From contig NZ_CP076723.1 in the NCBI RefSeq assembly GCF_018986915.1, positions 3,769,501 through 3,833,500 of the forward strand: DNA of 64,000 nucleotides, in the 5' to 3' direction. A program made the position numbers and the translations under genes. The notes under the pieces are model-generated. The model had not been told where the DNA came from, made no database searches, and worked only from the letters and a program-made list of their open reading frames with translations. This document shows positions 1-64,000 of this stretch, piece after piece; positions within the stretch are counted from its first letter, which is position 1, and every line of letters begins with the position of its first letter. This DNA is from Geomonas oryzisoli (GTDB lineage: Bacteria; Desulfobacterota; Desulfuromonadia; Geobacterales; Geobacteraceae).

Positions 1-1165
1 CGTGCGCCACCTGCAGGCCGGTGTAGAACTTCTGGTCCATACCGTCGAAGGTGATCAGCAGGTCGCCGCCGTGCTGCGCGTTGAAGGACTCGTACTTGTC
101 GGAGAGGATCACGAACGGCTGCGGGTTGCCGCCGGCCGGGGTGAACTCAACCTGTGCACCCGGACCGTCGAAGCCCCTCATGAAGGGACGTACATCCATG
201 GTCGCTTCCATCACGGAGAGGAAGGCCCCGCCGGGAAGTGCGATGCGCTCGCCCTGACGGGCGTTCAGCTTGACCGGCGCGCCCCCCTTGCGATCACGCA
301 CGGTGAGGTGGTAGAGCGAACCCTCGTCGGACTGCCCGAAGCTGGACTGGTAGAAGGTGATCCCCTTGTAGGTAAGCGGATCGTTGACGATGATCGGGCG
401 GCTCTGGAAGCCCGGCACCGGTTTGCCGTTCTCCATGACGGTCAGGATGCTCTTGAATTCTTTCGGCGCGCCGGTGTCGTAATAGGAAACGGTGAACTTC
501 TCGCAGCGGACCTCGAAGCCCAGCGGGATCATCTTGCCGCTCTGGGTCTGCACCTGGGAAACGGCGCCACCCTCGGGGATGTTGGTGTAGGCCTTGTAAC
601 CGGCAAAGGAGCCGATCAGGGCCCCGATGAAGATGACGATGATGGAGAGGTGCACCACGTAGACGCCGAGGCGGCACCAGGGGCTCTTCTGCGCGAAGAG
701 GTGGTACTCGCCGTCCTTCTCGGTGACGACCGGTGCGGCGAACTCGCTGCGCAGGAATGCCTCCATGCGCGACTTGAGCTCATCCTTGGAACCCTTGAGC
801 TTCAGGTCCTTGACGTTGGGCAGCGACTTCTCGAAGTTGTCGTCCATGACCAGGACCGGCTCGGAAACGACCTTCCAGACGCGCGGCAGCCTCTTGATGG
901 AGCAGCAGATCAGGTTGAGGGTGAGCAGGTACAGCAGGAGGATGAACCACCAGGAGTGGTACATATCGAAGAAGCCCAGGGCACTGTACAGGCGGATCTT
1001 CGTCTCAGAGAGAGTCGCCAGGTATTCACGCTGCGGCCCCTGCTGGATGACGGTGCCGATGATCGATACCAGCGCGAGCCCGATCAGCAGGAAAATGGAA
1101 AGTTTCAAGGAACAGAAGAAATCCCAAACCTCTTGTGCAAATCCTCGTTTGTTCGTCGTTGTCAA
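1..1165 (-). CDS. resB: ResB, cytochrome c biogenesis (3' part cut by window edge)
   Basis: ResB partners CcsA in system II cytochrome c maturation, moving heme across the inner membrane and helping attach it to CXXCH motifs. The visible 388 residues begin with a cytoplasmic tail and a first membrane helix (SLKLSIFLLIGLALVSIIGT, about residues 18-40), and a ResB-typical stretch (DQKFYTGLQVA) lies near the window edge. No ATG fits. The TTG at 1165 has an SD-like GGGAG and opens the only frame matching ResB. A CcsA partner would be expected beyond the left edge. The gene lies downstream of a ppcA-like gene but behind that gene's terminator and its own candidate promoter. Family call firm, start less so. 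Confidence 0.85.
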   Translation of the reverse strand, partial: MTTTNKRGFAQEVWDFFCSLKLSIFLLIGLALVSIIGTVIQQGPQREYLATLSETKIRLYSALGFFDMYHSWWFILLLYLLTLNLICCSIKRLPRVWKVVSEPVLVMDDNFEKSLPNVKDLKLKGSKDELKSRMEAFLRSEFAAPVVTEKDGEYHLFAQKSPWCRLGVYVVHLSIIVIFIGALIGSFAGYKAYTNIPEGGAVSQVQTQSGKMIPLGFEVRCEKFTVSYYDTGAPKEFKSILTVMENGKPVPGFQSRPIIVNDPLTYKGITFYQSSFGQSDEGSLYHLTVRDRKGGAPVKLNARQGERIALPGGAFLSVMEATMDVRPFMRGFDGPGAQVEFTPAGGNPQPFVILSDKYESFNAQHGGDLLITFDGMDQKFYTGLQVAH

Positions 1166-1212
1166 GGCCGTCTCCCGGTAAGGTTATGTACAGCTGTCGT
1201 AGCAGGTTTGCC

Positions 1213-1240
1213 ATTATAGACAAATTGTCAATAAGCGCAA
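1213..1240 (-). promoter_or_regulatory. Candidate sigma70 promoter of resB with internal palindrome
   Basis: Read on the minus strand, a perfect -10 TATAAT (1213-1218) lies 16 bases from a weak -35 TTGCGC (1235-1240). The palindrome GACAA-A-TTGTC (1219-1229) sits in the spacer, where a repressor could act. It lies after the ppcA-like terminator, which supports separate transcription of resB. Sequence pattern only. Confidence 0.45.
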
Positions 1241-1267
1241 AACAAAAATTACGAATACACAACCAGA

Positions 1268-1300
1268 CAAAAAAAAGGGTAACAGGCGAACCTGTTACCC
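1268..1300 (-). terminator. Intrinsic terminator of the ppcA-like gene
   Basis: A perfect 10-bp stem (1277-1286 with 1291-1300) with a 4-base loop is followed on the minus strand by nine T residues (1268-1276). It lies 32 bases past the ppcA-like stop codon. Confidence 0.9.
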
Positions 1301-1332
1301 CTAACTCTGCAATTTGCTTCCCGTAAGGGAGA

Positions 1333-1602
1333 TTACTTCTTGTGGCACTCACCACACTTGGTCGGGCCGCCCTTGGCAGCGTGGCACTCTTTGCAAGCCT
1401 TGCCGTGTGCCGCATCCTTGTTGATAGCGATCTTGGTCGGTGCGCCGTCGCCGTGGCAGACTTTGCACTCGTTTTTGCCCTGGTGAGCCTTGTGGTTGAA
1501 GGTGACGTTGCCCATTTTTGCGGGGTAAACGACGGAATCAGCGGCCATTGCGGTAAAGGCAAAGGCGAGGGTCAGAGCTACTGCAGCGAAAACCTTTTTC
1601 AT
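1333..1602 (-). CDS. ppcA: Periplasmic triheme cytochrome c7, PpcA family
   Basis: This 89-residue protein has a cleavable signal peptide (about residues 1-20, ending TAMA) and three heme motifs: CKVCH, CKECH and CGECH. Its ending, GGPTKCGECHKK, is nearly the same as in PpcA-type cytochromes. The family carries electrons across the periplasm between inner-membrane quinol oxidases and outer-membrane conduits, so it is a plausible partner of the giant cytochromes further right. The ATG at 1602 has a strong SD (GGAGGG) 6-7 bases upstream. Geobacter genomes usually carry several paralogues (PpcA to PpcE), and I cannot say which this is. Confidence 0.93.
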   Translation of the reverse strand: MKKVFAAVALTLAFAFTAMAADSVVYPAKMGNVTFNHKAHQGKNECKVCHGDGAPTKIAINKDAAHGKACKECHAAKGGPTKCGECHKK

Positions 1603-1641
1603 GAGTGTTCCCTCCATTTTTTTGAGACTGAAAACGGGCCG

Positions 1642-1670
1642 AAGGTATACAAACCGGGGCTCATTGTCAA
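1642..1670 (-). promoter_or_regulatory. Candidate promoter of the ppcA-like gene
   Basis: On the minus strand a perfect -35 TTGACA (1665-1670) is followed by two possible -10 boxes: TATACC with a 15-base spacer (1644-1649) or TACCTT with 17 (1642-1647). It lies 40-68 bases before the start codon. The -35 is convincing, the -10 is not. Confidence 0.45.
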
Positions 1671-1693
1671 GGAAAATCAACTGCAAACGGGCA

Positions 1694-2200
1694 TCACTTC
1701 TGCAGTGCGGCCTGCAGCGCCCGGTCCTTTTCTTCCACCTCTTCGGCCATGCGCGTCTTGTAGGCGACGAACTTCCCGCGCAGTTCGGGGCAGGACAGGG
1801 AGAGCATCTGCACCGCGAGCAGACCTGCGTTCTTGGCGCCCGCCTTACCGATGGCCATGGTGGCGACCGGCATGCCGCCGGGCATCTGCACCATGGCATA
1901 GAGCGCGTCCACGCCGTTCAGTGCCCCGCCCGGCATGGGGACGGCGATGACGGGGAGCGGCGTTTCCGCGGCGACGACGCCGGCCAGGTGGGCGGCCATG
2001 CCGGCTGCGGCGATGATGACCTGGATGCCGCGCCCTTCCGCCTCGCGGGTGAGCTTGGAGGTCTTGGCGGGGGAGCGGTGTGCCGAGGAAACGTGCATCT
2101 CGTAGGGGACGCCGAATTCGGTAAGAACCCTGGCCGTCTCCTCCATGGTGGTCAGGTCGGAGTCGCTTCCCATCAGAATCAAAACGGTCGGATTAGACAT
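1694..2200 (-). CDS. purE: N5-carboxyaminoimidazole ribonucleotide mutase
   Basis: PurE converts N5-CAIR to CAIR in de novo purine synthesis. The 168-residue length is normal for class I PurE. The signature segments are present: MGSDSDLTTM near the N-terminus, SSAHRSP (the catalytic His region), AAAGMAAHLAG and PMPGG. The ATG at 2200 has an AAGGAGAAAC ribosome site. It is the last of three purine genes read in the order purH, purD, purE, separated from purD by about 265 bases of repeat sequence (2233-2459). No PurK is visible in the window. Confidence 0.96.
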   Translation of the reverse strand: MSNPTVLILMGSDSDLTTMEETARVLTEFGVPYEMHVSSAHRSPAKTSKLTREAEGRGIQVIIAAAGMAAHLAGVVAAETPLPVIAVPMPGGALNGVDALYAMVQMPGGMPVATMAIGKAGAKNAGLLAVQMLSLSCPELRGKFVAYKTRMAEEVEEKDRALQAALQK

Positions 2201-2232
2201 AGTTTCTCCTTGAAGAAAAAAATAAAACCATT

Positions 2233-2459
2233 GGCCACGGAGAAAATCTGAGGAAATCTGAGAACTGCAAAAAATACTAACGGGTAAAACCTTTAAAACC
2301 GGTAGCCACGGAGCAAATCGGAGAACACCTGAGAGAACCAAGTCTTGTTTAAAGCAAAAGAAGTGGTTTTCGCAGACTTCCTCAGATTGCCTCCGTGGCT
2401 AATGATTTTTCTGTTTTCTCCGAAGTTCTCAGATTTTCTCCGTGGCCAATGGTTTTGGA
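2233..2459. repeat. Paired inverted intergenic repeat, family R1, copy cluster 1
   Basis: Two forward half-units begin with GCCACGGAG (about 2233-2264, and a degenerate one 2305-2337). Two reverse half-units end in CTCCGTGGC (2372-2400 and 2415-2447). Forward and reverse halves can pair into long stems. The same unit, GCCACGGAGAAAATCTGAGG and its complement, recurs at 5504-5589, 7907-8073 and 9549-9735. It fills the purE-purD gap. Confidence 0.85.
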
Positions 2460-2465
2460 TTTGGT

Positions 2466-3737
2466 TTAACGGTTCATGGCCTTGGCGCCGATGTCTTTTC
2501 TGTGGTGCATGCCGGGCCAGGTGATGAGCTTCACGCCGCTGTAGGCGCGATCAATCGCTTCTTTGACGGTGGCACCGAGGGCGGTGACGCCGAGAACACG
2601 GCCGCCGTTGGTGACGATGGCGTCGCCGCTTGCCTTGGTGCCGGCATGGAACACGACCAGGTCCTCGACCTTGGCCGCCTCGGCAAGCCCCTCGATGACG
2701 TCGCCCTTCCTGTAGTCGGCGGGATAGCCTTCCGCCGCCAGCACCACGCAGACCGCGGCCTTGTCGTGCCACTCGATTTCGACCCCTTCCAGGCTGCCGG
2801 AGGCGACGGCCATCAGGATGGGGACGATGTCGGACTTCATGCGCATCAGAAGCGGCTGGCACTCCGGATCGCCGAAGCGCGCGTTGAACTCGAGGGTCTT
2901 GACGGAGTCGCCGTCGATCATGAGGCCCGCGTAGAGAACGCCCTGGTAGCGGCGACCTTCCGCCTTCATGCCGTCCACGGTGCGGCGCATGACTTCGGCC
3001 ATGGCCTTCTCGTGGATGAGAGGGGTGACTACCGGAGCCGGGGAGTAGGCGCCCATGCCGCCGGTGTTGGGGCCCTTGTCGCCGTCGAAGACGGCCTTGT
3101 GGTCCTGGGCGGAAGCAAGCGGGATGATGCGCTCGCCGTCGGTGAAGGCGAGGAAGGACGCCTCCTCCCCTTTCAGGAACTCCTCGATGACCACGCGGGA
3201 GCCCGCGGCACCGAAGGCGTTACCGGAAAGCATGTCGGTGACGGCTTCCACCGCCTCGTCGCGGGTCTGGGCGATGATGACCCCTTTGCCCGCGGCAAGA
3301 CCGTCGGCCTTGATGACGATGGGGATCCCGGTTTTGTCGATGAAATCGATAGCGGCCGGCACCTCGGTGAAGACGCCGTAAGCCGCGGTCGGGACGTTGT
3401 ACTTCTGCATCAGGTCCTTGGAGAACGCCTTGGACGCCTCGATGATGGCGGCGTTCTTACGGGCGCCGAAGGCTTTGAGACCGTTCTCCTCGAAAAGGTC
3501 GACCAGGCCCAGCGACAGCGGCAGTTCCGGGCCGACCACGGTCAGTTCCACCCCTTCCTTCTTGGCGAAGTCGAGCAGTCCCTGGAGATTGTCCACGGCG
3601 ATGTCCACGTTTTCAGCCAGCCCCGCCGTGCCCGGGTTGCCCGGTGCGCAGAACACCTTCTCCACCAGCGGGGACTGGGCGATCTTCCAGACCAGCGCGT
3701 GCTCGCGCCCGCCGCTGCCTACAACCAATACCTTCAT
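2466..3737 (-). CDS. purD: Phosphoribosylamine-glycine ligase (GAR synthetase)
   Basis: PurD joins glycine to phosphoribosylamine with ATP, the second step of purine synthesis. The 423-residue protein starts with the family's MKVLVVGSGGREHALVWK, has the ATP-grasp core (VIKADGLAAGKGV, then EEFLKGEEAS) and ends with the C-terminal PurD domain. I chose the ATG at 3737. An upstream in-frame ATG at 3776 would translate repeat DNA and add 13 residues unlike PurD. It sits between purH and purE in one direction, with repeat sequence on both sides. Confidence 0.97.
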   Translation of the reverse strand: MKVLVVGSGGREHALVWKIAQSPLVEKVFCAPGNPGTAGLAENVDIAVDNLQGLLDFAKKEGVELTVVGPELPLSLGLVDLFEENGLKAFGARKNAAIIEASKAFSKDLMQKYNVPTAAYGVFTEVPAAIDFIDKTGIPIVIKADGLAAGKGVIIAQTRDEAVEAVTDMLSGNAFGAAGSRVVIEEFLKGEEASFLAFTDGERIIPLASAQDHKAVFDGDKGPNTGGMGAYSPAPVVTPLIHEKAMAEVMRRTVDGMKAEGRRYQGVLYAGLMIDGDSVKTLEFNARFGDPECQPLLMRMKSDIVPILMAVASGSLEGVEIEWHDKAAVCVVLAAEGYPADYRKGDVIEGLAEAAKVEDLVVFHAGTKASGDAIVTNGGRVLGVTALGATVKEAIDRAYSGVKLITWPGMHHRKDIGAKAMNR

Positions 3738-3752
3738 ATAAACTCCTTTATT

Positions 3753-3910
3753 CAATTGACAATGGACAATTGACAATTGACAACGAAAACCTTAGCTGCG
3801 AACAACAAGGTAAGACAGACAATAAGAGCAAACTGTCGCCCCCTGTAAAAAATGACAATGGACAAAAGACGGTGAGGCGTTGTCAATTGTCCATTGTCAA
3901 TTGTCAATTG
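3753..3910. repeat. Paired inverted repeat, family R2 (TTGACAAT units)
   Basis: A forward array of CAATTGACAATGGACAATTG type (3753-3784) and its reverse-complementary counterpart (3879-3910) frame the purH-purD gap. A partial unit lies at about 3851-3870. The two 32-base arms are made of the same heptamer-like units in slightly different order, so they pair almost completely. The reverse arm ends next to the purH stop codon. Confidence 0.8.
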
Positions 3911-3911
3911 A

Positions 3912-5474
3912 TTAGTGCCTGAAGTGCCTCATCCCGGTGAAGACCATGGCGATGTTGTGCTCGTCGGCGGCGGCGATGACTTCGGCGTCGCGCATGGAGC
4001 CGCCCGGCTGGATGACGGCGGTGACGCCGACGCTGGCGGCGTTGTCCAGGCCGTCACGGAACGGGAAGAAGGCGTCGGAGGCCATGACGGCACCCTGGAC
4101 CGGAATCCCGGCATGCTCGGCCTTGATGGCGGCGATGCGGGCGGAGTTGACGCGGCTCATCTGGCCGGCGCCCACGCCGACGGTGGCGTTGCTGCGACCG
4201 TAGACGATGGCGTTGGACTTCACGAACTTGGCGACGCGCCAGGTAAAAAGGAGGTCTTCCATCTCCTGGTCGGTCGGCGCGCGCTTGGTCACCACCTTGA
4301 GCTCGGTAAAGAGGTCGAGGTCGGCATCCTGCACCAGCATGCCGCCGTTGACGCGTTTGAAGTCGTAGCGGGCAGCGGGCTGCTCGGGCCAGAAGCCGCA
4401 CTCCATGAGGCGGACGTTCTTCTTGGCGGCGACGATCTCGCTGGCGGCCTCGGTGACCTTGGGAGCGATGATCACCTCGACGAACTGGCGCTCCACGATG
4501 GCGCGCGCGGTGGTCTCGTCGAGCTCGCGGTTGAAGGCGATGATGCCGCCGAAGGCGGACTCGGGGTCGGTCTTGTAGGCGAGGTCGTAAGCTTCCATGA
4601 TGTTGCCGGCAACGGCGACGCCGCAGGGGTTGGCGTGCTTCACGATGACGCAGGCGGGCTGGTCGAACTGCTTCACGCACTCAAGCGCCGCATCGGTGTC
4701 ACCGATGTTGTTGTAGGAGAGTTCCTTGCCCTGAATCTGGCGCGCGGTGGAGATGGAAGCCTCCTTGGCCCCCTTCTCGACGTAGAAGGCGCCGGACTGG
4801 TGCGGGTTCTCGCCGTAGCGCATCCCCTGGGCCAGCTGGTACTGCAGGGTCAGGGTGTCCGGGTACTTGGCGACGCCTTCGCCGGTGCGGGCGCCGAGCC
4901 AGTTGGAGATGGCGCCGTCGTAGGCGGCGGTGTGCTGGTACACCTTGACGGCGAGGCGGAAGTTGGTCTCACGGGAGACGCTGCCGCCGCTGGCCTTCAT
5001 CTCGTCCAGGACGAGCGCATAGTCGGCGCAGTCGACGATGACGGTAACGTCGCGGTTGTTCTTGGCAGCGGAACGGAGCATGGTCGGGCCGCCGATATCG
5101 ATGTTCTCGATGGCGTCTTCCATGGTGCAGTCTTCCTTGGCCACGGTCGCCTCGAACGGGTAGAGGTTGACCACCACCATGTCGATCGGCTCGATGCCGT
5201 GCTCCTGCATCTTGGCCACGTGCGCCGGGTTCTCCCTCATGCCGAGGATGCCGCCGTGCACCTTCGGGTGCAGCGTCTTGACCCTGCCGTCCAGCATCTC
5301 GGGGAAACCGGTGAACTCGGAGACGTCCTTCACCGGGATGCCTGCATCACGCAGCAGTTTTGCGGTGCCGCCGGTGGAGAGGATCTCCACACCGTAGCCG
5401 GCCAACGCCCGGGAAAATTCCACCACTCCAGTCTTCTCCGACACGCTTACCAGCGCGCGCCCAATCTTTGCCAT
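3912..5474 (-). CDS. purH: Bifunctional AICAR transformylase / IMP cyclohydrolase
   Basis: PurH performs the last two steps to IMP. The 520-residue length is typical. The N-terminal IMP cyclohydrolase (MGS-like) domain has [21 protein letters not shown] and [16 protein letters not shown]. The transformylase domain has [25 protein letters not shown] and the C-terminal RDGLDNAA segment. The ATG at 5474 follows a good SD, AAGGAGCGAGC. It is the first purine gene in the direction of transcription. An R1 repeat lies immediately upstream, so any promoter must lie in or beyond that repeat. Confidence 0.97.
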
Positions 5475-5503
5475 TGCTCGCTCCTTTTTGTAGAACCAAA
5501 ATT

Positions 5504-5589
5504 GCCACGGAGAAAATCTGAGAAAATCCGAGAAAACCTTCAGAAGAGGTTCAGTCCTTCTCAGATATCCTCAGATTTTCTCCGTGGCT
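5504..5589. repeat. Paired inverted repeat R1, copy cluster 2
   Basis: One forward half (5504-5539) and one reverse half (5558-5589) are separated by about 18 bases. This is the simplest and most hairpin-like copy of the R1 family. It occupies nearly all of the gap between the purH start and the stop of the upstream DUF4445 gene. Confidence 0.85.
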
Positions 5590-5596
5590 AAAGTCT

Positions 5597-6850
5597 TTAG
5601 GGTTTCGGGAAATCTATATTGGCCAGGAAGTGCTTTTCGAAGAGCGGTGTGCCGGAAAGGGGAATGACACGGACCTTTTGCGCCAGGTGTTCCATCCGTT
5701 CGCAGCCATCCGCGTCGACCAGCACGCGCTCCACGCCGGCCAGCGCCCCTTCCTTGATAAATCCGGTGATTCTTACCATTTTTTCGTTGAAAATTCCAAC
5801 CTTTTTTAGCACATCCGGCGACAGCACGGCGCCGAAGGAACCGGTCAGCACCACCCGCGCAACGTCGTCCATGGACAGGTTCGCCTTGCCCAGGAGGATC
5901 TCCATGCCGCCGCGCATCGCCCCCTTGGCGAGCTGCAGTGCCCGGATGTCCTCCTGGTCGAGATAAACGAAACTTTTGGCGTCCCGGTGCAGCACGAAGG
6001 CGGGGATTGCGTTCACCTCCTGCACCCGGTTGCCCAGGTTGGAGTCGATCTCGGCAGCGGGGAGGAGCCTGCCGGTTGGATCGATGACGCCCTGCTCCAA
6101 AAGGGCAGCCACCGTGTCCAGGACGCCCGTACCGCAAATACCGCAGGGGGGAGCGCCGGCGATGGTGAATAAAAGAAGCCTGTCCCCTTTTATCTCGACC
6201 CCGCTCACCGCACCGGGTAGCGCGGCCATGCCGCACTTGAGGTTGCCACCTTCGAAGGCGGGACCGGCCGCGGCCGAGGTGGCGAGGTAACGCTCGCCGT
6301 CGAAAAGGGCGATCTCGGCGTTGGTGCCGACGTCCAGGAAGAGGGTTCCGGGTGCGGGCGCCTCAGGCAGTCCGAAGAGAAAGGCAAGAAGGTCGCCGCC
6401 GACGAACCCGCCCGGAAGCGGCAGCAGGTAGCACGGATAGTCGCGGCTCCAGCCAAGGTCGAGGGTGGTTACGGATTTTCCGGCGGAAAAGAGGGGGCGA
6501 AACGGAGGATGGGCCAACGACTCTACCGGCAGGGCCAGGGCGATGGTTTCCATGGAGGGGTTGCCGGCGATGGCCACTTGAACAAGATCTGCGGGCGACG
6601 CCCCGGCCTGGTCCAACAGCACACCGGTCATGCGATCCATCTCGGCGGCCAGGACGGACTGCATCGCGCGCAGGGTTTCGGGATCTTCCCCGGCGGTGAG
6701 GCGGGCGAGGACGTCGGCTCCCCAGCGGCGCTGGGGATTCATGGCGCCGGTGACGGCCAGCCGTTCTCCGGTGGCCTGATCGACAAGCGACGCAGCTATG
6801 GTGGTGGTGCCCAGGTCGAAAGCGGCGGCGAGCCCCCTAGACGAAGACAA
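5597..6850 (-). CDS. ASKHA-fold DUF4445 protein (RACo C-terminal-like ATPase)
   Basis: The 417-residue product starts with an ATPase phosphate loop, [12 protein letters not shown] (about residues 10-21), and carries [24 protein letters not shown] and VVLTGSFGA, the segments of the DUF4445/ASKHA fold. In RACo proteins this fold uses ATP to reactivate corrinoid methyltransferases. Here the N-terminal 2Fe-2S ferredoxin domain is missing, so a role in corrinoid activation is only a possibility. The only sensible start is TTG at 6850, with GGGGGAG six bases upstream. It lies inside the end of selD (14-base overlap), which implies translational coupling to selD. Confidence 0.75.
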
Positions 6851-7868
6851 TGGCGCTCCCCCCGGCGGGCTCGACCTCGCCGATCGCTGCGGCGAAGAGG
6901 CCGGACTCATCGGCACGGGCAAGGAAATCACGGGCGTCGTCGGGGGCAAGAGAGATGAGGAGTCCCCCGGAGGTCTGCGGGTCGAAGAGCGGCAGCAAGG
7001 CATCGCCGCCGGAGCCGATGACGTGGGACTCGTAATGCTGGCGATTGCGGTAGCAGCCGGCGGGGACCATGCCGTCGTCGATGAGGGCCGGGACGCCGGA
7101 CATGATGGGCACCCGGGAGAGTTCGATGCGGAAGGTTACCTTGGCGCCGAGCGCCATCTCGCAGGCGTGGCCGATGAAACCGAAACCGGTCACGTCGGTG
7201 GCGGCAGTAGCGTTGCAGGCGACCATCAGTTCGCACGCCTTGGCGTTGAGCGCTGTCATCCAGCCGATCGCTTCCTGTGCCAGGGCGCCGTCGATCATCT
7301 CCGCCTTGATGGCGGTGGAGACGATGCCGGTCCCGAGCGGCTTGGTAAGGATGAGGACGTCCCCGGGGCGGGCGGTGCAGTTTCTCACGATGCGGGAGGG
7401 ATCGATGAGGCCGGTGACCGCGAGGCCGAATTTCAGCTCGTCGTCTTCGACGGTATGGCCGCCGACCAGGCAGCAACCCGCCTCCTTGAGCGCATCGGAA
7501 CCGCCGGCGAGGATCGCGGCCAGCACCGGGGTCGGCAGCGAGCAGGCCGGGAAGAAGGCGAGGTTCATCGCCGTCACCGGTTTGCCGCCCATGGCGTAGA
7601 CGTCGGAGAGAGCGTTGGCCGCGGCGATGCGGCCGAAGGTAAAGGGATCATCCACCAGCGGCGTGATGATGTCGGTCGTCTCCACCAGGGCAAGGCTTTC
7701 CCCTATGCGGTAGATCCCCGCATCCTCGGCGCCCTCGACACCCACGATGAGGTTGGGGTCGTCCGAGCGGGTTATGTCGCGGATGGCATCTTCCAGGCCC
7801 GCCGGGCCCAGTTTGGCAGCTCAACCCGCCGCCTGCACCATCGTTGTAAGACGTACCTTGTCAGTCAT
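6837..7868 (-). CDS. selD: Selenide, water dikinase, itself a selenoprotein
   Basis: SelD makes selenophosphate from selenide and ATP, the selenium donor for selenocysteine tRNA. The 343-residue frame is interrupted only by TGA at codon 16 (7821-7823), exactly at the catalytic Cys/Sec of the family, and the required Lys follows at codon 19. Read-through as selenocysteine restores full length. Downstream are [28 protein letters not shown], the glycine-rich ATP segment [12 protein letters not shown] and [15 protein letters not shown]-like hairpin lies just after the TGA. The ATG at 7868 has AGGGGTG upstream. Ordinary gene callers will truncate it to an internal start near 7745. Confidence 0.95.
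7793..7811 (-). promoter_or_regulatory. Bacterial SECIS-like hairpin in selD
   Basis: On the minus strand an 8-bp stem (CTGGGCCC with GGGCCTGG, two wobble pairs) carries a GGC loop. It begins nine bases after the in-frame TGA, so the loop starts 17 bases downstream. This fits the bacterial SECIS pattern of a short stem with a GG-containing apical loop, which SelB binds. Confidence 0.75.
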
Positions 7869-7906
7869 AAACACCCCTAAACTCAAATTCACAAACAAGA
7901 CCGTTA

Positions 7907-8073
7907 GCCACGGAGAAAATCTGAGGAAATCTGAGAACGGCAACAACCAGAACAAAACCTTTCACAAGGAGAACATCTGGGGAAATCTGCGTCAAAGGAA
8001 CGAGAACTGCTTTTGGTTTCACCAATCAAAAGCCTTTGGCTTTCTCCGAAGTTCTCAGATTTTCTCCGTGGCC
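7907..8073. repeat. Paired inverted repeat R1, copy cluster 3
   Basis: A forward half lies at 7907-7937, a degenerate forward half at about 7964-7990 and a reverse half at 8041-8073. It fills the gap between the selD start and the alr stop. Nothing else is recognisable in this gap. Confidence 0.85.
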
Positions 8074-8091
8074 AAAGGTTTTGTTCTGGCT

Positions 8092-9231
8092 TTACCCAAT
8101 ATACACCCTGCGCACGCGGCGGGTGGCGATGCCGCACATGATCTCGTAAGGGATGGTGCCGGCTTTCTGGGCCAGTTCCTCGGCTGAGATGCGGTCGCCC
8201 ATGGGGTCGGGTCCCAGGAGTGTCACGTCATCCCCCACGGCAACCCCCTCGATATCGGTCACGTCGAGCATGATCCAGTCCATGCAGACGGTGCCGGCAA
8301 CGCGCGCCCGCTGGCCGCGGATCAGCGCCTCACCCTTGTTGGTGAGACTGCGGCAATAACCGTCGGCGTAGCCCACGGGAACGCTGGCGATGAGCGCACG
8401 CTTGTCGGCGACGTAGCGCCTGCCGTAGCTGATGCTGGTCCCAGGCTCCACCCATTTGAGCATGGCCACCCGGCTCTTCAGCTTCATGACCGGCAACGCT
8501 GAGTTTTCATCGGCGAAATCGCGGCTGGGCGCGGCGCCGTAGAGGATGATGCCCGGCCGTACCAGGTTGCAAAAGGGTAGATCGGCGGCGAGAATGGCGG
8601 CGCTGTTGGCGACATGGACATAACGGGGATCGAATCCCTGGCGCCTCGCCTCGACGACTGCGGCGTTGAAGCGCTCGGCCTGAAGCTTGGTGAAGGCGAG
8701 GCCGTCCGGATCGAGCTCGTCGGCACTGGCGAAGTGGGAGAAGATCCCTTCCATCTCCAGGTTCTTGAACTGCTTCAACTGCTCGAGGAATTCGGGCACG
8801 TTGTCCCAGGTGACGCCGAGGCGTCCCATGCCGGTATCGACCTTCAGGTGGATCTTCGCCTTGCGGTAGCACTTTATCTCCAGGGCCGCCCGGTCGAGCG
8901 CGGCCGCCTGCTCCAGCGAGTAGAGCGCGGTGGAGATGTTCAACCCGATGCAGCGCCTCTCCTCGCCGGGATAGACCCCGCCCAGGATAAGCACCGGCCG
9001 GTAGATGCCGCTCATGCGCAGTTGCACGCCCTCCGCCAGGAAGGCAACGGCGAAGGCGTCCACCCCGAGCTTCTCCAGCTCCTCGGAAACGTACTGGAAA
9101 CCGTGGCCGTAGGCATCAGCCTTGACCACGGCAAGAATGCCGCACCCCTGGGGCACCTTCTTCTGGACCAACCCGAAGTTGTGCCTGAGTGCGGCGAGAT
9201 CTATCTCGACCACCGTCGGACGACTGTCCAT
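8092..9231 (-). CDS. alr: Alanine racemase
   Basis: This PLP enzyme interconverts L- and D-alanine for peptidoglycan. The 379 residues include the PLP-lysine motif [11 protein letters not shown] (Lys37), the barrel segments [12 protein letters not shown] and NSAAILA, and the C-terminal catalytic tyrosine region [10 protein letters not shown]. The last residues, RVRRVYIG, match the usual Alr end. The ATG at 9231 has only a weak SD (GGGAT). It lies upstream of selD in the same direction, with an R1 repeat between, so co-transcription is possible but not shown. Confidence 0.96.
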
Positions 9232-9341
9232 CGCGAAATCCCGTATCGGTATATCTGAATGAAATCAGGCCGGGACAGTCCCGGCCACAGATTTTTCTAC
9301 CACTTTAGCCCTTGAGTGTAAAGGCAAAAACCCGAAAGCGA

Positions 9342-9370
9342 TTGACTTTGCAAGAGGATTCCATTATGTT
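9342..9370 (+). promoter_or_regulatory. Candidate sigma70 promoter of the thiamine unit
   Basis: TTGACT (9342-9347), a 17-base spacer and TATGTT (9365-9370) lie about 18 bases before the TPP aptamer. The position is right for a leader transcript that includes the whole riboswitch. Confidence 0.6.
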
Positions 9371-9387
9371 TACGGCCTCAGCAAAAG

Positions 9388-9473
9388 CCAGCTAGGGGAG
9401 TTCGCCAGAACTGAGACAGGTTGATCCTGAACCCTTTGAACCTGATCCGGGTAGTACCGGCGTAGGGAAGCGG
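9388..9473 (+). promoter_or_regulatory. TPP riboswitch (THI element)
   Basis: The conserved core is present in order: the GGGGAG 5' strand, CTGAGA, the ACCCTTTGAACCTGATC block, then CCGGGTAGTACCGG and CGTAGGGAAGC closing the P1 side. It precedes thiED and thiC. With the terminator just downstream, this suggests transcription stops when thiamine pyrophosphate is bound. Confidence 0.95.
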
Positions 9474-9500
9474 CGCGTACTCCGACCTTTTTATCCTGGA

Positions 9501-9527
9501 GCCGTGACCCCTCGTCGCGGCTTTTTT
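9501..9527 (+). terminator. Riboswitch-controlled terminator
   Basis: A 7-bp stem, GCCGTGA (9501-9507) with TCGCGGC (9515-9521), is followed by six T residues. It lies 27 bases after the TPP aptamer and before any gene, as expected for the expression platform. Confidence 0.8.
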
Positions 9528-9548
9528 ATTTTTAAAGACTAAATCGTT

Positions 9549-9735
9549 GGCCACGGAGAAAATCTGAGGAAATCTGAGAAAGACAAATCTTTTGGGTTAC
9601 CCCCGAAGCCTTGCCTGTAAGTTTCTCTCCGAACTTCTCAGATTTTCTCCGTGGCCAACGGTTGGTTTTGCTTTACCCCAAAAGCTTTGTTTTTGGTTTT
9701 CTCAGAAGTTCTCAGATTTTCTCCGTGGCCAACGG
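9549..9735. repeat. Paired inverted repeat R1, copy cluster 4, in the thiED leader
   Basis: One forward half (9549-9582) and two reverse halves (9622-9661 and 9698-9735) lie between the riboswitch terminator and the thiED start. The repeat must be transcribed whenever the riboswitch is open, so a long hairpin would form in the 5' leader. The two reverse halves compete for a single forward half. Confidence 0.85.
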
Positions 9736-9762
9736 TTTTCGGTTTGGTTTAAGAGGTGTGCC

Positions 9763-11217
9763 TTGTTAAGACTCGTAGTGGACCACAGCGGGAAGGAACG
9801 GCGTGTAGCTGGACTGTACCTGATCACGGACCAGGGCGAACGCCTGGTGCCCCGGGTACGTGAGGCGCTCTCCAGCGGCGGCGTCACGCTGCTGCAATAC
9901 CGCGACAAGCTGCGCAGCTTCGACGAGCGCCTGGCGCTGGGAAGCGACCTGAAACACCTGTGCGCCGAGTTCCAGGTGCAGTTCATCGTGAACGACGACC
10001 TGGAACTGGCAGTGGCGCTGGACGCCGACGGACTGCACCTGGGACAGGAAGACGGCGACCCGGCCGCGGCGCGGGCCGCCCTTGGGCCGAAGAAGCTGAT
10101 CGGCATCTCCACCCATTCTGTCGCAGAGGCGCTCGCCGCCCAGGAGGCGGGTGCGGACTACATCGGCTTCGGCTCCCTCTACCCCACCGAGACAAAAGAC
10201 GTCGAGTACCTGCAAAGCCCGGAAGTACTGGCCGAGTTGAGGCAGCAGGTGCAGATCCCTATCGTGGCCATCGGCGGCATCACCAGGGACAACGCCTGCC
10301 CGGTCATCGACGCCGGGGCGGACGCCATAGCGGTCATTTCCGCGGTCCTTTCCTCCCGCTCGCCCGGCCTGGCCGCGACGGAACTGTCGCTTTTGTTCAA
10401 CCGCACCCAGATGCAACCGCGCGGCGCGGTGCTCACCATTGCCGGCAGCGATTCGGGCGGCGGCGCCGGCATCCAGGCAGATCTCAAGACCATCACGCTG
10501 CTGGGGAGCTACGGCGCCTCGGCCATCACCGCCCTCACCGCGCAGAACACCCGGGGCGTCACCGGCATCCACCCCTCCCCTCCCGAATTCCTGGCTGAGC
10601 AGATCGACGCTGTGCTGTCGGACATCCCCATCGACGTGGTGAAGATCGGCATGCTCTGCTCGCCGGAAAACGCCGAGATCGTGGCCGACAAGCTGACGGC
10701 CTACGAGATGAGGATGGTGGTGCTCGATCCCGTGATGAGCGCGAAGGGCGGGGTCGCACTGCTCGAGGACGAGGCGCTCTCGGTGCTGAAAAAACGGCTC
10801 GTGCCGGCCAGCTACCTGGTCACCCCCAACATCCCGGAAGCGGAAGCCCTCACCGGCCTCACCATCACCGACAGCGCCGGGATGGAACTGGCCGCCCGCG
10901 CGCTGCACCTCATGGGCGCCAGGCACGTGCTGGTCAAGGGGGGGCACCTGACCGAAGGGGTGGTGACCGACATCCTCTTCGACGGCAACAGTTTCACCCG
11001 TTTCAGCGCGCCCCGCGTGCTCACCCGCAACACCCACGGCACCGGTTGCACCCTGGCCTCCGCCATCGCGAGCAACCTGGCCCAGGGAGAGCCGCTGCCG
11101 ACCGCGATTCTGCGCGCGAAGCTGTTTGTTACCCGCGCCATCAAGTATTCCCAGCCGCTCGGCAAGGGACACGGACCGGTGAACCATTTCCTGGCGGCAC
11201 GGGAGCAGGGGGAGTAG
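9763..11217 (+). CDS. thiED: ThiE-ThiD fusion: thiamine phosphate synthase / HMP(-P) kinase
   Basis: The 484-residue fusion makes HMP-PP (ThiD) and couples it to the thiazole (ThiE). The ThiE half (about residues 1-210) has GLYLITDQG, LQYRDK, VNDDLELA, DGLHLGQED and GFGSLYPTETK. The ThiD half (about 215-484) has TIAGSDSGGGAGIQADLK and NTHGTGCTLASAIASNLA. I chose TTG at 9763 with AAGAGG upstream. The open frame continues back to 9592, but that part translates R1 repeat DNA. It is the first gene under the TPP riboswitch, followed by thiC in the same direction 210 bases later. Confidence 0.94.
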   Translation: MLRLVVDHSGKERRVAGLYLITDQGERLVPRVREALSSGGVTLLQYRDKLRSFDERLALGSDLKHLCAEFQVQFIVNDDLELAVALDADGLHLGQEDGDPAAARAALGPKKLIGISTHSVAEALAAQEAGADYIGFGSLYPTETKDVEYLQSPEVLAELRQQVQIPIVAIGGITRDNACPVIDAGADAIAVISAVLSSRSPGLAATELSLLFNRTQMQPRGAVLTIAGSDSGGGAGIQADLKTITLLGSYGASAITALTAQNTRGVTGIHPSPPEFLAEQIDAVLSDIPIDVVKIGMLCSPENAEIVADKLTAYEMRMVVLDPVMSAKGGVALLEDEALSVLKKRLVPASYLVTPNIPEAEALTGLTITDSAGMELAARALHLMGARHVLVKGGHLTEGVVTDILFDGNSFTRFSAPRVLTRNTHGTGCTLASAIASNLAQGEPLPTAILRAKLFVTRAIKYSQPLGKGHGPVNHFLAAREQGE

Positions 11218-11253
11218 GGAAATAAGCGCGGCGCCTATAGGTGGGCCAAGCGT

Positions 11254-11344
11254 CCCCTCCCCCGGAGGGGGAGGGACAGGGAGGGGGACGCGTAGCGACT
11301 TCAGCCTGCTTCCCCCCTCCCAGCCTTCCCCCTCCGGGGGGAGG
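11254..11344. repeat. GC-rich inverted repeat, family R4, copy 1 (thiED-thiC gap)
   Basis: A forward unit (11254-11288), built as a CCTCCCCCGGAGGGGGAGG palindrome plus a GACAGGGAGGGGG tail, faces a reverse unit (11311-11344). Further copies lie at 19469-19564, 56751-56838 and 60101-60165. It sits inside the riboswitch-controlled transcript between thiED and thiC. Confidence 0.8.
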
Positions 11345-11427
11345 AGCATGCAAAGCATCGTTCTCTTTGGCACCACAAGAGCGACGCAAAGAATTCAGTA
11401 AAGAACGAGCCTTAAAAAGGAGCAACC

Positions 11428-12738
11428 ATGACCCAGCTGGAATACGCCCGCAAGGGGATCATCACCGACAAGATGAAGACGGCAGCCCTCGCCGAGGGGG
11501 TCGACGCCGAGTTCATCCGCGCCGGGATCGCCGCCGGGAACATCATCATCTGCCATAACAACAAGCACGTGAACGGCACCCCGCTCGCGGTAGGCAAGGG
11601 GTTGAGGACCAAGGTCAACGCCAACATCGGCAGCTCCGCCGACGACCTCAACATCGACAAGGAACTGGAAAAGGCGCGTGTGGCGGTGGCCAGCGGCGCC
11701 GACGCCATCATGGACCTCTCCACAGGCGGCCCGGTCGACGAGATCCGCCGCGCCGTGATCGCGGAGACCCCGGCCTGCATCGGCACCGTGCCGCTGTACC
11801 AGGCGGCACTCGACGCGGTGAGAAAGCACAAAAAGGCGATCGTCGAGATGACCGTGGAAGACATCTTCCAGGGGGTCATCAAGCATGCCGAGGACGGCGT
11901 CGACTTCATCACCGTGCACTGCGGCGTGACCCGCTCCACCGTCGAGCGCATGCGCAAGGAAGGGCGCATCATGGACGTGGTTTCCCGCGGCGGCGCCTTC
12001 ACCATCGAGTGGATGGCGCACAACAACGCCGAGAACCCGCTTTACGAGCACTTCGACCGTCTGCTGGAGATCACCAAGGCGTACGACATGACCCTGTCGC
12101 TGGGAGATGGTTTCCGCCCCGGCTGCCTGGCCGACGCCACCGACCGCGCTCAGATCCACGAGTTGATCATCCTGGGCGAGCTCACCCAGCGTGCCCAGGA
12201 GTACGGCGTGCAGGTGATGATCGAGGGTCCGGGCCACATGCCGCTGAACCAGATCGAGGCCAACATCCTTTTGCAGAAGCGTCTTTGCCATGGCGCCCCC
12301 TTCTACGTCTTGGGGCCGCTGGTCACCGACATCGCCCCGGGCTACGACCACATCACCTCCGCCATCGGCGGGACCATCGCCGCCGCGGCCGGTGCCGACT
12401 TCCTGTGCTACGTGACCCCGTCCGAGCACCTGAAGCTCCCGAGCGTCGAGGACGTGCGTGAGGGCGTGATGGCGTCGCGCATCGCAGCCCACGCCGCCGA
12501 CATCGTCAAAGGGGTCAAGGGGGCCATCGAGAAGGACAACCAGATGGCGCGCTGCAGGAAGAAGCTCGATTGGGAAGGTCAGTTCGCGCTCGCCATCGAC
12601 CCGGTCAAGGCGCGTCGTCTGCGCGAGGAGTCCGGCGTTGCCGACCACGGCGCCTGCACCATGTGTGGCGAGTTCTGCGCCTACAAGGTGATGGACGACG
12701 CCACCGAGCGCGAGCGCGCCAACGCCGCCTGCGCATAG
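11428..12738 (+). CDS. thiC: Phosphomethylpyrimidine synthase
   Basis: This radical SAM enzyme converts aminoimidazole ribotide to HMP phosphate for thiamine. The 436-residue product is the short ThiC form without the N-terminal extension of the E. coli/plant type. It shows [15 protein letters not shown], the [12 protein letters not shown] core and [15 protein letters not shown]. The C-terminal cluster motif is CTMCGEFC (Cys 410, 413, 417), a CX2CX3C spacing as I recall for short ThiC forms. The ATG at 11428 has a textbook SD (AAGGAG). It is second in the TPP-riboswitch unit. Confidence 0.97.
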
Positions 12739-12766
12739 CAACGCCAAGGTTGCCGTAACACCTGTA

Positions 12767-12788
12767 GGGGCGAATAATCATTCGCCCC
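12767..12788. repeat. Short palindrome, family R5
   Basis: GGGGCGAAT (12767-12775), a loop AATC and ATTCGCCCC (12780-12788) form a 9-bp hairpin just after thiC. The motif resembles a short palindrome I recall from intergenic DNA of many bacteria. There is only one copy in the window. Confidence 0.6.
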
Positions 12789-12801
12789 GTTTGCCCCACG
12801 A

Positions 12802-12837
12802 AAAAGCCGCTGCCCCCAAGAAGGGACAGCGGCTTTT
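12802..12837. terminator. Bidirectional terminator between thiC and the receiver gene
   Basis: An 11-bp stem, AAAAGCCGCTG (12802-12812) with CAGCGGCTTTT (12827-12837), ends in T runs on both strands. It lies between two convergent genes, so it can stop both. Confidence 0.85.
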
Positions 12838-12850
12838 GTTGTTTAAACCT

Positions 12851-13213
12851 TCAACGCAAGGACGCAATGACGGCCAGGACTTCATCCACCCTGCCGGGCT
12901 TGTCGACCATCGGGACCGCGAGTCGGCAGGCGCGCGCCTGCACCTCGGTGGAAACCGCTGCCGAGACCAGCACTATTTCCATGTCAGGGTCCAGCCGCTG
13001 CGCCAGGGCCGCAAGCTCGAGGCCATCCAGCCCCGGCATCTGCAGGTCCGTCAACATCAGGGTGAACCGCTTGTCGGCCAAGGCGGCCAGTGCCTCCTCC
13101 GCATCGCCGGCCTGGCTGACTTCGAATCCGGAGTCGGCGATGATGCTGCCCACCAGCCGGCGGTACTTCTGATCGTCGTCAACCAACAACACTGACGCCT
13201 TTGCCATTGCCAT
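12851..13213 (-). CDS. Single-domain response regulator (receiver only)
   Basis: This 120-residue protein is a complete CheY-like receiver with no output domain. It has the acidic pocket VDDD (residues 11-14), the phosphorylation site Asp56 in LTDLQMPG, and Lys105 in VDKPGR. It should act by protein-protein contact or in a phosphorelay. Two starts are possible, 13213 (MAMAK) and 13207 (MAK). The first has GGGGC upstream. A strong terminator lies directly before it, so it is transcribed apart from the kinase operon to its right. The partner kinase is unknown. Confidence 0.88.
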   Translation of the reverse strand: MAMAKASVLLVDDDQKYRRLVGSIIADSGFEVSQAGDAEEALAALADKRFTLMLTDLQMPGLDGLELAALAQRLDPDMEIVLVSAAVSTEVQARACRLAVPMVDKPGRVDEVLAVIASLR

Positions 13214-13228
13214 GGTGCCCCGTATCTC

Positions 13229-13269
13229 AAAAAGTGGGGGGCGGCAGATCATCGGACCTGCCGCCCCCC
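13229..13269 (-). terminator. Terminator of the two-component operon
   Basis: A perfect 12-bp GC-rich stem (13236-13247 with 13258-13269) with a 10-base loop is followed on the minus strand by AC and a run of five T (13229-13233). It lies about 220 bases past the kinase stop. The intervening 13270-13490 holds no gene I can support, only a short tandem AAATGTGGAAG pair at about 13376-13398. Confidence 0.8.
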
Positions 13270-13490
13270 AGAAGGGACGTCCCGAAGAGGAGGTAAGAGA
13301 CGCCCCTGCAACTTGTTGCCCGCTGTGTGGTGTTGGTGGAGAAAGCACGCCGATGGTACCGGCAGAATGAGGAACAAATGTGGAAGAAATGTGGAAGTAC
13401 GCGTTTCGCATTCTCCTACGGCTGCGCCGTGCCGGGATGCGAACGGGAACGAGGTGTAGCGGTTGGGATGGCCATGGCAGCGCCCCCCGG

Positions 13491-14945
13491 TCACTCCCTC
13501 TCGTCGGGTGGCGCCTGTAACGACGGATGCGGCGGGAAGTGCAGTGTCACGGTGGTTCCGTGCCCGGGACGGCTCCATGCGGAAGCGTCGCCGTTGTGCA
13601 TCTCCATAATGGCCTTCACGATGGCAAGGCCGAGGCCGGTGCCTCTGTGCTGCGAGCCGGATTTGACCCGGTAGAACCGGTCGAAAAGAAAAGGCAGGTG
13701 CTCGGAGTAGATACCGCAGCCGGTATCCGCAACGCTTATCTCGACCTCGCCGTTACTTCCCTCGGACGAGAAGATGGTCACTTCACCTCCGGCCGGAGTG
13801 TAGGTAAGGGCGTTGCTGATCAGGTTGCTGAGAGCTCGGCGGAACAGGGTCCGGTCCCCCCAGAAGGACGCTTCGACGTAGCTGACCAGTGAAATGCCGG
13901 CAGCGCCGGCCTCTTCGGAGAAGTAGTCCACCACCTCCTCGACCTCGGCCCCCGCGTCCAGTCTTTCGAACATCAGGTCGTTTTTCTCGTTGTCGGCACG
14001 GGCCAAAAAGAGGAGCTTGTCGATCACCGCCGCCAGCCGTTCGTACTCCGTGAGGCTGGAGGAGATGATCTCCTGGTACTCCTGCGGGGTCCTTTCCTGG
14101 GAGAGGGCGATCTCCGCTTCCAGCATCATGTTGTTGATCGGCGTGCGCAGCTCGTGGGCGAGGTTGCCCGAGTAATGCGACAGCCTCTGGAAGGAGCTCT
14201 CCAGGCGGACCATCATGGCATTCACTGCATCGACTACGGGATGCATCTCGGTCGGGAAACTTTCTGCTTCGAGCCTGGTGCTGAGCCGGCTACCGGTGAT
14301 GTTCTTGATCGAGTTGCAGAAATCATCCAGGGGCTTGAGCCCCCGTCTTACCACGACGTAGGAACTGGGAATGGCGAACAGGAAGGCACCCAGGCCGAAG
14401 AGAACGAGATAGGTCCGGTAGACGTTGATCAGTTTGTTGTGCTCGGCCAGGTCCAGCCCGATGAGCAGGCGCCAACCGCGAGCCTCGGAGACCGGATCGG
14501 AGAGCTTGGCGGTCCTCAGCAGGAAGTCGCCGGCGCGGCCCTGGTACTTTCTGGCCCTGGTATCGCCGGCAGGGGGGAAGGCGGAGTCGGGGACGGTTCC
14601 CCTCAAGTTGGGACAGTCGACGATGACCTCCCCTTCACGGTCCACCACGCGCATCAGGATGCAGTTGGTGGTGGCGTCTTCGCCCCGTGCTTCCGCGGCC
14701 ATCATCTGCTTGATGGCGTTGAGGCCGGCAGGGGTGGACAGCAGGGCGCGCACCGATGTGATCTCAGCCTGCAGCTGCTCGGCGCCGGAATCGTTGATGT
14801 GCTGGACCAGTTTGAAGTACAGAAGGGATGCGCATAGCGTGAAGCCGACGAGGATGGAGATGATGTACAGCACGGCCAGGTTATGGGCCATGGACCGGGT
14901 ACGCCGTGGTGCGGTTTCCTCCGGGGAGGGGGATGAATCACTCAT
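13491..14945 (-). CDS. Membrane sensor histidine kinase (CusS-like)
   Basis: The 484 residues comprise a membrane helix (about 21-43), a periplasmic sensor loop (about 45-172), a second helix (about 176-198), HAMP, and an H-box with His264 in NLAHELRTPINNMM. The catalytic domain has SNLISNALTYTPAGGEV (N box), ADTGCGI and RGTGLGLAIVKAI. This layout fits heavy-metal and envelope sensor kinases. The start overlaps the regulator stop by eight bases, indicating coupled translation. The signal cannot be read from the sequence. Its place behind a BchE-like radical SAM gene hints at metal, heme or redox sensing, which is inference. Confidence 0.92.
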   Translation of the reverse strand: MSDSSPSPEETAPRRTRSMAHNLAVLYIISILVGFTLCASLLYFKLVQHINDSGAEQLQAEITSVRALLSTPAGLNAIKQMMAAEARGEDATTNCILMRVVDREGEVIVDCPNLRGTVPDSAFPPAGDTRARKYQGRAGDFLLRTAKLSDPVSEARGWRLLIGLDLAEHNKLINVYRTYLVLFGLGAFLFAIPSSYVVVRRGLKPLDDFCNSIKNITGSRLSTRLEAESFPTEMHPVVDAVNAMMVRLESSFQRLSHYSGNLAHELRTPINNMMLEAEIALSQERTPQEYQEIISSSLTEYERLAAVIDKLLFLARADNEKNDLMFERLDAGAEVEEVVDYFSEEAGAAGISLVSYVEASFWGDRTLFRRALSNLISNALTYTPAGGEVTIFSSEGSNGEVEISVADTGCGIYSEHLPFLFDRFYRVKSGSQHRGTGLGLAIVKAIMEMHNGDASAWSRPGHGTTVTLHFPPHPSLQAPPDERE

Positions 14946-15615
14946 CGCGGTCCTCGAGGACGTAGCCCACGCCGCGCACGGTGTGGATAAGCTTCTTGTC
15001 GAAGGGGCCGTCCACCTTGGCCCGCAGCCCCGCCAGCTTCACGTCCACGATCTTCATGTTGGCATCGAAGCCGAGGTTCCATACCGACTCCGCGATGCGC
15101 AGGCGTGACTGCACCTCGCCGGCACGGCGGATCAGCATGGAGAGGAGCGCGAACTCCTTGGGGGTCAACTCCAGGTGTTTTCCGGAGCGGGTCGCCTTGC
15201 GGGCGAAGAAGTTGACGGTAAGATCGGCCACCTGGACCTCGTCCTGCTGCAGCACCTGGCCGCGGCGCAAAAGCGCCTGGATGCGGGCACAGAGCTCCCC
15301 GAAGGAGAACGGTTTGACCAGGTAATCGTCGGCCCCGGACTGCAGGCCGCAGATCCGGTCGTGCACCTCGTCGCGCGCGGTGAGCATGATCACCGGCGTG
15401 CTCATTCCCGCCTGGCGCAGCCGTTTCACCACCTCGAAGCCGTCGATGCCCGGAAGCATCAGGTCGAGAATGATCAGGTCGTACGCCTTCTCCTTCGCCA
15501 TGGCGAGCCCCTTCAGGCCGTCGCCGGCGATGTCCGCGTTGATGCTGACCTCCGCCAAACCTTTGCGAAGCTGTTCCGCGGTTTTTTCAGAATCTTCAAT
15601 GATCAGGAAATTCAT
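14938..15615 (-). CDS. OmpR/PhoB-type response regulator (CusR-like)
   Basis: The 225-residue regulator has a receiver domain (Asp51 in ILDLMLPG, Lys101 in YLVKPFSF) and a C-terminal winged-helix DNA-binding domain containing LTPKEFALL and IHTVRGVGYVLE. I chose the ATG at 15615 because the receiver fold begins immediately (MNFLIIEDSE). Only 34 bases separate it from the small membrane protein gene upstream, so the radical SAM gene, the membrane protein, this regulator and its kinase may be one transcript. A short CCGGGCT palindrome in that gap has no T run and is unlikely to terminate. Confidence 0.93.
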   Translation of the reverse strand: MNFLIIEDSEKTAEQLRKGLAEVSINADIAGDGLKGLAMAKEKAYDLIILDLMLPGIDGFEVVKRLRQAGMSTPVIMLTARDEVHDRICGLQSGADDYLVKPFSFGELCARIQALLRRGQVLQQDEVQVADLTVNFFARKATRSGKHLELTPKEFALLSMLIRRAGEVQSRLRIAESVWNLGFDANMKIVDVKLAGLRAKVDGPFDKKLIHTVRGVGYVLEDRDE

Positions 15616-15649
15616 GCCAGACCCTTTCCCGGGCTGAGCCCGGAGTTCG

Positions 15650-16003
15650 TCAACTGAACGCCGTGCAGTACCCCCAGTAAATTCCACCGCCTACTACGAC
15701 GAGCAGCACCACGTGCTTGATCACCAGCATCTTGCGCCTGGTCTTCTCGGTCTCGGCACCGTAGAAGTTGTCCACGTAGGTGAAGCTGCGCATCCCGCCG
15801 GTGGCGAAGATGACCACGGCAGCTCCGACGCTGTTCCAGAAGAAAAAATGCTCGATCTGCGTCAGGGTCCCGGCGACCGGCGGTGCCTCCAGCCGATAGC
15901 CGTGCAAAAGACGGATGGCGATCAGCGCGGAGAGCCAGTAACCGGTCATGAAATCGTGGATGAAACCGTTCAGAACGACGGCGATTTTTTTAATCCTATC
16001 CAT
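15650..16003 (-). CDS. Small four-helix membrane protein with conserved histidines
   Basis: This 117-residue protein is mostly hydrophobic, with about four helices. Notable residues are His in GFIHDF, RLLHGY, QIEHFF and VIKHVV. The same pattern (HD near the N-terminus, KHV in the last helix) recurs in the 155-residue protein at 54791-55258, and both follow a radical SAM gene. The end resembles CopD-like membrane proteins, and paired histidines could bind heme or metal. I do not assign a function. SD GAGGAG precedes the ATG, and 18 bases separate it from the radical SAM stop. Confidence 0.7.
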   Translation of the reverse strand: MDRIKKIAVVLNGFIHDFMTGYWLSALIAIRLLHGYRLEAPPVAGTLTQIEHFFFWNSVGAAVVIFATGGMRSFTYVDNFYGAETEKTRRKMLVIKHVVLLVVVGGGIYWGYCTAFS

Positions 16004-16021
16004 TGCGCTCCTCGAGCCGTG

Positions 16022-17545
16022 TCAGGGGATCGGCGCAAAGGTGTGGGGGTGCGACTGGGCATCATCCTGCGCCCGCTGCATCCCCTTCACGCTTTTGACC
16101 AGCGCCTGCACCTCGGGCGGCATCTGCCCACCCTGCTTCATCATGGCCCGCATCTGGCCGGCCAGGTACGAGTTGTTGATCAGGATGTCGAACACCGCGA
16201 GCATGAACTCCTGCTTCCAGGGGGAAAGCTGGTGCAGGTTCTGGAACTTGTGCATGAAGAACTTCTGGCTCGCCCTGCCCAGCTCGCGCTCCAGCTCCTC
16301 CAGCGTCATGTTTTTCGGCTTGATCACCGGTTCCACCAGGTTGTACTTGCGGAAGTCCGTGGTCGCCACGTACGGCTCCAGCTCGGGGTAGAGCTCGGCG
16401 TAGGGCCACGGTGCGATGGCGAGGAAGAAGGCCATGTCCGGGTTGTAGTGCTTGGCGAGCTCGATGGTCTTCGCGATGCTCTCGGGGGTGTCGTCCGGCA
16501 TCCCCAGCACGAAGGAGGTCTCCGACACGATGTCTGCGTTGTTGATGATGTCGATGGCCGCCTTGGACTGCTCCACCTTGGTGTTCTTGTTGAAGAGGTC
16601 CAGGGTTTCCTGGTCCCCCGCTTCCACACCGACGTAGATGTGCTCCACGCCCGCCTCGCGGTACTTATCCATGATGTCCGCGTCGCGCAGGATGTCGTCG
16701 ACGCGGGTCTCCATGAGGAGCTTCACGCCGACCTTGCGTTCGATCATCAGGTCGAGGATGCGCACCCAGCGCTCGCGGTCGAACGTCGGGATCTCGTCGG
16801 AGAGCATGGCGACCTCGACGCCGTAGCTGTCGCGGAGAAGCTCCAGTTCCGCCACGAAGTTCTCGGCACTCCTCGCGCGCCAGGAGCGCTCCCAAAAGAG
16901 CTGCTGCGAGCAGAACGAGCACTTCTCCATGCAGCCGCGCGAGGAGGAGACGATCGCCAGACGCGCATTGTTCTTGGCGCGGTAGCGGTAGATGGGCCAC
17001 TCCACCAGGTCCCAGGCCATGGGGAGCGAGTCGAGGTCGGCGATGGGGGCGGCCTTCGGCGTCGCGACCACGGCGCCGTCGCGCCAGAAGGAAAGCCCGG
17101 GCACGGTGGCGGGGTCGCCGCCGGCATTCAGGCAGTCGAGCAGCTTGACCAGGGTGACCTCCCCCTCGCCGCGCACCACGAAGTCGACCGTGTCGTGCTC
17201 CGCCTTCAGGATCTCGTCGTAACAGAAGGTGGCGTGGACGTTGCCGTGCACGGTGACCACCTGCGGGTTGATCTTTTTCGCCAGCGCGGTCAACTCCAGC
17301 GCGTGCGCGATGGAAGCGGTGAAGGAGGTGGTGGCGACCACGTCGGGTGCGAAGGCGCGCAGGCGCTCCTCGATCTCCGGCCACTTGTGCCACAGGCTCA
17401 TGGCGTCGTAGTAATCGACCTCGTACCCCGCGGCACGCAGCGACCCGGCGATGTAGACGAAGCCGACGTTGAGCCAGGTCCCGGCCGACTCGACGACACC
17501 GGAGTGGTACGGCGGCGTGACCAGGGCAACTCTTTTAATGCTCAT
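16022..17545 (-). CDS. B12-binding radical SAM protein, BchE-like (A)
   Basis: The 507 residues comprise an N-terminal cobalamin-binding-type domain (about 1-150) and a radical SAM barrel with the cluster motif CMEKCSFC (Cys 205, 209, 212) followed by SQQLFWERSWR. Several features recall BchE, the anaerobic Mg-protoporphyrin ester cyclase: PPYHSG near the N-terminus with an Ala-Gly-Thr-Trp turn, YDAM at 46-49, CSQ plus FW after the cluster, and NPDMAFFLAIAPWPY. The organism shows no sign of phototrophy, so the substrate is unknown. Two paralogues lie at 45837-48771. It is divergent from the LuxE-like gene. Radical SAM call certain, BchE likeness from memory. Confidence 0.88.
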   Translation of the reverse strand: MSIKRVALVTPPYHSGVVESAGTWLNVGFVYIAGSLRAAGYEVDYYDAMSLWHKWPEIEERLRAFAPDVVATTSFTASIAHALELTALAKKINPQVVTVHGNVHATFCYDEILKAEHDTVDFVVRGEGEVTLVKLLDCLNAGGDPATVPGLSFWRDGAVVATPKAAPIADLDSLPMAWDLVEWPIYRYRAKNNARLAIVSSSRGCMEKCSFCSQQLFWERSWRARSAENFVAELELLRDSYGVEVAMLSDEIPTFDRERWVRILDLMIERKVGVKLLMETRVDDILRDADIMDKYREAGVEHIYVGVEAGDQETLDLFNKNTKVEQSKAAIDIINNADIVSETSFVLGMPDDTPESIAKTIELAKHYNPDMAFFLAIAPWPYAELYPELEPYVATTDFRKYNLVEPVIKPKNMTLEELERELGRASQKFFMHKFQNLHQLSPWKQEFMLAVFDILINNSYLAGQMRAMMKQGGQMPPEVQALVKSVKGMQRAQDDAQSHPHTFAPIP

Positions 17546-17808
17546 AACCTGTTCCTTGTTTATGTGGAAGCTGTAATCGAAGAAACGTTTCTGCTTATTT
17601 TTGCATTACAATATGCCATACATGACGAAAAAATGAAAATGAAAAGACTCATTTATAATCGCTTTAATATCTGCATTACTAAATCGGAACCTGACACAGC
17701 CAGGCAGGCCTGATGATACAGTACAGGACGGGCGATTCTGCTTAAAATGTGCGCAGAAGTCCAGTTCGAAAAAGGAAATTTGCTTAACTAATAGTCACAA
17801 TAATAGTC

Positions 17809-17839
17809 TTGACTGCTATACAACCAATGGCTAGTATAG
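17809..17839 (+). promoter_or_regulatory. Promoter of the LuxE-like gene with overlapping inverted repeat
   Basis: TTGACT (17809-17814), a 17-base spacer and TAGTAT (17832-17837) lie 40 bases before the start codon. The inverted repeat CTATAC (17816-17821) and GTATAG (17834-17839), 12 bases apart, overlaps the spacer and -10 and looks like an operator. The rest of the 331-base divergent gap (17546-17876) is AT-rich and holds no gene. Confidence 0.6.
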
Positions 17840-17876
17840 TAGCCGCTGTAAAAGTCTTCTTTTAAAGGAGTTCTTC

Positions 17877-19355
17877 ATGTCCGAGACACAGAGCCTGAGC
17901 CACCGTCTCACCGACGAAATCGTCGCCATCATCGAAGCCGGAGTGGACGCCGAGCTGAGCGATGAGAGGTTCAACGACTACTGCATGCAACTCTTCGAGC
18001 TGCAGTACAACAGCAACGCCATCTTCCGCGAGTTCTGCGACCTGAAGAAGGTCCGCCCGGGCGACATCAGCCGCTGGCAGGACGTTCCCATGGTCTACAA
18101 CGACGTGTTCAAGACCCACCTGGTGGCGTCATTCCCGCTGGAGCAGTCGGTGATGGCCTGCCTGACCGGCGGCACCACGAGTCTCACCCAGCGCGGCCGC
18201 ATTTTCCGTGACGAGGACGGCAAGAGGCTCGTCTTCGGCGCCAACAAGATGATGACCAACTCCTTCCTGTTCCCGGACTTCGAGGAAGGGAAGCGCTGCC
18301 GCATCCTGATCCTCGCGCCCAGTCCGGAGATGGCCCCTTCCATGGGGATGGCCATCGGCATGGACCAGACCCGCCAGGCCTTCGGCACGCCGGACAGTAT
18401 GTTTCTTCTCGGCAAGACCGGTATCGACGTAAAGAACCTTTTGAAGGCGCTGCGTGAATCCGAGGCGAGCGGCGTCCCGGTGGCGCTCATCGGCGCAACC
18501 GCCGCCTACGTCTACTTCTTCCAGGCCTGCCGCAGAAAGAAGATCACCTTCAAGCTCCCCGCCGGCAGCCGCGTCTGCGACGGCGGCGGGTACCGCGGCC
18601 GCTTCGGCGTGGTCACCCGCGACGACTACTACAACATGGTCCAGGAGATCCTCGACGTGCCGCGCCACTACTGCGTGAACGTTCTGGGCGAGGCGGAAAC
18701 CGCGACCAACCTGTTCGACGACGCGCTGCGCCGTCACGTCAAGGGGCTTCCCGAGAAGAAGCTGGCCCGCCCGGTGCCGCCGTGGTCCCGCGTACTGGCC
18801 ATGAACATCGACGACCTGTCCCCGCTTCCCGACGGCGAGGTCGGGCTTTTGGCCCACTGGGACTTGGCCAACGTCCCGACCGTGCTGGCCGTCATCACCG
18901 ACAACCTGGGCTACACCACCGACAACGGCCGAAGCTGCGAGATGGTCGGCCGCGCCAAGATTGAGAACGGCAAGGTTTCGCCGCTGCCCGACGAGGAGCG
19001 CACCATGGGACCCATGGGCGACTCCGCCATCTTCCGCATGCTGGAGACCTACACCAACTTCTCCATCGACCTGAAGATGCGTCTGGCGAAGGACCCGAAG
19101 ATGGCCCCTAGCGTGCGCGAGGAGATCGAGGCGCGCCCCGGCTCGGTCGCCTCCTGTCCGCAGGTGGTGGACGAGATCCTCGTTTCGCAGGCGGACAAGG
19201 AAGCCGCCGAGCTGCGTGACCGGTCGCTTGGTGCTTTCAAGGACCAGACCGAGCGCCCGCTCGACTGGTTCGTAACCGAAGCCGAAAAGCAGAAGCTGGT
19301 CGATCACCCCGCCGGGCTCCAGTCGGAAAAGCCGGCGCCGGAGCAGAAGAAGTAG
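17877..19355 (+). CDS. LuxE-like acyl-protein synthetase (adenylate-forming)
   Basis: The 492-residue soluble protein resembles the LuxE/PaaK branch of adenylate-forming enzymes, which activate a carboxylate with ATP and pass the acyl group to a protein. Visible are LTGGTTSLTQRGR (about 97-109), fitting the nucleotide-binding loop, a central GGGYRGRFG segment, GEVGLLAHWDLAN near 320, and a late GRAKIENGK. The last 60 residues are charged and probably disordered. No reductase or acyl carrier is adjacent. It stands alone between two radical SAM genes, with its own promoter and terminator. The acyl substrate is unknown. Confidence 0.72.
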   Translation: MSETQSLSHRLTDEIVAIIEAGVDAELSDERFNDYCMQLFELQYNSNAIFREFCDLKKVRPGDISRWQDVPMVYNDVFKTHLVASFPLEQSVMACLTGGTTSLTQRGRIFRDEDGKRLVFGANKMMTNSFLFPDFEEGKRCRILILAPSPEMAPSMGMAIGMDQTRQAFGTPDSMFLLGKTGIDVKNLLKALRESEASGVPVALIGATAAYVYFFQACRRKKITFKLPAGSRVCDGGGYRGRFGVVTRDDYYNMVQEILDVPRHYCVNVLGEAETATNLFDDALRRHVKGLPEKKLARPVPPWSRVLAMNIDDLSPLPDGEVGLLAHWDLANVPTVLAVITDNLGYTTDNGRSCEMVGRAKIENGKVSPLPDEERTMGPMGDSAIFRMLETYTNFSIDLKMRLAKDPKMAPSVREEIEARPGSVASCPQVVDEILVSQADKEAAELRDRSLGAFKDQTERPLDWFVTEAEKQKLVDHPAGLQSEKPAPEQKK

Positions 19356-19399
19356 GTCAGCACAAGACGAAGTAGCGCAATTTCAAGAGAGCAACATCA

Positions 19400-19437
19400 G
19401 CCCCCGCAGGTGCCCAAGGCGCCGCGGGGGCTTTTTT
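19400..19437 (+). terminator. Terminator of the LuxE-like gene
   Basis: An 8-bp stem, GCCCCCGC (19400-19407) with GCGGGGGC (19424-19431), is followed by six T residues, 45 bases after the stop codon. Confidence 0.9.
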
Positions 19438-19468
19438 GTGTCTTGCGGCCGGCACTGCGGCGACAAGC

Positions 19469-19564
19469 TTCCCCCTCCCTGTCCCTCCCCCTCCGGGGGC
19501 GGGAACGCCGGGGCCGCTGTCCACCCTCCTCCCCCTGGAGGGGGGAGGTCGGGAGGGGGGAAGG
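19469..19564. repeat. GC-rich inverted repeat, family R4, copy 2
   Basis: One unit (19469-19504) and a reverse-oriented relative (19525-19564) lie between the LuxE-like terminator and the end of the convergent radical SAM gene. The first unit has the GACAGGGAGG tail type and the second the GGTCGGGAGG type. Confidence 0.8.
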
Positions 19565-19582
19565 TTTCCCCCCAGCCCTACC

Positions 19583-20917
19583 CTACCTCTGCCTCTTCGC
19601 CCGCACCGACTCCCTGTTCGCCTTCCACTGCTCGAAGGCGATTTTCACGCCCTTTCGCACCGGCAGCTGCGACATGAGCGACAGGATGTGCGCGTAGGGG
19701 AAACCGGCCATGGGGACCTTCATCATGTGCCGCAGCACCCGGGGGAGACTCAACTGCTCCAGGAGGCTGATGTAGAAATGCTCTTCCCTCAGCTCCGGCG
19801 TCATCATCGGATCGGGATGATCGAAGAGCGCGTAGGAGCCGTTGTAGTACTCCCACCCAAGCTCGGGATAGATGTAGGGCTCGTACTCGCGGGAAAGCAC
19901 CGTCCCCGGGTAGGGGACCACCAGCGACGGGTGCATGGAAACGCCCAGCCTATCAGCCACCTCGACTGCGCGCTTGAAGTCGTCGAAGGTATCCTCGCGC
20001 GATCCAAGCATGTAGAAGAGCGAGACATCGATGCCGTGGTCCTTCAGGGTCCTGACCGCGCGCTCACGGTCCACCCCGATCTTGCCGTTGGCCTTGTACG
20101 CCTTGAGGCTCTTCTCGGAGATGGCGTCCCAACCGACCCAGACCGACAACAGGCCGCTCTCGCGCGCAGCGTTCAGCATGCGCGATCCTTCCGGCGCCAG
20201 CACGGGGCCCAGGCTGCCGAAGGCCATGTACTTCTTGGGGCTTCCCTTGAGCGCGGTGAAGAGTTCGATGGCGCGCTTGGTCTCGGAGCTCCACCAGATG
20301 TTCTCGTCGCCGATCTCGTACATCTTCTCGGGGATGGCGGCCACGTCGCGCACCACGTCCTCGATGGGACGGAAGCGGATCTTGGCGCCGAAGAAGGGTT
20401 TCACCGAGCAGAAGGTGCAGTTGAAGGGGCAGCCGCGCGAGGTGTTGACGATGCGGAACTGGTGGTTGTTCTTGAGCATGCCGTAGAGCGGCGTCGGCAT
20501 GTTGATGAGCTCCAGCTGCTCGCCCCGGTAGAAGGACTGCAGTGTCCCGGCACGGAAATCCTTGAGGACCTGCGGCCAGCAGCTCTCCGCCTCGCCGATG
20601 ACCACGGCGTCGCCGTGCGTCTTCGCCTCCTCGGGCATGGCCGAGGCGTGCATGCCGCCGAAGACCACCTTGATGCCGCGCGCCCTGAGGGAATCCGCGA
20701 TGTTGTAGCCTGAGACCGCAGTGGGGGTCAGGATGCTGATGGCGGCGAGGTCGCAGTCGACGCTCTTGTAGGCGTCGGGGGTCGCGCTGCCGGAAATCAG
20801 CTGGATCTCGATGGAGGGGTCCGCCTGGCGGGTCAGCGCCGCCAGGTATTCCAGGATTGGGGGAGCTACCGGTGTCCAGCCGAAGGGAAGCGGCGGAAAG
20901 ATGATGCAAAGTTTCAT
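19583..20917 (-). CDS. B12-binding radical SAM protein, second subfamily (B)
   Basis: The 444 residues comprise a cobalamin-type Rossmann domain (IIFPPLPFGWTPVAPP start, GGMHASAMPEEA near 87-98) and a radical SAM domain with CPFNCTFC (Cys 163, 167, 170) followed by SVKPFFG. It belongs with the proteins at 55258-56598 and 58709-60028. The three share PPxLEYLAxLT near residue 20, a GWE/GWD-S segment in the barrel, PYPGT and a tail beginning GFPxxHI. The substrate is unknown. It is the last gene of a unit starting with ccsA at 22321, 31 bases behind a secreted protein. Confidence 0.88.
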   Translation of the reverse strand: MKLCIIFPPLPFGWTPVAPPILEYLAALTRQADPSIEIQLISGSATPDAYKSVDCDLAAISILTPTAVSGYNIADSLRARGIKVVFGGMHASAMPEEAKTHGDAVVIGEAESCWPQVLKDFRAGTLQSFYRGEQLELINMPTPLYGMLKNNHQFRIVNTSRGCPFNCTFCSVKPFFGAKIRFRPIEDVVRDVAAIPEKMYEIGDENIWWSSETKRAIELFTALKGSPKKYMAFGSLGPVLAPEGSRMLNAARESGLLSVWVGWDAISEKSLKAYKANGKIGVDRERAVRTLKDHGIDVSLFYMLGSREDTFDDFKRAVEVADRLGVSMHPSLVVPYPGTVLSREYEPYIYPELGWEYYNGSYALFDHPDPMMTPELREEHFYISLLEQLSLPRVLRHMMKVPMAGFPYAHILSLMSQLPVRKGVKIAFEQWKANRESVRAKRQR

Positions 20918-20948
20918 GTATTACCTTGACTGCGTTGCCCCGCCGGGA

Positions 20949-21461
20949 TTACAGGTCGAGCTTCTTGTTGGCGTAGATGGCATCCACCACACCCTTGATG
21001 TCGGAGATGGGATATGCCGTGGTCTTGCCGTCCTTGGTCTGCACGGTCCTCGACGCCATGACGATACCGTACTCGCCGCTGGGATAGATGACGAACTTCA
21101 GCACCACCCCCTTCTCGGCGATACCGGCCCGGCGCCCCTTGAAATCAAACCACCCGGTCGGGCTGGAGCCGCGGAAGTCGACATAGAAGTTGCCGGCCGC
21201 GCCACGGGTCTCGTACCAGTGTTTCTCTTTGAAGTAGCCGTACTTCTCGAAGGCGTCCCCGATCTTCTTGTTGGGGTAACCCGGCAGGGTGGCATCCTTG
21301 ATGACGTCGGCCATAGGCCTGGCGGGCCCGAGGCCGCCCGTGCCGCCGCCGTGCGGGCTGATCATGGAGGGCCGGTTCATCATGATTTCCGGTGACGGCG
21401 ACGCGAACACGCCGGAAACGACAAAAAGCACCAGTAAGAAGGGGACGAACATTATGCGCAT
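20949..21461 (-). CDS. Secreted protein of unknown function
   Basis: The 170 residues start with a clear signal peptide (MRIMFVPFLLVLFVVSGVFA) and continue as a soluble periplasmic protein with a glycine-rich segment (HGGGTGGLG) and a likely beta-rich C-terminal half. There are no cysteines or heme motifs in the mature part. I do not recognise the family. It sits between ccsA (29 bases upstream) and a radical SAM gene (31 bases downstream), which points to a periplasmic role linked to cytochrome maturation. SD TAGGAG precedes the ATG at 21461. Confidence 0.75.
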   Translation of the reverse strand: MRIMFVPFLLVLFVVSGVFASPSPEIMMNRPSMISPHGGGTGGLGPARPMADVIKDATLPGYPNKKIGDAFEKYGYFKEKHWYETRGAAGNFYVDFRGSSPTGWFDFKGRRAGIAEKGVVLKFVIYPSGEYGIVMASRTVQTKDGKTTAYPISDIKGVVDAIYANKKLDL

Positions 21462-21490
21462 GCGGTGAATCTCCTACCAAAGAAACTGAA

Positions 21491-22321
21491 TCAGTGCTGA
21501 ATCCTGAAACCGGCGTGGAAGGTTTCGACGCCGAAGGGAATGCCCCAGTAGCTCACGATCATCACCACGACGGCGATGAGGGAATACCAGGCAAGCCTGG
21601 TGCCGCGCCAGCCGAAGGTGACCCGCAAATGAAGATAGATGCCGTAGATGAGCCAGGAGATGAGCGACCACACCTCGACCGGATCCCAGTTCCAGTAGTT
21701 GCCCTTGACGGTGTTGGACCAGTAGGCCCCGGAGATGATCATGAGGCCGTACATGATGAAGCCCCCCGCGACGAAGCGGTAGGACAGCCTGTCGATGGTC
21801 GCAAGCTCCGGCAGTTTCGCCGCGAGCCCCGCGTCGTTTCTCTCCTTGAAGAGATACAGAAAGCCCATGCCGGCAGCGAGGAGGACCGAGGCGAAGCCGA
21901 TGGTGGCGCCGGTGATGTGGACCCAGATCCAGCCGCTTTGCAGGGCGGGGGCGATGGTCGCCGCGACCTCCTTCAAAAGCGTACCCGCCCACCCCAGAAG
22001 GACGAAGGCCACCGGCATGACCAGCGCGCCCAGCGGCAGTACCTTCTTGATGGTGAACTCGGAAATGAGGAAGATGAGGACGGTCATGAACACGCCCAGG
22101 CTGAGGGACTCGGAGATGGAGATGAACGGGGTCACCCCGGCCCCCGAAGCGGCCCAGCGCATGGCGATCGCTATGACGTGAGGGATGAAGCCGGCCAGTG
22201 CGCTAAAGAGACCGGCACGGAACAGCTTGTCATAGTTCGCGATGAACCCGAAGATGTAACAGAATGTGCTCAAGCCATACAGTGCAACGGCTGTCCAGAA
22301 AAACAAGAGTTCGGCTTTCAT
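21491..22321 (-). CDS. ccsA: CcsA-type cytochrome c biogenesis protein
   Basis: The 276-residue multi-spanning protein has the tryptophan-rich heme-handling motif WNWDPVEVWSLISW (near 213-226) and the flanking histidines typical of CcsA/CcmC-family heme transporters. It should work with a ResB protein to deliver heme for cytochrome c attachment. No ResB is directly adjacent. The nearest is the ResB-like gene at 24528-25676 on the same strand, beyond two plus-strand genes. I chose the ATG at 22321 (SD GGAGGTGA). An upstream in-frame start at 22384 would add an unlikely charged leader. Confidence 0.93.
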   Translation of the reverse strand: MKAELLFFWTAVALYGLSTFCYIFGFIANYDKLFRAGLFSALAGFIPHVIAIAMRWAASGAGVTPFISISESLSLGVFMTVLIFLISEFTIKKVLPLGALVMPVAFVLLGWAGTLLKEVAATIAPALQSGWIWVHITGATIGFASVLLAAGMGFLYLFKERNDAGLAAKLPELATIDRLSYRFVAGGFIMYGLMIISGAYWSNTVKGNYWNWDPVEVWSLISWLIYGIYLHLRVTFGWRGTRLAWYSLIAVVVMIVSYWGIPFGVETFHAGFRIQH

Positions 22322-22386
22322 CCATTCACCTCCAGAAGTAGGTTTCCGACAGTACTGCCCACTCAGGCTGTAGCGCCGGACCACCC

Positions 22387-22416
22387 ATTAAAACATGCAC
22401 CATCCTGCCATGTCAA
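22387..22416 (-). promoter_or_regulatory. Promoter of the ccsA unit
   Basis: On the minus strand a perfect -35 TTGACA (22411-22416), an 18-base spacer and TTTAAT (22387-22392, 5 of 6 consensus) lie 66 bases before the ccsA start. In the rest of the 22322-22544 divergent gap I see only the SD of the plus-strand gene. Confidence 0.6.
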
Positions 22417-22544
22417 ACCTTATGATTCCCGCCTGGTTTCAGCTTTTCCGCACACTGTAGCTCTTCTATGACAGCCCGGACGAGTCCCAAAGAGTAACGA
22501 TTGTCACCAGTATCAGGCCCTCGGTTCTGAAGGAGAGGAGACTC

Positions 22545-23264
22545 ATGCGCCTTGACGAAAAAGCCCTGTTCATTCATAGTGTGGCAGCGGTCCGGGACGC
22601 TGTTGTGCCGGCCGGAACCGCCGCGTCACACAGTCGTGCGCATCGGCCTGTGCGACCTGAAACCACTCCCGGGATTGCAACCATGTACCGACACAAAACC
22701 GTCTGGTCATTGGCAGCCACCGCCTTGCTTATCGCGGTCATTGCCGTTGACAACAATCATGGCACCGGCCACAGGATCTTCGCGCCAGGAAGAGAAACCG
22801 TCACCGTGGCATCGCCCGAAAAGGCATACCATGTATGGCAACACAAAGGGGTCAAGGGGAGGACGCTGGTTCTTTTCGACCGCTACCCGCACATGCACGG
22901 CCGCTTCAACTACGAGGGCGAGCCGCAACTGGAGCATTCCAACCTGATCGAGTACTCCATATTCCAGAATGTCATCCGCAAGCTCTATTTCATCGTCCCC
23001 GACGAGAACTGGGTGGAGTTTCTGCAGCAACCAACAACCAAGGTCATAAAGCCCATTGCGGGACTGGAGAGGGGCGTCTCGCTGTACGACCTGAACGGCC
23101 TCCCGATGATCGGAACCACGCCCTCGTCGCTGCCGCATATCCCCGAGCAGGTGCTGGTCTACATCAACGGCGACGTGTTCGACGCTAGACAGGCGCAGGA
23201 TCTGCTCACCCGCAAAGGCATCTCCAGCGACATCACCGTCATCTACCAGGGCAACCGCAAATGA
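22545..23264 (+). CDS. Membrane-anchored protein of unknown function
   Basis: The 239-residue product from ATG 22545 has a strong SD (AAGGAGAG). It would have 46 unusual N-terminal residues before a single membrane helix (about 54-69) and a soluble extracytoplasmic domain. A second ATG at 22683 starts just before the helix and gives a more ordinary anchored protein of 193 residues, but has a poor SD. The soluble part has no recognised domain. It overlaps the glycosyltransferase gene by four bases (ATGA), so the two are coupled and probably act together, perhaps in envelope glycosylation. Confidence 0.65.
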   Translation: MRLDEKALFIHSVAAVRDAVVPAGTAASHSRAHRPVRPETTPGIATMYRHKTVWSLAATALLIAVIAVDNNHGTGHRIFAPGRETVTVASPEKAYHVWQHKGVKGRTLVLFDRYPHMHGRFNYEGEPQLEHSNLIEYSIFQNVIRKLYFIVPDENWVEFLQQPTTKVIKPIAGLERGVSLYDLNGLPMIGTTPSSLPHIPEQVLVYINGDVFDARQAQDLLTRKGISSDITVIYQGNRK

Positions 23265-24490
23265 AGAGAAACGAGATAATCCTTGTCTGCCTGCTGTTCC
23301 TGCTCGCCTTCGGCCTGAGGTTCTACGACATCGGCTATCCCAGCTTCAGATGGGGCGATGAGATGGCCCACGTCCCCGCCGGAACCAACTACTGGCTCAA
23401 CGGACAGTTCGAGCCCGACAACTGGGAGCATCCACCGCTGCGCCACATCATCATGTACGGTTTCCTGCAGCTTTTCGGCGACAACCCGTACGGGTGGCGC
23501 ATGAGGAACATCCTGTTCGGAGCGGTCGCCTGCGTGCTCACCTACCTCTTCGCGCGCAACGTGAGCGGCGGGAGAAAAGCCGCGCTGCTGGCGGGGTTGC
23601 TGCTCGCCACCGACCCCCTGCACATCGTCATGTCCCGCTACACCTTCGAGGAGATCTACGGCGGGGCCTTCTTCCTCGCGGCGATCGTGCTCTACCAAAG
23701 GCACGCCGGGCGCAGTTGGCTCGTCGCGGCGAGCGCCTTTTTCATGGGGTGCGCCCTGGCCACCAAGTGGTACTACGTCCCCTGCTGGCTGCTGATCTAC
23801 CTGCTGCTTCTGAAAGAGAACCGGAACTATCGTAGCGTGGGGACCGCGTTCTTCATCACGGCGACCTATCTCTTCATTCCGGCCAGCGTGTTCATCGGTT
23901 CCTACTACTTCTGGTTCATGCGCGGTTATGCTTTCCCCGAGTTCCTCCAGTTCATACAGGACGCCTACTTTTCGCTGCAGACCTACCGGCCGGAGAACTA
24001 CAACCCGGAGATGGTCTTCTTAAGTCACACCTCCGCGCTGGAATGGTTCATCCGCTCCGTCACCGTCGGCCAGGGGACCTTCATCGGTGCCGACCGCGGC
24101 GAATTCATTCTCTACATGAACAGCCTGCCGGTCTGGATCGCCACCCTGCCGGCCATGGTCTTGCTCGCGGTTCTGGCGCAGCGCCGCAAATCGCTCGAGC
24201 TCGGCCTGCCGGTGCTGCTGTTTCTGGGGACCTACTCCCTCTTCATCGAGGTCAAGCGTCCCACCTTCATCTACTCCGCGGCGCCGCTGCTCCCCTTCGC
24301 CTTCACCGCCATAGGCTGCCTGGTCGTGGAGGTGACCGGGCGGGTCAATGCCCGTCTCTACCACCTGGTACTGGTGACGATGCTGGCCTGGAACCTGTAC
24401 CTGTATCCCCTGGCTACCGCGAAGAACGTGCCGGTCGCGCCCTACCGCTACCTGCTCGACGAATCCGACGCGAAACTGTACCGGCAGTAG
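23261..24490 (+). CDS. GT-C family membrane glycosyltransferase (PMT/ArnT-like)
   Basis: The 409 residues contain about ten membrane helices. The first loop has FRWGDEMAHVPAG and WEHPPLRH, matching the acidic and HPP motifs of polyprenyl-phosphate-dependent GT-C enzymes that move a sugar onto lipid or protein on the outer face of the inner membrane. Donor and acceptor cannot be read. Given the neighbouring secreted cytochromes, cytochrome or envelope glycosylation is a possibility only. Translation is coupled to the upstream gene. The convergent ResB-like gene ends 38 bases away, with no clear terminator between. Confidence 0.8.
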   Translation: MKRNEIILVCLLFLLAFGLRFYDIGYPSFRWGDEMAHVPAGTNYWLNGQFEPDNWEHPPLRHIIMYGFLQLFGDNPYGWRMRNILFGAVACVLTYLFARNVSGGRKAALLAGLLLATDPLHIVMSRYTFEEIYGGAFFLAAIVLYQRHAGRSWLVAASAFFMGCALATKWYYVPCWLLIYLLLLKENRNYRSVGTAFFITATYLFIPASVFIGSYYFWFMRGYAFPEFLQFIQDAYFSLQTYRPENYNPEMVFLSHTSALEWFIRSVTVGQGTFIGADRGEFILYMNSLPVWIATLPAMVLLAVLAQRRKSLELGLPVLLFLGTYSLFIEVKRPTFIYSAAPLLPFAFTAIGCLVVEVTGRVNARLYHLVLVTMLAWNLYLYPLATAKNVPVAPYRYLLDESDAKLYRQ

Positions 24491-24527
24491 ATCGTGGCCG
24501 CCGGCCTGTTCCGGGTCCCGCGTCCAA

Positions 24528-25676
24528 TCAGGCCTTCAGGCAATCCCGCCGCCCTTTCATAATCCGCCCCACCGTGGTGAGTATCATACCGAACAGTCCG
24601 ACCCAGAGGCTGCTGAGCACGATGATCTGGCCCGGTTCGTAGCTCACCTTCATGCTGACCCAGTAACGGACCTCCCGCGCGGAAAGGCGGTACTCGCCCG
24701 CGTCGTACATCGCCCCGAGCGGGGTCTGGCTCTTCTCGAAGGTCTGCTGGTCCGCCATGCTCAGGGGGGAACCAAGAGGCTTCACCATGAAGAAGGCTGT
24801 TCCTGATTTCGGCTGCACCGGGTCCGGACGATACGCCACCTGGAGGTCAAAGAGCGGCTTCTCGGGGGCGTACGGGAAGGTGAGGCTGCCTGGGCCGGTC
24901 TTGGTCCCGGTGGTGTAAAAGGTAGATTTGGCGTCGTGCTTGAGGCTCTGCAGCGGGATATAGGCGCCGTAAAGCTCCTTCCCCTGCTTGTCAAAAAGAA
25001 CCGTCAGGACGCTGTACCCTTCCTGGTCCGGGAAGAATTTGAATCCCCTGTAATTGAGGTTCTTGGTGAGGTAGATGGTTTCCTGCTTCTTGGCCTCTCC
25101 CTCACCCACCGTTATGTCGTAGGCCCTCTTCTTCTCCACACCGTCCAGCTTGTAGCCCATGTGCATGGCATTGAGGGTGGTTTCCCCCTTGAGCCACAAG
25201 ACGTTGAAGAACCTCCCCATCGACACCTGGTCGTAGCTCTGGCGCTCTCCGTTTTGGACCGTCTCCCCTTCGGTGAGCCTCATCGCCCCCCTGAAGAAGA
25301 ACAGGCTGTTGTAGATTATCCCTATGAACATCGCAACGAAGCTGAGGTGGAACAGGATCATTCCGAAGGAAATCAGGGTGACCCTGCGCCCCCAGATCCT
25401 GCCGAAGAAACAGCAGGCGACGTTGACGATGAGGAACACCAGGAGGCCGTTGAACCACATGGTGTCGAAGATCATCTCGCCGGAGCGTTGCCCGCGGAAC
25501 AGCGTAACGCCGACCACGCAGCAGGCCAGGATGGCCACCAGAAGGACCATGGCGAGCCTGGCGGATGCCAGGAAGTCGTAAATCGCACGCAGTGTCCTGT
25601 TTACCGGGTGAACGCGCGGTTCCAGCGGGAAGCGCTCGCCGTCGTTTTCGTTATCGGGTGCTTCTATTTTTGCCAT
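24528..25676 (-). CDS. ResB-like cytochrome c biogenesis protein
   Basis: The 382-residue protein has three N-terminal helices (about 40-60, 75-95, 105-128), a long periplasmic domain (about 130-345) and a last helix (about 350-375), the ResB layout. Family-like segments are NLNYRGFKFFPDQEGYSVLTVLFD in pieces (for example PDQEGYSVLTV) and FMVKPLGSPLS. It is coupled to the upstream lipoprotein gene, whose stop shares a base with this ATG. It lies directly downstream of the giant cytochrome operon, beyond that operon's terminator. It probably handles heme for those cytochromes with a CcsA encoded elsewhere. Confidence 0.83.
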   Translation of the reverse strand: MAKIEAPDNENDGERFPLEPRVHPVNRTLRAIYDFLASARLAMVLLVAILACCVVGVTLFRGQRSGEMIFDTMWFNGLLVFLIVNVACCFFGRIWGRRVTLISFGMILFHLSFVAMFIGIIYNSLFFFRGAMRLTEGETVQNGERQSYDQVSMGRFFNVLWLKGETTLNAMHMGYKLDGVEKKRAYDITVGEGEAKKQETIYLTKNLNYRGFKFFPDQEGYSVLTVLFDKQGKELYGAYIPLQSLKHDAKSTFYTTGTKTGPGSLTFPYAPEKPLFDLQVAYRPDPVQPKSGTAFFMVKPLGSPLSMADQQTFEKSQTPLGAMYDAGEYRLSAREVRYWVSMKVSYEPGQIIVLSSLWVGLFGMILTTVGRIMKGRRDCLKA

Positions 25677-27043
25677 TACAGCTTCTCCACGTTCCAGACA
25701 AGTTTGCCGCCATCCTTGACACCGTAGGCGAGCAATTTGCCGTCAGGCGAGAAGACCGGGGGGAACACCATCTCATGCACCGGGTCCTGCCGGATGATCT
25801 TGCCGTCCAGGTCCGAGACCACAACGAAACGTTTGCCTTCATGGCGGACCCGGTAGACCACCCGCTTGCCATCCGGACTAAAAGTCGGGCCGGTGACCTT
25901 GTCAAACCTCGGCCCTTCCTTGCCGTTCACCACGGCGAAGATGCTCTTCCCGGTCACGCCAGGGGTCACCTTGCGGCCGAGGTACACGCGGCCCTTGCCG
26001 TCCTTGCTGTACGCCAGTTCGCCAACCTCGTCGTAGCGCCGGACGTCAGGCTCGCTGCCGGAGAAGGGTTCATGAAAGGCGCAGCTACCGTTGGAATCAG
26101 TCAGGAGGCCGACCCCCGTGTTGCCGGGGCGGAAGACGATCTGGCCCACCAGCTTACCGACGGGAAAGGGCTTTTCCTGACCGTTGCACACGAGGAGCCT
26201 GGTTCCGCCCTTCTCGGCGACATATGCCACCGACGATCCGTCCGGGCTGATGACGAGGTCCTTGATGCTGTCGTACAGCGCCCCTTCCTTGACCTGGTCC
26301 GGCTTGGCGAGACTCAGCTCAATCACCCTTTGTTTCCCCTGCACGTCAGAGGTAGCCGCGATCCTCGTTTTGTCTTCGCTTATGACCATGACTGTGCCGG
26401 TCGCTTCCCGAATCCATTGCTTCTTGAAGTCGAGGTCGGTGACGATTAACCGCGGCTTGGCGCCTTCCGCCAGGCTGTCCACGAAAGCCATTCTGGTGCC
26501 ATCCGCACTGAAGCCGAACTGGTTGTGCTCCGTCCTGTAGGCGGGGAAGCTCCGGCCATCGACGACGAAATACCAGCGTCCGCCTGTTTTGGCCTGGTAC
26601 GCGACATGGCGGCTGTCCGGACTGAAAAAGGGAATCTCCAACTCATCGACGACCTCCCCCTCCTTTCCATCTACAACCATGCGCAGTTTGTCCTCCACGT
26701 AGGCTTGGTAAGCGAGGCGCTGTCCATCCGGGCTGAGCGTAGGGGTCAAAATATTGGTATAGGAGTTCCCCCGTTTGCCGTTATGGACAACATGGAACTT
26801 CCCTCCCTGCTCCGCCGTGTAAAAGAAACCTCGCCCGGTGGCGTTGAACTCCACCTGGGGAACGTTGCGAATGGCGTTGGCGTTCCAGGCGCCGCCTTGT
26901 TGCGATCCTCCAGGGATTTCGGCGACCGTGGTGGTCGTAGTGAGCAAGGAGAGGTCTTGTGGTTTTGCTGATTCCTTCTGGCACCCGGTGAGGCAGAGCG
27001 CCAACACCGTAGTCAGGGACATTGCTTTCATGCTTCCTGTCAT
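25676..27043 (-). CDS. Beta-propeller lipoprotein (TolB/WD40-like repeats)
   Basis: The 455 residues begin with a lipoprotein signal whose lipobox is LTGC (Cys21). The mature part has at least six SPDG-type blades (for example LSPDGQRLAYQ, FSPDSRHVAYQ, FSPDGKRVVYR, FSPDGKLLAYG), as in TolB-like propellers. It should be a membrane-tethered scaffold for protein contacts in the periplasm or outer membrane. The ATG at 27043 has AAGGA eight bases upstream. The stop overlaps the start of the ResB-like gene. Its place between the giant cytochromes and ResB suggests a role in their assembly, which is inference. Confidence 0.83.
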   Translation of the reverse strand: MTGSMKAMSLTTVLALCLTGCQKESAKPQDLSLLTTTTTVAEIPGGSQQGGAWNANAIRNVPQVEFNATGRGFFYTAEQGGKFHVVHNGKRGNSYTNILTPTLSPDGQRLAYQAYVEDKLRMVVDGKEGEVVDELEIPFFSPDSRHVAYQAKTGGRWYFVVDGRSFPAYRTEHNQFGFSADGTRMAFVDSLAEGAKPRLIVTDLDFKKQWIREATGTVMVISEDKTRIAATSDVQGKQRVIELSLAKPDQVKEGALYDSIKDLVISPDGSSVAYVAEKGGTRLLVCNGQEKPFPVGKLVGQIVFRPGNTGVGLLTDSNGSCAFHEPFSGSEPDVRRYDEVGELAYSKDGKGRVYLGRKVTPGVTGKSIFAVVNGKEGPRFDKVTGPTFSPDGKRVVYRVRHEGKRFVVVSDLDGKIIRQDPVHEMVFPPVFSPDGKLLAYGVKDGGKLVWNVEKL

Positions 27044-27127
27044 ACATCGATCCTTGTTTCCGCTGCGCCTGCGAGGGCGCAGCCCTTGCTACACCTCGCC
27101 GGTCGTGGACTTTGGCCGGTCACTCAA

Positions 27128-27155
27128 GAAAAAAACCCCGCCCTGGTGGGCGGGG
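27128..27155 (-). terminator. Terminator of the giant cytochrome operon
   Basis: A perfect 8-bp stem (CCCCGCCC 27136-27143 with GGGCGGGG 27148-27155) is followed on the minus strand by eight T residues. It lies 31 bases after the stop of the last cytochrome gene and separates that operon from the lipoprotein-resB pair. Confidence 0.92.
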
Positions 27156-27186
27156 TAATGATCTTTCAGCCAACGCTTTGGGCTGC

Positions 27187-29634
27187 TTAGTACACGCCGC
27201 CCAGACCGTTACTGCTATTGCTCATGTCATTGCCGCAGGTGCCGCCGGTACCGGTGCACGTCGAGGGCGAGGAGATGGTGTCGCCTACTGCCGACTTGGG
27301 CGACCAGTTGCTCAGGGTGTTGCGTATGAAGGCGTACGGCCTGTTGCCGCCGGACCACTTGGAGCCGACGGTACCTACTACCCTGTCATTGAAGCCGTGC
27401 GCCTCTTCCATGCGCAGCGGACGAGCGACGCTGGTAGCCGAGTAGGTCGCGCCGACAACGCCGTAGCCGTGGCAGTAGGAGCAGTTGTTGAAGGTCGTGG
27501 TGCCCATGTTGCTCTTGCCGACGGTGAACGCGGAGCCGGTACCATGCTGCGTGGAGGTTGTCGCGTACTTGGTCGCGTGGCAGTTGACGCAGAGGTTGGT
27601 CGTAGCGGTGGTTCCCGCGGCCCTGATCGGACCACGCAGGGTGACCGCTCCGCCGTGCGCAGTGACCGTGGCGGTCTGCACGCCGGTCTGCCCCAGGGTT
27701 GCATGGCAGTCCCAGCAGGACATCAGCGGCCCGTACTGGGTGTTGTTTCCGTTGGTCTTGGTGACGCCGCTGTAGGGAGCCACCATCTGGGCGCCCTGCA
27801 CGTAGCTGTTGTTCTGCTTGCCGATGACCGGATGGTAGGAAGCGTTGGTGGTCGTGAAGCCGGCCACGACGTTGACGACGTTACCAGAACCGTTGCTGTT
27901 GAAGGGAGCAACATGGCCGGTGATGGCAACGCCGAAGGGACGCATCGGGGTGCCGGTCGTCGGCACATTGGCGTTGGCGTTGGTGGCGCCCCCAGCGTCA
28001 TGGCACTTGAGGCAGTGGTTCTGCTGGATAGCGGCGATGATCAGCCAGTTCGGGTCGTTTTCGAGAAGTACGCCGAGATTGCGGCTGAACTGGGTGAACT
28101 GGACGTCGGTCGTCCCTTCGACGTACGCTCCCGGAGTCGCACCGTTCCAGGTGACGTTCTTGATGTTGTTCCCGGTGTCCGGGTCGCGCAGGTTGATGTA
28201 GCCGTTGCCGTGCACCGCGGTGGTCTTGCCGGTGGTCTTGTCGCCTTCCATGTGGCAGACAATGCAGTCGGCGGCATTGACGACGGTGTTGGCCGGGGTG
28301 CCGCCGTTGGTGGAGCGCTTGTGGCTCCAGGTGCTCTTCATCTCGGCGACCACGTTCCTGCGGGTGGTCGGTCCGCCCAGGGCCTGGGTGGCAGCCGAAG
28401 TATTGAGAACTCCGTTGTGGCAGGAGACGCAGTTGAACACGGACACTCCCCAGATGGCGTTGCCGTGGCAGGAAACGGTCGAACAGGTGCTCCCGGCCAC
28501 GTTGTAGGCATAGGTAAAGGTAGTTCCCGTCTTGGCGACAACGCTGTAGCTGCCGGCAGCGTGATTTGCCGTAGTGGCGATGGTGGTGCCGTCGGTGGTG
28601 GTCGCGTTATGGCAGACGTCGCAGGTCTTGGAGGCGTGCGACGCGTGGCTGTTCATCTTCGGCTCGGCCGCCGTGTACACCACGACCCTGACGCAGTCGA
28701 TCTGGATGTTGGAGGCGGTGGTGTCGTTGTCCTTCACGATGACGCCGAAGTTGGCCGCCTGCAGGTCAGCAACGGTCCAGGTGGTGCCCCAGAGGTCGGT
28801 CGGAGTCGTGTTGACCGTGACCCATCCGTCGGTGGTCGGCATGGTGGCGGTTTTCGCTGTACCGGCAATGGTGGTGTTGCCGGTCTTGGTGAGCGCCACG
28901 TTGATGAGGCCCGAGGCAGCGAGACCGTGCACCGAGACGGAGATGCCGGTGATGGTATCGCCGGTAGTCAGTCCTGCGCCAGTGAGGTTGAAGGTGGTCA
29001 GCACCAGCGGCTGCTGGGTGGTGGTGTTGTAGACCGCGTAGAGGCCATCCTCCACCATGGCGTTGGTGCCGGTTGTCCAGCCGGTGCTGGTCGGGACGGC
29101 GGTGGGGTTAGCCCTGACGTTGGTATAGCTGGGTGCGCCCGTGGTCCCGCCGCTGCCGTGGCAGCTGGTGCAGGTGGTGCTCGTTCCCCAGTTCGGCGAA
29201 CTGCCGGTGGCAGCGGCCCCGGTGGCCACCGAGGTGCCGTCGGAGTGGCAGTAGGTGGCCGAGCAGGTTTGGCCTGCCAGGGCGTTGTTGGAGACCGCGA
29301 AGCTGGTCCCCTTGCCGTAGGTCGCACCGGTGTTGCCGTTGATCGGCACCGCCATGTCGATGTTGCCGTTGGAGTGGTTCGCAGCGGCGTTGTTCACGTG
29401 GCACTTGGTGCAGGCGTAGGCGTACTGCCCGGTGCCGGAACCCGCATGCTTGTTGTGCGAGCCGGGGAACTGGCCGACGGTGCCACCGACGCGGCTTGCG
29501 TTGTCCACCGGCGGGTTGCCGTGGCAGTCCACGCAGGTGAGCGCGGACGCCGTGCCGGGGATGCCGGCGCAGGCGGTTATCGCGCCTGCGACCAGCAGTA
29601 TCTTTCCATATTTCTCTTTAAAAACGTTCAGCAT
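27187..29634 (-). CDS. Secreted multiheme cytochrome c, 12 heme motifs
   Basis: The 815 residues comprise a signal peptide (ending near GTASA), four heme motifs (CVDCH, CTKCH, CSATYCH, CTSCH), a heme-free beta-rich insert (about residues 165-335) and eight more motifs (CDVCH, CSTVSCH, CVSCH, CIVCH, CLKCH, CWDCH, CVNCH, CSYCH). Ten are CXXCH and two CX4CH. CX4CH followed by CXXCH is the domain I recall as TIGR01904, abundant in Geobacter. The insert resembles a jelly-roll or carbohydrate-binding fold. It is the last of five cytochrome genes, 26 bases behind its neighbour. I chose the ATG at 29634 (GGAGG upstream). Confidence 0.92.
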   Translation of the reverse strand: MLNVFKEKYGKILLVAGAITACAGIPGTASALTCVDCHGNPPVDNASRVGGTVGQFPGSHNKHAGSGTGQYAYACTKCHVNNAAANHSNGNIDMAVPINGNTGATYGKGTSFAVSNNALAGQTCSATYCHSDGTSVATGAAATGSSPNWGTSTTCTSCHGSGGTTGAPSYTNVRANPTAVPTSTGWTTGTNAMVEDGLYAVYNTTTQQPLVLTTFNLTGAGLTTGDTITGISVSVHGLAASGLINVALTKTGNTTIAGTAKTATMPTTDGWVTVNTTPTDLWGTTWTVADLQAANFGVIVKDNDTTASNIQIDCVRVVVYTAAEPKMNSHASHASKTCDVCHNATTTDGTTIATTANHAAGSYSVVAKTGTTFTYAYNVAGSTCSTVSCHGNAIWGVSVFNCVSCHNGVLNTSAATQALGGPTTRRNVVAEMKSTWSHKRSTNGGTPANTVVNAADCIVCHMEGDKTTGKTTAVHGNGYINLRDPDTGNNIKNVTWNGATPGAYVEGTTDVQFTQFSRNLGVLLENDPNWLIIAAIQQNHCLKCHDAGGATNANANVPTTGTPMRPFGVAITGHVAPFNSNGSGNVVNVVAGFTTTNASYHPVIGKQNNSYVQGAQMVAPYSGVTKTNGNNTQYGPLMSCWDCHATLGQTGVQTATVTAHGGAVTLRGPIRAAGTTATTNLCVNCHATKYATTSTQHGTGSAFTVGKSNMGTTTFNNCSYCHGYGVVGATYSATSVARPLRMEEAHGFNDRVVGTVGSKWSGGNRPYAFIRNTLSNWSPKSAVGDTISSPSTCTGTGGTCGNDMSNSSNGLGGVY

Positions 29635-29660
29635 TATATCTGCCTCCCCCCGCTTGGAAA

Positions 29661-32600
29661 CTACCAGGACGGCGTCTCTTTGTAATGGCAATCAACGTTG
29701 GAGCAGGTCTTCGGCTTGATCGAGGACGCTACCCCGACTGTGCCGTTGTAGACCGGCAGCAGGCCGCCGAACTGGCGGGCCGGCGTGATGGAGATGGTGC
29801 GCCCGGTGCCGGGGATGGCTTCGCCCATGTTGTGGGAGGCGCCATTATGGCATACGCCGCAGACCTGTGTCCATGAGGAACCTGCGCCGAAGGCGTCGGA
29901 GGTCGCGGTCAGCGTCACGTTGTAGCGCGTCTTCAGGTACGCGATGTGCTTCTCGTGGGCGCCCTTGCCGGTGATCACGCCGGAGCGCTCGGGGAAGGCA
30001 GACCAGGTGCCGACGTCGTAGCCGTGGCAGGTATCGCAGTTGCCGGCCCCGAACTTGATGCCGTCCATGTGGCGGCGGCCGGCCACGGTGCCGCTGCCGT
30101 CGCCGTTGTGGCCGTGGCAGCCGGAGCAGTCGGTGGTGTCGGTGTTCATGCCGTTGTGCGTGCCGGCCGGCTCGAACCCGGTGACGCCCGGGACCTTGTG
30201 GCAGACCTGGCAGTTGGCGACCGACTTGGTGCCGCTCACCACGTAGCCTGCGCTGGTCCAGGACGGGAACACCCCGCTCCCGGCGTTGGTGCTAAGCAGC
30301 GTGCCGCCGGTTGCTGCCGGGTTGTGGCAGTAGGTGTTGTTGCAGGTGGTGCCGCTGTAGGAGGCGGTCATCGCACCGTTTTTCGTCGCCAGCCCCTGGA
30401 ACACCGGGATGGAGTTGGAGTTGATGTGGCTGAAGTCGGTCGGCAGCGGGCCGTGGCAAGCCTGGCACGTGTAGTCGATCGTCGAGTAGTTGCTGAAACC
30501 GTTCAGCCGCTTCAAGTGAGCCTGGTGCGCACCGACCTTGGGATCGTTGCTGACCTGGCCGATGCCGGTCAGGGTGCCGGTGAGCCCGTTTGCGTTTCTG
30601 GGCGGCGCCACCACGTAGCGGTTGTCCGGGGTGATGGTGGCGGTCTCGGTGCCGTGGCAGCCGGTGCAGCCAAGGCCCGCGACGCTGAAGCCCTTGCTGT
30701 GCTTGTGGCAGCCGATGCAGTCCTTGACACCGTCGGTGCCGAAGTGGTTGCCAAGAGTAGCGGTGGTCGCGTAGGGATGCGCCTTGGTACCGTTTGCGCT
30801 GGCTGCGTCGTAGGTATGGCAGATCTCGCAGATCTTGTCCGAGCTTGTCCTCGGTGTAGCGCCGCTGTCCCAGCCCGGAACCGGCTGGCTCTTGTCGGTG
30901 CCGGTGAGCCGCCTGTAGTTGATCGGCTGTCCGGCACCCGGGAGCTGCCCCTTGCTGGTGTCGGGCGCGGTAACGGTCTCGCGGATGCGGTTCACGTTGC
31001 GGGTCGCGGCGCCGCCCTGCACGTGGCAGGTGGTGCAGTCGAACTCGCCGTAGCGAGCACCCGGGATACCCCAGCCGCCGTTGGCGCTCCACTTGGTGGA
31101 GCTGGTGCTGTCCGAGTTGTGCAGCATCGGGTTGTTCACCGTCGAGGTGACCACCTTATTGGCGGGCGCCGTATGCGATACCGCGGAAACGGCCACAGTG
31201 GTTTTGTTGTTCACGTTCTTGGCCGCAGTCGACTTGGCGGAGACGGTGAGGGTCACCGAGCCGAGCTGGCCCGAACCGAGCGAGATGCTGGGTGCGCTGA
31301 AGCTGGACGCATTGAAGTCGGTGGAGTTGGTCTCCGACGGGATGGCCAGGTTGTAGGTAACGGCGCTGCAACCGGCACCGGAATCGGTGTTCTTCACGGT
31401 AACGGTGTACTTCATGGTACCGCCGCGGTTCAGGTAGCCGGAGTCGGGGCCGACGATCAGCAACGGGGTCTTCGGCGTGCACGCCACCACGTTGAGGGTG
31501 GTCTGTACGTTGCCGGTGCTCACCTGGGCATGGTAGGCATCGGCGCTGCTGAAGGCCCACGTCTTGCTCACGCCGCTGATGTGGTCCGGGGTCGCCTTGA
31601 CGGTCACGGTGGTGGTGACCTGGCCGCCCGGCGGCAGGGTCACCGACGGAGAAGCCACGGTCGGCGGATCGAACACGTCAAGGGCGTCAATGTCGGAAAC
31701 GCCGAGGTTGAAGGTCGTGGTGCCGCACCCGCCGTAGTCGTTGTTGATCACCTTCAGGTTGTAGACCGAGGTGCCGCCGTCTGCGGAAATGGTGGAGGCG
31801 ATGCCGCCGGTTGCGGTCAGCAGGGTCAGGGTCGGGTCGTTGCGCACGCAAGCCGCACCGGTGGTGAAGGTCATGGGCGTGGTCAACGCCGTCTGGTTGC
31901 CCAGGCTATCCTTGGCCCTTACCTGCCAGGTGTAGGTGGTGCCGTAGCCAAGACCGGCCGGTGCCCAGTTGTTGGCGGCGATCCACCCGGAGTTGGCGTT
32001 GAAAGTCGCGCCGTCGGTGATGGTGAAGTAGTAGGTAACGCCACCCACGCCGGCATCGGTTGCGGTCGATGCCTGCAGCGCCACGTTGAGCGGCTGGTCG
32101 GTGGAGGTGTCCACCGGCGATACCGCGGTGAGGCCGGTCGGCGCGGTGGCGTCGACCTGCACCGTGCGGGTGAGCCCGGAGAGTGCGGAGACGTTGCCCG
32201 CGGCGTCCTTCACCCAGGGGTAGAGAGTATAGGTGCCATCAGCGGCCACGGTGTAGGTGGTCGGTGCGGTGGCGCTCCACCCTGCCGCACCGGCGGCGGG
32301 CTGGGTGCTGGTGGTAGTGATCAGGTAGCGGGACACCGAGGTGCCCACATCGGTGCCGGTCAGTGCCGCGATGGGGATGTTACGGCTGCCCGACGGGGTG
32401 TTGACGGTGAAGGTGGCGACGGTCGGAGCGGTCATGTCGACCACCACCGTGACCGGGGTGGCGTACAGCGGGGAGACGTTGCCGCCGCCGTCCTTGGCCC
32501 ACGGATAGAGGGTATAGGTGCCGGCCGCGGCCACCGTGTAGCTGGTGGGCGCGGTAGAGGTCCACGCCGCGTCGGTGGCAAGCGGAGCGGTCGAGCTGGT

Positions 32601-34277
32601 GGTGATCATGTAGCCCGCGACACCGCTGCCGCCCACGTTGTCTGTGGCGCCGAAGGAGGTGATCGGCACCGTGAGGGTATTCACCGGGGTGGTGGCGGCG
32701 AAGCCAGCATTGACGGTCGGTGCCACGGCGTCGGAACTCAAGGGCGTGAGCCCCGCGGTCCAGACATCGGTAGCGTTGTAGTAGTTGGTGTAGCTGTCGT
32801 ATTCGAAAATCTTGTAGTAGTAGGTGGTGCCGGCCACCAGTCCCAGGCTGTCGGGGACGGTAGTGGCGTTGCCCACGTAGCGAACGGTGCCGCCGCTGCC
32901 GAATGCCGCGCCGAGGCCGTAGGTCGTGCCGTCCACAGGCTTCGTGGTGTCGGTCTTGGCGCCAGCGTAACGGATGATGATCACGTTCTGCCCGGGGGTA
33001 CCGTAGGTCCAGTTGAGCGTGATGGTAGTGCTCGTCGCCGTATTGGTCCCCCAGGTGGAGGCGTTGTGGGTGTTGATGAGCGTCAGCGTGGTGTCGGCGG
33101 TGTCGCTGCCGGCCATCACGTTGCCGCTGGTCAGTGCGGTCACGCGCGCCGTGGTTGCCGTGTTGCCCGAGGGAGCCCCGGCCGCACGGGTCTTGTAGGT
33201 GACCAGGATCTTGTAGCTTGCCGAGGTGTTGGTCACCGGAATGGCGGTGCCGCCCGAGAAGGTCCAGGTATCGGAGCCGGGGTTGTTCACCGTGCTGAAG
33301 TACTGGGTGGTGCCGGCCTCGTTCCAGATCTGCATGGAGTCGATGGCCGCGTTGTTGGTGGTGGTGACGGTGAGGCCGGTCACCGTATCGGTGGTGCCGG
33401 CGGAGCCGGTCACCAGCGAGAAGCCGTCTATCTTCTGGCTGGCGGCGCCCGGAGCCACGTTGGCGGTGGTGCCGATTGTGCCGTTGCCAAGGGTAGTCGT
33501 GGCAGGGCTGAGTCCGATGACGGCAAACCCGTATCTTGCGCTGGTCCAGGTCGGGAGCGGATTCTCGGTACCGCTGGCTGTGATAGCCTTGGAGCCGACG
33601 GCATCCTCGTACAGGGTACTGTTGGCAGTGTCGAAGTGCTCCGTGTAACCAGCGGGGAGGGAAGCTGTCAAGGCGCCGTTTACGTTGGAGCCGTAGATGG
33701 CCGTACCGCCGGCGGTGACGTTGATGGTGCCACTGGTCGGGGTGGTGGCCGAAGTGTCCGAAGCGACAGCGCGGGAACCCGTTGTGGGGGTCCCCTGATT
33801 AACATTGGAGTAGAAGGCGGCGGAGAGGCCGACGCCGGACGACGGCGTCGAGTTCCAGGTCACGGTGATGGACGGGGTGGTCCCCGTCGCGGCCGCGATG
33901 CCGGTTTCCTTCAGGTACCCGAACCATACCTTCTGGCGGCTGGTGGTGTCGGTCGCCACGATCTTCGTGAGCGCCTGCCCGCCGTAGCTGACCGTCGGGG
34001 TGAAGGTGGTTATGGCCGTGCTGTACTCCGCCACCACCTTGACCACCAAGAGGCGGTTGCTCCCAGCCCCCTTGGCCAGCGTCATGGCTGGCAAGGTCGA
34101 GGTGGTGCCGGTGCCGAGGATAGCCCACTGGGTGCTAACCGCTACCGCGGCCTGGGCGTCCTTCGCCTGCTTCATCTGGAAAAGGAGCACGGTCGCCAAC
34201 ATGGTGAACATCGCGATCAGGCAGGCTTTCGCACCCCACCCCATACCCCTGATATTTTTAACGATCACTTTTCCCAT
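29661..34277 (-). CDS. Giant adhesin-like protein with C-terminal cytochrome, 11 heme motifs
   Basis: This 1538-residue protein has an N-terminal membrane/signal segment (about 16-35, then AQAA). About 1040 residues of repeated beta-sandwich domains follow, resembling fibronectin type III and Ig-like modules (for example the paired blocks ending YTLYPWAKDGGGN and YTLYPWVKDAAGN). The C-terminal 455 residues carry 11 heme motifs from about residue 1081: nine CXXCH, plus CNNTYCH and CSNVDCH as CX4CH. An extended stalk presenting a cytochrome head or base is the natural reading. It ends in TPSW right after its last motif, like the ends of the 27- and 24-heme proteins. Confidence 0.9.
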   Translation of the reverse strand: MGKVIVKNIRGMGWGAKACLIAMFTMLATVLLFQMKQAKDAQAAVAVSTQWAILGTGTTSTLPAMTLAKGAGSNRLLVVKVVAEYSTAITTFTPTVSYGGQALTKIVATDTTSRQKVWFGYLKETGIAAATGTTPSITVTWNSTPSSGVGLSAAFYSNVNQGTPTTGSRAVASDTSATTPTSGTINVTAGGTAIYGSNVNGALTASLPAGYTEHFDTANSTLYEDAVGSKAITASGTENPLPTWTSARYGFAVIGLSPATTTLGNGTIGTTANVAPGAASQKIDGFSLVTGSAGTTDTVTGLTVTTTNNAAIDSMQIWNEAGTTQYFSTVNNPGSDTWTFSGGTAIPVTNTSASYKILVTYKTRAAGAPSGNTATTARVTALTSGNVMAGSDTADTTLTLINTHNASTWGTNTATSTTITLNWTYGTPGQNVIIIRYAGAKTDTTKPVDGTTYGLGAAFGSGGTVRYVGNATTVPDSLGLVAGTTYYYKIFEYDSYTNYYNATDVWTAGLTPLSSDAVAPTVNAGFAATTPVNTLTVPITSFGATDNVGGSGVAGYMITTSSTAPLATDAAWTSTAPTSYTVAAAGTYTLYPWAKDGGGNVSPLYATPVTVVVDMTAPTVATFTVNTPSGSRNIPIAALTGTDVGTSVSRYLITTTSTQPAAGAAGWSATAPTTYTVAADGTYTLYPWVKDAAGNVSALSGLTRTVQVDATAPTGLTAVSPVDTSTDQPLNVALQASTATDAGVGGVTYYFTITDGATFNANSGWIAANNWAPAGLGYGTTYTWQVRAKDSLGNQTALTTPMTFTTGAACVRNDPTLTLLTATGGIASTISADGGTSVYNLKVINNDYGGCGTTTFNLGVSDIDALDVFDPPTVASPSVTLPPGGQVTTTVTVKATPDHISGVSKTWAFSSADAYHAQVSTGNVQTTLNVVACTPKTPLLIVGPDSGYLNRGGTMKYTVTVKNTDSGAGCSAVTYNLAIPSETNSTDFNASSFSAPSISLGSGQLGSVTLTVSAKSTAAKNVNNKTTVAVSAVSHTAPANKVVTSTVNNPMLHNSDSTSSTKWSANGGWGIPGARYGEFDCTTCHVQGGAATRNVNRIRETVTAPDTSKGQLPGAGQPINYRRLTGTDKSQPVPGWDSGATPRTSSDKICEICHTYDAASANGTKAHPYATTATLGNHFGTDGVKDCIGCHKHSKGFSVAGLGCTGCHGTETATITPDNRYVVAPPRNANGLTGTLTGIGQVSNDPKVGAHQAHLKRLNGFSNYSTIDYTCQACHGPLPTDFSHINSNSIPVFQGLATKNGAMTASYSGTTCNNTYCHNPAATGGTLLSTNAGSGVFPSWTSAGYVVSGTKSVANCQVCHKVPGVTGFEPAGTHNGMNTDTTDCSGCHGHNGDGSGTVAGRRHMDGIKFGAGNCDTCHGYDVGTWSAFPERSGVITGKGAHEKHIAYLKTRYNVTLTATSDAFGAGSSWTQVCGVCHNGASHNMGEAIPGTGRTISITPARQFGGLLPVYNGTVGVASSIKPKTCSNVDCHYKETPSW

Positions 34278-34348
34278 GTCAGTTCACCTGCCTTTGCATT
34301 CGATGTGTCTTGGTTGCTTGCATCAGTGTGATACACATTCATGCCCCC

Positions 34349-37300
34349 CTATTGCGGCAGCCCGACGTGGCAGGCTGCGCAGGCCAGCGGCCCCTTGGTG
34401 CGCCACTCCATCTGCGTGCCGTTGTGGCAGGCGACGGTGGAGCAGGTGCCGCCGACGTAGCTCGGGGTGGTCCGGGCCTGGTCGTAGGAAGCGGCGGTCT
34501 TGTAACCGTTCACGCGGGTCCAGGAGGTGTAGATCGACTGGACAGCGTCGACACCCGGCCTGAGCTGCGCCTTGGACTTGATGTTGAACGGACTCATGAA
34601 CACCACGTCGACGTCGCCGTTGATGTGGGTCTGGTTGGTTGCCAGTACCTGCAGGTTGCCTTTGAGCGGTGCCGAGCTGCCGTGGCAGCTGGAGCAGGCG
34701 TTACCCTTGTCGTTGTACGACACGGTGACGGTCGCGTTGTGGCACAGGTTGCAGCTGAAGGTGGTCGAGGTGTTCGGGTCGCCGTGTGCGGCGCCGGAGC
34801 CGACCCCGCCTGCAACCGGGATCCTCGCGCTGTAGCCGTCGAAGATGTCGGCGTAGTGGTTGCCGATCACGTGACGACCGTGGGCCGCGGAACCTTCCTT
34901 GCCGCCGCTGTTCGGCGAGTTGCCGTGGCACTGGGCGCATCTGTCGACGCTGCCCCACGGATCGGTTGCGTACCAGTTCGGAGTGGTCTGGAACGTGTAC
35001 TGGTTAGTGGTCTCGGAAACGAAGCCGTTGGAGTGGCAGTACACGTTGGAGCAGACCACGTTGCTACCCATGGTGTAGCTGACGACCCAGGGGCCGCCCG
35101 CCTTGTTCTTGGTCTTGACGGTGCCGGCCAGGCTGTGGCTCGGGTCGAGGTCGAGCTCGACGGTACCGTTTTTATGCGTGCCCGAATCCATCGGGTGACA
35201 GAAGCCGCAGCCGTATTTCGGGAAGCCGTCCTTGTACTCGATGGAGTAGATCCAGGAGGTGTCGATGAAGTCCCCGTTGGAAAGCTTCTTACTGGCAAGG
35301 AACAGTTCCGCGTCGGTATGCATCTTGTGGGCGCCGATCAGCTCCTTGTTGACGCAGGTCGGGTCGTTCTGCGCGCAGGCGTTGACCGAGGAGTGGCAAC
35401 CGAGGCAGTCGTCGACGGTAACCTCGATGGTGCCGTCGAGGTGCTTGCTCTTGTCAACGAAAGCGACGTTAGACTGCGCCACGTGGTTGTGACACGCACT
35501 GCAGTTGGTGCTGGAGCTGTGCGGGTATGCCGGCGGGTAGCTGTGGCACTTGTTGCAGCCGGTGCCGCCCAGGTAGGCCGGGTCGTTCCACGACGGGGCG
35601 GAACCGGTACCCTGGGCCGAACCGTCTGCTTTCCTGAGACCTGCGTGGCAGTAGGTGTTGTTGCAGATCCTGCCGCTCGCGGTGTAGCTCGGCGCCATGT
35701 TGGCGCCCAGGGTGCCAGCCGTGATGCTCGGGCTGGTGGCCAGGGAGCCCCAGGTGAGGGTAGCCGGCAGGCCGTCCATGTGACCTGCCGCGTCAACCGT
35801 GGCCGGCACCGAGTGGCACTGGTCGCAGGTGATCGGGTTGGAGTAGTTGTGCGTGCCCGCCAGGTGCGACACGTGGGTGCCGACGTAGGGGCTCGCCGGG
35901 CTCCCCGCAGTATCCTTGAAGGTCGCCGAGGTGATGGCCGTGTTGGCCGAGCCGTGGCACTTCTCGCAGGTGGGCAGCGTCGTGGAGACGCCCCAGTTGC
36001 GGGTGGCGCGGCCATGGCAGGAGCTGGTGGAGCAGGTGCCGTAGCCGTCGCCGGGGGCGTTGTCCACCTGCTGCGAGTAGGTGGTGCCGGTCGCCTTGGC
36101 GGTGAAGGCGAGATTGATGGTGCCGTCGGCGTGGGATGCGCCGGTGGCGGATGCCGAGTAGCCGGTGCCGTGGCATATGGAGCAGCTGTACGCGGAGTCC
36201 ACCGTGTGGCGCTTGTGGCTCCCCAGGTTCAGGTCGTTGGCGTTCTCCTGCAGGGTCGACATATCCTTGTGGCAGGAGGCGCAGGTCATGGAGCCGTTGG
36301 CGCCCCAGCTCGGGTTGCCGAAGGTGGTAGCGGTTCCGTTGCCGCCCGGTGCCTGGACGTTGCTGTGGCAGTAGTTGGTGCAGGTCTTGGTGTCCTGTGC
36401 GTAGCTGCCGCCCATGGCGAAGTCGACGTCGCGGACCCGGTTCACGTGATTGGAGGAGTAGTCGCGCATCTTGAAGGCGACCCCCTGGTCTACGGTGGTG
36501 TTATGGCAGTTGGCGCACCCGCGGGAGTCAGTCATGGAAGCAGTGTGCTTCTCGTGGCTGTTGGCGGTTTTCAGCGTGCCGTCGTACTTGTTGGCGTAGT
36601 TCGGAGCGCCTGCTGCGCTGGTCCAGGTGGCCCCTGCCGCGCGACCGTGGCAGCCGTTGCAGGAGAGCTTCGCGTTGCCGCCCCAGGCCTTCTGGCCGGT
36701 CATGCTGACGAACACCGGCACCTGCTGGCCGGAGCTGTGGCAGTAGGCGTTGGAGCAGATGCCGGTCGACGTGCTGTAGCTCGAACGCCCACCCGCCTTG
36801 ACGCCGGAGTAGTCCTTGAAATTATCCAGGTGGCCGGTGCCGGTGACCACGGTGTTGCTGGCAAGCGATACGGTGAGCGCATGGCACTCGGCGCACATGA
36901 GGTTGTTGTCGCGCCCCATGGTCGTGTAGTTGTTCATGTGCGACTGGTGCTTGCCGGTCGCCATCATCGGGGTGCCCAGCCCTGCGGCGCCGCCGTGGCA
37001 GCCCGAGCAGTTGGCCGGCATATTGCCGCCCCATACCGGGGTCTGGGCCTGAACGCCGTTGCCGTTGGAGTGGCAGGAGTTGTAGCAGGTGCCGCCGTAG
37101 GTGCCGATCGGGTGCTTCGTGACCGGAGAGGCGCTGTAGTTGAGCGCCTCGACGGTGCCGTTGGCGTGGGAGAGGCCGCCCGAGACGCCGCTGGTCGCGC
37201 CGTTGTGGCACTTGTCGCAGCCGGTGCCCGGCTGTGCCAGGTGCTTCGCGTGGCTGCCGGTGGCCGGCGCGCCGTTGGCGGCGAAGGCGCCGGTCCCCTT

Positions 37301-38704
37301 GTGGCAGGAGGCGCAGCCGGTGGTGCTGCCCCAGACCGGAGACTCGAGCGCGCCCTGGCTGTAGGGGTCGGCGTGGCAGGATGCGGTCAGACAGGTCCCG
37401 GTGTAGGTGCCCGGGGCATGTTTCTGAACCGGCGTCGCGGTGTAGTCATTAGCGACCTCGACGGTCCCATTGGTGTGGGAAAGACCGCCGCTGGTGTCCT
37501 TCACCGCGCCGTCGTGGCACTGGTTGCAGGCCGAACCGGCAAGCGCCATGTGCGAGTCGTGGCTGCCGGTGGCCGGAGCGCCGTTGCCGGCGAACTGGCC
37601 GATGCCGTTGTGGCAGGCCGAGCAGCCCGCGGAGGTGCCCCAGACCGGCGAGGTGGTCGACGCGGTCGAGTACGGGCTGGCATGGCACGATGCCGTGGAG
37701 CAGCGGCCGTAGCCGTTACCCGGGGCGCCTGCCTTGTCGTAGCTGCCGGCGGCCACATCAATGTTGCCGTCCGCGTGAGTCGGCGCATTGTAAGATGTCG
37801 GCAACGCGTTCACATGGCAGTTGCTGCAGTCGCCGTTGGAGGCCAGGTGACGGCTGTGGCTCCCCGAGGCGAGGGTGCTGGTCCTGTGGCAGGTGCCGCA
37901 GGCGCCGGAGGCGGCGTTGCCCCAGTTGGGCGTCGCGTAGTCGCCCGCGCCCAAGGGGCCGCCGGTCGCGCTCTGGCCGGAGCTGTGGCAGTACATGTTG
38001 GAGCAGCTACCCACTACCCGCGTTGCGCTCTGGCTCGGCAGGTAGGCGAAGTTGGACCCGGCGTAGGAGCCGACGGTCACCGCTATGTTCCGCCCGGCGC
38101 TGGTGGCGTGCTGGAACGGCTTCGCATTTTGGGTGTGATCCACGTGGCACTTGGCGCAGACGGCAAGATCGCTGCCGTACACCGCCAGGTGCTGAGAATG
38201 GGCGTAACTGTCGGGTACCGCCTTGTGGCAGATCCCGCAGTCGGTCGCGTTGGGTAGATCGAGGGCCGTGATGCCCCATTCCGGAGTCGTTTGCTCGAAA
38301 TGGCAGTTCACGTTGGAGCAGGTACCAAGGACCGCGGGGGGAACCGAGGTCTGGTTGAAGAAGCCCCTGCTGTAGCTGGCGCCCGCGTGACCGTTCAGGT
38401 TCGGCTGCACCTGGATGATCCCGTCGCGGTGGCCGGTGGTGGTCACCTGTGCGCCGTGACACTTGGTGCAACTGGTGGCCGACGCTGCCGCATGCGTCTG
38501 GTGGTTGCCGCGGAATGCACCGGTGTCCGGCTCGCGCTCACCCGTTGCCGAGTCCAGCGGAGGCATGGTGTGGCAGTCGACGCACGTGAGGTTGTATTGC
38601 GGCGCGGCCAGCGCCTGCGATGCAGCGAACATCACAATTCCGAACGTCAGAAGCGGGAGGAGGGCTCGGAAATTGCCATATCCAGGTCTGCGGTAGCTCT
38701 TCAT
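34349..38704 (-). CDS. Giant secreted multiheme cytochrome c, 37 heme motifs
   Basis: The 1451-residue protein has a signal peptide (cleaving near QALAA) and 37 motifs spread over its whole length: 26 CXXCH, nine CX4CH and two of the rare CX3CH form (CYNSCH at 37070-37087, CTNYCH at 36366-36383). The arrangement is mostly alternating CX4CH...CXXCH...CXXCH units, so nearly every 40 residues carries a heme. Such density fits a long heme chain or wire across or outside the outer membrane. The N-terminal 150 residues are clearly homologous to those of the 27-heme neighbour. The ATG at 38704 follows AAGGAG. Residues 335-539 hold a tandem duplication. Confidence 0.94.
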   Translation of the reverse strand: MKSYRRPGYGNFRALLPLLTFGIVMFAASQALAAPQYNLTCVDCHTMPPLDSATGEREPDTGAFRGNHQTHAAASATSCTKCHGAQVTTTGHRDGIIQVQPNLNGHAGASYSRGFFNQTSVPPAVLGTCSNVNCHFEQTTPEWGITALDLPNATDCGICHKAVPDSYAHSQHLAVYGSDLAVCAKCHVDHTQNAKPFQHATSAGRNIAVTVGSYAGSNFAYLPSQSATRVVGSCSNMYCHSSGQSATGGPLGAGDYATPNWGNAASGACGTCHRTSTLASGSHSRHLASNGDCSNCHVNALPTSYNAPTHADGNIDVAAGSYDKAGAPGNGYGRCSTASCHASPYSTASTTSPVWGTSAGCSACHNGIGQFAGNGAPATGSHDSHMALAGSACNQCHDGAVKDTSGGLSHTNGTVEVANDYTATPVQKHAPGTYTGTCLTASCHADPYSQGALESPVWGSTTGCASCHKGTGAFAANGAPATGSHAKHLAQPGTGCDKCHNGATSGVSGGLSHANGTVEALNYSASPVTKHPIGTYGGTCYNSCHSNGNGVQAQTPVWGGNMPANCSGCHGGAAGLGTPMMATGKHQSHMNNYTTMGRDNNLMCAECHALTVSLASNTVVTGTGHLDNFKDYSGVKAGGRSSYSTSTGICSNAYCHSSGQQVPVFVSMTGQKAWGGNAKLSCNGCHGRAAGATWTSAAGAPNYANKYDGTLKTANSHEKHTASMTDSRGCANCHNTTVDQGVAFKMRDYSSNHVNRVRDVDFAMGGSYAQDTKTCTNYCHSNVQAPGGNGTATTFGNPSWGANGSMTCASCHKDMSTLQENANDLNLGSHKRHTVDSAYSCSICHGTGYSASATGASHADGTINLAFTAKATGTTYSQQVDNAPGDGYGTCSTSSCHGRATRNWGVSTTLPTCEKCHGSANTAITSATFKDTAGSPASPYVGTHVSHLAGTHNYSNPITCDQCHSVPATVDAAGHMDGLPATLTWGSLATSPSITAGTLGANMAPSYTASGRICNNTYCHAGLRKADGSAQGTGSAPSWNDPAYLGGTGCNKCHSYPPAYPHSSSTNCSACHNHVAQSNVAFVDKSKHLDGTIEVTVDDCLGCHSSVNACAQNDPTCVNKELIGAHKMHTDAELFLASKKLSNGDFIDTSWIYSIEYKDGFPKYGCGFCHPMDSGTHKNGTVELDLDPSHSLAGTVKTKNKAGGPWVVSYTMGSNVVCSNVYCHSNGFVSETTNQYTFQTTPNWYATDPWGSVDRCAQCHGNSPNSGGKEGSAAHGRHVIGNHYADIFDGYSARIPVAGGVGSGAAHGDPNTSTTFSCNLCHNATVTVSYNDKGNACSSCHGSSAPLKGNLQVLATNQTHINGDVDVVFMSPFNIKSKAQLRPGVDAVQSIYTSWTRVNGYKTAASYDQARTTPSYVGGTCSTVACHNGTQMEWRTKGPLACAACHVGLPQ
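37088..37702 (-). repeat. In-frame tandem duplication of a three-heme unit
   Basis: Two consecutive coding units of 103 and 102 residues (37394-37702 and 37088-37393) in the 37-heme cytochrome share the order CX4CH, SPVWG, CXXCH, GNGAPATGSH or ANGAPATGSH, CXXCH, SGGLSH, NGTVE, KH, GTY. Each adds three hemes. It is a recent-looking step in the growth of the protein. Confidence 0.85.
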
Positions 38705-38753
38705 GTTAAGCTCCTTCTGTAAACCCTTATCTAAATGCCTGAGACAGCCAATT

Positions 38754-38781
38754 TCCGGCGGGGGGGGCACCCCCCGCCGGA
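38754..38781. other. Strong GC hairpin between the 27- and 37-heme genes
   Basis: A 12-bp perfect stem (38754-38765 with 38770-38781) with a 4-base loop lies in the 141-base gap. On the minus strand, where the cytochromes are transcribed, it is not followed by a T run, so read-through with RNA processing or stabilisation is more likely than termination. On the plus strand it is followed by TTTT, but no plus-strand gene is present. Confidence 0.6.
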
Positions 38782-38845
38782 GTTTTCTAACATGCTTCTA
38801 CTGCATTGGTAAAGCTTCTTCTACAATCAGACTATCTGAATCAAA

Positions 38846-41722
38846 CTACCTTTCGATGCTCCACTTCGGAGTCGGCCTGAAGTGGCAGCTTACGTTGAAG
38901 CAGCTACCCGACTTGTTGGTCCCGCCGGAGACCAGCGTGACGCTGGTGTAGGTGGCGAGGGCCTGGTCGGAGAAGCGGTACTGCGGGTCGATCTGTACGG
39001 TTACGCTTTCCACGTGGGTCCTGATGGGCAGGGCACGGGCGTGGGTAGCGTCGCCACCCTGGTGGCAGGGGAGGCAGTTAGCCCAGCCCTCGCTCGGTTT
39101 GGCGTCCTTCTTGATGTGCGCCAGAACGAGGTGAGCACCACCGCCGCCGGAGTAGTCTTCGAAGCGGGCCGAAGACCAGTTGCCCTGCACGCCGAAGGTG
39201 ACGGCGCTGAGGGTCTGACGCGGTGCCGGCGGGTAGCCGTGGCAGGCGTCGCAACCACCATTGGGCACGAACGCGAGGCCGGTGGCCGGGTTGTGCTGGT
39301 GGCACTGGGTGCAGTCCGTGGTGGAAGCTACGTGGTCCTGAGCCGGCAGGCCGGCCTTGGTGAAGTACTTGGTGGAGGTGTGGCAGACCTGGCAGACGCC
39401 GGTCTGTGCCGGGTTTGCGAAGGTGTTGTTGCCGGTGAAGCTTACCGCAGTGCCGTTGATGGTGCCGTTCACCATCATGGTGTTCACGGTACCGTGGGCG
39501 TTGTGGCAGTCGGAGCACTTGGCGCCCAGGCCGGAAGCCTGGTGAGCCTTCACGTTCAGCTTGCTGCCGGAAACCTTGGCTGCGTTGGTGTGGCAGTAGT
39601 CGCACTCCTGGTTGGTGGCGCCGACCAGGGCGGGAAGCAGACGCTTCTGGTCACCCAGCACGCCGCTGATGTGGGCTGCAGTGTTGTCGTGGCAGGCGGA
39701 GCAGGCCTGGGCGATGCCGGCCTTGCCGTGGCCCGTGGTGGCTGCGCTGGTCTTGTCAGGAGCGGTGATGCCGCCGATGACGGAGAGCGCACCGCCCGCG
39801 GTCGAGTGGCAGCTTTCGCAGGTGACGCGGCCGGTGGTCCAGTTGGTGCTCTGGGCGTGGCAGGTGGAGCAGGTGCCGATCTTGTTCATGCCGGCGGCAA
39901 GGTTCAGGGTGCCGTCGGCGTGGGTGCTCGCGGTGTTCGAGGTGTGGCAGTTCGAGCAGGAGGTGGTCAGGGTCGAGTTGAAGCCCGGGCCGTAGGTTGC
40001 CGTGAAGTGCGCGGTGTGCGCGTTGCTGTTGATCAGGCCGCCGGCGGTGTTGGAAAGCGCGGTGTGGCAGGTACCGCAGGCGCCGGATGCGGGGACGTTC
40101 CACTGCGGGGTTGCCGAGAGGTGGCAGGAGGTGGCGCAGGTCTTGGTGGCGGTGCCGCTCCAGGTGGTCACGTTGGCGCCGGCAACCTCGACGGTGGCGT
40201 CGCCGTGGAGAGCCTTGTTAACGAAGAAGGTGTTCCCGCTGACAGTGGCGGCGTGGCAGGTGTCGCAGGTGTAACCTTTGGTGCTTACGTGCGCAGCATG
40301 CGCGTTGGTGGTAAGGGAGCTCGCGTTGCCGTGGCAACCGGTGCAGCCAAGGGATGCGCCCCACTTGACAGCGGGGACGTTGGCCACGATGCCGTTGCCG
40401 TCGTGGCAGGCTACCGCGGAGCAGGTGTTCCCGACGACGGTGAAGCTCCTGGCGCCGGCCTTGACGTCGCGGGTGCTGTTGGTGTGGAACCCGCCGGCCT
40501 TGATGCTGGTGCCGTTCACGGTGGTGTCGGCGTGGCAGCTTGCGCAGTCAGCGGCCGAAGCGACGTGGTTTTTGTGGCTGTTGGCGCGCGGCTGGTCTGC
40601 TCCGGCGTTGGCGTAGTTCGGCTCGCCGGCGACGGAAGTGAAGGCCGGAGCCGCATCGGCACCATGGCAGGACTTACAGGTCAGGGCGGTGGAACCGGTC
40701 CAGGTCACGCTCTTCATGGTCCCTTTGCCGTCGCTGTGGCAGTAGGAGGTGGAGCAGGTCCCGGATACCGGGGTACCGACGCGTGCACCCGCCACGTCCT
40801 TGGTCTGATTCACGTGGTTTGCGAAGGTGGAGATGGTGGTGTCGTTGGAAACGGTCGCGCTATGGCACTCGACGCAGCCGTAGTTGGTGCCGAGGAAGGC
40901 CGCGTTGTTCACGTGTTTCGCGTGGTTGCCCGACAGAGTGTTGCTGGTCGCGTCGCCGTGGCAGCCGGCGCAGGTAAGGGTCCCACCCCAGGTCGGCGGG
41001 GTGTAGGTGCCGCGGCCGTTGCTGTGGCAGTAGACGTTGGAGCACTGGTTGGCCGCGAAGGTGCCGCCGGTGGCGAACTTCACCTCGATGGCGCGGTGGC
41101 CGGCGGAGGTCGCGTGGGCAAACGGCTTGGCCTGTACCGAGTGGTCGGTATGGCACTGCACGCAGGAGCCGACGCCGGTGCCGTAGTAGTTGCCGTGCTT
41201 GCTGCCGGCGACCGGGTGGCTGCCGGTAGAAGGAGCGACGCTGTGGCAGGTGGAGCAGCCGCCCGGCACGGTGAGGGCCGCGCTACCCCAGGCCGGGGTC
41301 GCACGCAGGGTGCCTTTGCCGTCGCTGTGGCAGGTCGCGGTGGAGCAGGTCCCCATCGGGTTCGGCGGAACCGAGGTCTGGTTCACGAAGCCGGCCGCGA
41401 TCTTCCTGGAGTAGCCGATCCCGTCGGAGAGCTCGATGGTCTTGTTGCGGTGACCCATCGGGTAGGTGCTCACCTGGCTGCCGTGGCAGGTAACGCAGGA
41501 ATTGACCGCCGAGGTGGCGTGCCCTGCGTGGTTGCCCGGCACTGCGCCGGTGTTGGGGTCCTTTTTGCTCGTTGCCGAGTCCAGCGGCGGCATCGTGTGG
41601 CAGAAAGAACAGTCATAGTTGTACTGCGAGGCGGCCTGTGCCTTCCCCGCGGTCAACTGCAGCAGCGTCAGCATCAACAATGCCAACACAAACAGACATC
41701 GACCTCCATACTTAGACAACAT
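38846..41722 (-). CDS. Giant secreted multiheme cytochrome c, 27 heme motifs
   Basis: The 958 residues start with a signal peptide (ending GKAQAA) and carry 27 motifs: 21 CXXCH, five CX4CH and one CX3CH (CATSCH, 40121-40138). Residues 32-150 match the start of the 37-heme protein: QYNYDCSFCHTMPPLDSAT against QYNLTCVDCHTMPPLDSAT. The last 350 or so residues match the end of the 24-heme protein, including GYPPAP, ARFEDYSGGGGAHLV and the final PKWSIER. It thus links both neighbours. The ATG at 41722 has GGAGGAGAAG directly upstream. It is the second gene of the five-cytochrome operon. Confidence 0.94.
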   Translation of the reverse strand: MLSKYGGRCLFVLALLMLTLLQLTAGKAQAASQYNYDCSFCHTMPPLDSATSKKDPNTGAVPGNHAGHATSAVNSCVTCHGSQVSTYPMGHRNKTIELSDGIGYSRKIAAGFVNQTSVPPNPMGTCSTATCHSDGKGTLRATPAWGSAALTVPGGCSTCHSVAPSTGSHPVAGSKHGNYYGTGVGSCVQCHTDHSVQAKPFAHATSAGHRAIEVKFATGGTFAANQCSNVYCHSNGRGTYTPPTWGGTLTCAGCHGDATSNTLSGNHAKHVNNAAFLGTNYGCVECHSATVSNDTTISTFANHVNQTKDVAGARVGTPVSGTCSTSYCHSDGKGTMKSVTWTGSTALTCKSCHGADAAPAFTSVAGEPNYANAGADQPRANSHKNHVASAADCASCHADTTVNGTSIKAGGFHTNSTRDVKAGARSFTVVGNTCSAVACHDGNGIVANVPAVKWGASLGCTGCHGNASSLTTNAHAAHVSTKGYTCDTCHAATVSGNTFFVNKALHGDATVEVAGANVTTWSGTATKTCATSCHLSATPQWNVPASGACGTCHTALSNTAGGLINSNAHTAHFTATYGPGFNSTLTTSCSNCHTSNTASTHADGTLNLAAGMNKIGTCSTCHAQSTNWTTGRVTCESCHSTAGGALSVIGGITAPDKTSAATTGHGKAGIAQACSACHDNTAAHISGVLGDQKRLLPALVGATNQECDYCHTNAAKVSGSKLNVKAHQASGLGAKCSDCHNAHGTVNTMMVNGTINGTAVSFTGNNTFANPAQTGVCQVCHTSTKYFTKAGLPAQDHVASTTDCTQCHQHNPATGLAFVPNGGCDACHGYPPAPRQTLSAVTFGVQGNWSSARFEDYSGGGGAHLVLAHIKKDAKPSEGWANCLPCHQGGDATHARALPIRTHVESVTVQIDPQYRFSDQALATYTSVTLVSGGTNKSGSCFNVSCHFRPTPKWSIER

Positions 41723-41833
41723 CTTCTCCTCCTCTTCTGGTGTCCAACCTTCATGGCCGGACGTTTATTCAAGCTGAATCGGGCGATTGATTCAGTAACT
41801 TGAGTTTTTTACGGCCTCTGACTCAGCCGTCTC

Positions 41834-44800
41834 CTACCGCTCGGTACTCCACCGTGCCGACGGGCTCATATGGCAGGCGATGTTGAAGCAGCTGCCGGTC
41901 ATGTTGGCACCCGGCACGCTGGTCAGCTTGGCGCCGGTGTAGATGGTGAAGCTGTTGGAGAAGCGCAGGCTGCTGTCCACCACCACGGTCACGTTCTCGA
42001 TGTGATCTTTGATCGGGGTGGTCATCTTGTGTGACATCCCGGCGTTGTGGCATACCGAACAGTTGGCCCACCCTTCCCCCGGGGTGGCGAACGGCGAGAT
42101 ATGCGCCGCCACGAGATGCGCACCGCCGCCGCCCGAGTAGTCCTCGAAGCGCGCGTTGGCCCAGTTGGCGTAGCTGCCGAACACGGTGGCGGTGTTCTTC
42201 GGCGCAGGCGGATAGCCGTGGCAGGAGTCGCAGGCGCCGCCGACCGGCTTGAAGGCGCCGCCGACGCCGTTGTGCGGATGGCAGTCCAGGCAGCCCGAGG
42301 TGTAATGGCCGGTTTCAGGCACGCCGGCGCGGTAGTGGTTGGTCTTGGTGTGGCAGACCTGGCACAGGCCGCGGTTGTAGGTCGTCTCAACCAGTGTGTT
42401 GATCCGGTCAGTGTAGGCGATGGTGAAGCCCCCGATCTCGCTTCTGATCATGGAGAGGTTGCCGGTGCCGTGCGTGTCGTGGCACTCGCGGCAGTTGATG
42501 TCCACGTTGTCCTTGGTGACGTGCGTGCCGAGGTTCAGGATGCGCGCCGAGACGATGGCGGCGTTACTGTGGCAGGAGGCGCACAGCGTGTTGTCGTTGT
42601 TCATGAGCAGACGCTTGCTGTCCCCCAGGGTCCCGGTGATGTGGGTCGCGTTCCTGTCGTGGCACACGGTGCACTGGTTCGCAGCGGCGAAGCGGCCGTG
42701 GCCGGAGGTGCCGAAGTAGGCCTTGTACGGCGCCTGCACCCCGTTGGGGAGCGTCGACGGGCTCTGCGCGTGGCACACGGTGCAGTCGATGCGGGTGGTG
42801 GTCTTCCAGTCAACCAGCTGGCCGGCATGGCACCCAAGGCACAGCGAGCCGTCGCCGCTCTTCAGGTCCGGCGAGCCGTTCATGTGGGTTGCGGTGGTCC
42901 CGACGTGGCAGGCCTGGCAGGCGGTGTACTCGCTCCCCAGGAAGTTGCCCGGGCCGTAGACCGCGGTGATGTGGGTCGCATGCTGGTTGGTCGCCATCGG
43001 GCTCGGGGTCGAAGCGGAGCCGCCGTGGCAGGTGATGCACAGGTTGCGCGCCTTGTAGGCGACGACGGAATCGGCCACCGCCTGGCTGATTGCACCCGCG
43101 TCGCGCAGGGTCGGCACCGCCAGCGTGGTCACCGAGTCGTCGATCACGCCGTTGTCCAGGATGTCGATGGAGTCCATGGCCAGCTGTTTCGAGTAGCGCG
43201 GGTTGTGGCCGAAGGAACCGAGCTCCCGCACCAGCAGGGCATAGTTGAAGGCGGCGCCCATGACGTTCGCGCCCTGCTGACCGGAGCCCCAGTTACGCTC
43301 GTTGAAGTGCGGCGCCTTTTCGGTGTAGATGAAGCCCTTGGCCGCCAGTTGGGCACGCAGCACTTCCAGAAGGCTCGTGAAGGAGTCGCGCGCCAGCAGG
43401 CGCTGATCTTCCGTCATGTTGGTACCGTGGCAGTTGCTGCAGATCGAGCTCACCCCGCTTCTGAAGGAGTGGCCGTAGGTGCCGTTTCTGTGGCACATGA
43501 TGCAGGGTCCCTTGGCGTTGTCGAAGCCGAGGTTGCTGTGGGTGGCGCCCAGGTCGTAGTTGCGTCCCGGGAATTGATACCCCCCCTTGGCGTACATGGT
43601 GGCACCCGACACCGCATAGTGCGGCGGGATGAAGGCGAGGTTGGTGAAGTCCGCGTTCGCCTGCAGTTTGTCCGTGATCACCTGGCCGGTGTTGGTGCCG
43701 CTGTGGCAGGTCATGCACAGGTTGGACTCGCCCACTGCCGGGTTCAGGTAGGTGGGCTCGTTGGCGAACGGCTTGGACGGCGCCATGGTGCGCAGCGCGC
43801 CGGTGGTGATGTCGACGTGGCAGGCGCGGCAGGTGACCATCTCCTTGGTCTTGTCGGAAGAGTCGCCCCAGGCGGTGGTCACCTTGGCGGTGGAGAAGTT
43901 CACGAAGCCCGTGGTGGTGTGGCACTGCACGCAGCCGTTCATGGTCTTGAAGTCGTAGCTGGAGAACGCCGGCGCGGCCCCGTGGGCGTGACCCGAGGTG
44001 TACCACGCCTGACGGATCGCCTGGTTGGTGACCGTCGAGAAGTGGCAGTCGGTGCAGGCCGAACGCGAGGTGACGTAGGTCGCCGGGTAGGCGCCGGTGG
44101 TCATGTTGCCGTAGTGCAGCGTCTCCAGGTCGCCCTGCACCGCCGCGAAGCTGGAGTGCGGGTTGTGGCAGGAGATACAGAGAACGTTCCTGCCGATCTC
44201 TACCGTGTGGTTGGGGACGATGCCCAGGCCGTTGTAGTGGCATCCCGCGCAGACGCCCGGGTCCGCCTCCGGCTGATGCGCCCCGCCCTTGTGGCAGGAG
44301 GTACAGGTGACGCCAACCGTCTTATGCATGGAGCGGTCATAGCCGGAGAAAATCGAGTCGGTGTGGCAGGCGGCGCAGAAGTAGTCGCCCACCGGGCCCG
44401 CGGAGGCCGCCAGGTTGACGAAGGTGTTGGAATCGACGCTCGAGACGTTGACCGGGGTCGGCATGGCACCGGTGGTATGGCAGGAAACGCAGGAAACGCC
44501 CAGAGACTTGTGGTTGGAGGAGGACCACAGGGTGAACGCCATCGGGGTCGGGTAGACGCCGGTGGCGGAGTGGCAGCCGTTGCAGTCGGTCCGCATGGAG
44601 TCGATCAGCGAGTCGACCACCTTCACCTGGGTGGTGGAGGTGGAAACCGCGACGCCGTCCAGGTACTGGGTGGCGCGGAACACGTAGGTGCCCAGCGTCA
44701 TCGGCACGAAGTTCGGGTTCAGGGTGTTGGCGTCCTGCAGGGTGACCGCCGGGCCGCTGTCCTGGCTCCAGGTGAATGTGCCGCCCCCCTGCATGGAGCC

Positions 44801-45457
44801 CCTCAGGGTCACCTTGGTGACGATCATCCCGGTCTGGCTCTCGCCGGCGCTGATCCCCACCGAGGAGAAGGACGCGCTCACGGCGGCGGGACCGGTTACG
44901 TTCCTGACCGTGATGTTGGCCTGGCCGAGGTAGGGGAAGCTGATCGCGCCGCCGGAAAGGTTGGTGGCCGTGCCGCCGCTGACGGAGGTCAGCACCGAGT
45001 TGGCGTTGGGAGTAACGGTGAACACCGCGGTGCCGCCGTAGGTGACCTGGGTGCTGGCCGGGGTGATGCCGCCCGGGCCGTAGGCGGTGCCGCTGACCGT
45101 GTACTTCTGGGCGGTGAAGCCCGCGATGAGGGACTGGGGCGAACCGTCAGCCTTCTTGAAGGTCGTGGAGTAGTGCGTCGTGTAGTTGCCGATCACCTGG
45201 GCCACACCGGTCTTGGTCAGACTGGTGATCTTGAAGCCGGGGTTGGCGGTCACCTTCACCGGAACCAGTTCCGAGGTGGTGAAGTTGGTGTACACGACCG
45301 TACCGGAAGCTGTCTGGACGGGGTTGTTGCGGATCTGGAGGGTACCGCCGGTGTTGTTCAGCTTGGTCTGCAGCTGGTACGACGTCGCCGCCCATGACCA
45401 GAGCGCCCCCGATATGATGGCCGTAGCAGCCAGAACAGCCAGTGTTTTTTTCAGCAT
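41834..45457 (-). CDS. Giant multiheme cytochrome c with beta-rich N-terminus, 24 heme motifs
   Basis: The 1207-residue protein has a signal peptide and about 260 residues of beta-rich repeats: bacterial-repeat-like segments, then a PKD-like domain with TFTWSQDSGPAVTL. From about residue 290 there are 24 heme motifs, 23 CXXCH and a last CX4CH (CFNIACH). Two long heme-poor helical stretches occur near residues 705-800. It is the first cytochrome gene of the operon. I chose the ATG at 45457 with GGGGAAGG upstream. An in-frame ATG at 45478 has no SD. It may be the surface-exposed or membrane-anchoring component, which is inference. Confidence 0.93.
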   Translation of the reverse strand: MLKKTLAVLAATAIISGALWSWAATSYQLQTKLNNTGGTLQIRNNPVQTASGTVVYTNFTTSELVPVKVTANPGFKITSLTKTGVAQVIGNYTTHYSTTFKKADGSPQSLIAGFTAQKYTVSGTAYGPGGITPASTQVTYGGTAVFTVTPNANSVLTSVSGGTATNLSGGAISFPYLGQANITVRNVTGPAAVSASFSSVGISAGESQTGMIVTKVTLRGSMQGGGTFTWSQDSGPAVTLQDANTLNPNFVPMTLGTYVFRATQYLDGVAVSTSTTQVKVVDSLIDSMRTDCNGCHSATGVYPTPMAFTLWSSSNHKSLGVSCVSCHTTGAMPTPVNVSSVDSNTFVNLAASAGPVGDYFCAACHTDSIFSGYDRSMHKTVGVTCTSCHKGGAHQPEADPGVCAGCHYNGLGIVPNHTVEIGRNVLCISCHNPHSSFAAVQGDLETLHYGNMTTGAYPATYVTSRSACTDCHFSTVTNQAIRQAWYTSGHAHGAAPAFSSYDFKTMNGCVQCHTTTGFVNFSTAKVTTAWGDSSDKTKEMVTCRACHVDITTGALRTMAPSKPFANEPTYLNPAVGESNLCMTCHSGTNTGQVITDKLQANADFTNLAFIPPHYAVSGATMYAKGGYQFPGRNYDLGATHSNLGFDNAKGPCIMCHRNGTYGHSFRSGVSSICSNCHGTNMTEDQRLLARDSFTSLLEVLRAQLAAKGFIYTEKAPHFNERNWGSGQQGANVMGAAFNYALLVRELGSFGHNPRYSKQLAMDSIDILDNGVIDDSVTTLAVPTLRDAGAISQAVADSVVAYKARNLCITCHGGSASTPSPMATNQHATHITAVYGPGNFLGSEYTACQACHVGTTATHMNGSPDLKSGDGSLCLGCHAGQLVDWKTTTRIDCTVCHAQSPSTLPNGVQAPYKAYFGTSGHGRFAAANQCTVCHDRNATHITGTLGDSKRLLMNNDNTLCASCHSNAAIVSARILNLGTHVTKDNVDINCRECHDTHGTGNLSMIRSEIGGFTIAYTDRINTLVETTYNRGLCQVCHTKTNHYRAGVPETGHYTSGCLDCHPHNGVGGAFKPVGGACDSCHGYPPAPKNTATVFGSYANWANARFEDYSGGGGAHLVAAHISPFATPGEGWANCSVCHNAGMSHKMTTPIKDHIENVTVVVDSSLRFSNSFTIYTGAKLTSVPGANMTGSCFNIACHMSPSARWSTER

Positions 45458-45603
45458 ATCCTTCCCCTGTCTTCTCATCTTCTAGTGCGGCAATGGACGA
45501 TAAGTGGCGCGAATTGCCCTTTCACGTCGCGTAAAAGAGCAAGAAGCGTACCCGGTATACGATCACGTCATATGGCGAAAAGGCCGTTTTTCCCGAAATC
45601 GCC

Positions 45604-45635
45604 AAAAACCCCCGCAACTGCGTGGGGTTTTTTTT
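45604..45635. terminator. Terminator-like hairpin upstream of the cytochrome operon
   Basis: CCCCCGC (45609-45615) pairs with GCG-T-GGGG (45620-45627) with one bulge. The stem is flanked by five A on the left and eight T on the right, so it could work on either strand. On the minus strand it lies between the radical SAM operon and the first cytochrome gene. I found no convincing promoter in 45458-45600. Confidence 0.55.
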
Positions 45636-45789
45636 AAGTCGGCATTGGAAGCCCTTGGATAAAATTAACGCCCGGCGGGCCGGGAGCGGTGCCCCGGGAG
45701 GCAATTCGGTGATATCACGGGAAAGCATTTCGGAAGAAGGGCTCGGATTGGCAACACAACGGTAACGGAAAGGTAACGGAGAAATGAAC

Positions 45790-45818
45790 AGCCGGCGGTG
45801 AGGAATACGCCGCCGGCT
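45790..45818 (-). terminator. Possible terminator after the radical SAM operon
   Basis: A perfect 9-bp stem, AGCCGGCGG (45790-45798) with CCGCCGGCT (45810-45818), loops 11 bases. It starts 18 bases after the stop of the radical SAM gene on the minus strand. The following sequence has only scattered T residues, so efficiency is uncertain. Nearby is a direct repeat GGTAACGGAAAGGTAACGGA. Confidence 0.5.
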
Positions 45819-45836
45819 CAGGGGGGAGGGAAAAGG

Positions 45837-47303
45837 CTAGGCAACCTTCTTCATGTGCTCCTTCATGCGTTCCATGCCGGTGCCGTCGAAGTCGAAGCTT
45901 TCGCCATGGTCTTTCATCATCAGCATGAAGGCGCTCAGCAGATACTTCCGCTTGAAACCGTCCTCCATCTCGACGATCTCCTGCATCTTGTTGCTGTAGA
46001 AGGACATGTAGCACTTGCCCAAGGCCTGGGTGATCTCCGCCATGGTCATCTGGTACGGCTCGACGATGGGGCAGACCAGGTTGTACTTCGAATAATCGAA
46101 GACGCGGATCCGGTCCTTCATCTGGGCGTGGATCGGGGTGAAAGGCATCGGGGTCACCACCGGGAACACGGCGATGTCCGGGTTCAGGTAAATGGCGGAC
46201 GCTATGGTGTTGTCGATGGAGTCCCAGGTTTCGGTCGGGAAACCGATCATGAAAGAGGCCTCGGTGATTATCTCCGCCTCGCGCAAGAGATCCAGGGCGC
46301 GCTTGTTCTGCTCGAAGCTGGTCCCCTTGTTAAGGCTCCCCAGCACGTCCTTGTCGGCGCTTTCCGCGCCCAGGTAGACGTGGATGATCCCGGCCTCACG
46401 GTACTTGTGCAGGATATCGGCGTCGCGGATGATGTCCTCGACCCGGGTCTCGATGAGCAGGTGCACACCGAGTTTTCTCTCGATGACCAGGTCCAGAAAC
46501 AGTTCCCAGCGCTCGCGGTGCTTGGTAGGGTACGCGTCGATCAGCGTGAAGAAGTTGACGCCGTAGGTGCCGATCAGGTGTTCCATCTCCTCGACCACCT
46601 TCTCGGGTTTTCTGCAGCGCCAGTCCTCGCGCCAGAACATGCGCTGGCTGCAGAAGGCGCATTCCATGTCGCAGCCGCGGGAGGTGAGGATGGAGGCCAT
46701 GCGGCCGTAGGGGGCTACCAGGTAGTTGTAGTCCTCCCAGTCCAAGAGATGCCAGGCGGGTTGCAGGGTGTCGAGGTCCTCGATGTGCGGCTGTCTGCCG
46801 GTATAGAGGGTGCGCTCCCCCTCCCGGTAGGCGACCCCCTTGACCGCCTTGGGGTCACCGGCGCCGTTGAGCGCCGCCAGCAGTTTCTTCAGGGTCTGCT
46901 CCGGCTCGCCGGTGATGATGTAGTCGACGCGGTTGTCCCGGTCCTCGAGAATCTCCTCGTACATGAAGCTCGGGTGGGGTCCGCCTAATAGCGTTACGAT
47001 TTGGCCAGAAATTTCTTTGGCCATATTAAGAATACGGAGGGCATAGGGAACGGTGGCGGTGCTGATGGCGCCGGTGACCGGCAGGTAGTCAAGGGTCATC
47101 ACCAGGTCGGGCTGGTACTGCTCGATTTCGCGCCTGATGTCGTCGAAGGACAGCCGCTTGTTCATCGCATCGAAAATGCGCGCCTCGTGACCGGTGTCGC
47201 AGGCGGCGCCGGCGAGATAGGCCAGGTGCAGCGGAGGCCAGGTGCCGACGACCTGAACGCCCCAGCAGTGATACGGTGCGGTGATGAAAAGGATCTTGCT
47301 CAT
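45837..47303 (-). CDS. B12-binding radical SAM protein, BchE-like (C)
   Basis: The 488 residues include a cobalamin-type domain with APYHCWG at the start, a GTWPP turn and FDAM (44-47), LLGGPHPSFMYEEIL (105-119) and a radical SAM motif CDMECAFC (Cys 211, 215, 218) followed by SQRMFWREDWR. Further BchE-like pieces are FFTLIDAYPT, an MPFTPIH segment and CPIVEPYQMT. The gene starts 47 bases after the stop of its paralogue D and is the last gene of the long operon. The substrate is unknown. A tetrapyrrole is suggested by family resemblance only. Confidence 0.88.
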   Translation of the reverse strand: MSKILFITAPYHCWGVQVVGTWPPLHLAYLAGAACDTGHEARIFDAMNKRLSFDDIRREIEQYQPDLVMTLDYLPVTGAISTATVPYALRILNMAKEISGQIVTLLGGPHPSFMYEEILEDRDNRVDYIITGEPEQTLKKLLAALNGAGDPKAVKGVAYREGERTLYTGRQPHIEDLDTLQPAWHLLDWEDYNYLVAPYGRMASILTSRGCDMECAFCSQRMFWREDWRCRKPEKVVEEMEHLIGTYGVNFFTLIDAYPTKHRERWELFLDLVIERKLGVHLLIETRVEDIIRDADILHKYREAGIIHVYLGAESADKDVLGSLNKGTSFEQNKRALDLLREAEIITEASFMIGFPTETWDSIDNTIASAIYLNPDIAVFPVVTPMPFTPIHAQMKDRIRVFDYSKYNLVCPIVEPYQMTMAEITQALGKCYMSFYSNKMQEIVEMEDGFKRKYLLSAFMLMMKDHGESFDFDGTGMERMKEHMKKVA

Positions 47304-47349
47304 TAATTCTCCGATTTTCTTACAAAAGCGTGTTACTGCAAGAATGGTG

Positions 47350-48771
47350 CTAGCGCGTGGAGCCCCATGGGTTCAGCTTGCCGATGACGAAGGAACTGCT
47401 CATGAGCAGCTTGGTGGCCCGCACCAGGTAACCGCGCCGGAAGGTGTCCTTCATGGACATAACCTCCAGCATTTTACCCATATAGAACCTGCGGTAGCAA
47501 TCGTTAATTGCCGTCTGCAGCTCCTTTATGCTCATGAACTCCGACTCCACCACCGGATCGATGAAGTTATACCGGGCGTAGTCGGTTGCGCGGATTAGCG
47601 GTGCCAGCTCGGCCATTCCGCCATATGGCCAAGGGGTCAGCGCGAAGAAATTGGCGTTGTCCGGGTTGTAGCGCTGCGCGGTTTTCAGGGTGGCCCGCAC
47701 GCTCTCCGGCGTTTCGTCGGGGAACCCCACGATGAAGGAGGCCTCGCTGACGATGCCGTGGGCATGGATAATGTCGAGCGCCTCCCGGGGGGCGTCCTGC
47801 GGCGTCGCCTTCCCCAGCCGCGCCAGCACCTGGCGATCAGCGGACTCGATCCCCAGGGATATGTGCACCACCCCCGCCTTGGCGTACTTCCAGAAGATGT
47901 CACGGTCGCGCAGCACGTCCTCGGCGCGGGTCTCCAGGATCAGGTGAATCGGCAGCGCCTGTTCGATCAGGAGGTCCAGGAAGCGCTCCCAGCGGGCGGC
48001 GTCCCGGGTCGGGTGCTCGTCGGTGATGAGGAAGACATTGACACCGTAGCGCCGGTGCAGTTCCGCCACTTCCTCGGCCACCTTGAGCGGATCGCGGGCG
48101 CGCCAGGCCTTGCGCCAGAACTGCTGCTGTGAGCAGAAGGCGCAGTCGTGGCTGCAGCCGCGCGAGGTGCCGATGGCGGCGAAGCGGGAGTCGGGGATGA
48201 CGAAGTAGCTGTACAACGGCCAGTCCACCAGGTCCCAGGCGGGCGTCAGGGTATCGAGGTCCTCGACGAGCGACGCGGTCGTCGTCACCTTGACCTCACC
48301 CCCCTCGCGGTAGGCGATGCCGGGGACACCCGCCGGATCTTCCCCGCGCTCCAGCGCCTGTATCAGGCGGGCCAGCGTCTGCTCTCCTTCGCCGATGACG
48401 ATGTAATCGACCGCAGCAGAGGACTCCAGGATCTCCAGGTACATGAAGCTCGGGTGGATCCCCCCCAGGATGGTGACCGTGGCGGGGGCCAGCGTTTTGG
48501 CGGTTTCGAGTACCTTGACGGCATCGCCCACGGTAGCGGTCATGGCACCGGCGGCAACGTAACGCGGCTCAGCCTCTGCGATGCGCCGCTCTATCTCGGG
48601 ATAGCCGTCACCGGTGGCCATGGCGTCGTAGATCTCCGGCTCGACCCCGACCTCGCGCGCGGCGCCGGCCAGATAGACCAGCCCCAGCGGGAGCCAGCGC
48701 CCGGAGATTTCCGGAATGCCGCTGTGATAGGGCGGGGTGATGAGGAGGATCTTGTTCTTCGCTGCCTTCAT
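47350..48771 (-). CDS. B12-binding radical SAM protein, BchE-like (D)
   Basis: The 473-residue protein is the most BchE-like of the six. It has TPPYHSG with a GRWLPLG turn, IYDAM (47-51), GGIHPSFMYLEILE, CSHDCAFC (Cys 206, 210, 213) followed by SQQQFWRKAWRARDP, FLITDEHPTRD, and a C-terminal NPDNANFFALTPWPYGG and CYRRFYMGKMLEVM. In BchE the same places hold the CSQ-FWRK segment, an EPT turn, the NPDMANW-PWP segment and an RRFYM-K helix. Its ATG shares one base with the stop of the HsmA-like gene. No bacteriochlorophyll genes are present, so another tetrapyrrole or an unrelated substrate is likely. Confidence 0.88.
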   Translation of the reverse strand: MKAAKNKILLITPPYHSGIPEISGRWLPLGLVYLAGAAREVGVEPEIYDAMATGDGYPEIERRIAEAEPRYVAAGAMTATVGDAVKVLETAKTLAPATVTILGGIHPSFMYLEILESSAAVDYIVIGEGEQTLARLIQALERGEDPAGVPGIAYREGGEVKVTTTASLVEDLDTLTPAWDLVDWPLYSYFVIPDSRFAAIGTSRGCSHDCAFCSQQQFWRKAWRARDPLKVAEEVAELHRRYGVNVFLITDEHPTRDAARWERFLDLLIEQALPIHLILETRAEDVLRDRDIFWKYAKAGVVHISLGIESADRQVLARLGKATPQDAPREALDIIHAHGIVSEASFIVGFPDETPESVRATLKTAQRYNPDNANFFALTPWPYGGMAELAPLIRATDYARYNFIDPVVESEFMSIKELQTAINDCYRRFYMGKMLEVMSMKDTFRRGYLVRATKLLMSSSFVIGKLNPWGSTR

Positions 48772-49178
48772 TACCGGTGCAGCCTCATCATGCCGGAGAA
48801 GGCGCCGCTGAAGAAGGCGATGAGCCAGCAGCTGTAGATGCTCAGGCTGACCCGGTGGAACACGCGGTTCACCGCGTCGGCGCGTCCGGCCAGGGTGGCA
48901 GCCAAGGCCAGCAGGAAGTGGAAGGCCATACCCGAGAGCGAGGCAAGACCCGTGATGTTGTGAATCTGCGGCGCCTTGCCGAAGGCCTGCGCGTAGAGGT
49001 TCATCTGGTGCGTGCCTATGTAGTCGCACAAAAGGCCGATGCCGAAGATGACCAGGTGCTTGGTGCGCAGTCCCTGGCGCCGCCCGCTGAAGACGGCCCA
49101 GGTGTAAAAGATGAGCGCCAGGGTCATCCAGAAGATGGCCACGGCGAGCATGGGGCCGGAGCCCTGAACCGACGGCAT
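48771..49178 (-). CDS. HsmA-like small membrane protein
   Basis: The 135-residue protein has about four helices. The start (MPSVQGSGPMLAVAIFWMTLAL then FYTWAVFSGRRQGLRTKHLV) and GIGLLCDYIGTHQM resemble the family I recall as HsmA/TIGR03987. Histidines lie in TKHLV, GTHQM and AFHFLL. Function is unknown. Both ends overlap neighbours by one base (TGATG with the ResB-like gene, TAATG with radical SAM D), so translation is coupled. It may be the membrane partner of D, as the small membrane proteins at 15650 and 54791 may be for their radical SAM neighbours. Confidence 0.65.
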   Translation of the reverse strand: MPSVQGSGPMLAVAIFWMTLALIFYTWAVFSGRRQGLRTKHLVIFGIGLLCDYIGTHQMNLYAQAFGKAPQIHNITGLASLSGMAFHFLLALAATLAGRADAVNRVFHRVSLSIYSCWLIAFFSGAFSGMMRLHR

Positions 49179-50410
49179 CACGACATCCCTCCTTCTCCCT
49201 GCTGCAACTGGTCCAGCAGGTCGTGGAAACGGCCGGCGTGGGCGCGGCGCCCCCCTTCGGCACGGGAGCAGGCGCTGACGCCGCCGGGACGCCGCACGAG
49301 CAGGATCTCCTGGCGCGGCCGGAGCAGCCGGACCGGGACGAACCACAAAAGGGACAGCAGCAACAGCACCCCGGCGCTCCAGATCAGCGGCACCCCGGCG
49401 TCCTGCACGAAATCGGTGACCACCGCCCTGCGGAATTCCGGCAGCGCCAGGCGGTACCCCCCCTCGCCCGCCTCCCCTCCCAGGGGCGCGCTCCCAGCGA
49501 AGACCTGCGCCTCCCCTTTCAGGAGCCTGAACTGCAGGGTGATCTTCCCGGTGGCGTAGGGATCGGGACCTTCCCCCGGCGCCATCTGGAAGATGAAGCG
49601 GTACGGAGAGCCAGGTATCTGGAAGGTGTCCTCCTTGCCGGGAGGGTAGATGCTGAGCACGGCGAACTGTTCGAAGCCTCCGGGAAGGTCGGGGGCGGAA
49701 AAGCGCAAAAGAGGCGCGACGCCCAAGTAGCGCGGGTAGAGGTAGTGGCCGCGGTGCGTGCCCGGCGGGTAGAGGCCGAAGTGCCGCTCCCCTCCCCCCT
49801 CGCCGGCGACGGCGATGTCGAGGGTGCGCTGCAGGAAGAGCCCCGGCTCCTCCTTGAGGACGATGCGCTGCACCAGGTCGCGGCTCACCGGCAGCGCTTC
49901 GCCTTCCAGCACGACCTGCCGGTGCGTCACCCTTCCGGTCAGGCTCAGCAGTATGCCGCAGAAGAGGAGTACCATGCCCAAAAGGTAGAGAAACCGCGCG
50001 GGGAAAAGGGTTACGCCGCGGCTGGCGGAGAGCGAAGCGGCACCGGATCGGACCCGGTAACCGAGCGATTGCAGGCGCCCCCCCTCCCCTTCGAACCGGC
50101 TCTCCGGCGGCAGCTCCACCGCGTCGTCGAAGAGCCCGTGCGGGTCGATCCCTTCCGCGCCGGAGAGTGCCCGGTGCCGTTTCAGGAAGTTGCCGGATTC
50201 GCGCAACAGGCGTGCTGCACCGTTCAGGGGCACCAGCGCCAACAGGGCGATCAGCGCGACGTTGCCGCGGGTGATGGCCATGAGCGCGGTGAGCGGCTCA
50301 TTGCTGCCGAAGGCGATCCCCACGTAGAGGAGCAGGAACCCGGCCAGTACGCAGGGGGTGACAGCGGGCGAGGCGGCGGCCTTTATCGCTTTGGACACGA
50401 GGCGGCTCAT
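49178..50410 (-). CDS. ResB-like membrane protein
   Basis: The 410 residues show two N-terminal helices, a cytoplasmic loop, a third helix (YLLGMVLLFCGILLSLTG) followed by a periplasmic domain, and a last helix near 345-367, which is the ResB order. Compared with true ResB it has an extra charged C-terminal tail of about 40 residues and no obvious heme histidine pair. It overlaps the DUF2318 gene by four bases and the HsmA-like gene by one. A heme or cytochrome c handling role is likely but weaker than for the proteins at 24528 and 60204. Confidence 0.6.
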   Translation of the reverse strand: MSRLVSKAIKAAASPAVTPCVLAGFLLLYVGIAFGSNEPLTALMAITRGNVALIALLALVPLNGAARLLRESGNFLKRHRALSGAEGIDPHGLFDDAVELPPESRFEGEGGRLQSLGYRVRSGAASLSASRGVTLFPARFLYLLGMVLLFCGILLSLTGRVTHRQVVLEGEALPVSRDLVQRIVLKEEPGLFLQRTLDIAVAGEGGGERHFGLYPPGTHRGHYLYPRYLGVAPLLRFSAPDLPGGFEQFAVLSIYPPGKEDTFQIPGSPYRFIFQMAPGEGPDPYATGKITLQFRLLKGEAQVFAGSAPLGGEAGEGGYRLALPEFRRAVVTDFVQDAGVPLIWSAGVLLLLSLLWFVPVRLLRPRQEILLVRRPGGVSACSRAEGGRRAHAGRFHDLLDQLQQGEGGMS

Positions 50411-51741
50411 TTCCCCATCCCCTTGCCGTGCATGGTGACCTGGACCGTGCTCTCCCAGGTGTTGAGGAGCGTCATGCCGTCGATGACCACGGCATCCCCC
50501 TTGACGGAAGAGGCGATCGGGACCGGGTTACAGCCGCCGGGCTTGCCCACCGTCTCCAGCGGGATCAGGGTGCGGCAGTAGTAGCAGATCACCGCGTTGC
50601 CGGCCTGACCGTACCCTTCGGGCTGGCAGATGGCGCAGGCGTCCAGGGTCACGACCAGCTGTCCAGCCGGGGTCAGCATCACGAAGAAGCGCGCTTCCCG
50701 CCCCCCCTGGCGGTAGCTGAACTTGTGCAGCTTGCCGTCCTCGAGCTCGACATCCCCCTTCTTCGGAATCACGATCTGCCCCGCCGGGGTCGCGGTGACC
50801 TCGATCGGCTTGGGATCCCAGTACTCGGTGGCGGGGAAGCGGCTCTGGTAGGCGGCACCGGTCAGGAGCACCAGCGCGAAAAGCGGAGCCGCCAGGCGCA
50901 GACGGCGCTCGCGGATGAAGCCCGCCAGGAGCTTGCGGCGCGCCGCCCCCTGGCGGATGTGGGCCACCGACGGCAGCCGCTCCAGCCTGATCGCCAGGGC
51001 GATGAAGAGCACCGGCAGGTACCAGAGCGCGAGCCCGCCCCAAAGCCCCACCTTGTCGCTGAAGAGGAGACCGATGTAGCCCCAGACATCGCTGCGGAAG
51101 AAGGGATGATCCGGGATCAGCATCGACTCGAAGAACTGGTGCACGAAGTCGTGGATGAACTTCATCACCTCCATGGAGAGGGGAGAAAAGAGGTCGAGCC
51201 GCTGCACCGAGCAGGCCATGACCATCAGTACCGACACGATGAGGGCCGCCAGCGGAATCCCCCGCGGCGCCAGCCGCTTGGGCAGGTATTTCGCCGGGTA
51301 CGCGGCGCCCAGTGCCAGGATGCTCCCCGCGCATGCAAGCGACAGGTAGGGAACGAGGCGCACCGCGCCGCCGTCCAGCGGTGCCAGGCGGCAGAGCGTG
51401 AGCGCTCCGGCCAGGACGCCGGTCGAGACGGCAACCGCGCCGGCCACGAGGGGGCCGGGAGGCGTCGCGTCGTCATCGGGGCGGCTGGAGCCGCTGCGGT
51501 ACAGGGCCCACACCGAGGCACCCCACAGCAGCAGGAAGATGATGCCGCAGATGCCGCGCAGCGGGCGGAAGGGGAGCTCTCCCCCCACGTAGGCGAGCAG
51601 CAGGTCCTCGCCGGCCACCCCCGCGACGAATCCGGCCGCGGCGGCGATGGCGGTCGCGGTCCCGGCCAGGCTGCGGCTCAGCACCGGCACCAGGAGGGCC
51701 CAGCAGACCAGCTGGGGTATGACCTTAACGGCGGTCAGCAC
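50407..51741 (-). CDS. DUF2318 membrane protein, FetA / Cj1660-like
   Basis: The 444 residues have about eight helices, then a periplasmic domain with the cysteine cluster CAICQPEGYG, ICYYC and GGCNPVPI, the DUF2318 signature. In E. coli FetABCDEF and Campylobacter Cj1660-1665 such a protein is co-encoded with two FtsX-type permeases, a LolD-type ATPase and thioredoxin-like proteins, and supports iron uptake with P19 and an Ftr1-type permease. Here the permeases and ATPase follow the same logic, but P19, the Ftr1 permease and thioredoxins are absent from the window. It overlaps its neighbours by seven and four bases. Confidence 0.85.
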   Translation of the reverse strand: MLTAVKVIPQLVCWALLVPVLSRSLAGTATAIAAAAGFVAGVAGEDLLLAYVGGELPFRPLRGICGIIFLLLWGASVWALYRSGSSRPDDDATPPGPLVAGAVAVSTGVLAGALTLCRLAPLDGGAVRLVPYLSLACAGSILALGAAYPAKYLPKRLAPRGIPLAALIVSVLMVMACSVQRLDLFSPLSMEVMKFIHDFVHQFFESMLIPDHPFFRSDVWGYIGLLFSDKVGLWGGLALWYLPVLFIALAIRLERLPSVAHIRQGAARRKLLAGFIRERRLRLAAPLFALVLLTGAAYQSRFPATEYWDPKPIEVTATPAGQIVIPKKGDVELEDGKLHKFSYRQGGREARFFVMLTPAGQLVVTLDACAICQPEGYGQAGNAVICYYCRTLIPLETVGKPGGCNPVPIASSVKGDAVVIDGMTLLNTWESTVQVTMHGKGMGK

Positions 51742-52412
51742 GGTTTCGTCCGCTCCTCACGGACCAGGCAGCCGTCGTCCATGTGGATGGTCCGCTCGCC
51801 CCAGGCGGCGACCTCCTGGTTGTGGGTGACCATGACGATGCTGAAGCGGTCCTCGTCGCGCAACTCGCGCAGGAGCTCCATCACCATCATGGTGCTCTTG
51901 TGATCGAGGTTGCCGGTGGGCTCGTCGCCGAGGAGGAGCCTCGGGCTGTTGATGATGGCGCGCGCGATGCAGACCCGCTGCTGCTCGCCGCCGGAAAGCT
52001 CGCCGGGGCGGTTCTTGAGCCGGTGCCCGAGTCCCACCCGTTCCAGGGCGTGGCGCGCCTCGGCCTCGTCCGGCACGCTGTGGAAGTACTGCGACATCAT
52101 CACGTTCTCCAGCGCGGTCAGGTACGGGATCAGGTGGTGCTGCTGGAAGATGATGCCGACGCAGTCGCGGCGGAAGCGGGCCAGGCCGTCCTCGGAGAGG
52201 GTGGCGAGGTCGGTGCCGCGCACCGTGATCGAGCCGCCGGTCGGGCGGTCCAGCCCCCCCAGGAGGTTCAACAGCGTACTCTTGCCCGAGCCGGAATGTC
52301 CCATCACCGTGAGCCACTCCCCCTCGGGGACGCAGAGGTCCAGGGGCTTCAGCGCACATATGTCGCCGTAGCTTCGGGTGAGTCCGGATGTTTCTATGAT
52401 TGCAGTCATCAT
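51735..52412 (-). CDS. ABC transporter ATPase (LolD/MacB type, FetD-like)
   Basis: The 225 residues contain Walker [10 protein letters not shown] (38-46), Q-loop FQQHHL, signature LSGGEQQR (139-146), Walker [13 protein letters not shown] (159-170) and H-loop VTHNQE. This subclass powers mechanotransmission with FtsX-type permeases rather than import. Two adjacent ATGs (52412 and 52409) are possible. The first overlaps the permease stop as ATGA. It should pair with the two permeases encoded just upstream. Confidence 0.93.
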
Positions 52413-53569
52413 TCCCCTCTCAAACTCTGCACCGGGTCGAGCCGGAACACGGACAGAAGCGGCCCGACGCTCCCCGCTAACGCCAGCAAGAGGCTCACCC
52501 CGATGGCGACCGGAAAGAACTCCGGCCGGGGCGCCGCATCAGCCGCGAACACGGTGCGTGCCACGAACTCGGCGATCAGGCTGCCGAACAGGAAGCCTCC
52601 CACCCCGGCGCCCAGCCCCAGCAGCAGCGCCTCCGCGCTGAATATCTTCAGGAGGTCCCAGCGCGAGCCACCCATCGCCTTCAACAATCCTATTTCCTTG
52701 CCGCGCTCCAGCACCGTGGTACCCATGGTCCCGGCGACGCTGCTCCCGGCGGTGACCAGCACCACGGCGGTGACCAGCAGCATCAACAGCTGTACCTTGC
52801 CGAGCAGCTCCTCGCTGGTCCGCCCCACCTGGCGCAGTTCTTTCACCGTGGCCCCGGGAAGATGGCGCTGCAGCCGGGCCGCCTGTTCCTTCAGGCTTCC
52901 CTTGCCGGGGTCGACCAGCAGCCGTACCTGGCTCACCTGCCCCGGGCGTCCCATCTGATTCTGCAGCTCCTTCAGATCGAGGAAGAGGGTCCCGTCCTCG
53001 TCGCCGCCGGTAGTGACGATGCCGGCGACGCGCACCCGCAGTGCCCCCTTCCCTCCGGCGAAATCAAAGAGATCACCGGTGTGGATGTGGTAGCGCGGAC
53101 TAAGGTCGCCGCCACCGAGCACCTCTCCCTGCGCGGGCCAGTTCCCGGCAACCTGCCACCAGGGCGAGAGCCGGCGCACCTGGGCGAAATCGACCCCTTC
53201 GCACGGAATTTCAACCCCCTTCAGGGAGAGCGTCCCCTTCAGGTGCAACGAATAATCCCCCTTCACGCCGCTTTGCGCCAGTGCGGCAAGAACCTGGTCC
53301 TGGGAGAGATAGGCCGGCTCGCCGATGGTGCCAAAGCGCAAGCCACCGCTTCCCACCTCGATCCGCGCGCTTTCCGGGATGATAACCAGGTTGGCGCCGT
53401 ACTTTTTGGTCTCTTCGGCCACCCGCGCCCGCATCGAAGCGGAGACGACACCCAGAGCGGTGGCGAGGCTGGAGGCCAGGGTCAGCACGGCCAGGAGCAA
53501 GAGCGTGCGCCCCCGGCGGTGGGTCAGGGCCCGAAACACGATATGGACAAGCCAGCGGCGCCTGGTCAT
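52409..53569 (-). CDS. FtsX/MacB-type ABC permease 1
   Basis: The 386-residue permease has one N-terminal helix (about 23-45), a large periplasmic domain (about 46-255) and three C-terminal helices (about 262-285, 313-340, 350-372). KEIGLLKAMGGSRWDL between helices 2 and 3 is the FtsX coupling motif. Its end, [10 protein letters not shown], is typical of the family. The next permease gene ends one base before this start codon region (53571). It likely forms a heterodimer with permease 2. Confidence 0.92.
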   Translation of the reverse strand: MTRRRWLVHIVFRALTHRRGRTLLLLAVLTLASSLATALGVVSASMRARVAEETKKYGANLVIIPESARIEVGSGGLRFGTIGEPAYLSQDQVLAALAQSGVKGDYSLHLKGTLSLKGVEIPCEGVDFAQVRRLSPWWQVAGNWPAQGEVLGGGDLSPRYHIHTGDLFDFAGGKGALRVRVAGIVTTGGDEDGTLFLDLKELQNQMGRPGQVSQVRLLVDPGKGSLKEQAARLQRHLPGATVKELRQVGRTSEELLGKVQLLMLLVTAVVLVTAGSSVAGTMGTTVLERGKEIGLLKAMGGSRWDLLKIFSAEALLLGLGAGVGGFLFGSLIAEFVARTVFAADAAPRPEFFPVAIGVSLLLALAGSVGPLLSVFRLDPVQSLRGE

Positions 53570-53570
53570 G

Positions 53571-54803
53571 TTACCCCTTCAGCACCCGCACCGGCTCAAC
53601 GGCCAGCGCCCTTTTCAAAGGCGCCGCACTCCCGGCCAGGGCCACCACGAGGGCGGCGCCGATGGCGGTCGGGAAGAGCCACAGCGGTGAGGTGACGGTG
53701 GAATCGAAGACGGTGCGGCTGATCACGACGGCGAGCCGGTCCCCCGCGAGATAGCCGAGAAGACCACCCAAAAGGGAGATGAGCAGCGTCTCGCCCAGGA
53801 AGATGGTCGCGATCTGGAGCCGGTCGGCACCCATGGTCTTCATGAGGGCGATCTCCGGGCTTCTCTTGGCCATGGAGGCCATCAGGCTCGACGAGACGGC
53901 GCAGGCGGCGGAGAAGAGCGCGAGCGCGGTCAAAAGGAGCATGAGGCTTTCCAGCTTCTTGAGGAGGGCTCCCTCCGCGCTGGCGATCTGCCAGATCGGC
54001 TTGGCGCGGCTCCCCCCCATGGCTTCCTCCACCCCTTTGGCCACCGAGGTGACGTAGGCGGTGCAGTACCACTTCTCGTACTCCTCGCGAGTCATCCGGG
54101 CGGGGTCCTTGCGGCCGAAGTCGTCCATGGGAACGGTAAGCGCACTCACCAGCACGCGCGAGAGCTGCCCCGGCTTGTTGAGCAGGGTCTGCACCTCGGC
54201 CAGCGGTGCGAAAAGCTGTTCCTCCTCGAAGCCCCCCGTGGAGGCGACCCCGACGATCCGGAAGGTGCGGCTTTTACCGGCGGCCGCCGCCGTGATGTCG
54301 CAACCGGCGGCGACCTTGAGCCGCTTGGCCAGCGCCGCTCCGATCACCGCCTCGTCCGGGGTCTCCGGCCAGCGCCCGTCCAGTTCCCACCAGGGTGCGG
54401 TTACCTTGACTCCCTGGATCGAGTCAGGCTCTCCCGGCACCTGCAGCGGTCTGCCAAACCAGGTGCCGGCCACGACGCCACGCTGGCGTCCCGCAGCCGA
54501 GGCAAAGTCGACCTGCCCGAAGAGGTACGGGGCGAAGCCGACGATGTTATGTTTCCAGAAGATGGTCTTGATCTTGGGGAGGTCGTCTGATTTGAGCGCC
54601 CCGGCCTCACCCGCCGCAGGCTCCAGCACGATGTTGGCGCCGTAGCTTCTGAGTTCCAGCGCCATCTTGTGCGACAGCTCACCGGAGATGCCCAGGAAGG
54701 CAGTGGCGACCGCCGAGCCCATGATGATGGACAAAAGCACCAGCAGCACGGGCTTGGGGCGCTTCAGGAAGGAGTTTTTCAGGATGCGGATCAGCATCCG
54801 CAC
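53571..54803 (-). CDS. FtsX/MacB-type ABC permease 2
   Basis: The 410 residues have the same plan as permease 1: helix (about 18-40), periplasmic domain, three helices, and the coupling segment PEIALMKTMGADRLQI. The periplasmic part includes TAPWWELDGRWP, paralleling LSPWWQVAGNWP in permease 1, so the two are paralogues. Both share YGANxV after the first helix. The start overlaps the stop of the small membrane protein gene by 13 bases. The organisation matches the two FetB/FetC permeases. Confidence 0.92.
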   Translation of the reverse strand: MRMLIRILKNSFLKRPKPVLLVLLSIIMGSAVATAFLGISGELSHKMALELRSYGANIVLEPAAGEAGALKSDDLPKIKTIFWKHNIVGFAPYLFGQVDFASAAGRQRGVVAGTWFGRPLQVPGEPDSIQGVKVTAPWWELDGRWPETPDEAVIGAALAKRLKVAAGCDITAAAAGKSRTFRIVGVASTGGFEEEQLFAPLAEVQTLLNKPGQLSRVLVSALTVPMDDFGRKDPARMTREEYEKWYCTAYVTSVAKGVEEAMGGSRAKPIWQIASAEGALLKKLESLMLLLTALALFSAACAVSSSLMASMAKRSPEIALMKTMGADRLQIATIFLGETLLISLLGGLLGYLAGDRLAVVISRTVFDSTVTSPLWLFPTAIGAALVVALAGSAAPLKRALAVEPVRVLKG

Positions 54804-55258
54804 CCGTCCCGGTTAAGGGTTGCGCGCAGTTCCGCGGGGAGACTTTCGGTGAGGCGTGCCACCTTGGCCTTCAGCTTCCTCCAGGCCAGGACACCCCACA
54901 CCACCAGGACCACCATGAGCACGTGCTTCACCATCAAGGCAGGCACCTGCTGCTTGTCGGCGAAGTGGTTCCACTCGAAGCTCACGTAGAAGATGGTGCG
55001 CGGCACGCCACCCAGGATGATCCACCAGAAGGCGAAGCGGAAGAACTTCACCATGAGCCGGTGTGTCTTCAGGAAGAAGAGCGCCGCCTCGGGTGTCGCG
55101 AGCGATGCCTCGACCCGGTGCGCCGCGTACAGGCAGAAGGCGGAGGCCGCCAGCATGGCCGTGGCGACATCGTGGAAGTAGTTGTTCATCATCACCGCGA
55201 CCCCGAGCCAGGGGGACTGCTGCAGCAGCGAGGTCAGGTACTGGTTCATTGCGTCCAT
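54791..55258 (-). CDS. Small membrane protein with conserved histidines (CopD-like?)
   Basis: The 155 residues have about four helices. NNYFHDVATAMLAASAF parallels NGFIHDFMTGYWLSAL in the 117-residue protein at 15650, and ALMVKHVLMVVLVV parallels MLVIKHVVLLVVV. Other histidines lie in YAAHRVEAS, LKTHRLM and EWNHFA. The C-terminus ends in a cysteine pair, DGCGC. A membrane heme or metal site is plausible. Its ATG shares one base with the radical SAM E stop (TAATG), giving the same radical SAM plus membrane protein order as at 16022/15650. Confidence 0.72.
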   Translation of the reverse strand: MDAMNQYLTSLLQQSPWLGVAVMMNNYFHDVATAMLAASAFCLYAAHRVEASLATPEAALFFLKTHRLMVKFFRFAFWWIILGGVPRTIFYVSFEWNHFADKQQVPALMVKHVLMVVLVVWGVLAWRKLKAKVARLTESLPAELRATLNRDGCGC

Positions 55259-56598
55259 TAAAGCACTCCCTTTGCCTTCAACTCTTCCCGTTCACGGGCG
55301 AACTGCTTGAACGCCCTCCCCTGCGGGTACTGGATCATCCAGGAGGTGATGTGCGACATGGGGAAGCCGCGCCAGCCGACCTGCGGGATGCGCGACAGGA
55401 TGCGCGGGATGGTGAACAACTCGGCGCGCAGCTTGACGATGGCGTCCTCGCGGAACTCCACGCTCATGGCCGGGTCGTCGTGGGAAAAGACCGCGTGGTT
55501 GCCGTCGAAGGAATCCCAGTCGTGCCCCGGGATCAGGTACGGCTCGTAGATCTTGTAGAGCTCGGTCCCCGGGAAGGGGGTGGTCATCACCGGGTGCGCC
55601 GACACCTTCAGCTCGTCGCACAGCTTCAGAATCCCCTCGTAGTCCTCGGGGCGGTCCTGGCGTCCGCCGATCATCATGAAGAGCATGACCTCGATGCCGG
55701 CGTCGCGGATCTTCTTGATGGCGTCGCGGCGCTGGCGCCCCTGCTTGTTGGTCGCCTTGTACTCTTCGAGGCTGCCGATGTTGTTCGATTCCCACCCGAC
55801 CAGAACCGCTGTGAGGCCGGCGCTTCTGGCGTTTTTCAGCAGTTCCGCAGAGCGGGGGTGATCCACCGAGACCAAGTCGCCGGAGCCGAACCAGGACTTG
55901 CCGGTCAGGTTCTTGCCCATCTCGCCGTAGAGCTCGATGGTGTAGTTCATGTTGACGCCCCAGACGTTGTCGTCGATGCCCCAGAAAAGGCGACGCTTGC
56001 TGGCGGCGATCTCGGCGACCACCTCGTCGATGGGGCGCACGCGCACCTTGCCGCCGAAGAACTCGTGCACCGAGCAGAAAGTGCAGCGGTGCGGGCAGCC
56101 GCGCGAGGTCTGGAAGTAGCCGTAGACGTAGTTGGTGTTCCAGAGGTTGGTGACCGGGTGCGGCAACCCCTTCAGTTCGGGAAAGCCCCCCTGGTACACC
56201 GGCTTCATACTGCGCTTTTCGGCGTCCTCCAGGAGCCCCTTCCAGATCTGCTCCGCCTCGCCCAGCACGATGGCGTCGGCATGGCGCGCCGCCTCGTCGG
56301 GGAGCGCGGTGACGTGGATGCCGCCAAGGAGGACCTGCTTTCCCTGTGCCCGCAGCCGGTCCGAAACCCGGTACACCCAGGGAGCCTGCGGCGTCAGCAC
56401 GGTAAAGCCGATCAGGTCCGCGTCGAGCTGGTCCGGATCGAAGACCTCCTTGTTGGCGTCGATGAGTTGCACCTCGACGTCCGGGCGAACCTGGAGGGTG
56501 AGCCCGGCCAGGTACTCCAGCACGGGAGGCGCGATAGGAAGGCCCTTCGATTTTTGCCCCTTTTCACCGAACGGCGGGGAGATAAGAACGAGTTTCAT
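55258..56598 (-). CDS. B12-binding radical SAM protein, second subfamily (E)
   Basis: The 446 residues have a cobalamin-type domain starting LISPPFGEKG, with APPVLEYLAGLT and GGIHVTALPDEA (92-103), then CPHRCTFC (Cys 168, 172, 175) followed by SVHEFFGGKVRVRPID, and a tail GFPMSHITSWM. It pairs with proteins B and F. It is the first gene of the operon running to 45837, behind a candidate promoter with a palindrome. Some enzymes of this broad group methylate unactivated carbons, but nothing in the sequence gives the substrate. Confidence 0.88.
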   Translation of the reverse strand: MKLVLISPPFGEKGQKSKGLPIAPPVLEYLAGLTLQVRPDVEVQLIDANKEVFDPDQLDADLIGFTVLTPQAPWVYRVSDRLRAQGKQVLLGGIHVTALPDEAARHADAIVLGEAEQIWKGLLEDAEKRSMKPVYQGGFPELKGLPHPVTNLWNTNYVYGYFQTSRGCPHRCTFCSVHEFFGGKVRVRPIDEVVAEIAASKRRLFWGIDDNVWGVNMNYTIELYGEMGKNLTGKSWFGSGDLVSVDHPRSAELLKNARSAGLTAVLVGWESNNIGSLEEYKATNKQGRQRRDAIKKIRDAGIEVMLFMMIGGRQDRPEDYEGILKLCDELKVSAHPVMTTPFPGTELYKIYEPYLIPGHDWDSFDGNHAVFSHDDPAMSVEFREDAIVKLRAELFTIPRILSRIPQVGWRGFPMSHITSWMIQYPQGRAFKQFAREREELKAKGVL

Positions 56599-56668
56599 GA
56601 GTGGTGCGTCCTATGGCTAATGATGCAGGTGGCTAGGCCGGCTTCGGGCGAGATGGCGTCGCAGCCGG

Positions 56669-56697
56669 AATATCTCAAATACTGTGAGATATTGCAA
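56669..56697 (-). promoter_or_regulatory. Candidate promoter and operator of the radical SAM/FetABCD-like operon
   Basis: On the minus strand TTGCAA (56692-56697) and GATATT (56669-56674) are 17 bases apart, a weak sigma70 promoter 70 bases before gene E. A perfect inverted repeat, AATATCTCA (56669-56677) and TGAGATATT (56685-56693) with a 7-base spacer, spans it and would suit a dimeric repressor. Confidence 0.5.
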
Positions 56698-56750
56698 TGG
56701 TTCCTTAAGCCTCAGGTGAGACTAATGAGGCGATGATGCTTTGGTTTGAA

Positions 56751-56838
56751 CTCCTCCCCCCGGAGGGGGGAGGTTGGGAGGGGGGCTACCGGCATGCCCC
56801 CTTCCCCCTCCCTGTCCCTCCCCCTCCGGGAGAGGGGA
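56751..56838. repeat. GC-rich inverted repeat, family R4, copy 3
   Basis: A unit with the GGTTGGGAGGGGGG tail (56751-56786) faces a reverse unit with the CCCTGTCCCTCC form (56797-56838). It lies upstream of the operator region and downstream of the TMTC-like gene. The remaining part of the 56599-56949 gap (56839-56949) shows nothing I can name. Confidence 0.8.
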
Positions 56839-56949
56839 CCTAGACAGCGGCGTTACCTGATTACTTGCACGCAACGTACTCCGTAAAGGCGGTGCGTAGC
56901 GCGGCCTGAGTTACGGGATGTCTCCTGCAGTCCAGCCTATGCAGCATGC

Positions 56950-58704
56950 TCACGGGCCTTTGCTCCTGCCAATGCACTGCGCGAGGTTCCTGCGGTACAG
57001 GTCGTTCTCCGGATCGAGACGCAGGGCTTCGACCAGGTGCTGTCGCGCCTCATCCATCCGCCCCTGCCTCTGGTAGAGCATGGCGATGTTGTTGTGAGCA
57101 TCCCCCGAGCGCGGGTTGAGCGTAAGGACGGTAGCAAAGGCTTGCAGCGCCTCGCCGAACCTGTTCTGCCCGAGGTAGAGCATGCCGAGGTTGTAATAGG
57201 TCTCCGTGAACCGGGGATCGAGGTTCAGGACAGCCTTGTACTCTCTCTCGGCCTCGCTGAATCGCCCCGTCTTGTCGTAGACCACACCCAGGTTGGTGCG
57301 GGCCTCGATGTTGTTCGGCCTGATACGCAGGGCCTCCGAGTACTCCCTAACCGCCTCGTCGTAGCGCCCCTGCGACTCGTACACCACGCCCAGGCTCGTG
57401 TGCCCCCCCGCGTCGCCGGGCGCATCGTGGACCCATCTCGCCTTGAAGACGGCATCGTTGTCCCAGGCGTGGTTGCGCTGGACGCTCGCAAAGGCGAGGA
57501 CCGCCACCAGGAGCCCTCCGGCCAGCAGTACCCCCCGCTGCCAGGATGCCGCCCCGTTCCGTTGCGCCATCCGCTTCCAGGCCATCAGCAGACCGGTACC
57601 CGCCAATAAGGCAAGCCCCAGGGAGGGGATGTAGAGATACCGCTCCGCCATGAGAGCCGGCACCAGCACGCCCGGTATCCCCGATACCGGCGCCAGGGTG
57701 ATGAGTATCCAGCACATGCAGAAGAAGATCCTGCGGTCGACCCTCCAGGCGAGGATCGTGGCAACGACCACGAGCAGGAGCGCGGCAAGCGGCACCAGCA
57801 CGTCAACGGCGAAGAAGCTCTGCTGCATCGGCAGGTCGTAGAACACCTTGAGGTCGGCCGGGACTACCAGGAGTCGCAGGTAGCGCACCAGCAGGCCGAA
57901 GGAGGTGTAGACCCGCTCAACCAGGGGGGGACCGCCCCAGGTCGCCGCCTCCAGGATCATCGTCCTAAGCAGCAAATACGGAATGGCGGCCAAGCCGAAC
58001 AACAGCGGCAGGCGAAGCCTGTTGCGCCAGGTTCCCGAGCCGAAAGAGAGCTCGTGCAGCAGGATGAGCGCTGGAAGCGTTATCGACATCTCCTTGGCGA
58101 GGAGCGAGAGGAAAAAGGTGCACAGGGAGAGGACGAGATCCGCCACCCGGCTCCCATCCTTGAAGCGAAGGTAGCAAAGGAAGGAGAGCAGCATGAAGAT
58201 GGCGCAGAGCGGCTCGTTGCGCGCCGCTATCCACGCCACCGCCTCGCTGTGGACGGGGTGCACTGCAAAAACCAGCGCCGCGAAGAAGGCGGCACCGTTG
58301 GAGCGCAGAAACTTCGCCGCGGCGAGGAAGCAGCAAAGCGACGCGGCAACGTGCAGCAGGGCGTTGGTCAGGTGATAGCCGAAGGGGTTTTCGCCCGAGA
58401 TGGCGTAATCCAGTGCAAGCGATGCCTTGAAGAGGGGGCGGTAGTAGGGTGCCGAGGTGACGTCGGTGAGGCTGCCGTACCAGACATCGGTGCTGAACAT
58501 GAGCGGCACGTTCAGCAGGCTGCGCACCAGAGAATCTTCCTTGATGAGGCGGACGTCGTCCCAGACAAGGCCCATGGAGAGGGTGTTGCCGTAGACGGCG
58601 AAGGCAACCAGGCACACGAGCGTCAGCAGTCCCCATACCGGGATCGCGGGGACACCGGGGGCGACGGTGCCGCATCCTTGCAGGTGGTCGTGTCGAGATG
58701 TCAT
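56950..58704 (-). CDS. TMTC-like membrane protein with C-terminal TPR repeats
   Basis: The 584-residue protein has about ten helices (residues 25-415). It has WDDVRLI in the first loop and HPVHSEAVAWI, resembling GT-C glycosyltransferases of the TMTC type. Four consecutive TPR units follow (about 430-565: SLGVVYESQGRYDEA, NLGVVYDKTGRFSEA, NLGMLYLGQNRFGEA, NIAMLYQRQGRMDEA). In TMTC proteins the helices transfer a sugar to protein and the TPR binds the target. Which protein is modified here is unknown. It follows radical SAM F by four bases, so the two are one unit. Confidence 0.78.
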   Translation of the reverse strand: MTSRHDHLQGCGTVAPGVPAIPVWGLLTLVCLVAFAVYGNTLSMGLVWDDVRLIKEDSLVRSLLNVPLMFSTDVWYGSLTDVTSAPYYRPLFKASLALDYAISGENPFGYHLTNALLHVAASLCCFLAAAKFLRSNGAAFFAALVFAVHPVHSEAVAWIAARNEPLCAIFMLLSFLCYLRFKDGSRVADLVLSLCTFFLSLLAKEMSITLPALILLHELSFGSGTWRNRLRLPLLFGLAAIPYLLLRTMILEAATWGGPPLVERVYTSFGLLVRYLRLLVVPADLKVFYDLPMQQSFFAVDVLVPLAALLLVVVATILAWRVDRRIFFCMCWILITLAPVSGIPGVLVPALMAERYLYIPSLGLALLAGTGLLMAWKRMAQRNGAASWQRGVLLAGGLLVAVLAFASVQRNHAWDNDAVFKARWVHDAPGDAGGHTSLGVVYESQGRYDEAVREYSEALRIRPNNIEARTNLGVVYDKTGRFSEAEREYKAVLNLDPRFTETYYNLGMLYLGQNRFGEALQAFATVLTLNPRSGDAHNNIAMLYQRQGRMDEARQHLVEALRLDPENDLYRRNLAQCIGRSKGP

Positions 58705-58708
58705 AGCA

Positions 58709-60028
58709 TCACTTTGCCTTGGCTGTCTCCAACGCCCGGAATTCGAGGAACGCCTTTCTCAGCGCCGCCTGCACGATCCCCGAGGCGATGTGCGCGTTGG
58801 GGAAGCCCTTCAGGGGGAGCGCCTTTAGCCTCCTCAGGATGCGGGGCCAGGTGAAGGAGTAGACCCAGAGCCGCTTCAGGGCCTCCTCGTGGGCGCGGTT
58901 GTCGCCGCCGTGCTGGGTCAGGATGGAATGCATGCCGTCATAGTAATCCCACTCCTCGAAGTGCAGGGTATCCTCGCGCAACTCCTGGTACATCGCCGTA
59001 CCGGGATAGGGCACCACCATCACCGGGTGCGGCGTGACGGCAAGGCGGTCGCACATCTCCAGCACCCGCTGGTACTCGTCCAGCGACTCGTTTTTTGAAC
59101 CGAGCATGATAAAGAGCACCACGTCGATGCCGTTGGCGCGGATCTTCTTCAGGGCCTCCTCGCGCTCTTCGAGCATCTTGGGGGTCGCTCCGTACTCTCT
59201 GAGGGTGGCGTCGGAGAAGCTTTCCCAGCCGATCCAAACCTGCATCAGCCCCGAGCGTCGTGCCCATCTGAGCATCTCCTCGCCCGACTGGTGCTGCACG
59301 GAGGCGATGCTGGTCTCGCCGACCCAGTGGATTCCCGGCAGCGACGTTGCCATTTCCCGGAACAGCTCGGTGTAACGCGGCACGCTGGGCCCCCAGCTGT
59401 CCGCGTCGGTGCAAAACCACATCTTGTGCTTGCAGCTGCCCAGATCGGCGATCACCTCGGGGATGGGGCGGTAGCGCATGTGGCCGCCGTGCAGTTCCGG
59501 TGTCGCGCAGAATTTGCAGTCGTAGGGGCAGCCCCGAGAGGTAAAGAAGGAACGGAACACATAGCCGGGAGCCAGGTCGCGCCGCGGGAAGGGGGCACCG
59601 TCCACCGGGAGAAGTTGACCGTGGTAGAACGGCTGCAGCTCGTCGCGCTGCACGTCCTCGAGCACGGTCGCCAGCACGCTCTCGGCCTCCCCCACCACCA
59701 CGCTGTCGGCGTGCTGTTTGGCCTCGTCCGGGAGCACCGACGGGTGCGGCCCGCCGAGCATCACCTTGACGCCGCGGGCGCGGAGACGGTCGGCGGTGCG
59801 GTAGGCCCAGGAGGACTGGTGGGTGAGGATGCTGATGCCGACGACGTCCGCGCGCAGGTCATCGACCTCGAAGCGTTCGACATTGGCGTTGATGAGACGG
59901 ATCTCGGCGTCGGGGCGGATGCTGGAAGTCAGACCGGCGAGATATTCGAGGACCGGCGGCATGAGCGGCATGCTCCTGACCTGCGTGCCCGCGTGTCCCA
60001 AGGGTGGAAAGATGTAGATGATTTTCAT
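58709..60028 (-). CDS. B12-binding radical SAM protein, second subfamily (F)
   Basis: The 439 residues start IIYIFPPLGHAG, with MPPVLEYLAGLT, GGPHPSVLPDEA (92-103), CPYDCKFC (Cys 167, 171, 174) followed by ATPELHGGHMRYRPI, a GWESFSD segment, VVPYPGT and the tail GFPNAHIASGI. It is closest to E and B in this window. The ATG at 60028 has AAGGAAC six bases upstream. An in-frame ATG at 60046 lacks an SD. It is cotranscribed with the TMTC-like gene, unlike B and E, which neighbour CcsA or membrane proteins. Confidence 0.88.
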   Translation of the reverse strand: MKIIYIFPPLGHAGTQVRSMPLMPPVLEYLAGLTSSIRPDAEIRLINANVERFEVDDLRADVVGISILTHQSSWAYRTADRLRARGVKVMLGGPHPSVLPDEAKQHADSVVVGEAESVLATVLEDVQRDELQPFYHGQLLPVDGAPFPRRDLAPGYVFRSFFTSRGCPYDCKFCATPELHGGHMRYRPIPEVIADLGSCKHKMWFCTDADSWGPSVPRYTELFREMATSLPGIHWVGETSIASVQHQSGEEMLRWARRSGLMQVWIGWESFSDATLREYGATPKMLEEREEALKKIRANGIDVVLFIMLGSKNESLDEYQRVLEMCDRLAVTPHPVMVVPYPGTAMYQELREDTLHFEEWDYYDGMHSILTQHGGDNRAHEEALKRLWVYSFTWPRILRRLKALPLKGFPNAHIASGIVQAALRKAFLEFRALETAKAK

Positions 60029-60100
60029 GCGTTCCTTTTCCTGCACTTACCTTCCCCTGACGGGCTATTCACAGGAACACCTCGGTCGCCAGGGCGACAT

Positions 60101-60165
60101 TCCCTCCCCCGGAGGGGGAGGGTTAGGGAGGGGGAAAGCTGTTACAGCCCCTCCGGGGAGAGGAG
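60101..60165. repeat. GC-rich repeat, family R4, copy 4
   Basis: One full unit (60101-60138, tail GGTTAGGGAGGGGG) and a partial reverse unit (60148-60165) lie in the 175-base gap between radical SAM F and the resB stop. I see no separate promoter or terminator in the gap. Confidence 0.75.
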
Positions 60166-60203
60166 CACTACGCCGCACGTGGAGGGGAATCGAACGCGGT
60201 TTC

Positions 60204-61547
60204 TCAACCGTGCTTTGTGAGCGCCGCCACCGTCCGGTCAAACTCGTCTTTGGCCAGTGCCTGGTAGAAGTCTCCCCGTGCGGATAGTTCGAGCACCTCG
60301 CCGTTTGCCGTTTGGCGCACCACCCCGGTGATCTCCCGGCGGTAGTACACCAGGCGCCAGATGAGGGCGATAAGCGCCAGCACGAAACCGGCGTAAATAA
60401 ACTCGCGCCCATACTCCTTGGTCACCAAAAGCCGCACCCAGAAGTTCTGCTCTTTGAAGCCAAGGCGTAGGCCGTTGTCCAGGAGCACCGCCTCGCCGGG
60501 ATGCACCGTACCAGATGCCACCGCCTTGCCGTCCCGGGTGACCTCGAGATGAAAAGCAGGGTTCTTGAATTCCTCGCTCCTGGTGGCGTCCTTGCCATCG
60601 GTGACCACGTGGTCGGGGTAGTACCAGGCTGCGACGTCATACCCCTGCATCCGGAAGTGGTCCCGCTTTCCCTTCAGCACGTCCAGCTTCACGTAGGCGC
60701 CGTCGATCTCTTTTCCCGAGGCGTCCTGGACCACGAACAGCGGCGAGATGCCCAAGTCGTTGAAGAGCACGGAGGCGTAGCCGGTCTTGTACGGCTCGTT
60801 GATGTCGACCTGGTGCGTCGCGCCGGCCTCGTCCTTGAGGACGATCTTGATGCCGGTCGCCACCCCCTGTGAAACCTCTGGGCGCACCGACTCCAGCAGG
60901 AACTTGACCTCGGGCGGTCCGCCTCCGGAGCGGGGGAGCTTCGGGGACGCGTTGTAGCGCGCAAGCTCACCCAAAAACGGCTCGTGCTCGGCGATGTCGA
61001 CGAAACCGGTAAAACGACTGTAGAAGAGAATCAGCGCGCCGACGAGCAGCAGGAAGAAGCTCAGGTGGAAAACGAGTGTCGCCAGAGGGGAGAGGCGGTT
61101 CTTGACGGCAAAAAATCGCTCCCCCCCGCCATAGACCTCGTATCCCTGGGCGGCAAGCATGGCGGGGATGCCTTCGGCGTCCCCCTCTGCAAGCTCCACG
61201 GTGTAGTTGAAGGGACCGTTGCCGTGTCGCGCGAGCACCTTCTCCGGGTGGACGTTCACCTTGGCGAGCACCAGCGGGATGCGCTGCTTCATAACCAGCA
61301 ACAGGTTAACGAAGAACAAGCCCCAGATGACGAAGGTGACCGGAGCGGTGAAGATGGCGGTCAACTGAAGCGTCTCGTCGATGCGCGCCAGCACGGGCGC
61401 TGCCGCCTGCCACTTCAGGTAGGCCGCCTTCCCCACCACCGAGCGCTGGGGGAGGAAGAAGCCGATGGAGAACACCGCGATGAGGGCGACGATGAGCCAG
61501 ATCGTGCAGCGCAGCGACCCGAGGTATTTGAGCGTGGACTTGAGCAT
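60204..61547 (-). CDS. resB: ResB, cytochrome c biogenesis protein
   Basis: The 447-residue protein is a full ResB. It has two N-terminal helices (about 13-32, 64-85), a third (about 158-180, HLSFFLLLVGALILFYS) and a last near 393-412, enclosing a large periplasmic domain. That domain has FVDIAEHEPF, INEPYKTGYASVLFNDLG and HPGEAVLLDNGLRLGF. It lies six bases behind ccsA, so the complete system II synthase is encoded here as ccsA-resB. This is the best candidate in the window for the main heme attachment machine serving the giant cytochromes. Confidence 0.92.
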   Translation of the reverse strand: MLKSTLKYLGSLRCTIWLIVALIAVFSIGFFLPQRSVVGKAAYLKWQAAAPVLARIDETLQLTAIFTAPVTFVIWGLFFVNLLLVMKQRIPLVLAKVNVHPEKVLARHGNGPFNYTVELAEGDAEGIPAMLAAQGYEVYGGGERFFAVKNRLSPLATLVFHLSFFLLLVGALILFYSRFTGFVDIAEHEPFLGELARYNASPKLPRSGGGPPEVKFLLESVRPEVSQGVATGIKIVLKDEAGATHQVDINEPYKTGYASVLFNDLGISPLFVVQDASGKEIDGAYVKLDVLKGKRDHFRMQGYDVAAWYYPDHVVTDGKDATRSEEFKNPAFHLEVTRDGKAVASGTVHPGEAVLLDNGLRLGFKEQNFWVRLLVTKEYGREFIYAGFVLALIALIWRLVYYRREITGVVRQTANGEVLELSARGDFYQALAKDEFDRTVAALTKHG

Positions 61548-61553
61548 GGCCCC

Positions 61554-62393
61554 CTACGACATCTTGAAGACGTGCACCGAGCTTTTCATCAGGATCGAGA
61601 CGCCGAAGAAATTGATGATGACCGTGAGGAGTGCCGCGATCATGAGCCAGGAGAAGCGGGTGCCGCGCCACCCCATGGTGACGCGCAAATGGATCGCAAC
61701 GCCGTACATGAGCCAGGAGATGAGCGACCAGGTCTCGACCGGGTCCCAGCTCCAGTAGGCGCCCCAGAGGTCCTTGGCCCAGATGGAGCCGGCGGCGATC
61801 ATGATGGCGTTGGTGATGAAGCCGAAGACCAGGTACTTGAACATCAGGTCGTCCAGCCGCTCGGGTGAGAGGTCCGCGAAGCGATCATCGGCGCTGGCAG
61901 TGCCGCGCGCGGCGGCGCGTTCTTTCAGGAGGTAAATCACGCCCGCCGCCATGGCGAGCACGTAGGCGCCGAAGGAGAGCCAGGCGAAGAAGACGTGGAT
62001 GGCGAGCCAGAAGGATTTCAGGGTCGCGGCCATGGGGGCGAGGGTCGGGTTGCGCATCACGCCGTACCCCATGATGAGCATGGTGGTGGGCACGGTGGCG
62101 ACCGCGAACACCCGCAGCGATTTCTGGCGCCAGGCGACGAAAAGGGTCGAGGCGATGATGAACCAGCCTCCCATAAGCCCGTTTTCGTAGTCCGTGCTCC
62201 AGGGGAAATGCCCCTGCGCGTAGTAGCGTGCCGCCACGGCGCCGGTGTGGACCAGCAGGCCGATGCCGATCAGCACGAGCAGTTTGGGCACCACCTTCTC
62301 GTTCCTGAACACGAGGGCGTAGATGTACCCGCCCGCGGACAGGGCGTAGATCACCAGGGAGAGCCAGAAACAAATCGCTTCGTAGTAGGCCAA
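61554..62393 (-). CDS. ccsA: CcsA-type cytochrome c biogenesis protein
   Basis: The 279 residues form about eight helices, with the heme-handling motif YWSWDPVETWSLISW (near 215-229). Histidines flank it, for example in LAIHVFFAWLS before the motif and AIHLRVTMGW after it. It is directly upstream of resB. Compared with the CcsA at 21491 it shares the WDPVE-TW/VW-SLISW core and the HLRVT-GWRGTR stretch, so the two are paralogues. The start at 62393 precedes a classical first helix. Confidence 0.94.
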   Translation of the reverse strand: MAYYEAICFWLSLVIYALSAGGYIYALVFRNEKVVPKLLVLIGIGLLVHTGAVAARYYAQGHFPWSTDYENGLMGGWFIIASTLFVAWRQKSLRVFAVATVPTTMLIMGYGVMRNPTLAPMAATLKSFWLAIHVFFAWLSFGAYVLAMAAGVIYLLKERAAARGTASADDRFADLSPERLDDLMFKYLVFGFITNAIMIAAGSIWAKDLWGAYWSWDPVETWSLISWLMYGVAIHLRVTMGWRGTRFSWLMIAALLTVIINFFGVSILMKSSVHVFKMS

Positions 62394-62420
62394 GCCGTCA
62401 CCTCACGTAAAAACCTGATT

Positions 62421-62497
62421 CACAGGGATAAAAGGGATAGAGGGGATGGAAACCAAAACGCTTGTTTTTTATCCCTTGTATCCCCTTTATCCCTGTT
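62421..62497. repeat. Paired inverted repeat, family R3 (AGGGATAAAAGGG units)
   Basis: A forward arm, CACAGGGATAAAAGGGATAG and onward (62421-62449), and a reverse arm (62468-62497) form a long AT/GG-rich stem. The reverse arm reaches into the stop codon of the upstream gene. It fills the gap before ccsA. Confidence 0.75.
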
Positions 62498-63395
62498 AAA
62501 TAGCCTTTCGTCTCACCACAGCCAGTACCGCCACCACTGCGAACAGCACGGCCGCAGCCTGCATCGCCACCACCCCGCGCCGGGTGCGGATCTCCAGGAG
62601 GGCGAACTTGCGCTGGTCCTCGATGCTGACCTCCATCCCCTGCACCGCAACCTTTTGACCCAGGCGGACGCTCCCGTCGTAGAGGCCCAGCTTGCCGCGC
62701 CGCACCGCCAGGTGGAAGAGATCTTTGCCCTCGCCGTTAGACTTGTCACGGCTCAAAAGAAACTGGTACGGCAGCGTGTCGAACCCGAAGACCTGCTCCC
62801 CCTGGGCCAGGTCGACCTTCACGTAGGAGCGCTCCAGTTCACCTTTCTCTTTGCTGCTCACGACTATAAGCGGCGCCAGGGCCGAGCCCTTGAAGCGGAC
62901 CTCGCTGGAGCCGAGAGCGCGCCAGTTGGTGTCTATCTCGGTCCCCACCCCCTTCTGCACGATCACCGCCCGCCCCTTCTTGCCGTCTGGCTCGACGCGG
63001 GTCAGCGTGAAGGAGACCTGGGGAAAGGGCGCCAGTCCCCCTTTGTGGCCGGAGCTGAAGGAGGTCGGGAACGGCTCGTAGCTCTCCCCCTCGGCCAGGC
63101 TCAGCGCACCCTCGAAGTGGAAAAGATAGGAGTAGGTTGCGGTCGTAAGCAGCAGGAACCCGGCCAGGCAGAGGCAAAGCTGCCCGCGGGAGCGCTGCAA
63201 CAGCGCGGTCACCAGCGTGGCCAGTAGTCCCAGCGCAAGGAGCACTCCCCAGAACCGGACCACGGTCAAGTCGAGCAACGACCAGCCCGGTTTCACGGCA
63301 CCGGCGGCAACAAGCACAAGGGACCACAACAACAGGGACAGGGCAAGACCGAGGGTCATCAAGGGGATGATCTTTTTGCTCTGCAGGCTAGGCAC
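62496..63395 (-). CDS. Short ResB-like membrane protein
   Basis: The 299 residues have helices at about 12-33, 45-66 and 72-93, a periplasmic domain, and a last helix near 277-294. FEGALSLAEGESYEPFP after the third helix parallels FRGAMRLTEGETVQNG in the ResB-like protein at 24528, so I place it in the same family, though about 80 residues shorter. No heme motifs. It overlaps the upstream secreted protein gene by eight bases and precedes ccsA and resB, completing a four-gene maturation operon. Confidence 0.65.
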   Translation of the reverse strand: MPSLQSKKIIPLMTLGLALSLLLWSLVLVAAGAVKPGWSLLDLTVVRFWGVLLALGLLATLVTALLQRSRGQLCLCLAGFLLLTTATYSYLFHFEGALSLAEGESYEPFPTSFSSGHKGGLAPFPQVSFTLTRVEPDGKKGRAVIVQKGVGTEIDTNWRALGSSEVRFKGSALAPLIVVSSKEKGELERSYVKVDLAQGEQVFGFDTLPYQFLLSRDKSNGEGKDLFHLAVRRGKLGLYDGSVRLGQKVAVQGMEVSIEDQRKFALLEIRTRRGVVAMQAAAVLFAVVAVLAVVRRKAI

Positions 63396-63906
63396 CTTTT
63401 TTCACCCCGCGATCTGACTCTCGAACCGGTTCGCATTGCTGCACCAGCCATCGACCACCCTGCTGCAGCAGTCTGTAGCGCATCAGTGAGCCGGTACCGT
63501 GCACCTGCCCTACTTCCTTATAGGTCTTGCCGTCCTTGTACTGGTAGTTCCACTCTTCCTTGACCAGTACCGTCGCGGAGAGCGGTCCGTCCTGCTTCAC
63601 GCTGCGGAAATCCAACGAGGCGATGTCGTACACCAGCACCTGCCCGCCGACCCAGAGCGAACCGGAGTCGGTGACCAGGCTGTGGCGCATGCCGACGGTG
63701 GCAGGCACGGCACCAATGCCCCGCTTATCCCCCTGCGAGGCATAGATGTCCATGAAGCGGTTGTTGAACTCCGTCACCGCCGCCTTGATCCGATCGGTCT
63801 CGTCCAGTGCCGGGACCGCTTTTCCTGCGAGGTAACGGAAGTAAGCGCCGTCACCGGAGGCAAAAGCAATTAGGGGAAACAGGGCGAGCGGCAGCAGCAG
63901 AGCCAA
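63388..63906 (-). CDS. Secreted protein of unknown function (start uncertain)
   Basis: The 172-residue version from TTG 63906 begins inside a signal peptide and lacks the positive residues a signal needs. The frame stays open upstream to a TAG near the window edge without ATG or GTG. A CTG at 63936 with GGAGGA upstream would give MLFKGSDKTYLLALLLPLAL as start, a much better signal peptide. The mature domain (FNNRFMDIYASQGD, then an alpha/beta pattern with LVKEEWNYQYKDGK) resembles NTF2-like folds. It overlaps the ResB-like gene by eight bases. Confidence 0.6.
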   Translation of the reverse strand: MALLLPLALFPLIAFASGDGAYFRYLAGKAVPALDETDRIKAAVTEFNNRFMDIYASQGDKRGIGAVPATVGMRHSLVTDSGSLWVGGQVLVYDIASLDFRSVKQDGPLSATVLVKEEWNYQYKDGKTYKEVGQVHGTGSLMRYRLLQQGGRWLVQQCEPVRESDRGVKKGA

Positions 63907-63936
63907 CAGGTATGTCTTGTCAGATCCTTTGAACAG

Positions 63937-64000
63937 GAGGTCCTCCGGGAAATTAGACTCTGGGCGGATCGATGGCCCCTAAAGATACCGTAGCAGAACC
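63937..64000. other. Window edge, nothing recognised
   Basis: These bases hold no start codon or promoter I can support. The frame of the last gene closes with a TAG in this stretch, so that gene does not extend beyond the window. Confidence 0.4.

Follow-up and report, generated by a model that had tools for sequence, protein, structure and literature searches.

Results

The locus analysed occupies positions 15650–63906 (~48 kb) of a 64,000-nt window, the whole stretch of DNA to which positions below refer, from Geomonas oryzisoli (GCF_018986915.1, NZ_CP076723.1 positions 3,769,501–3,833,500, forward strand), and consists of two paralogous modules, I and II, with an adjoining array of giant cytochromes. 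Except for g03, g07 and g08, which are on the forward strand, all genes described lie on the reverse strand. Each module encodes parts of a ResB-CcsA cytochrome c synthase, a small CopD-like membrane protein and cobalamin radical SAM proteins that fall into two families, A and B. Module I (g01–g06 and g09) has a LuxE-like adenylating enzyme besides ResB, CcsA, the CopD-like protein and one radical SAM protein of each family. In module II (g16–g24, g26 and g28–g30) each family has two members, and ResB, CcsA and the CopD-like protein are joined by two further ResB-like proteins and a FetABCD-like ABC/FtrD set. The overlapping or touching starts and stops noted in the original prediction were found at 25676, 50407–50410, 51735–51741, 52409–52412, 54791–54803, 55258 and 63388–63395. 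Two gene calls were corrected: g17 more likely starts at 48771, and the ORF at 60065–60412 is an overlap with g28 in a different frame. The remaining genes include g05 (20949–21461), a small protein without a Pfam match that is kept in other module I loci, g07 (22545–23264), without a family match, the PD40 beta-propeller protein g10 (25676–27043, PF07676) and the small protein g31 (63388–63906), without a significant family match.

Five cytochrome ORFs fill positions 27187–45478: g11 (27187–29634; 10 CX2CH and 2 CX4CH), g12 (29661–34277; 9 CX2CH and 2 CX4CH, with a long N-terminal part lacking heme motifs), g13 (34349–38704; 26 CX2CH, 2 CX3CH and 9 CX4CH), g14 (38846–41722; 21 CX2CH, 1 CX3CH and 5 CX4CH) and g15 (41834–45478; 23 CX2CH and 1 CX4CH), the last with two more copies outside the window. 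Together they carry 89 CX2CH, 3 CX3CH and 19 CX4CH motifs, and no CH dipeptide of the five lies outside these motifs. The predicted 111 heme sites are reached only when non-canonical spacings are counted, because canonical CX2CH alone gives 89. The array runs on to genome position 3876857, ~43 kb beyond the window.

All six proteins predicted to be cobalamin-binding radical SAM enzymes match both PF02310 and PF04055. Family A comprises g02 of module I (16022–17545) and g16 (45837–47303) and g17 (47350–48771) of module II; family B comprises g04 of module I (19583–20917) and g24 (55258–56598) and g26 (58709–60028) of module II. PF02310 is found at 18 places in the genome, six of them here against ~0.18 expected per 48 kb, an excess that stems partly from duplication, since the six are two families of three members.

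The three-cysteine radical SAM motif of g02 (Cys205, Cys209, Cys212) is accompanied by a cobalamin-binding domain, and the same two domains make up BchE, a chlorophyll-building enzyme that acts on Mg-protoporphyrin monomethyl ester. The three family A proteins here score 390–398 bits on the BchE model (TIGR02026), where the next protein of the same genome reaches 174, and miss the equivalog cut-off of 481.35 bits. BchE is by far the best named model for family A (393 bits vs 156 for the runner-up) and the nearest named family (~34–38% identity); RiPP-type models match it lower (ApyD, 138 bits; rSAM_ocin_1, 101 bits). The radical SAM proteins also gave weaker matches to the lipid-acting HpnR, HpnJ and ladderane-type models. 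In a tree of 39 rows (25 family A, 4 BchE and 10 other radical SAM), family A and BchE are sister clades with support 96/88, the ten other rows falling outside; family A lies outside the clade of phototroph BchE as represented by these four rows, three of which adjoin photosynthesis or porphyrin genes. Residues Y13, H14, G22, M49, W183, E342 and P410 (g02 numbering) are common to family A and BchE and occur in none of the ten other rows. Unlike BchE, family A has ten positions fixed differently and is linked to ResB/CcsA genes and cytochromes, and no bacteriochlorophyll genes were found among the window ORFs scanned.

The two predicted CcsA proteins, g06 of module I (21491–22321) and g29 of module II (61554–62393), match PF01578. 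Four ResB-type proteins were likewise recovered: g09 of module I (24528–25676) and g28 of module II (60204–61547) through PF05140, and the remote g18 (49178–50410) and g30 (62496–63395) of module II, for which a Pfam search gave no match, through hhalign to the g28 family (98.6% and 95.4% probability, compared with 10.2% and 45.8% to the g09 family and at most 0.7% to five unrelated families). An FHLSF histidine, equivalent to TM-His1 by position only, is present in g09 and g28, with none such in g18 and g30.

In Helicobacter hepaticus, W833 is one of four WWD residues required in an alanine scan (PMC6299221). The tryptophans equivalent to W828 and W833 are both present in g29; in g06 the first is kept and the second is Lys. 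This Lys occurs in all 26 distinct g06-type CcsA genes and in none of 25 other module CcsA, 10 housekeeping CcsA and 20 further CcsA. A g04-type gene lies within 8 kb of every Lys-type gene (26/26) and of none of the 25 other module genes; Lys-type CcsA forms a single clade, and its match with g04 therefore counts as a single event. The K842 position holds V, T or I in all 51 distinct module CcsA and also in 16 of the 20 further CcsA, so that loss of this Lys is not specific to family A. Mapped by spacing, P-His1, TM-His2 and P-His2 correspond to H135, H231 and H269, all three present in each of the 26 distinct Lys-type CcsA; among the 26 rows of the other module type, 18 retain H269. The modules resemble System II (ResB-CcsA / CcsBA) in having both subunits, with these histidine positions retained in the Lys-type CcsA too, and differ from it in the Lys that g06-type CcsA carries instead of a required WWD Trp, in the K842 position (a difference shared with other non-housekeeping CcsA) and in the accompanying radical SAM and CopD-like proteins. 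Genomes bearing family A also have more CcsA genes (median 5 vs 3).

The small membrane proteins g01 of module I (15650–16003) and g23 of module II (54791–55258) are homologous (hhalign of g23 to the g01 family, 96.1%). The match of g01 to PF05425 (CopD) is weak, at 17.8 bits under a gathering score of 32.1; 10 of 12 members of its family match at E up to 5, the best at 1.2e-6. The LuxE-like label of g03 (module I, 17877–19355) holds for PF04443 (59 vs 24.9 bits), with a score under the NCBIfam LuxE equivalog cut-off (57.9 vs 550 bits), and 27 of 60 g02-type loci have a LuxE-like gene less than 10 kb away. Two GT-C membrane proteins had been proposed; a PMT-type match places g08 there (23261–24490; PF02366, PF13231), and the label is unconfirmed for g25 (56950–58704), a membrane protein with C-terminal TPRs, because it matches TPR-type families only. 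GT-C genes vary among g02-type loci (GTC25 label, 13/60; GTC08 label, 12/60). The DUF2318/FtsX/ABC set of module II is as predicted: FtrD-like g19 (50407–51741, PF10080), the ABC ATPase g20 (51735–52412, PF00005), the FtsX-type permease g21 (52409–53569, PF02687) and the FtsX/MacB-type permease g22 (53571–54803; PF02687, PF12704).

Across 141 genomes of the host order, with p-values that take no account of relatedness, g02-type A and g01 are both present in 52, A only in 2, g01 only in 4 and neither in 83, making g01 nearly obligate (52 of 54 genomes with g02-type A). For g16/g17-type A and g23 these classes hold 43, 5, 0 and 93 genomes. The A and CopD-like subtypes are thus matched pairs, discordant in only 6 and 5 genomes; crossed pairs give 27/27/16/71 and 29/19/27/66.

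The radical SAM genes also accompany maturation genes and cytochromes elsewhere, so that the lack of co-occurrence which would have counted against the original prediction was not found. Of 60 g02-type loci, many of them cut by contig ends, 45 have CcsA or ResB within 10 kb, as do 30 of the 36 that extend for 8 kb or more in either direction; only some of the 15 loci without either are at contig ends. CcsA itself is found within this distance at 43/60 loci against a chance expectation of 2.3%, or 4.3% where density is highest, and a cytochrome with at least 4 CX2CH at 27/60. Outside the host order, seven of eight loci place A together with a ResB-type gene and a cytochrome carrying six or more CX2CH motifs; CcsA is present too at six of the seven. 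Two cytochrome-rich genomes (G011 and G038) are without A. For g16- and g17-type genes, a CcsA or ResB gene was within 10 kb at only 1/9 and 2/8 places, and at 2/4 further loci (L115, L116); cytochromes with at least 4 CX2CH lie within 10 kb at 3/9 and 2/8 places and at 1/4 further loci (L113). Within the window g29 is ~13 kb from g17, and in G009 the g16- and g17-type genes flank a two-component system. The FtrD/ABC set is present in G029 and G024 with no multiheme cytochrome in the stretches inspected, 40 kb in the first and 20 kb in the second. The single dedicated assembly line originally envisaged is supported in part, in that the radical SAM genes are linked to maturation genes; there are two modules rather than one line, and module II genes elsewhere are often away from cytochromes.

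Discussion

The link between these radical SAM genes and cytochrome c maturation is well supported, and the literature searched yielded no description of such a link. We read the locus as two paralogous cytochrome c maturation modules with tetrapyrrole tailoring, beside a giant-cytochrome array, and rate this reading just short of an even chance. The computation shows the gene families, BchE sister relation, subtype-matched co-occurrence, synteny and changed heme-binding motif of one CcsA; the tetrapyrrole substrate, the order of steps and the role of the ABC/FtrD set are our inference. In this scheme the radical SAM enzymes would modify a tetrapyrrole, with heme or a precursor the likeliest, at a propionate or an adjacent carbon, in the manner of BchE; the LuxE-like enzyme would activate a carboxylate, the CopD-like protein would pass the product to the membrane, and the dedicated ResB-CcsA pair would export it and attach it at the numerous CXXCH and CX4CH sites, with the ABC/FtrD set perhaps supplying reductant or exporting tetrapyrrole.

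Because these assembly sets pair heme-attachment genes with BchE-related B12 radical enzymes, they suggest that the hemes of the giant cytochromes are chemically altered, heme being the presumed substrate. It is possible, if on balance doubtful, that a BchE-type radical SAM enzyme makes a new heme c for the giant cytochromes of Geobacteraceae and their relatives, and that private CcsA enzymes attach it. Just as tentatively, in module I a further radical SAM enzyme would take part, together with a LuxE-like enzyme that activates a carboxylate, and one CcsA type would have its heme-binding WWD motif changed to fit. Counting against modified heme, the heme c in published structures of Geobacter nanowires is ordinary heme. 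The shortfall of family A from the BchE cut-off, the single origin of the Lys-type CcsA, the g02-, g16- and g17-type loci without CcsA or ResB nearby and the cytochrome-rich genomes without A also weigh against our reading. Were the hemes altered, current views of redox potential, heme stacking and mineral contact in extracellular cytochromes would have to be revised, and the usual heterologous route through E. coli with Ccm genes would yield the wrong cofactor. Whether or not the heme is new, the tie of a radical SAM enzyme to System II maturation would add a new step to the assembly of cytochrome c. The matched gene pairs, BchE kinship and Lys-for-Trp change make short direct tests possible in culturable species.

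The same synteny and co-occurrence also fit radical SAM enzymes that modify the cytochrome polypeptides, for example by cytoplasmic C-methylation before export, leaving ResB/CcsA to attach ordinary heme. Peptide methylation is carried out by cobalamin radical SAM enzymes in RiPP pathways, and models of these do match family A; the much stronger BchE match, the sister-group relation and a WWD change that concerns heme handling rather than peptide make this rather unlikely. Quite improbable, in our view, is a lipid or glycan made or altered by the radical SAM, LuxE-like and GT-C genes that would anchor or coat extracellular cytochromes: the HpnR, HpnJ and ladderane-type matches, PMT-type g08, LuxE-like g03 and the GT-C labels at some g02-type loci would fit, but GT-C genes are much less constant than CcsA/ResB or g01, the nearly obligate g01 is CopD-like rather than a lipid enzyme, and the WWD change in g06 is left unexplained. 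A 2009 paper (PMC2700814, section 12) proposed dedicated ResB/ResC pairs beside Geobacter multiheme cytochromes and states the purpose of the several such pairs in Geobacteraceae as an open question. The modules resemble these pairs as private synthases for neighbouring cytochromes and give a concrete lead on their purpose; unlike that account, whose main text contains neither 'radical SAM' nor 'BchE' in a word search, they include BchE-type radical SAM genes. In line with that proposal, private pairs might instead serve cytochromes whose motifs are unusual, like the CX4CH that is frequent among cytochromes in the host order, the radical SAM genes being neighbours with an unrelated role. We regard this as very unlikely, as A-linked cytochromes outside the order (L105–L112) have no CX4CH, yet A stays with ResB/CcsA, and the presence of A subtypes follows that of CopD-like subtypes from one genome to the next.

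A further alternative concerns the FtrD/ABC set of module II, which might be a Fet-like iron uptake system for the cytochromes' large iron demand, independent of maturation. Among the window ORFs scanned (g01–g26 and g28–g31), no Pfam match was found to thioredoxin or to the families that we take to represent FetM (Ftr1) and FetP, which argues against this role. The set does resemble FetABCD of the Campylobacter Fet cluster (PMC10783030) in combining a DUF2318/FtrD-like protein, two permeases and one ATPase, and FetABCD is needed there for low-iron growth; module II differs from that cluster in having ResB/CcsA, CopD-like and radical SAM proteins instead of FetM, FetP and thioredoxin. In G009, G029, G024 and G028 the set is always accompanied by g23 and ResB-type/CcsA genes, which likewise speaks against iron uptake. 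We consider an iron-uptake role unlikely.

Radical SAM genes lie in two paralogous modules

The six cobalamin radical SAM proteins of the window (G000:C1:3769501-3833500, from a single-contig genome of 4.85 Mb) account for six of the genome's 18 B12-binding places and fall into two families of three members each. Family A comprises g02, g16 and g17, with 38% (g16) and 41% (g17) identity to g02 and scores of 390-398 bits on the BchE model, and family B comprises g04, g24 and g26, with 40% (g24) and 39% (g26) identity to g04 and only weak matches to named models. Homology also links g01 and g23, both of them small membrane proteins; they match CopD weakly, and Asn, His-Asp, Arg, Tyr and Lys-His positions are invariant in their 12-row alignment, including two invariant histidines. 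A search of solved structures with the g01/g23 profile returned nothing credible, and one single-sequence structure prediction of g01 (pLDDT 60.7, pTM 0.37) was too poor for a fold search.

A set of ResB, CcsA, CopD-like protein, A and B is thus present twice. Module I contains g09 (ResB), g06 (CcsA), g01 (CopD-like), g02 (A) and g04 (B), together with the LuxE-like g03, and module II contains g28 (ResB), g29 (CcsA), g23 (CopD-like), g16 and g17 (A), and g24 and g26 (B), together with g18, g30 (both remotely ResB-like) and an FtrD/ABC set. The original prediction had proposed one assembly and modification line for a single extracellular electron conduit as the explanation of positions 15650-63906; every gene feature that it listed was recovered, some with reservations, but the single line is replaced by two modules. 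The g06 and g29 CcsA genes have a 177-bp DNA stretch in common (21587-21763 and 61647-61823, 76% identity), the sole direct repeat family of at least 60 bases detected in 15600-64000.

Matched subtypes co-occur across genomes

At E<=1e-60, family A occurred in 31/48 genomes of the family; 28 of these had members at E<=1e-190, and that search gave no match between 1e-195 and 1e-73. A limit of E<=1e-85 recovered it in 74/141 genomes of the order, with none between 1e-168 and that limit, and E<=1e-120 in 13/395 genomes sampled across the phylum, including seven from outside the order. With A types assigned by profile coordinates, plus BLAST for fetched loci, and genome sets compiled by hand, g02-type A and g01 co-occurred in 52 of the 141 genomes (2 had A without g01, 4 had g01 without A and 83 had neither), and g16/g17-type A and g23 co-occurred in 43 (5 had A without g23, none had g23 without A and 93 had neither). 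Crossed A/CopD-like pairs were far looser (27/27/16/71 and 29/19/27/66), and the matched pairs gave p ~1e-31 in a statistic that ignores the relatedness of genomes. LuxE was found in 33/54 genomes with g02-type A and in three without it. A g02-type gene is on the same contig as 47 of the 58 g01 copies, in every case within ~10 kb and in 38 cases within 1 kb. In one genome (G009), g23 lies ~32 kb from the g17-type gene and co-occurrence is kept, and module II thus resembles a single pathway divided between two places.

Linkage was counted at 60 g02-type loci, which are the places read as g02-type in the 141-genome search, with matches less than 3 kb apart merged as split frames and contig-end loci (e.g. 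L077, L088, L093, L104) retained as misses; the genomes are a sample, many of them fragmented, and the profiles were built from small seed alignments. Within 10 kb, CcsA was found at 43/60 loci, two sorts of ResB at 17/60 and 20/60, CcsA or ResB at 45/60, CopD-like g01 at 36/60, a cytochrome with at least four CX2CH at 27/60, LuxE at 27/60 and g04-type family B at 25/60. Where at least 8 kb was available on both sides, CcsA or ResB was near the g02-type gene in 30/36 loci. From the density of CcsA over the 48 genomes (207 genes), the chance figure for CcsA is 2.3%, or 4.3% at the highest density.

Genes of g16 or g17 type are present in 48 genomes, and the places counted had CcsA or ResB within 10 kb in 1/9 (g16-type) and 2/8 (g17-type) cases. 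These places make up 10 loci, and the Fisher test compared 45/60 with 2/10, excluding four further loci (L113-L116), which were tallied apart and gave 2/4. One of these, L113 (G008), has cytochromes of 9 and 8 CX2CH at 21152-25435 near its g16-type gene and belongs to the small number of g16/g17 loci beyond Geomonas with multiheme cytochromes nearby. No ORF separates g16 and g17 in the window; in G009, response regulator and histidine kinase ORFs separate the g17- and g16-type genes (L031:16675-18495), and ORFs of similar size do so at L045, L050, L054 and L062.

Of the eight loci examined from outside the order, the same seven combine a ResB-type match (some weak, 39-57 bits) with a cytochrome of at least six CX2CH within the stretch retrieved, and six of these have CcsA too; at the eighth, on an 11.8-kb contig, A adjoins B without ResB, CcsA or such a cytochrome. 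The most complete module seen there, L109 (G377), carries in one run a 9-CX2CH cytochrome, family A, a ResB-type protein, CcsA, a g23-type CopD-like protein, family B and a second ResB-type protein. Genomes with family A have a median of five CcsA genes, compared to three in those without (p=0.002 inside the genus), in counts that were likewise compiled by hand.

Family A is the sister of BchE

In a 39-row tree of 25 family A proteins (order and phylum), four BchE proteins from plasmid records, three of which adjoin ppsR/bchJ, bchJ or puhE/hemN, and ten other radical SAM proteins, the family A and BchE rows are sisters with support of 96/88. Outside this join fall a 'bchE'-labelled Allocoleopsis protein and the nine other radical SAM rows; the long outer branches leave the outgroup order unsure, and the joins flagged for this do not include that of A with BchE. 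Identity of A to BchE is ~34-38%, versus at most 31% to the others. Tyr13-His14, Gly22, Met49, Trp183, Glu342 and Pro410 (g02 numbering) are common to A and BchE and occur in 0/10 others, and ten positions are fixed differently between the two groups. A 2026 preprint reports in vitro activity of BchE (PMC13142503).

Module I CcsA carries an altered WWD motif

In an alanine scan of Helicobacter hepaticus CcsBA, the WWD-domain residues W828, W833, K842 and E843 were required (PMC6299221), and these map by spacing to g06 positions 201, 206, 215 and 216. Counting distinct genes (26, 25 and 51; the alignments hold 27, 26 and 53 rows, as g06 and g29 are duplicated there), position 206 is Lys in 26/26 g06-type CcsA, versus Trp in 25/25 other module CcsA, 10/10 housekeeping CcsA and 20/20 further control CcsA, which include four housekeeping-like proteins and four with a family A gene at a distance of 11-15 kb. 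Trp is also present in 5/6 CcsA from outside the order, the remaining one being divergent. A g04-type gene lies within 8 kb of 26/26 Lys-type CcsA and 0/25 other module CcsA; in G033, a g04-type gene lies ~10.6 kb from the second CcsA, a protein with Trp. LuxE by itself is not accompanied by Lys (L087, L105, L108), and P-His1, TM-His2 and P-His2 are retained in every Lys-type protein. Because the Lys-type proteins form one clade, the change counts as one evolutionary event, and repeated origin is rejected.

The K842 position at first seemed specific to A-linked proteins, being changed in all module CcsA as opposed to Lys in 10/10 housekeeping CcsA. Val-for-Lys at this position (g06 215), which also occurs in CcsA encoded away from A, was dropped as a mark of A, as 16/20 further CcsA also have V, T or I. 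H63 was likewise rejected as TM-His2, which by spacing is H231; H63 sits in a loop. At L106 (G193), the CcsA-like protein encoded close to family A has a strongly altered WWD motif (YYSSRLHGSWWVWD), possibly an independent change of heme handling.

Possible roles of the modules

Radical SAM enzymes are cytoplasmic, heme is made in the cytoplasm, and CcsA and ResB carry heme through the membrane. This order of steps, the kinship with BchE and the altered WWD motif lead us to favour, tentatively, tetrapyrrole tailoring as the role of the radical SAM genes. The CopD-like proteins, with their two invariant histidines, could then hold a tetrapyrrole between the radical SAM enzymes and CcsA/ResB, and the LuxE-like protein would activate a carboxylate, for example a heme propionate. 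Modification of the apoprotein, which would leave heme itself unaltered, appears rather unlikely, and synthesis of a lipid or glycan seems improbable. Specialisation for CX4CH sites was rejected as an explanation of the radical SAM genes because such sites are absent from the A-linked cytochromes found beyond the order.

Heme attachment requires reduced cysteines, and the FtrD/ABC set of module II would suit this requirement if it relayed reducing power. The set is FetABCD-like but without FetMP; for Campylobacter FetABCD, the authors propose a relay of reducing power (PMC10783030), and iron supply is the rival role. Dedicated ResB/ResC pairs were proposed for Geobacter in 2009 (PMC2700814), and what goes beyond that proposal here is the association with radical SAM genes, the CopD-like partners of matching subtype and the altered motif. 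In the open-access literature searched, we found no paper joining BchE-like or cobalamin radical SAM proteins with cytochrome c maturation.

The cytochrome array extends beyond the window

The five cytochromes of the window (g11-g15, 27187-45478) are followed by two more sets, which reach genome position 3876857. The continuation (G000:C1:3833619-3876857, L025-L027) holds seven multiheme ORFs, with 9, 37 and 23 CX2CH in one set and 9, 37, 21 and 23 in the other, and two heme-free ORFs of 682 and 719 aa that resemble part of g12. Both 37-CX2CH proteins are ~2200 aa long and have 19 CX4CH apiece in addition. Summed from per-ORF counts, the whole array has 248 CX2CH, or 318 motifs once CX3CH and CX4CH are included. 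In G028 the gene order of the array is identical and the contig orientation opposite.

The 23-CX2CH cytochrome occurs as g15 (41834-45478) and at G000:C1:3849105-3852740 and G000:C1:3873159-3876809, with identities to the query of 100, 99 and 93%, values that point to recent duplication or gene conversion. The nearest named relatives of g15 are from Geomonas species (82-85% identity, full-length matches). Between g16 and g15, a hairpin followed by T residues resembles an intrinsic terminator by eye, and a new transcript thus probably begins with the cytochromes.

At gathering scores, a scan with Rfam of the window plus the 60 kb that follow gave only a TPP riboswitch and one tRNA, with no regulatory link found. 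The riboswitch (9384-9485, 77 bits) lies upstream of an ORF at 9592-11217 and a ThiC-like ORF at 11428-12738, the latter labelled by eye. At the left edge, a ResB-like ORF (1-1183) scores 58 bits against the g28 family profile, and a housekeeping-type CcsA lies just outside the window (G000:C1:3768402-3769034).
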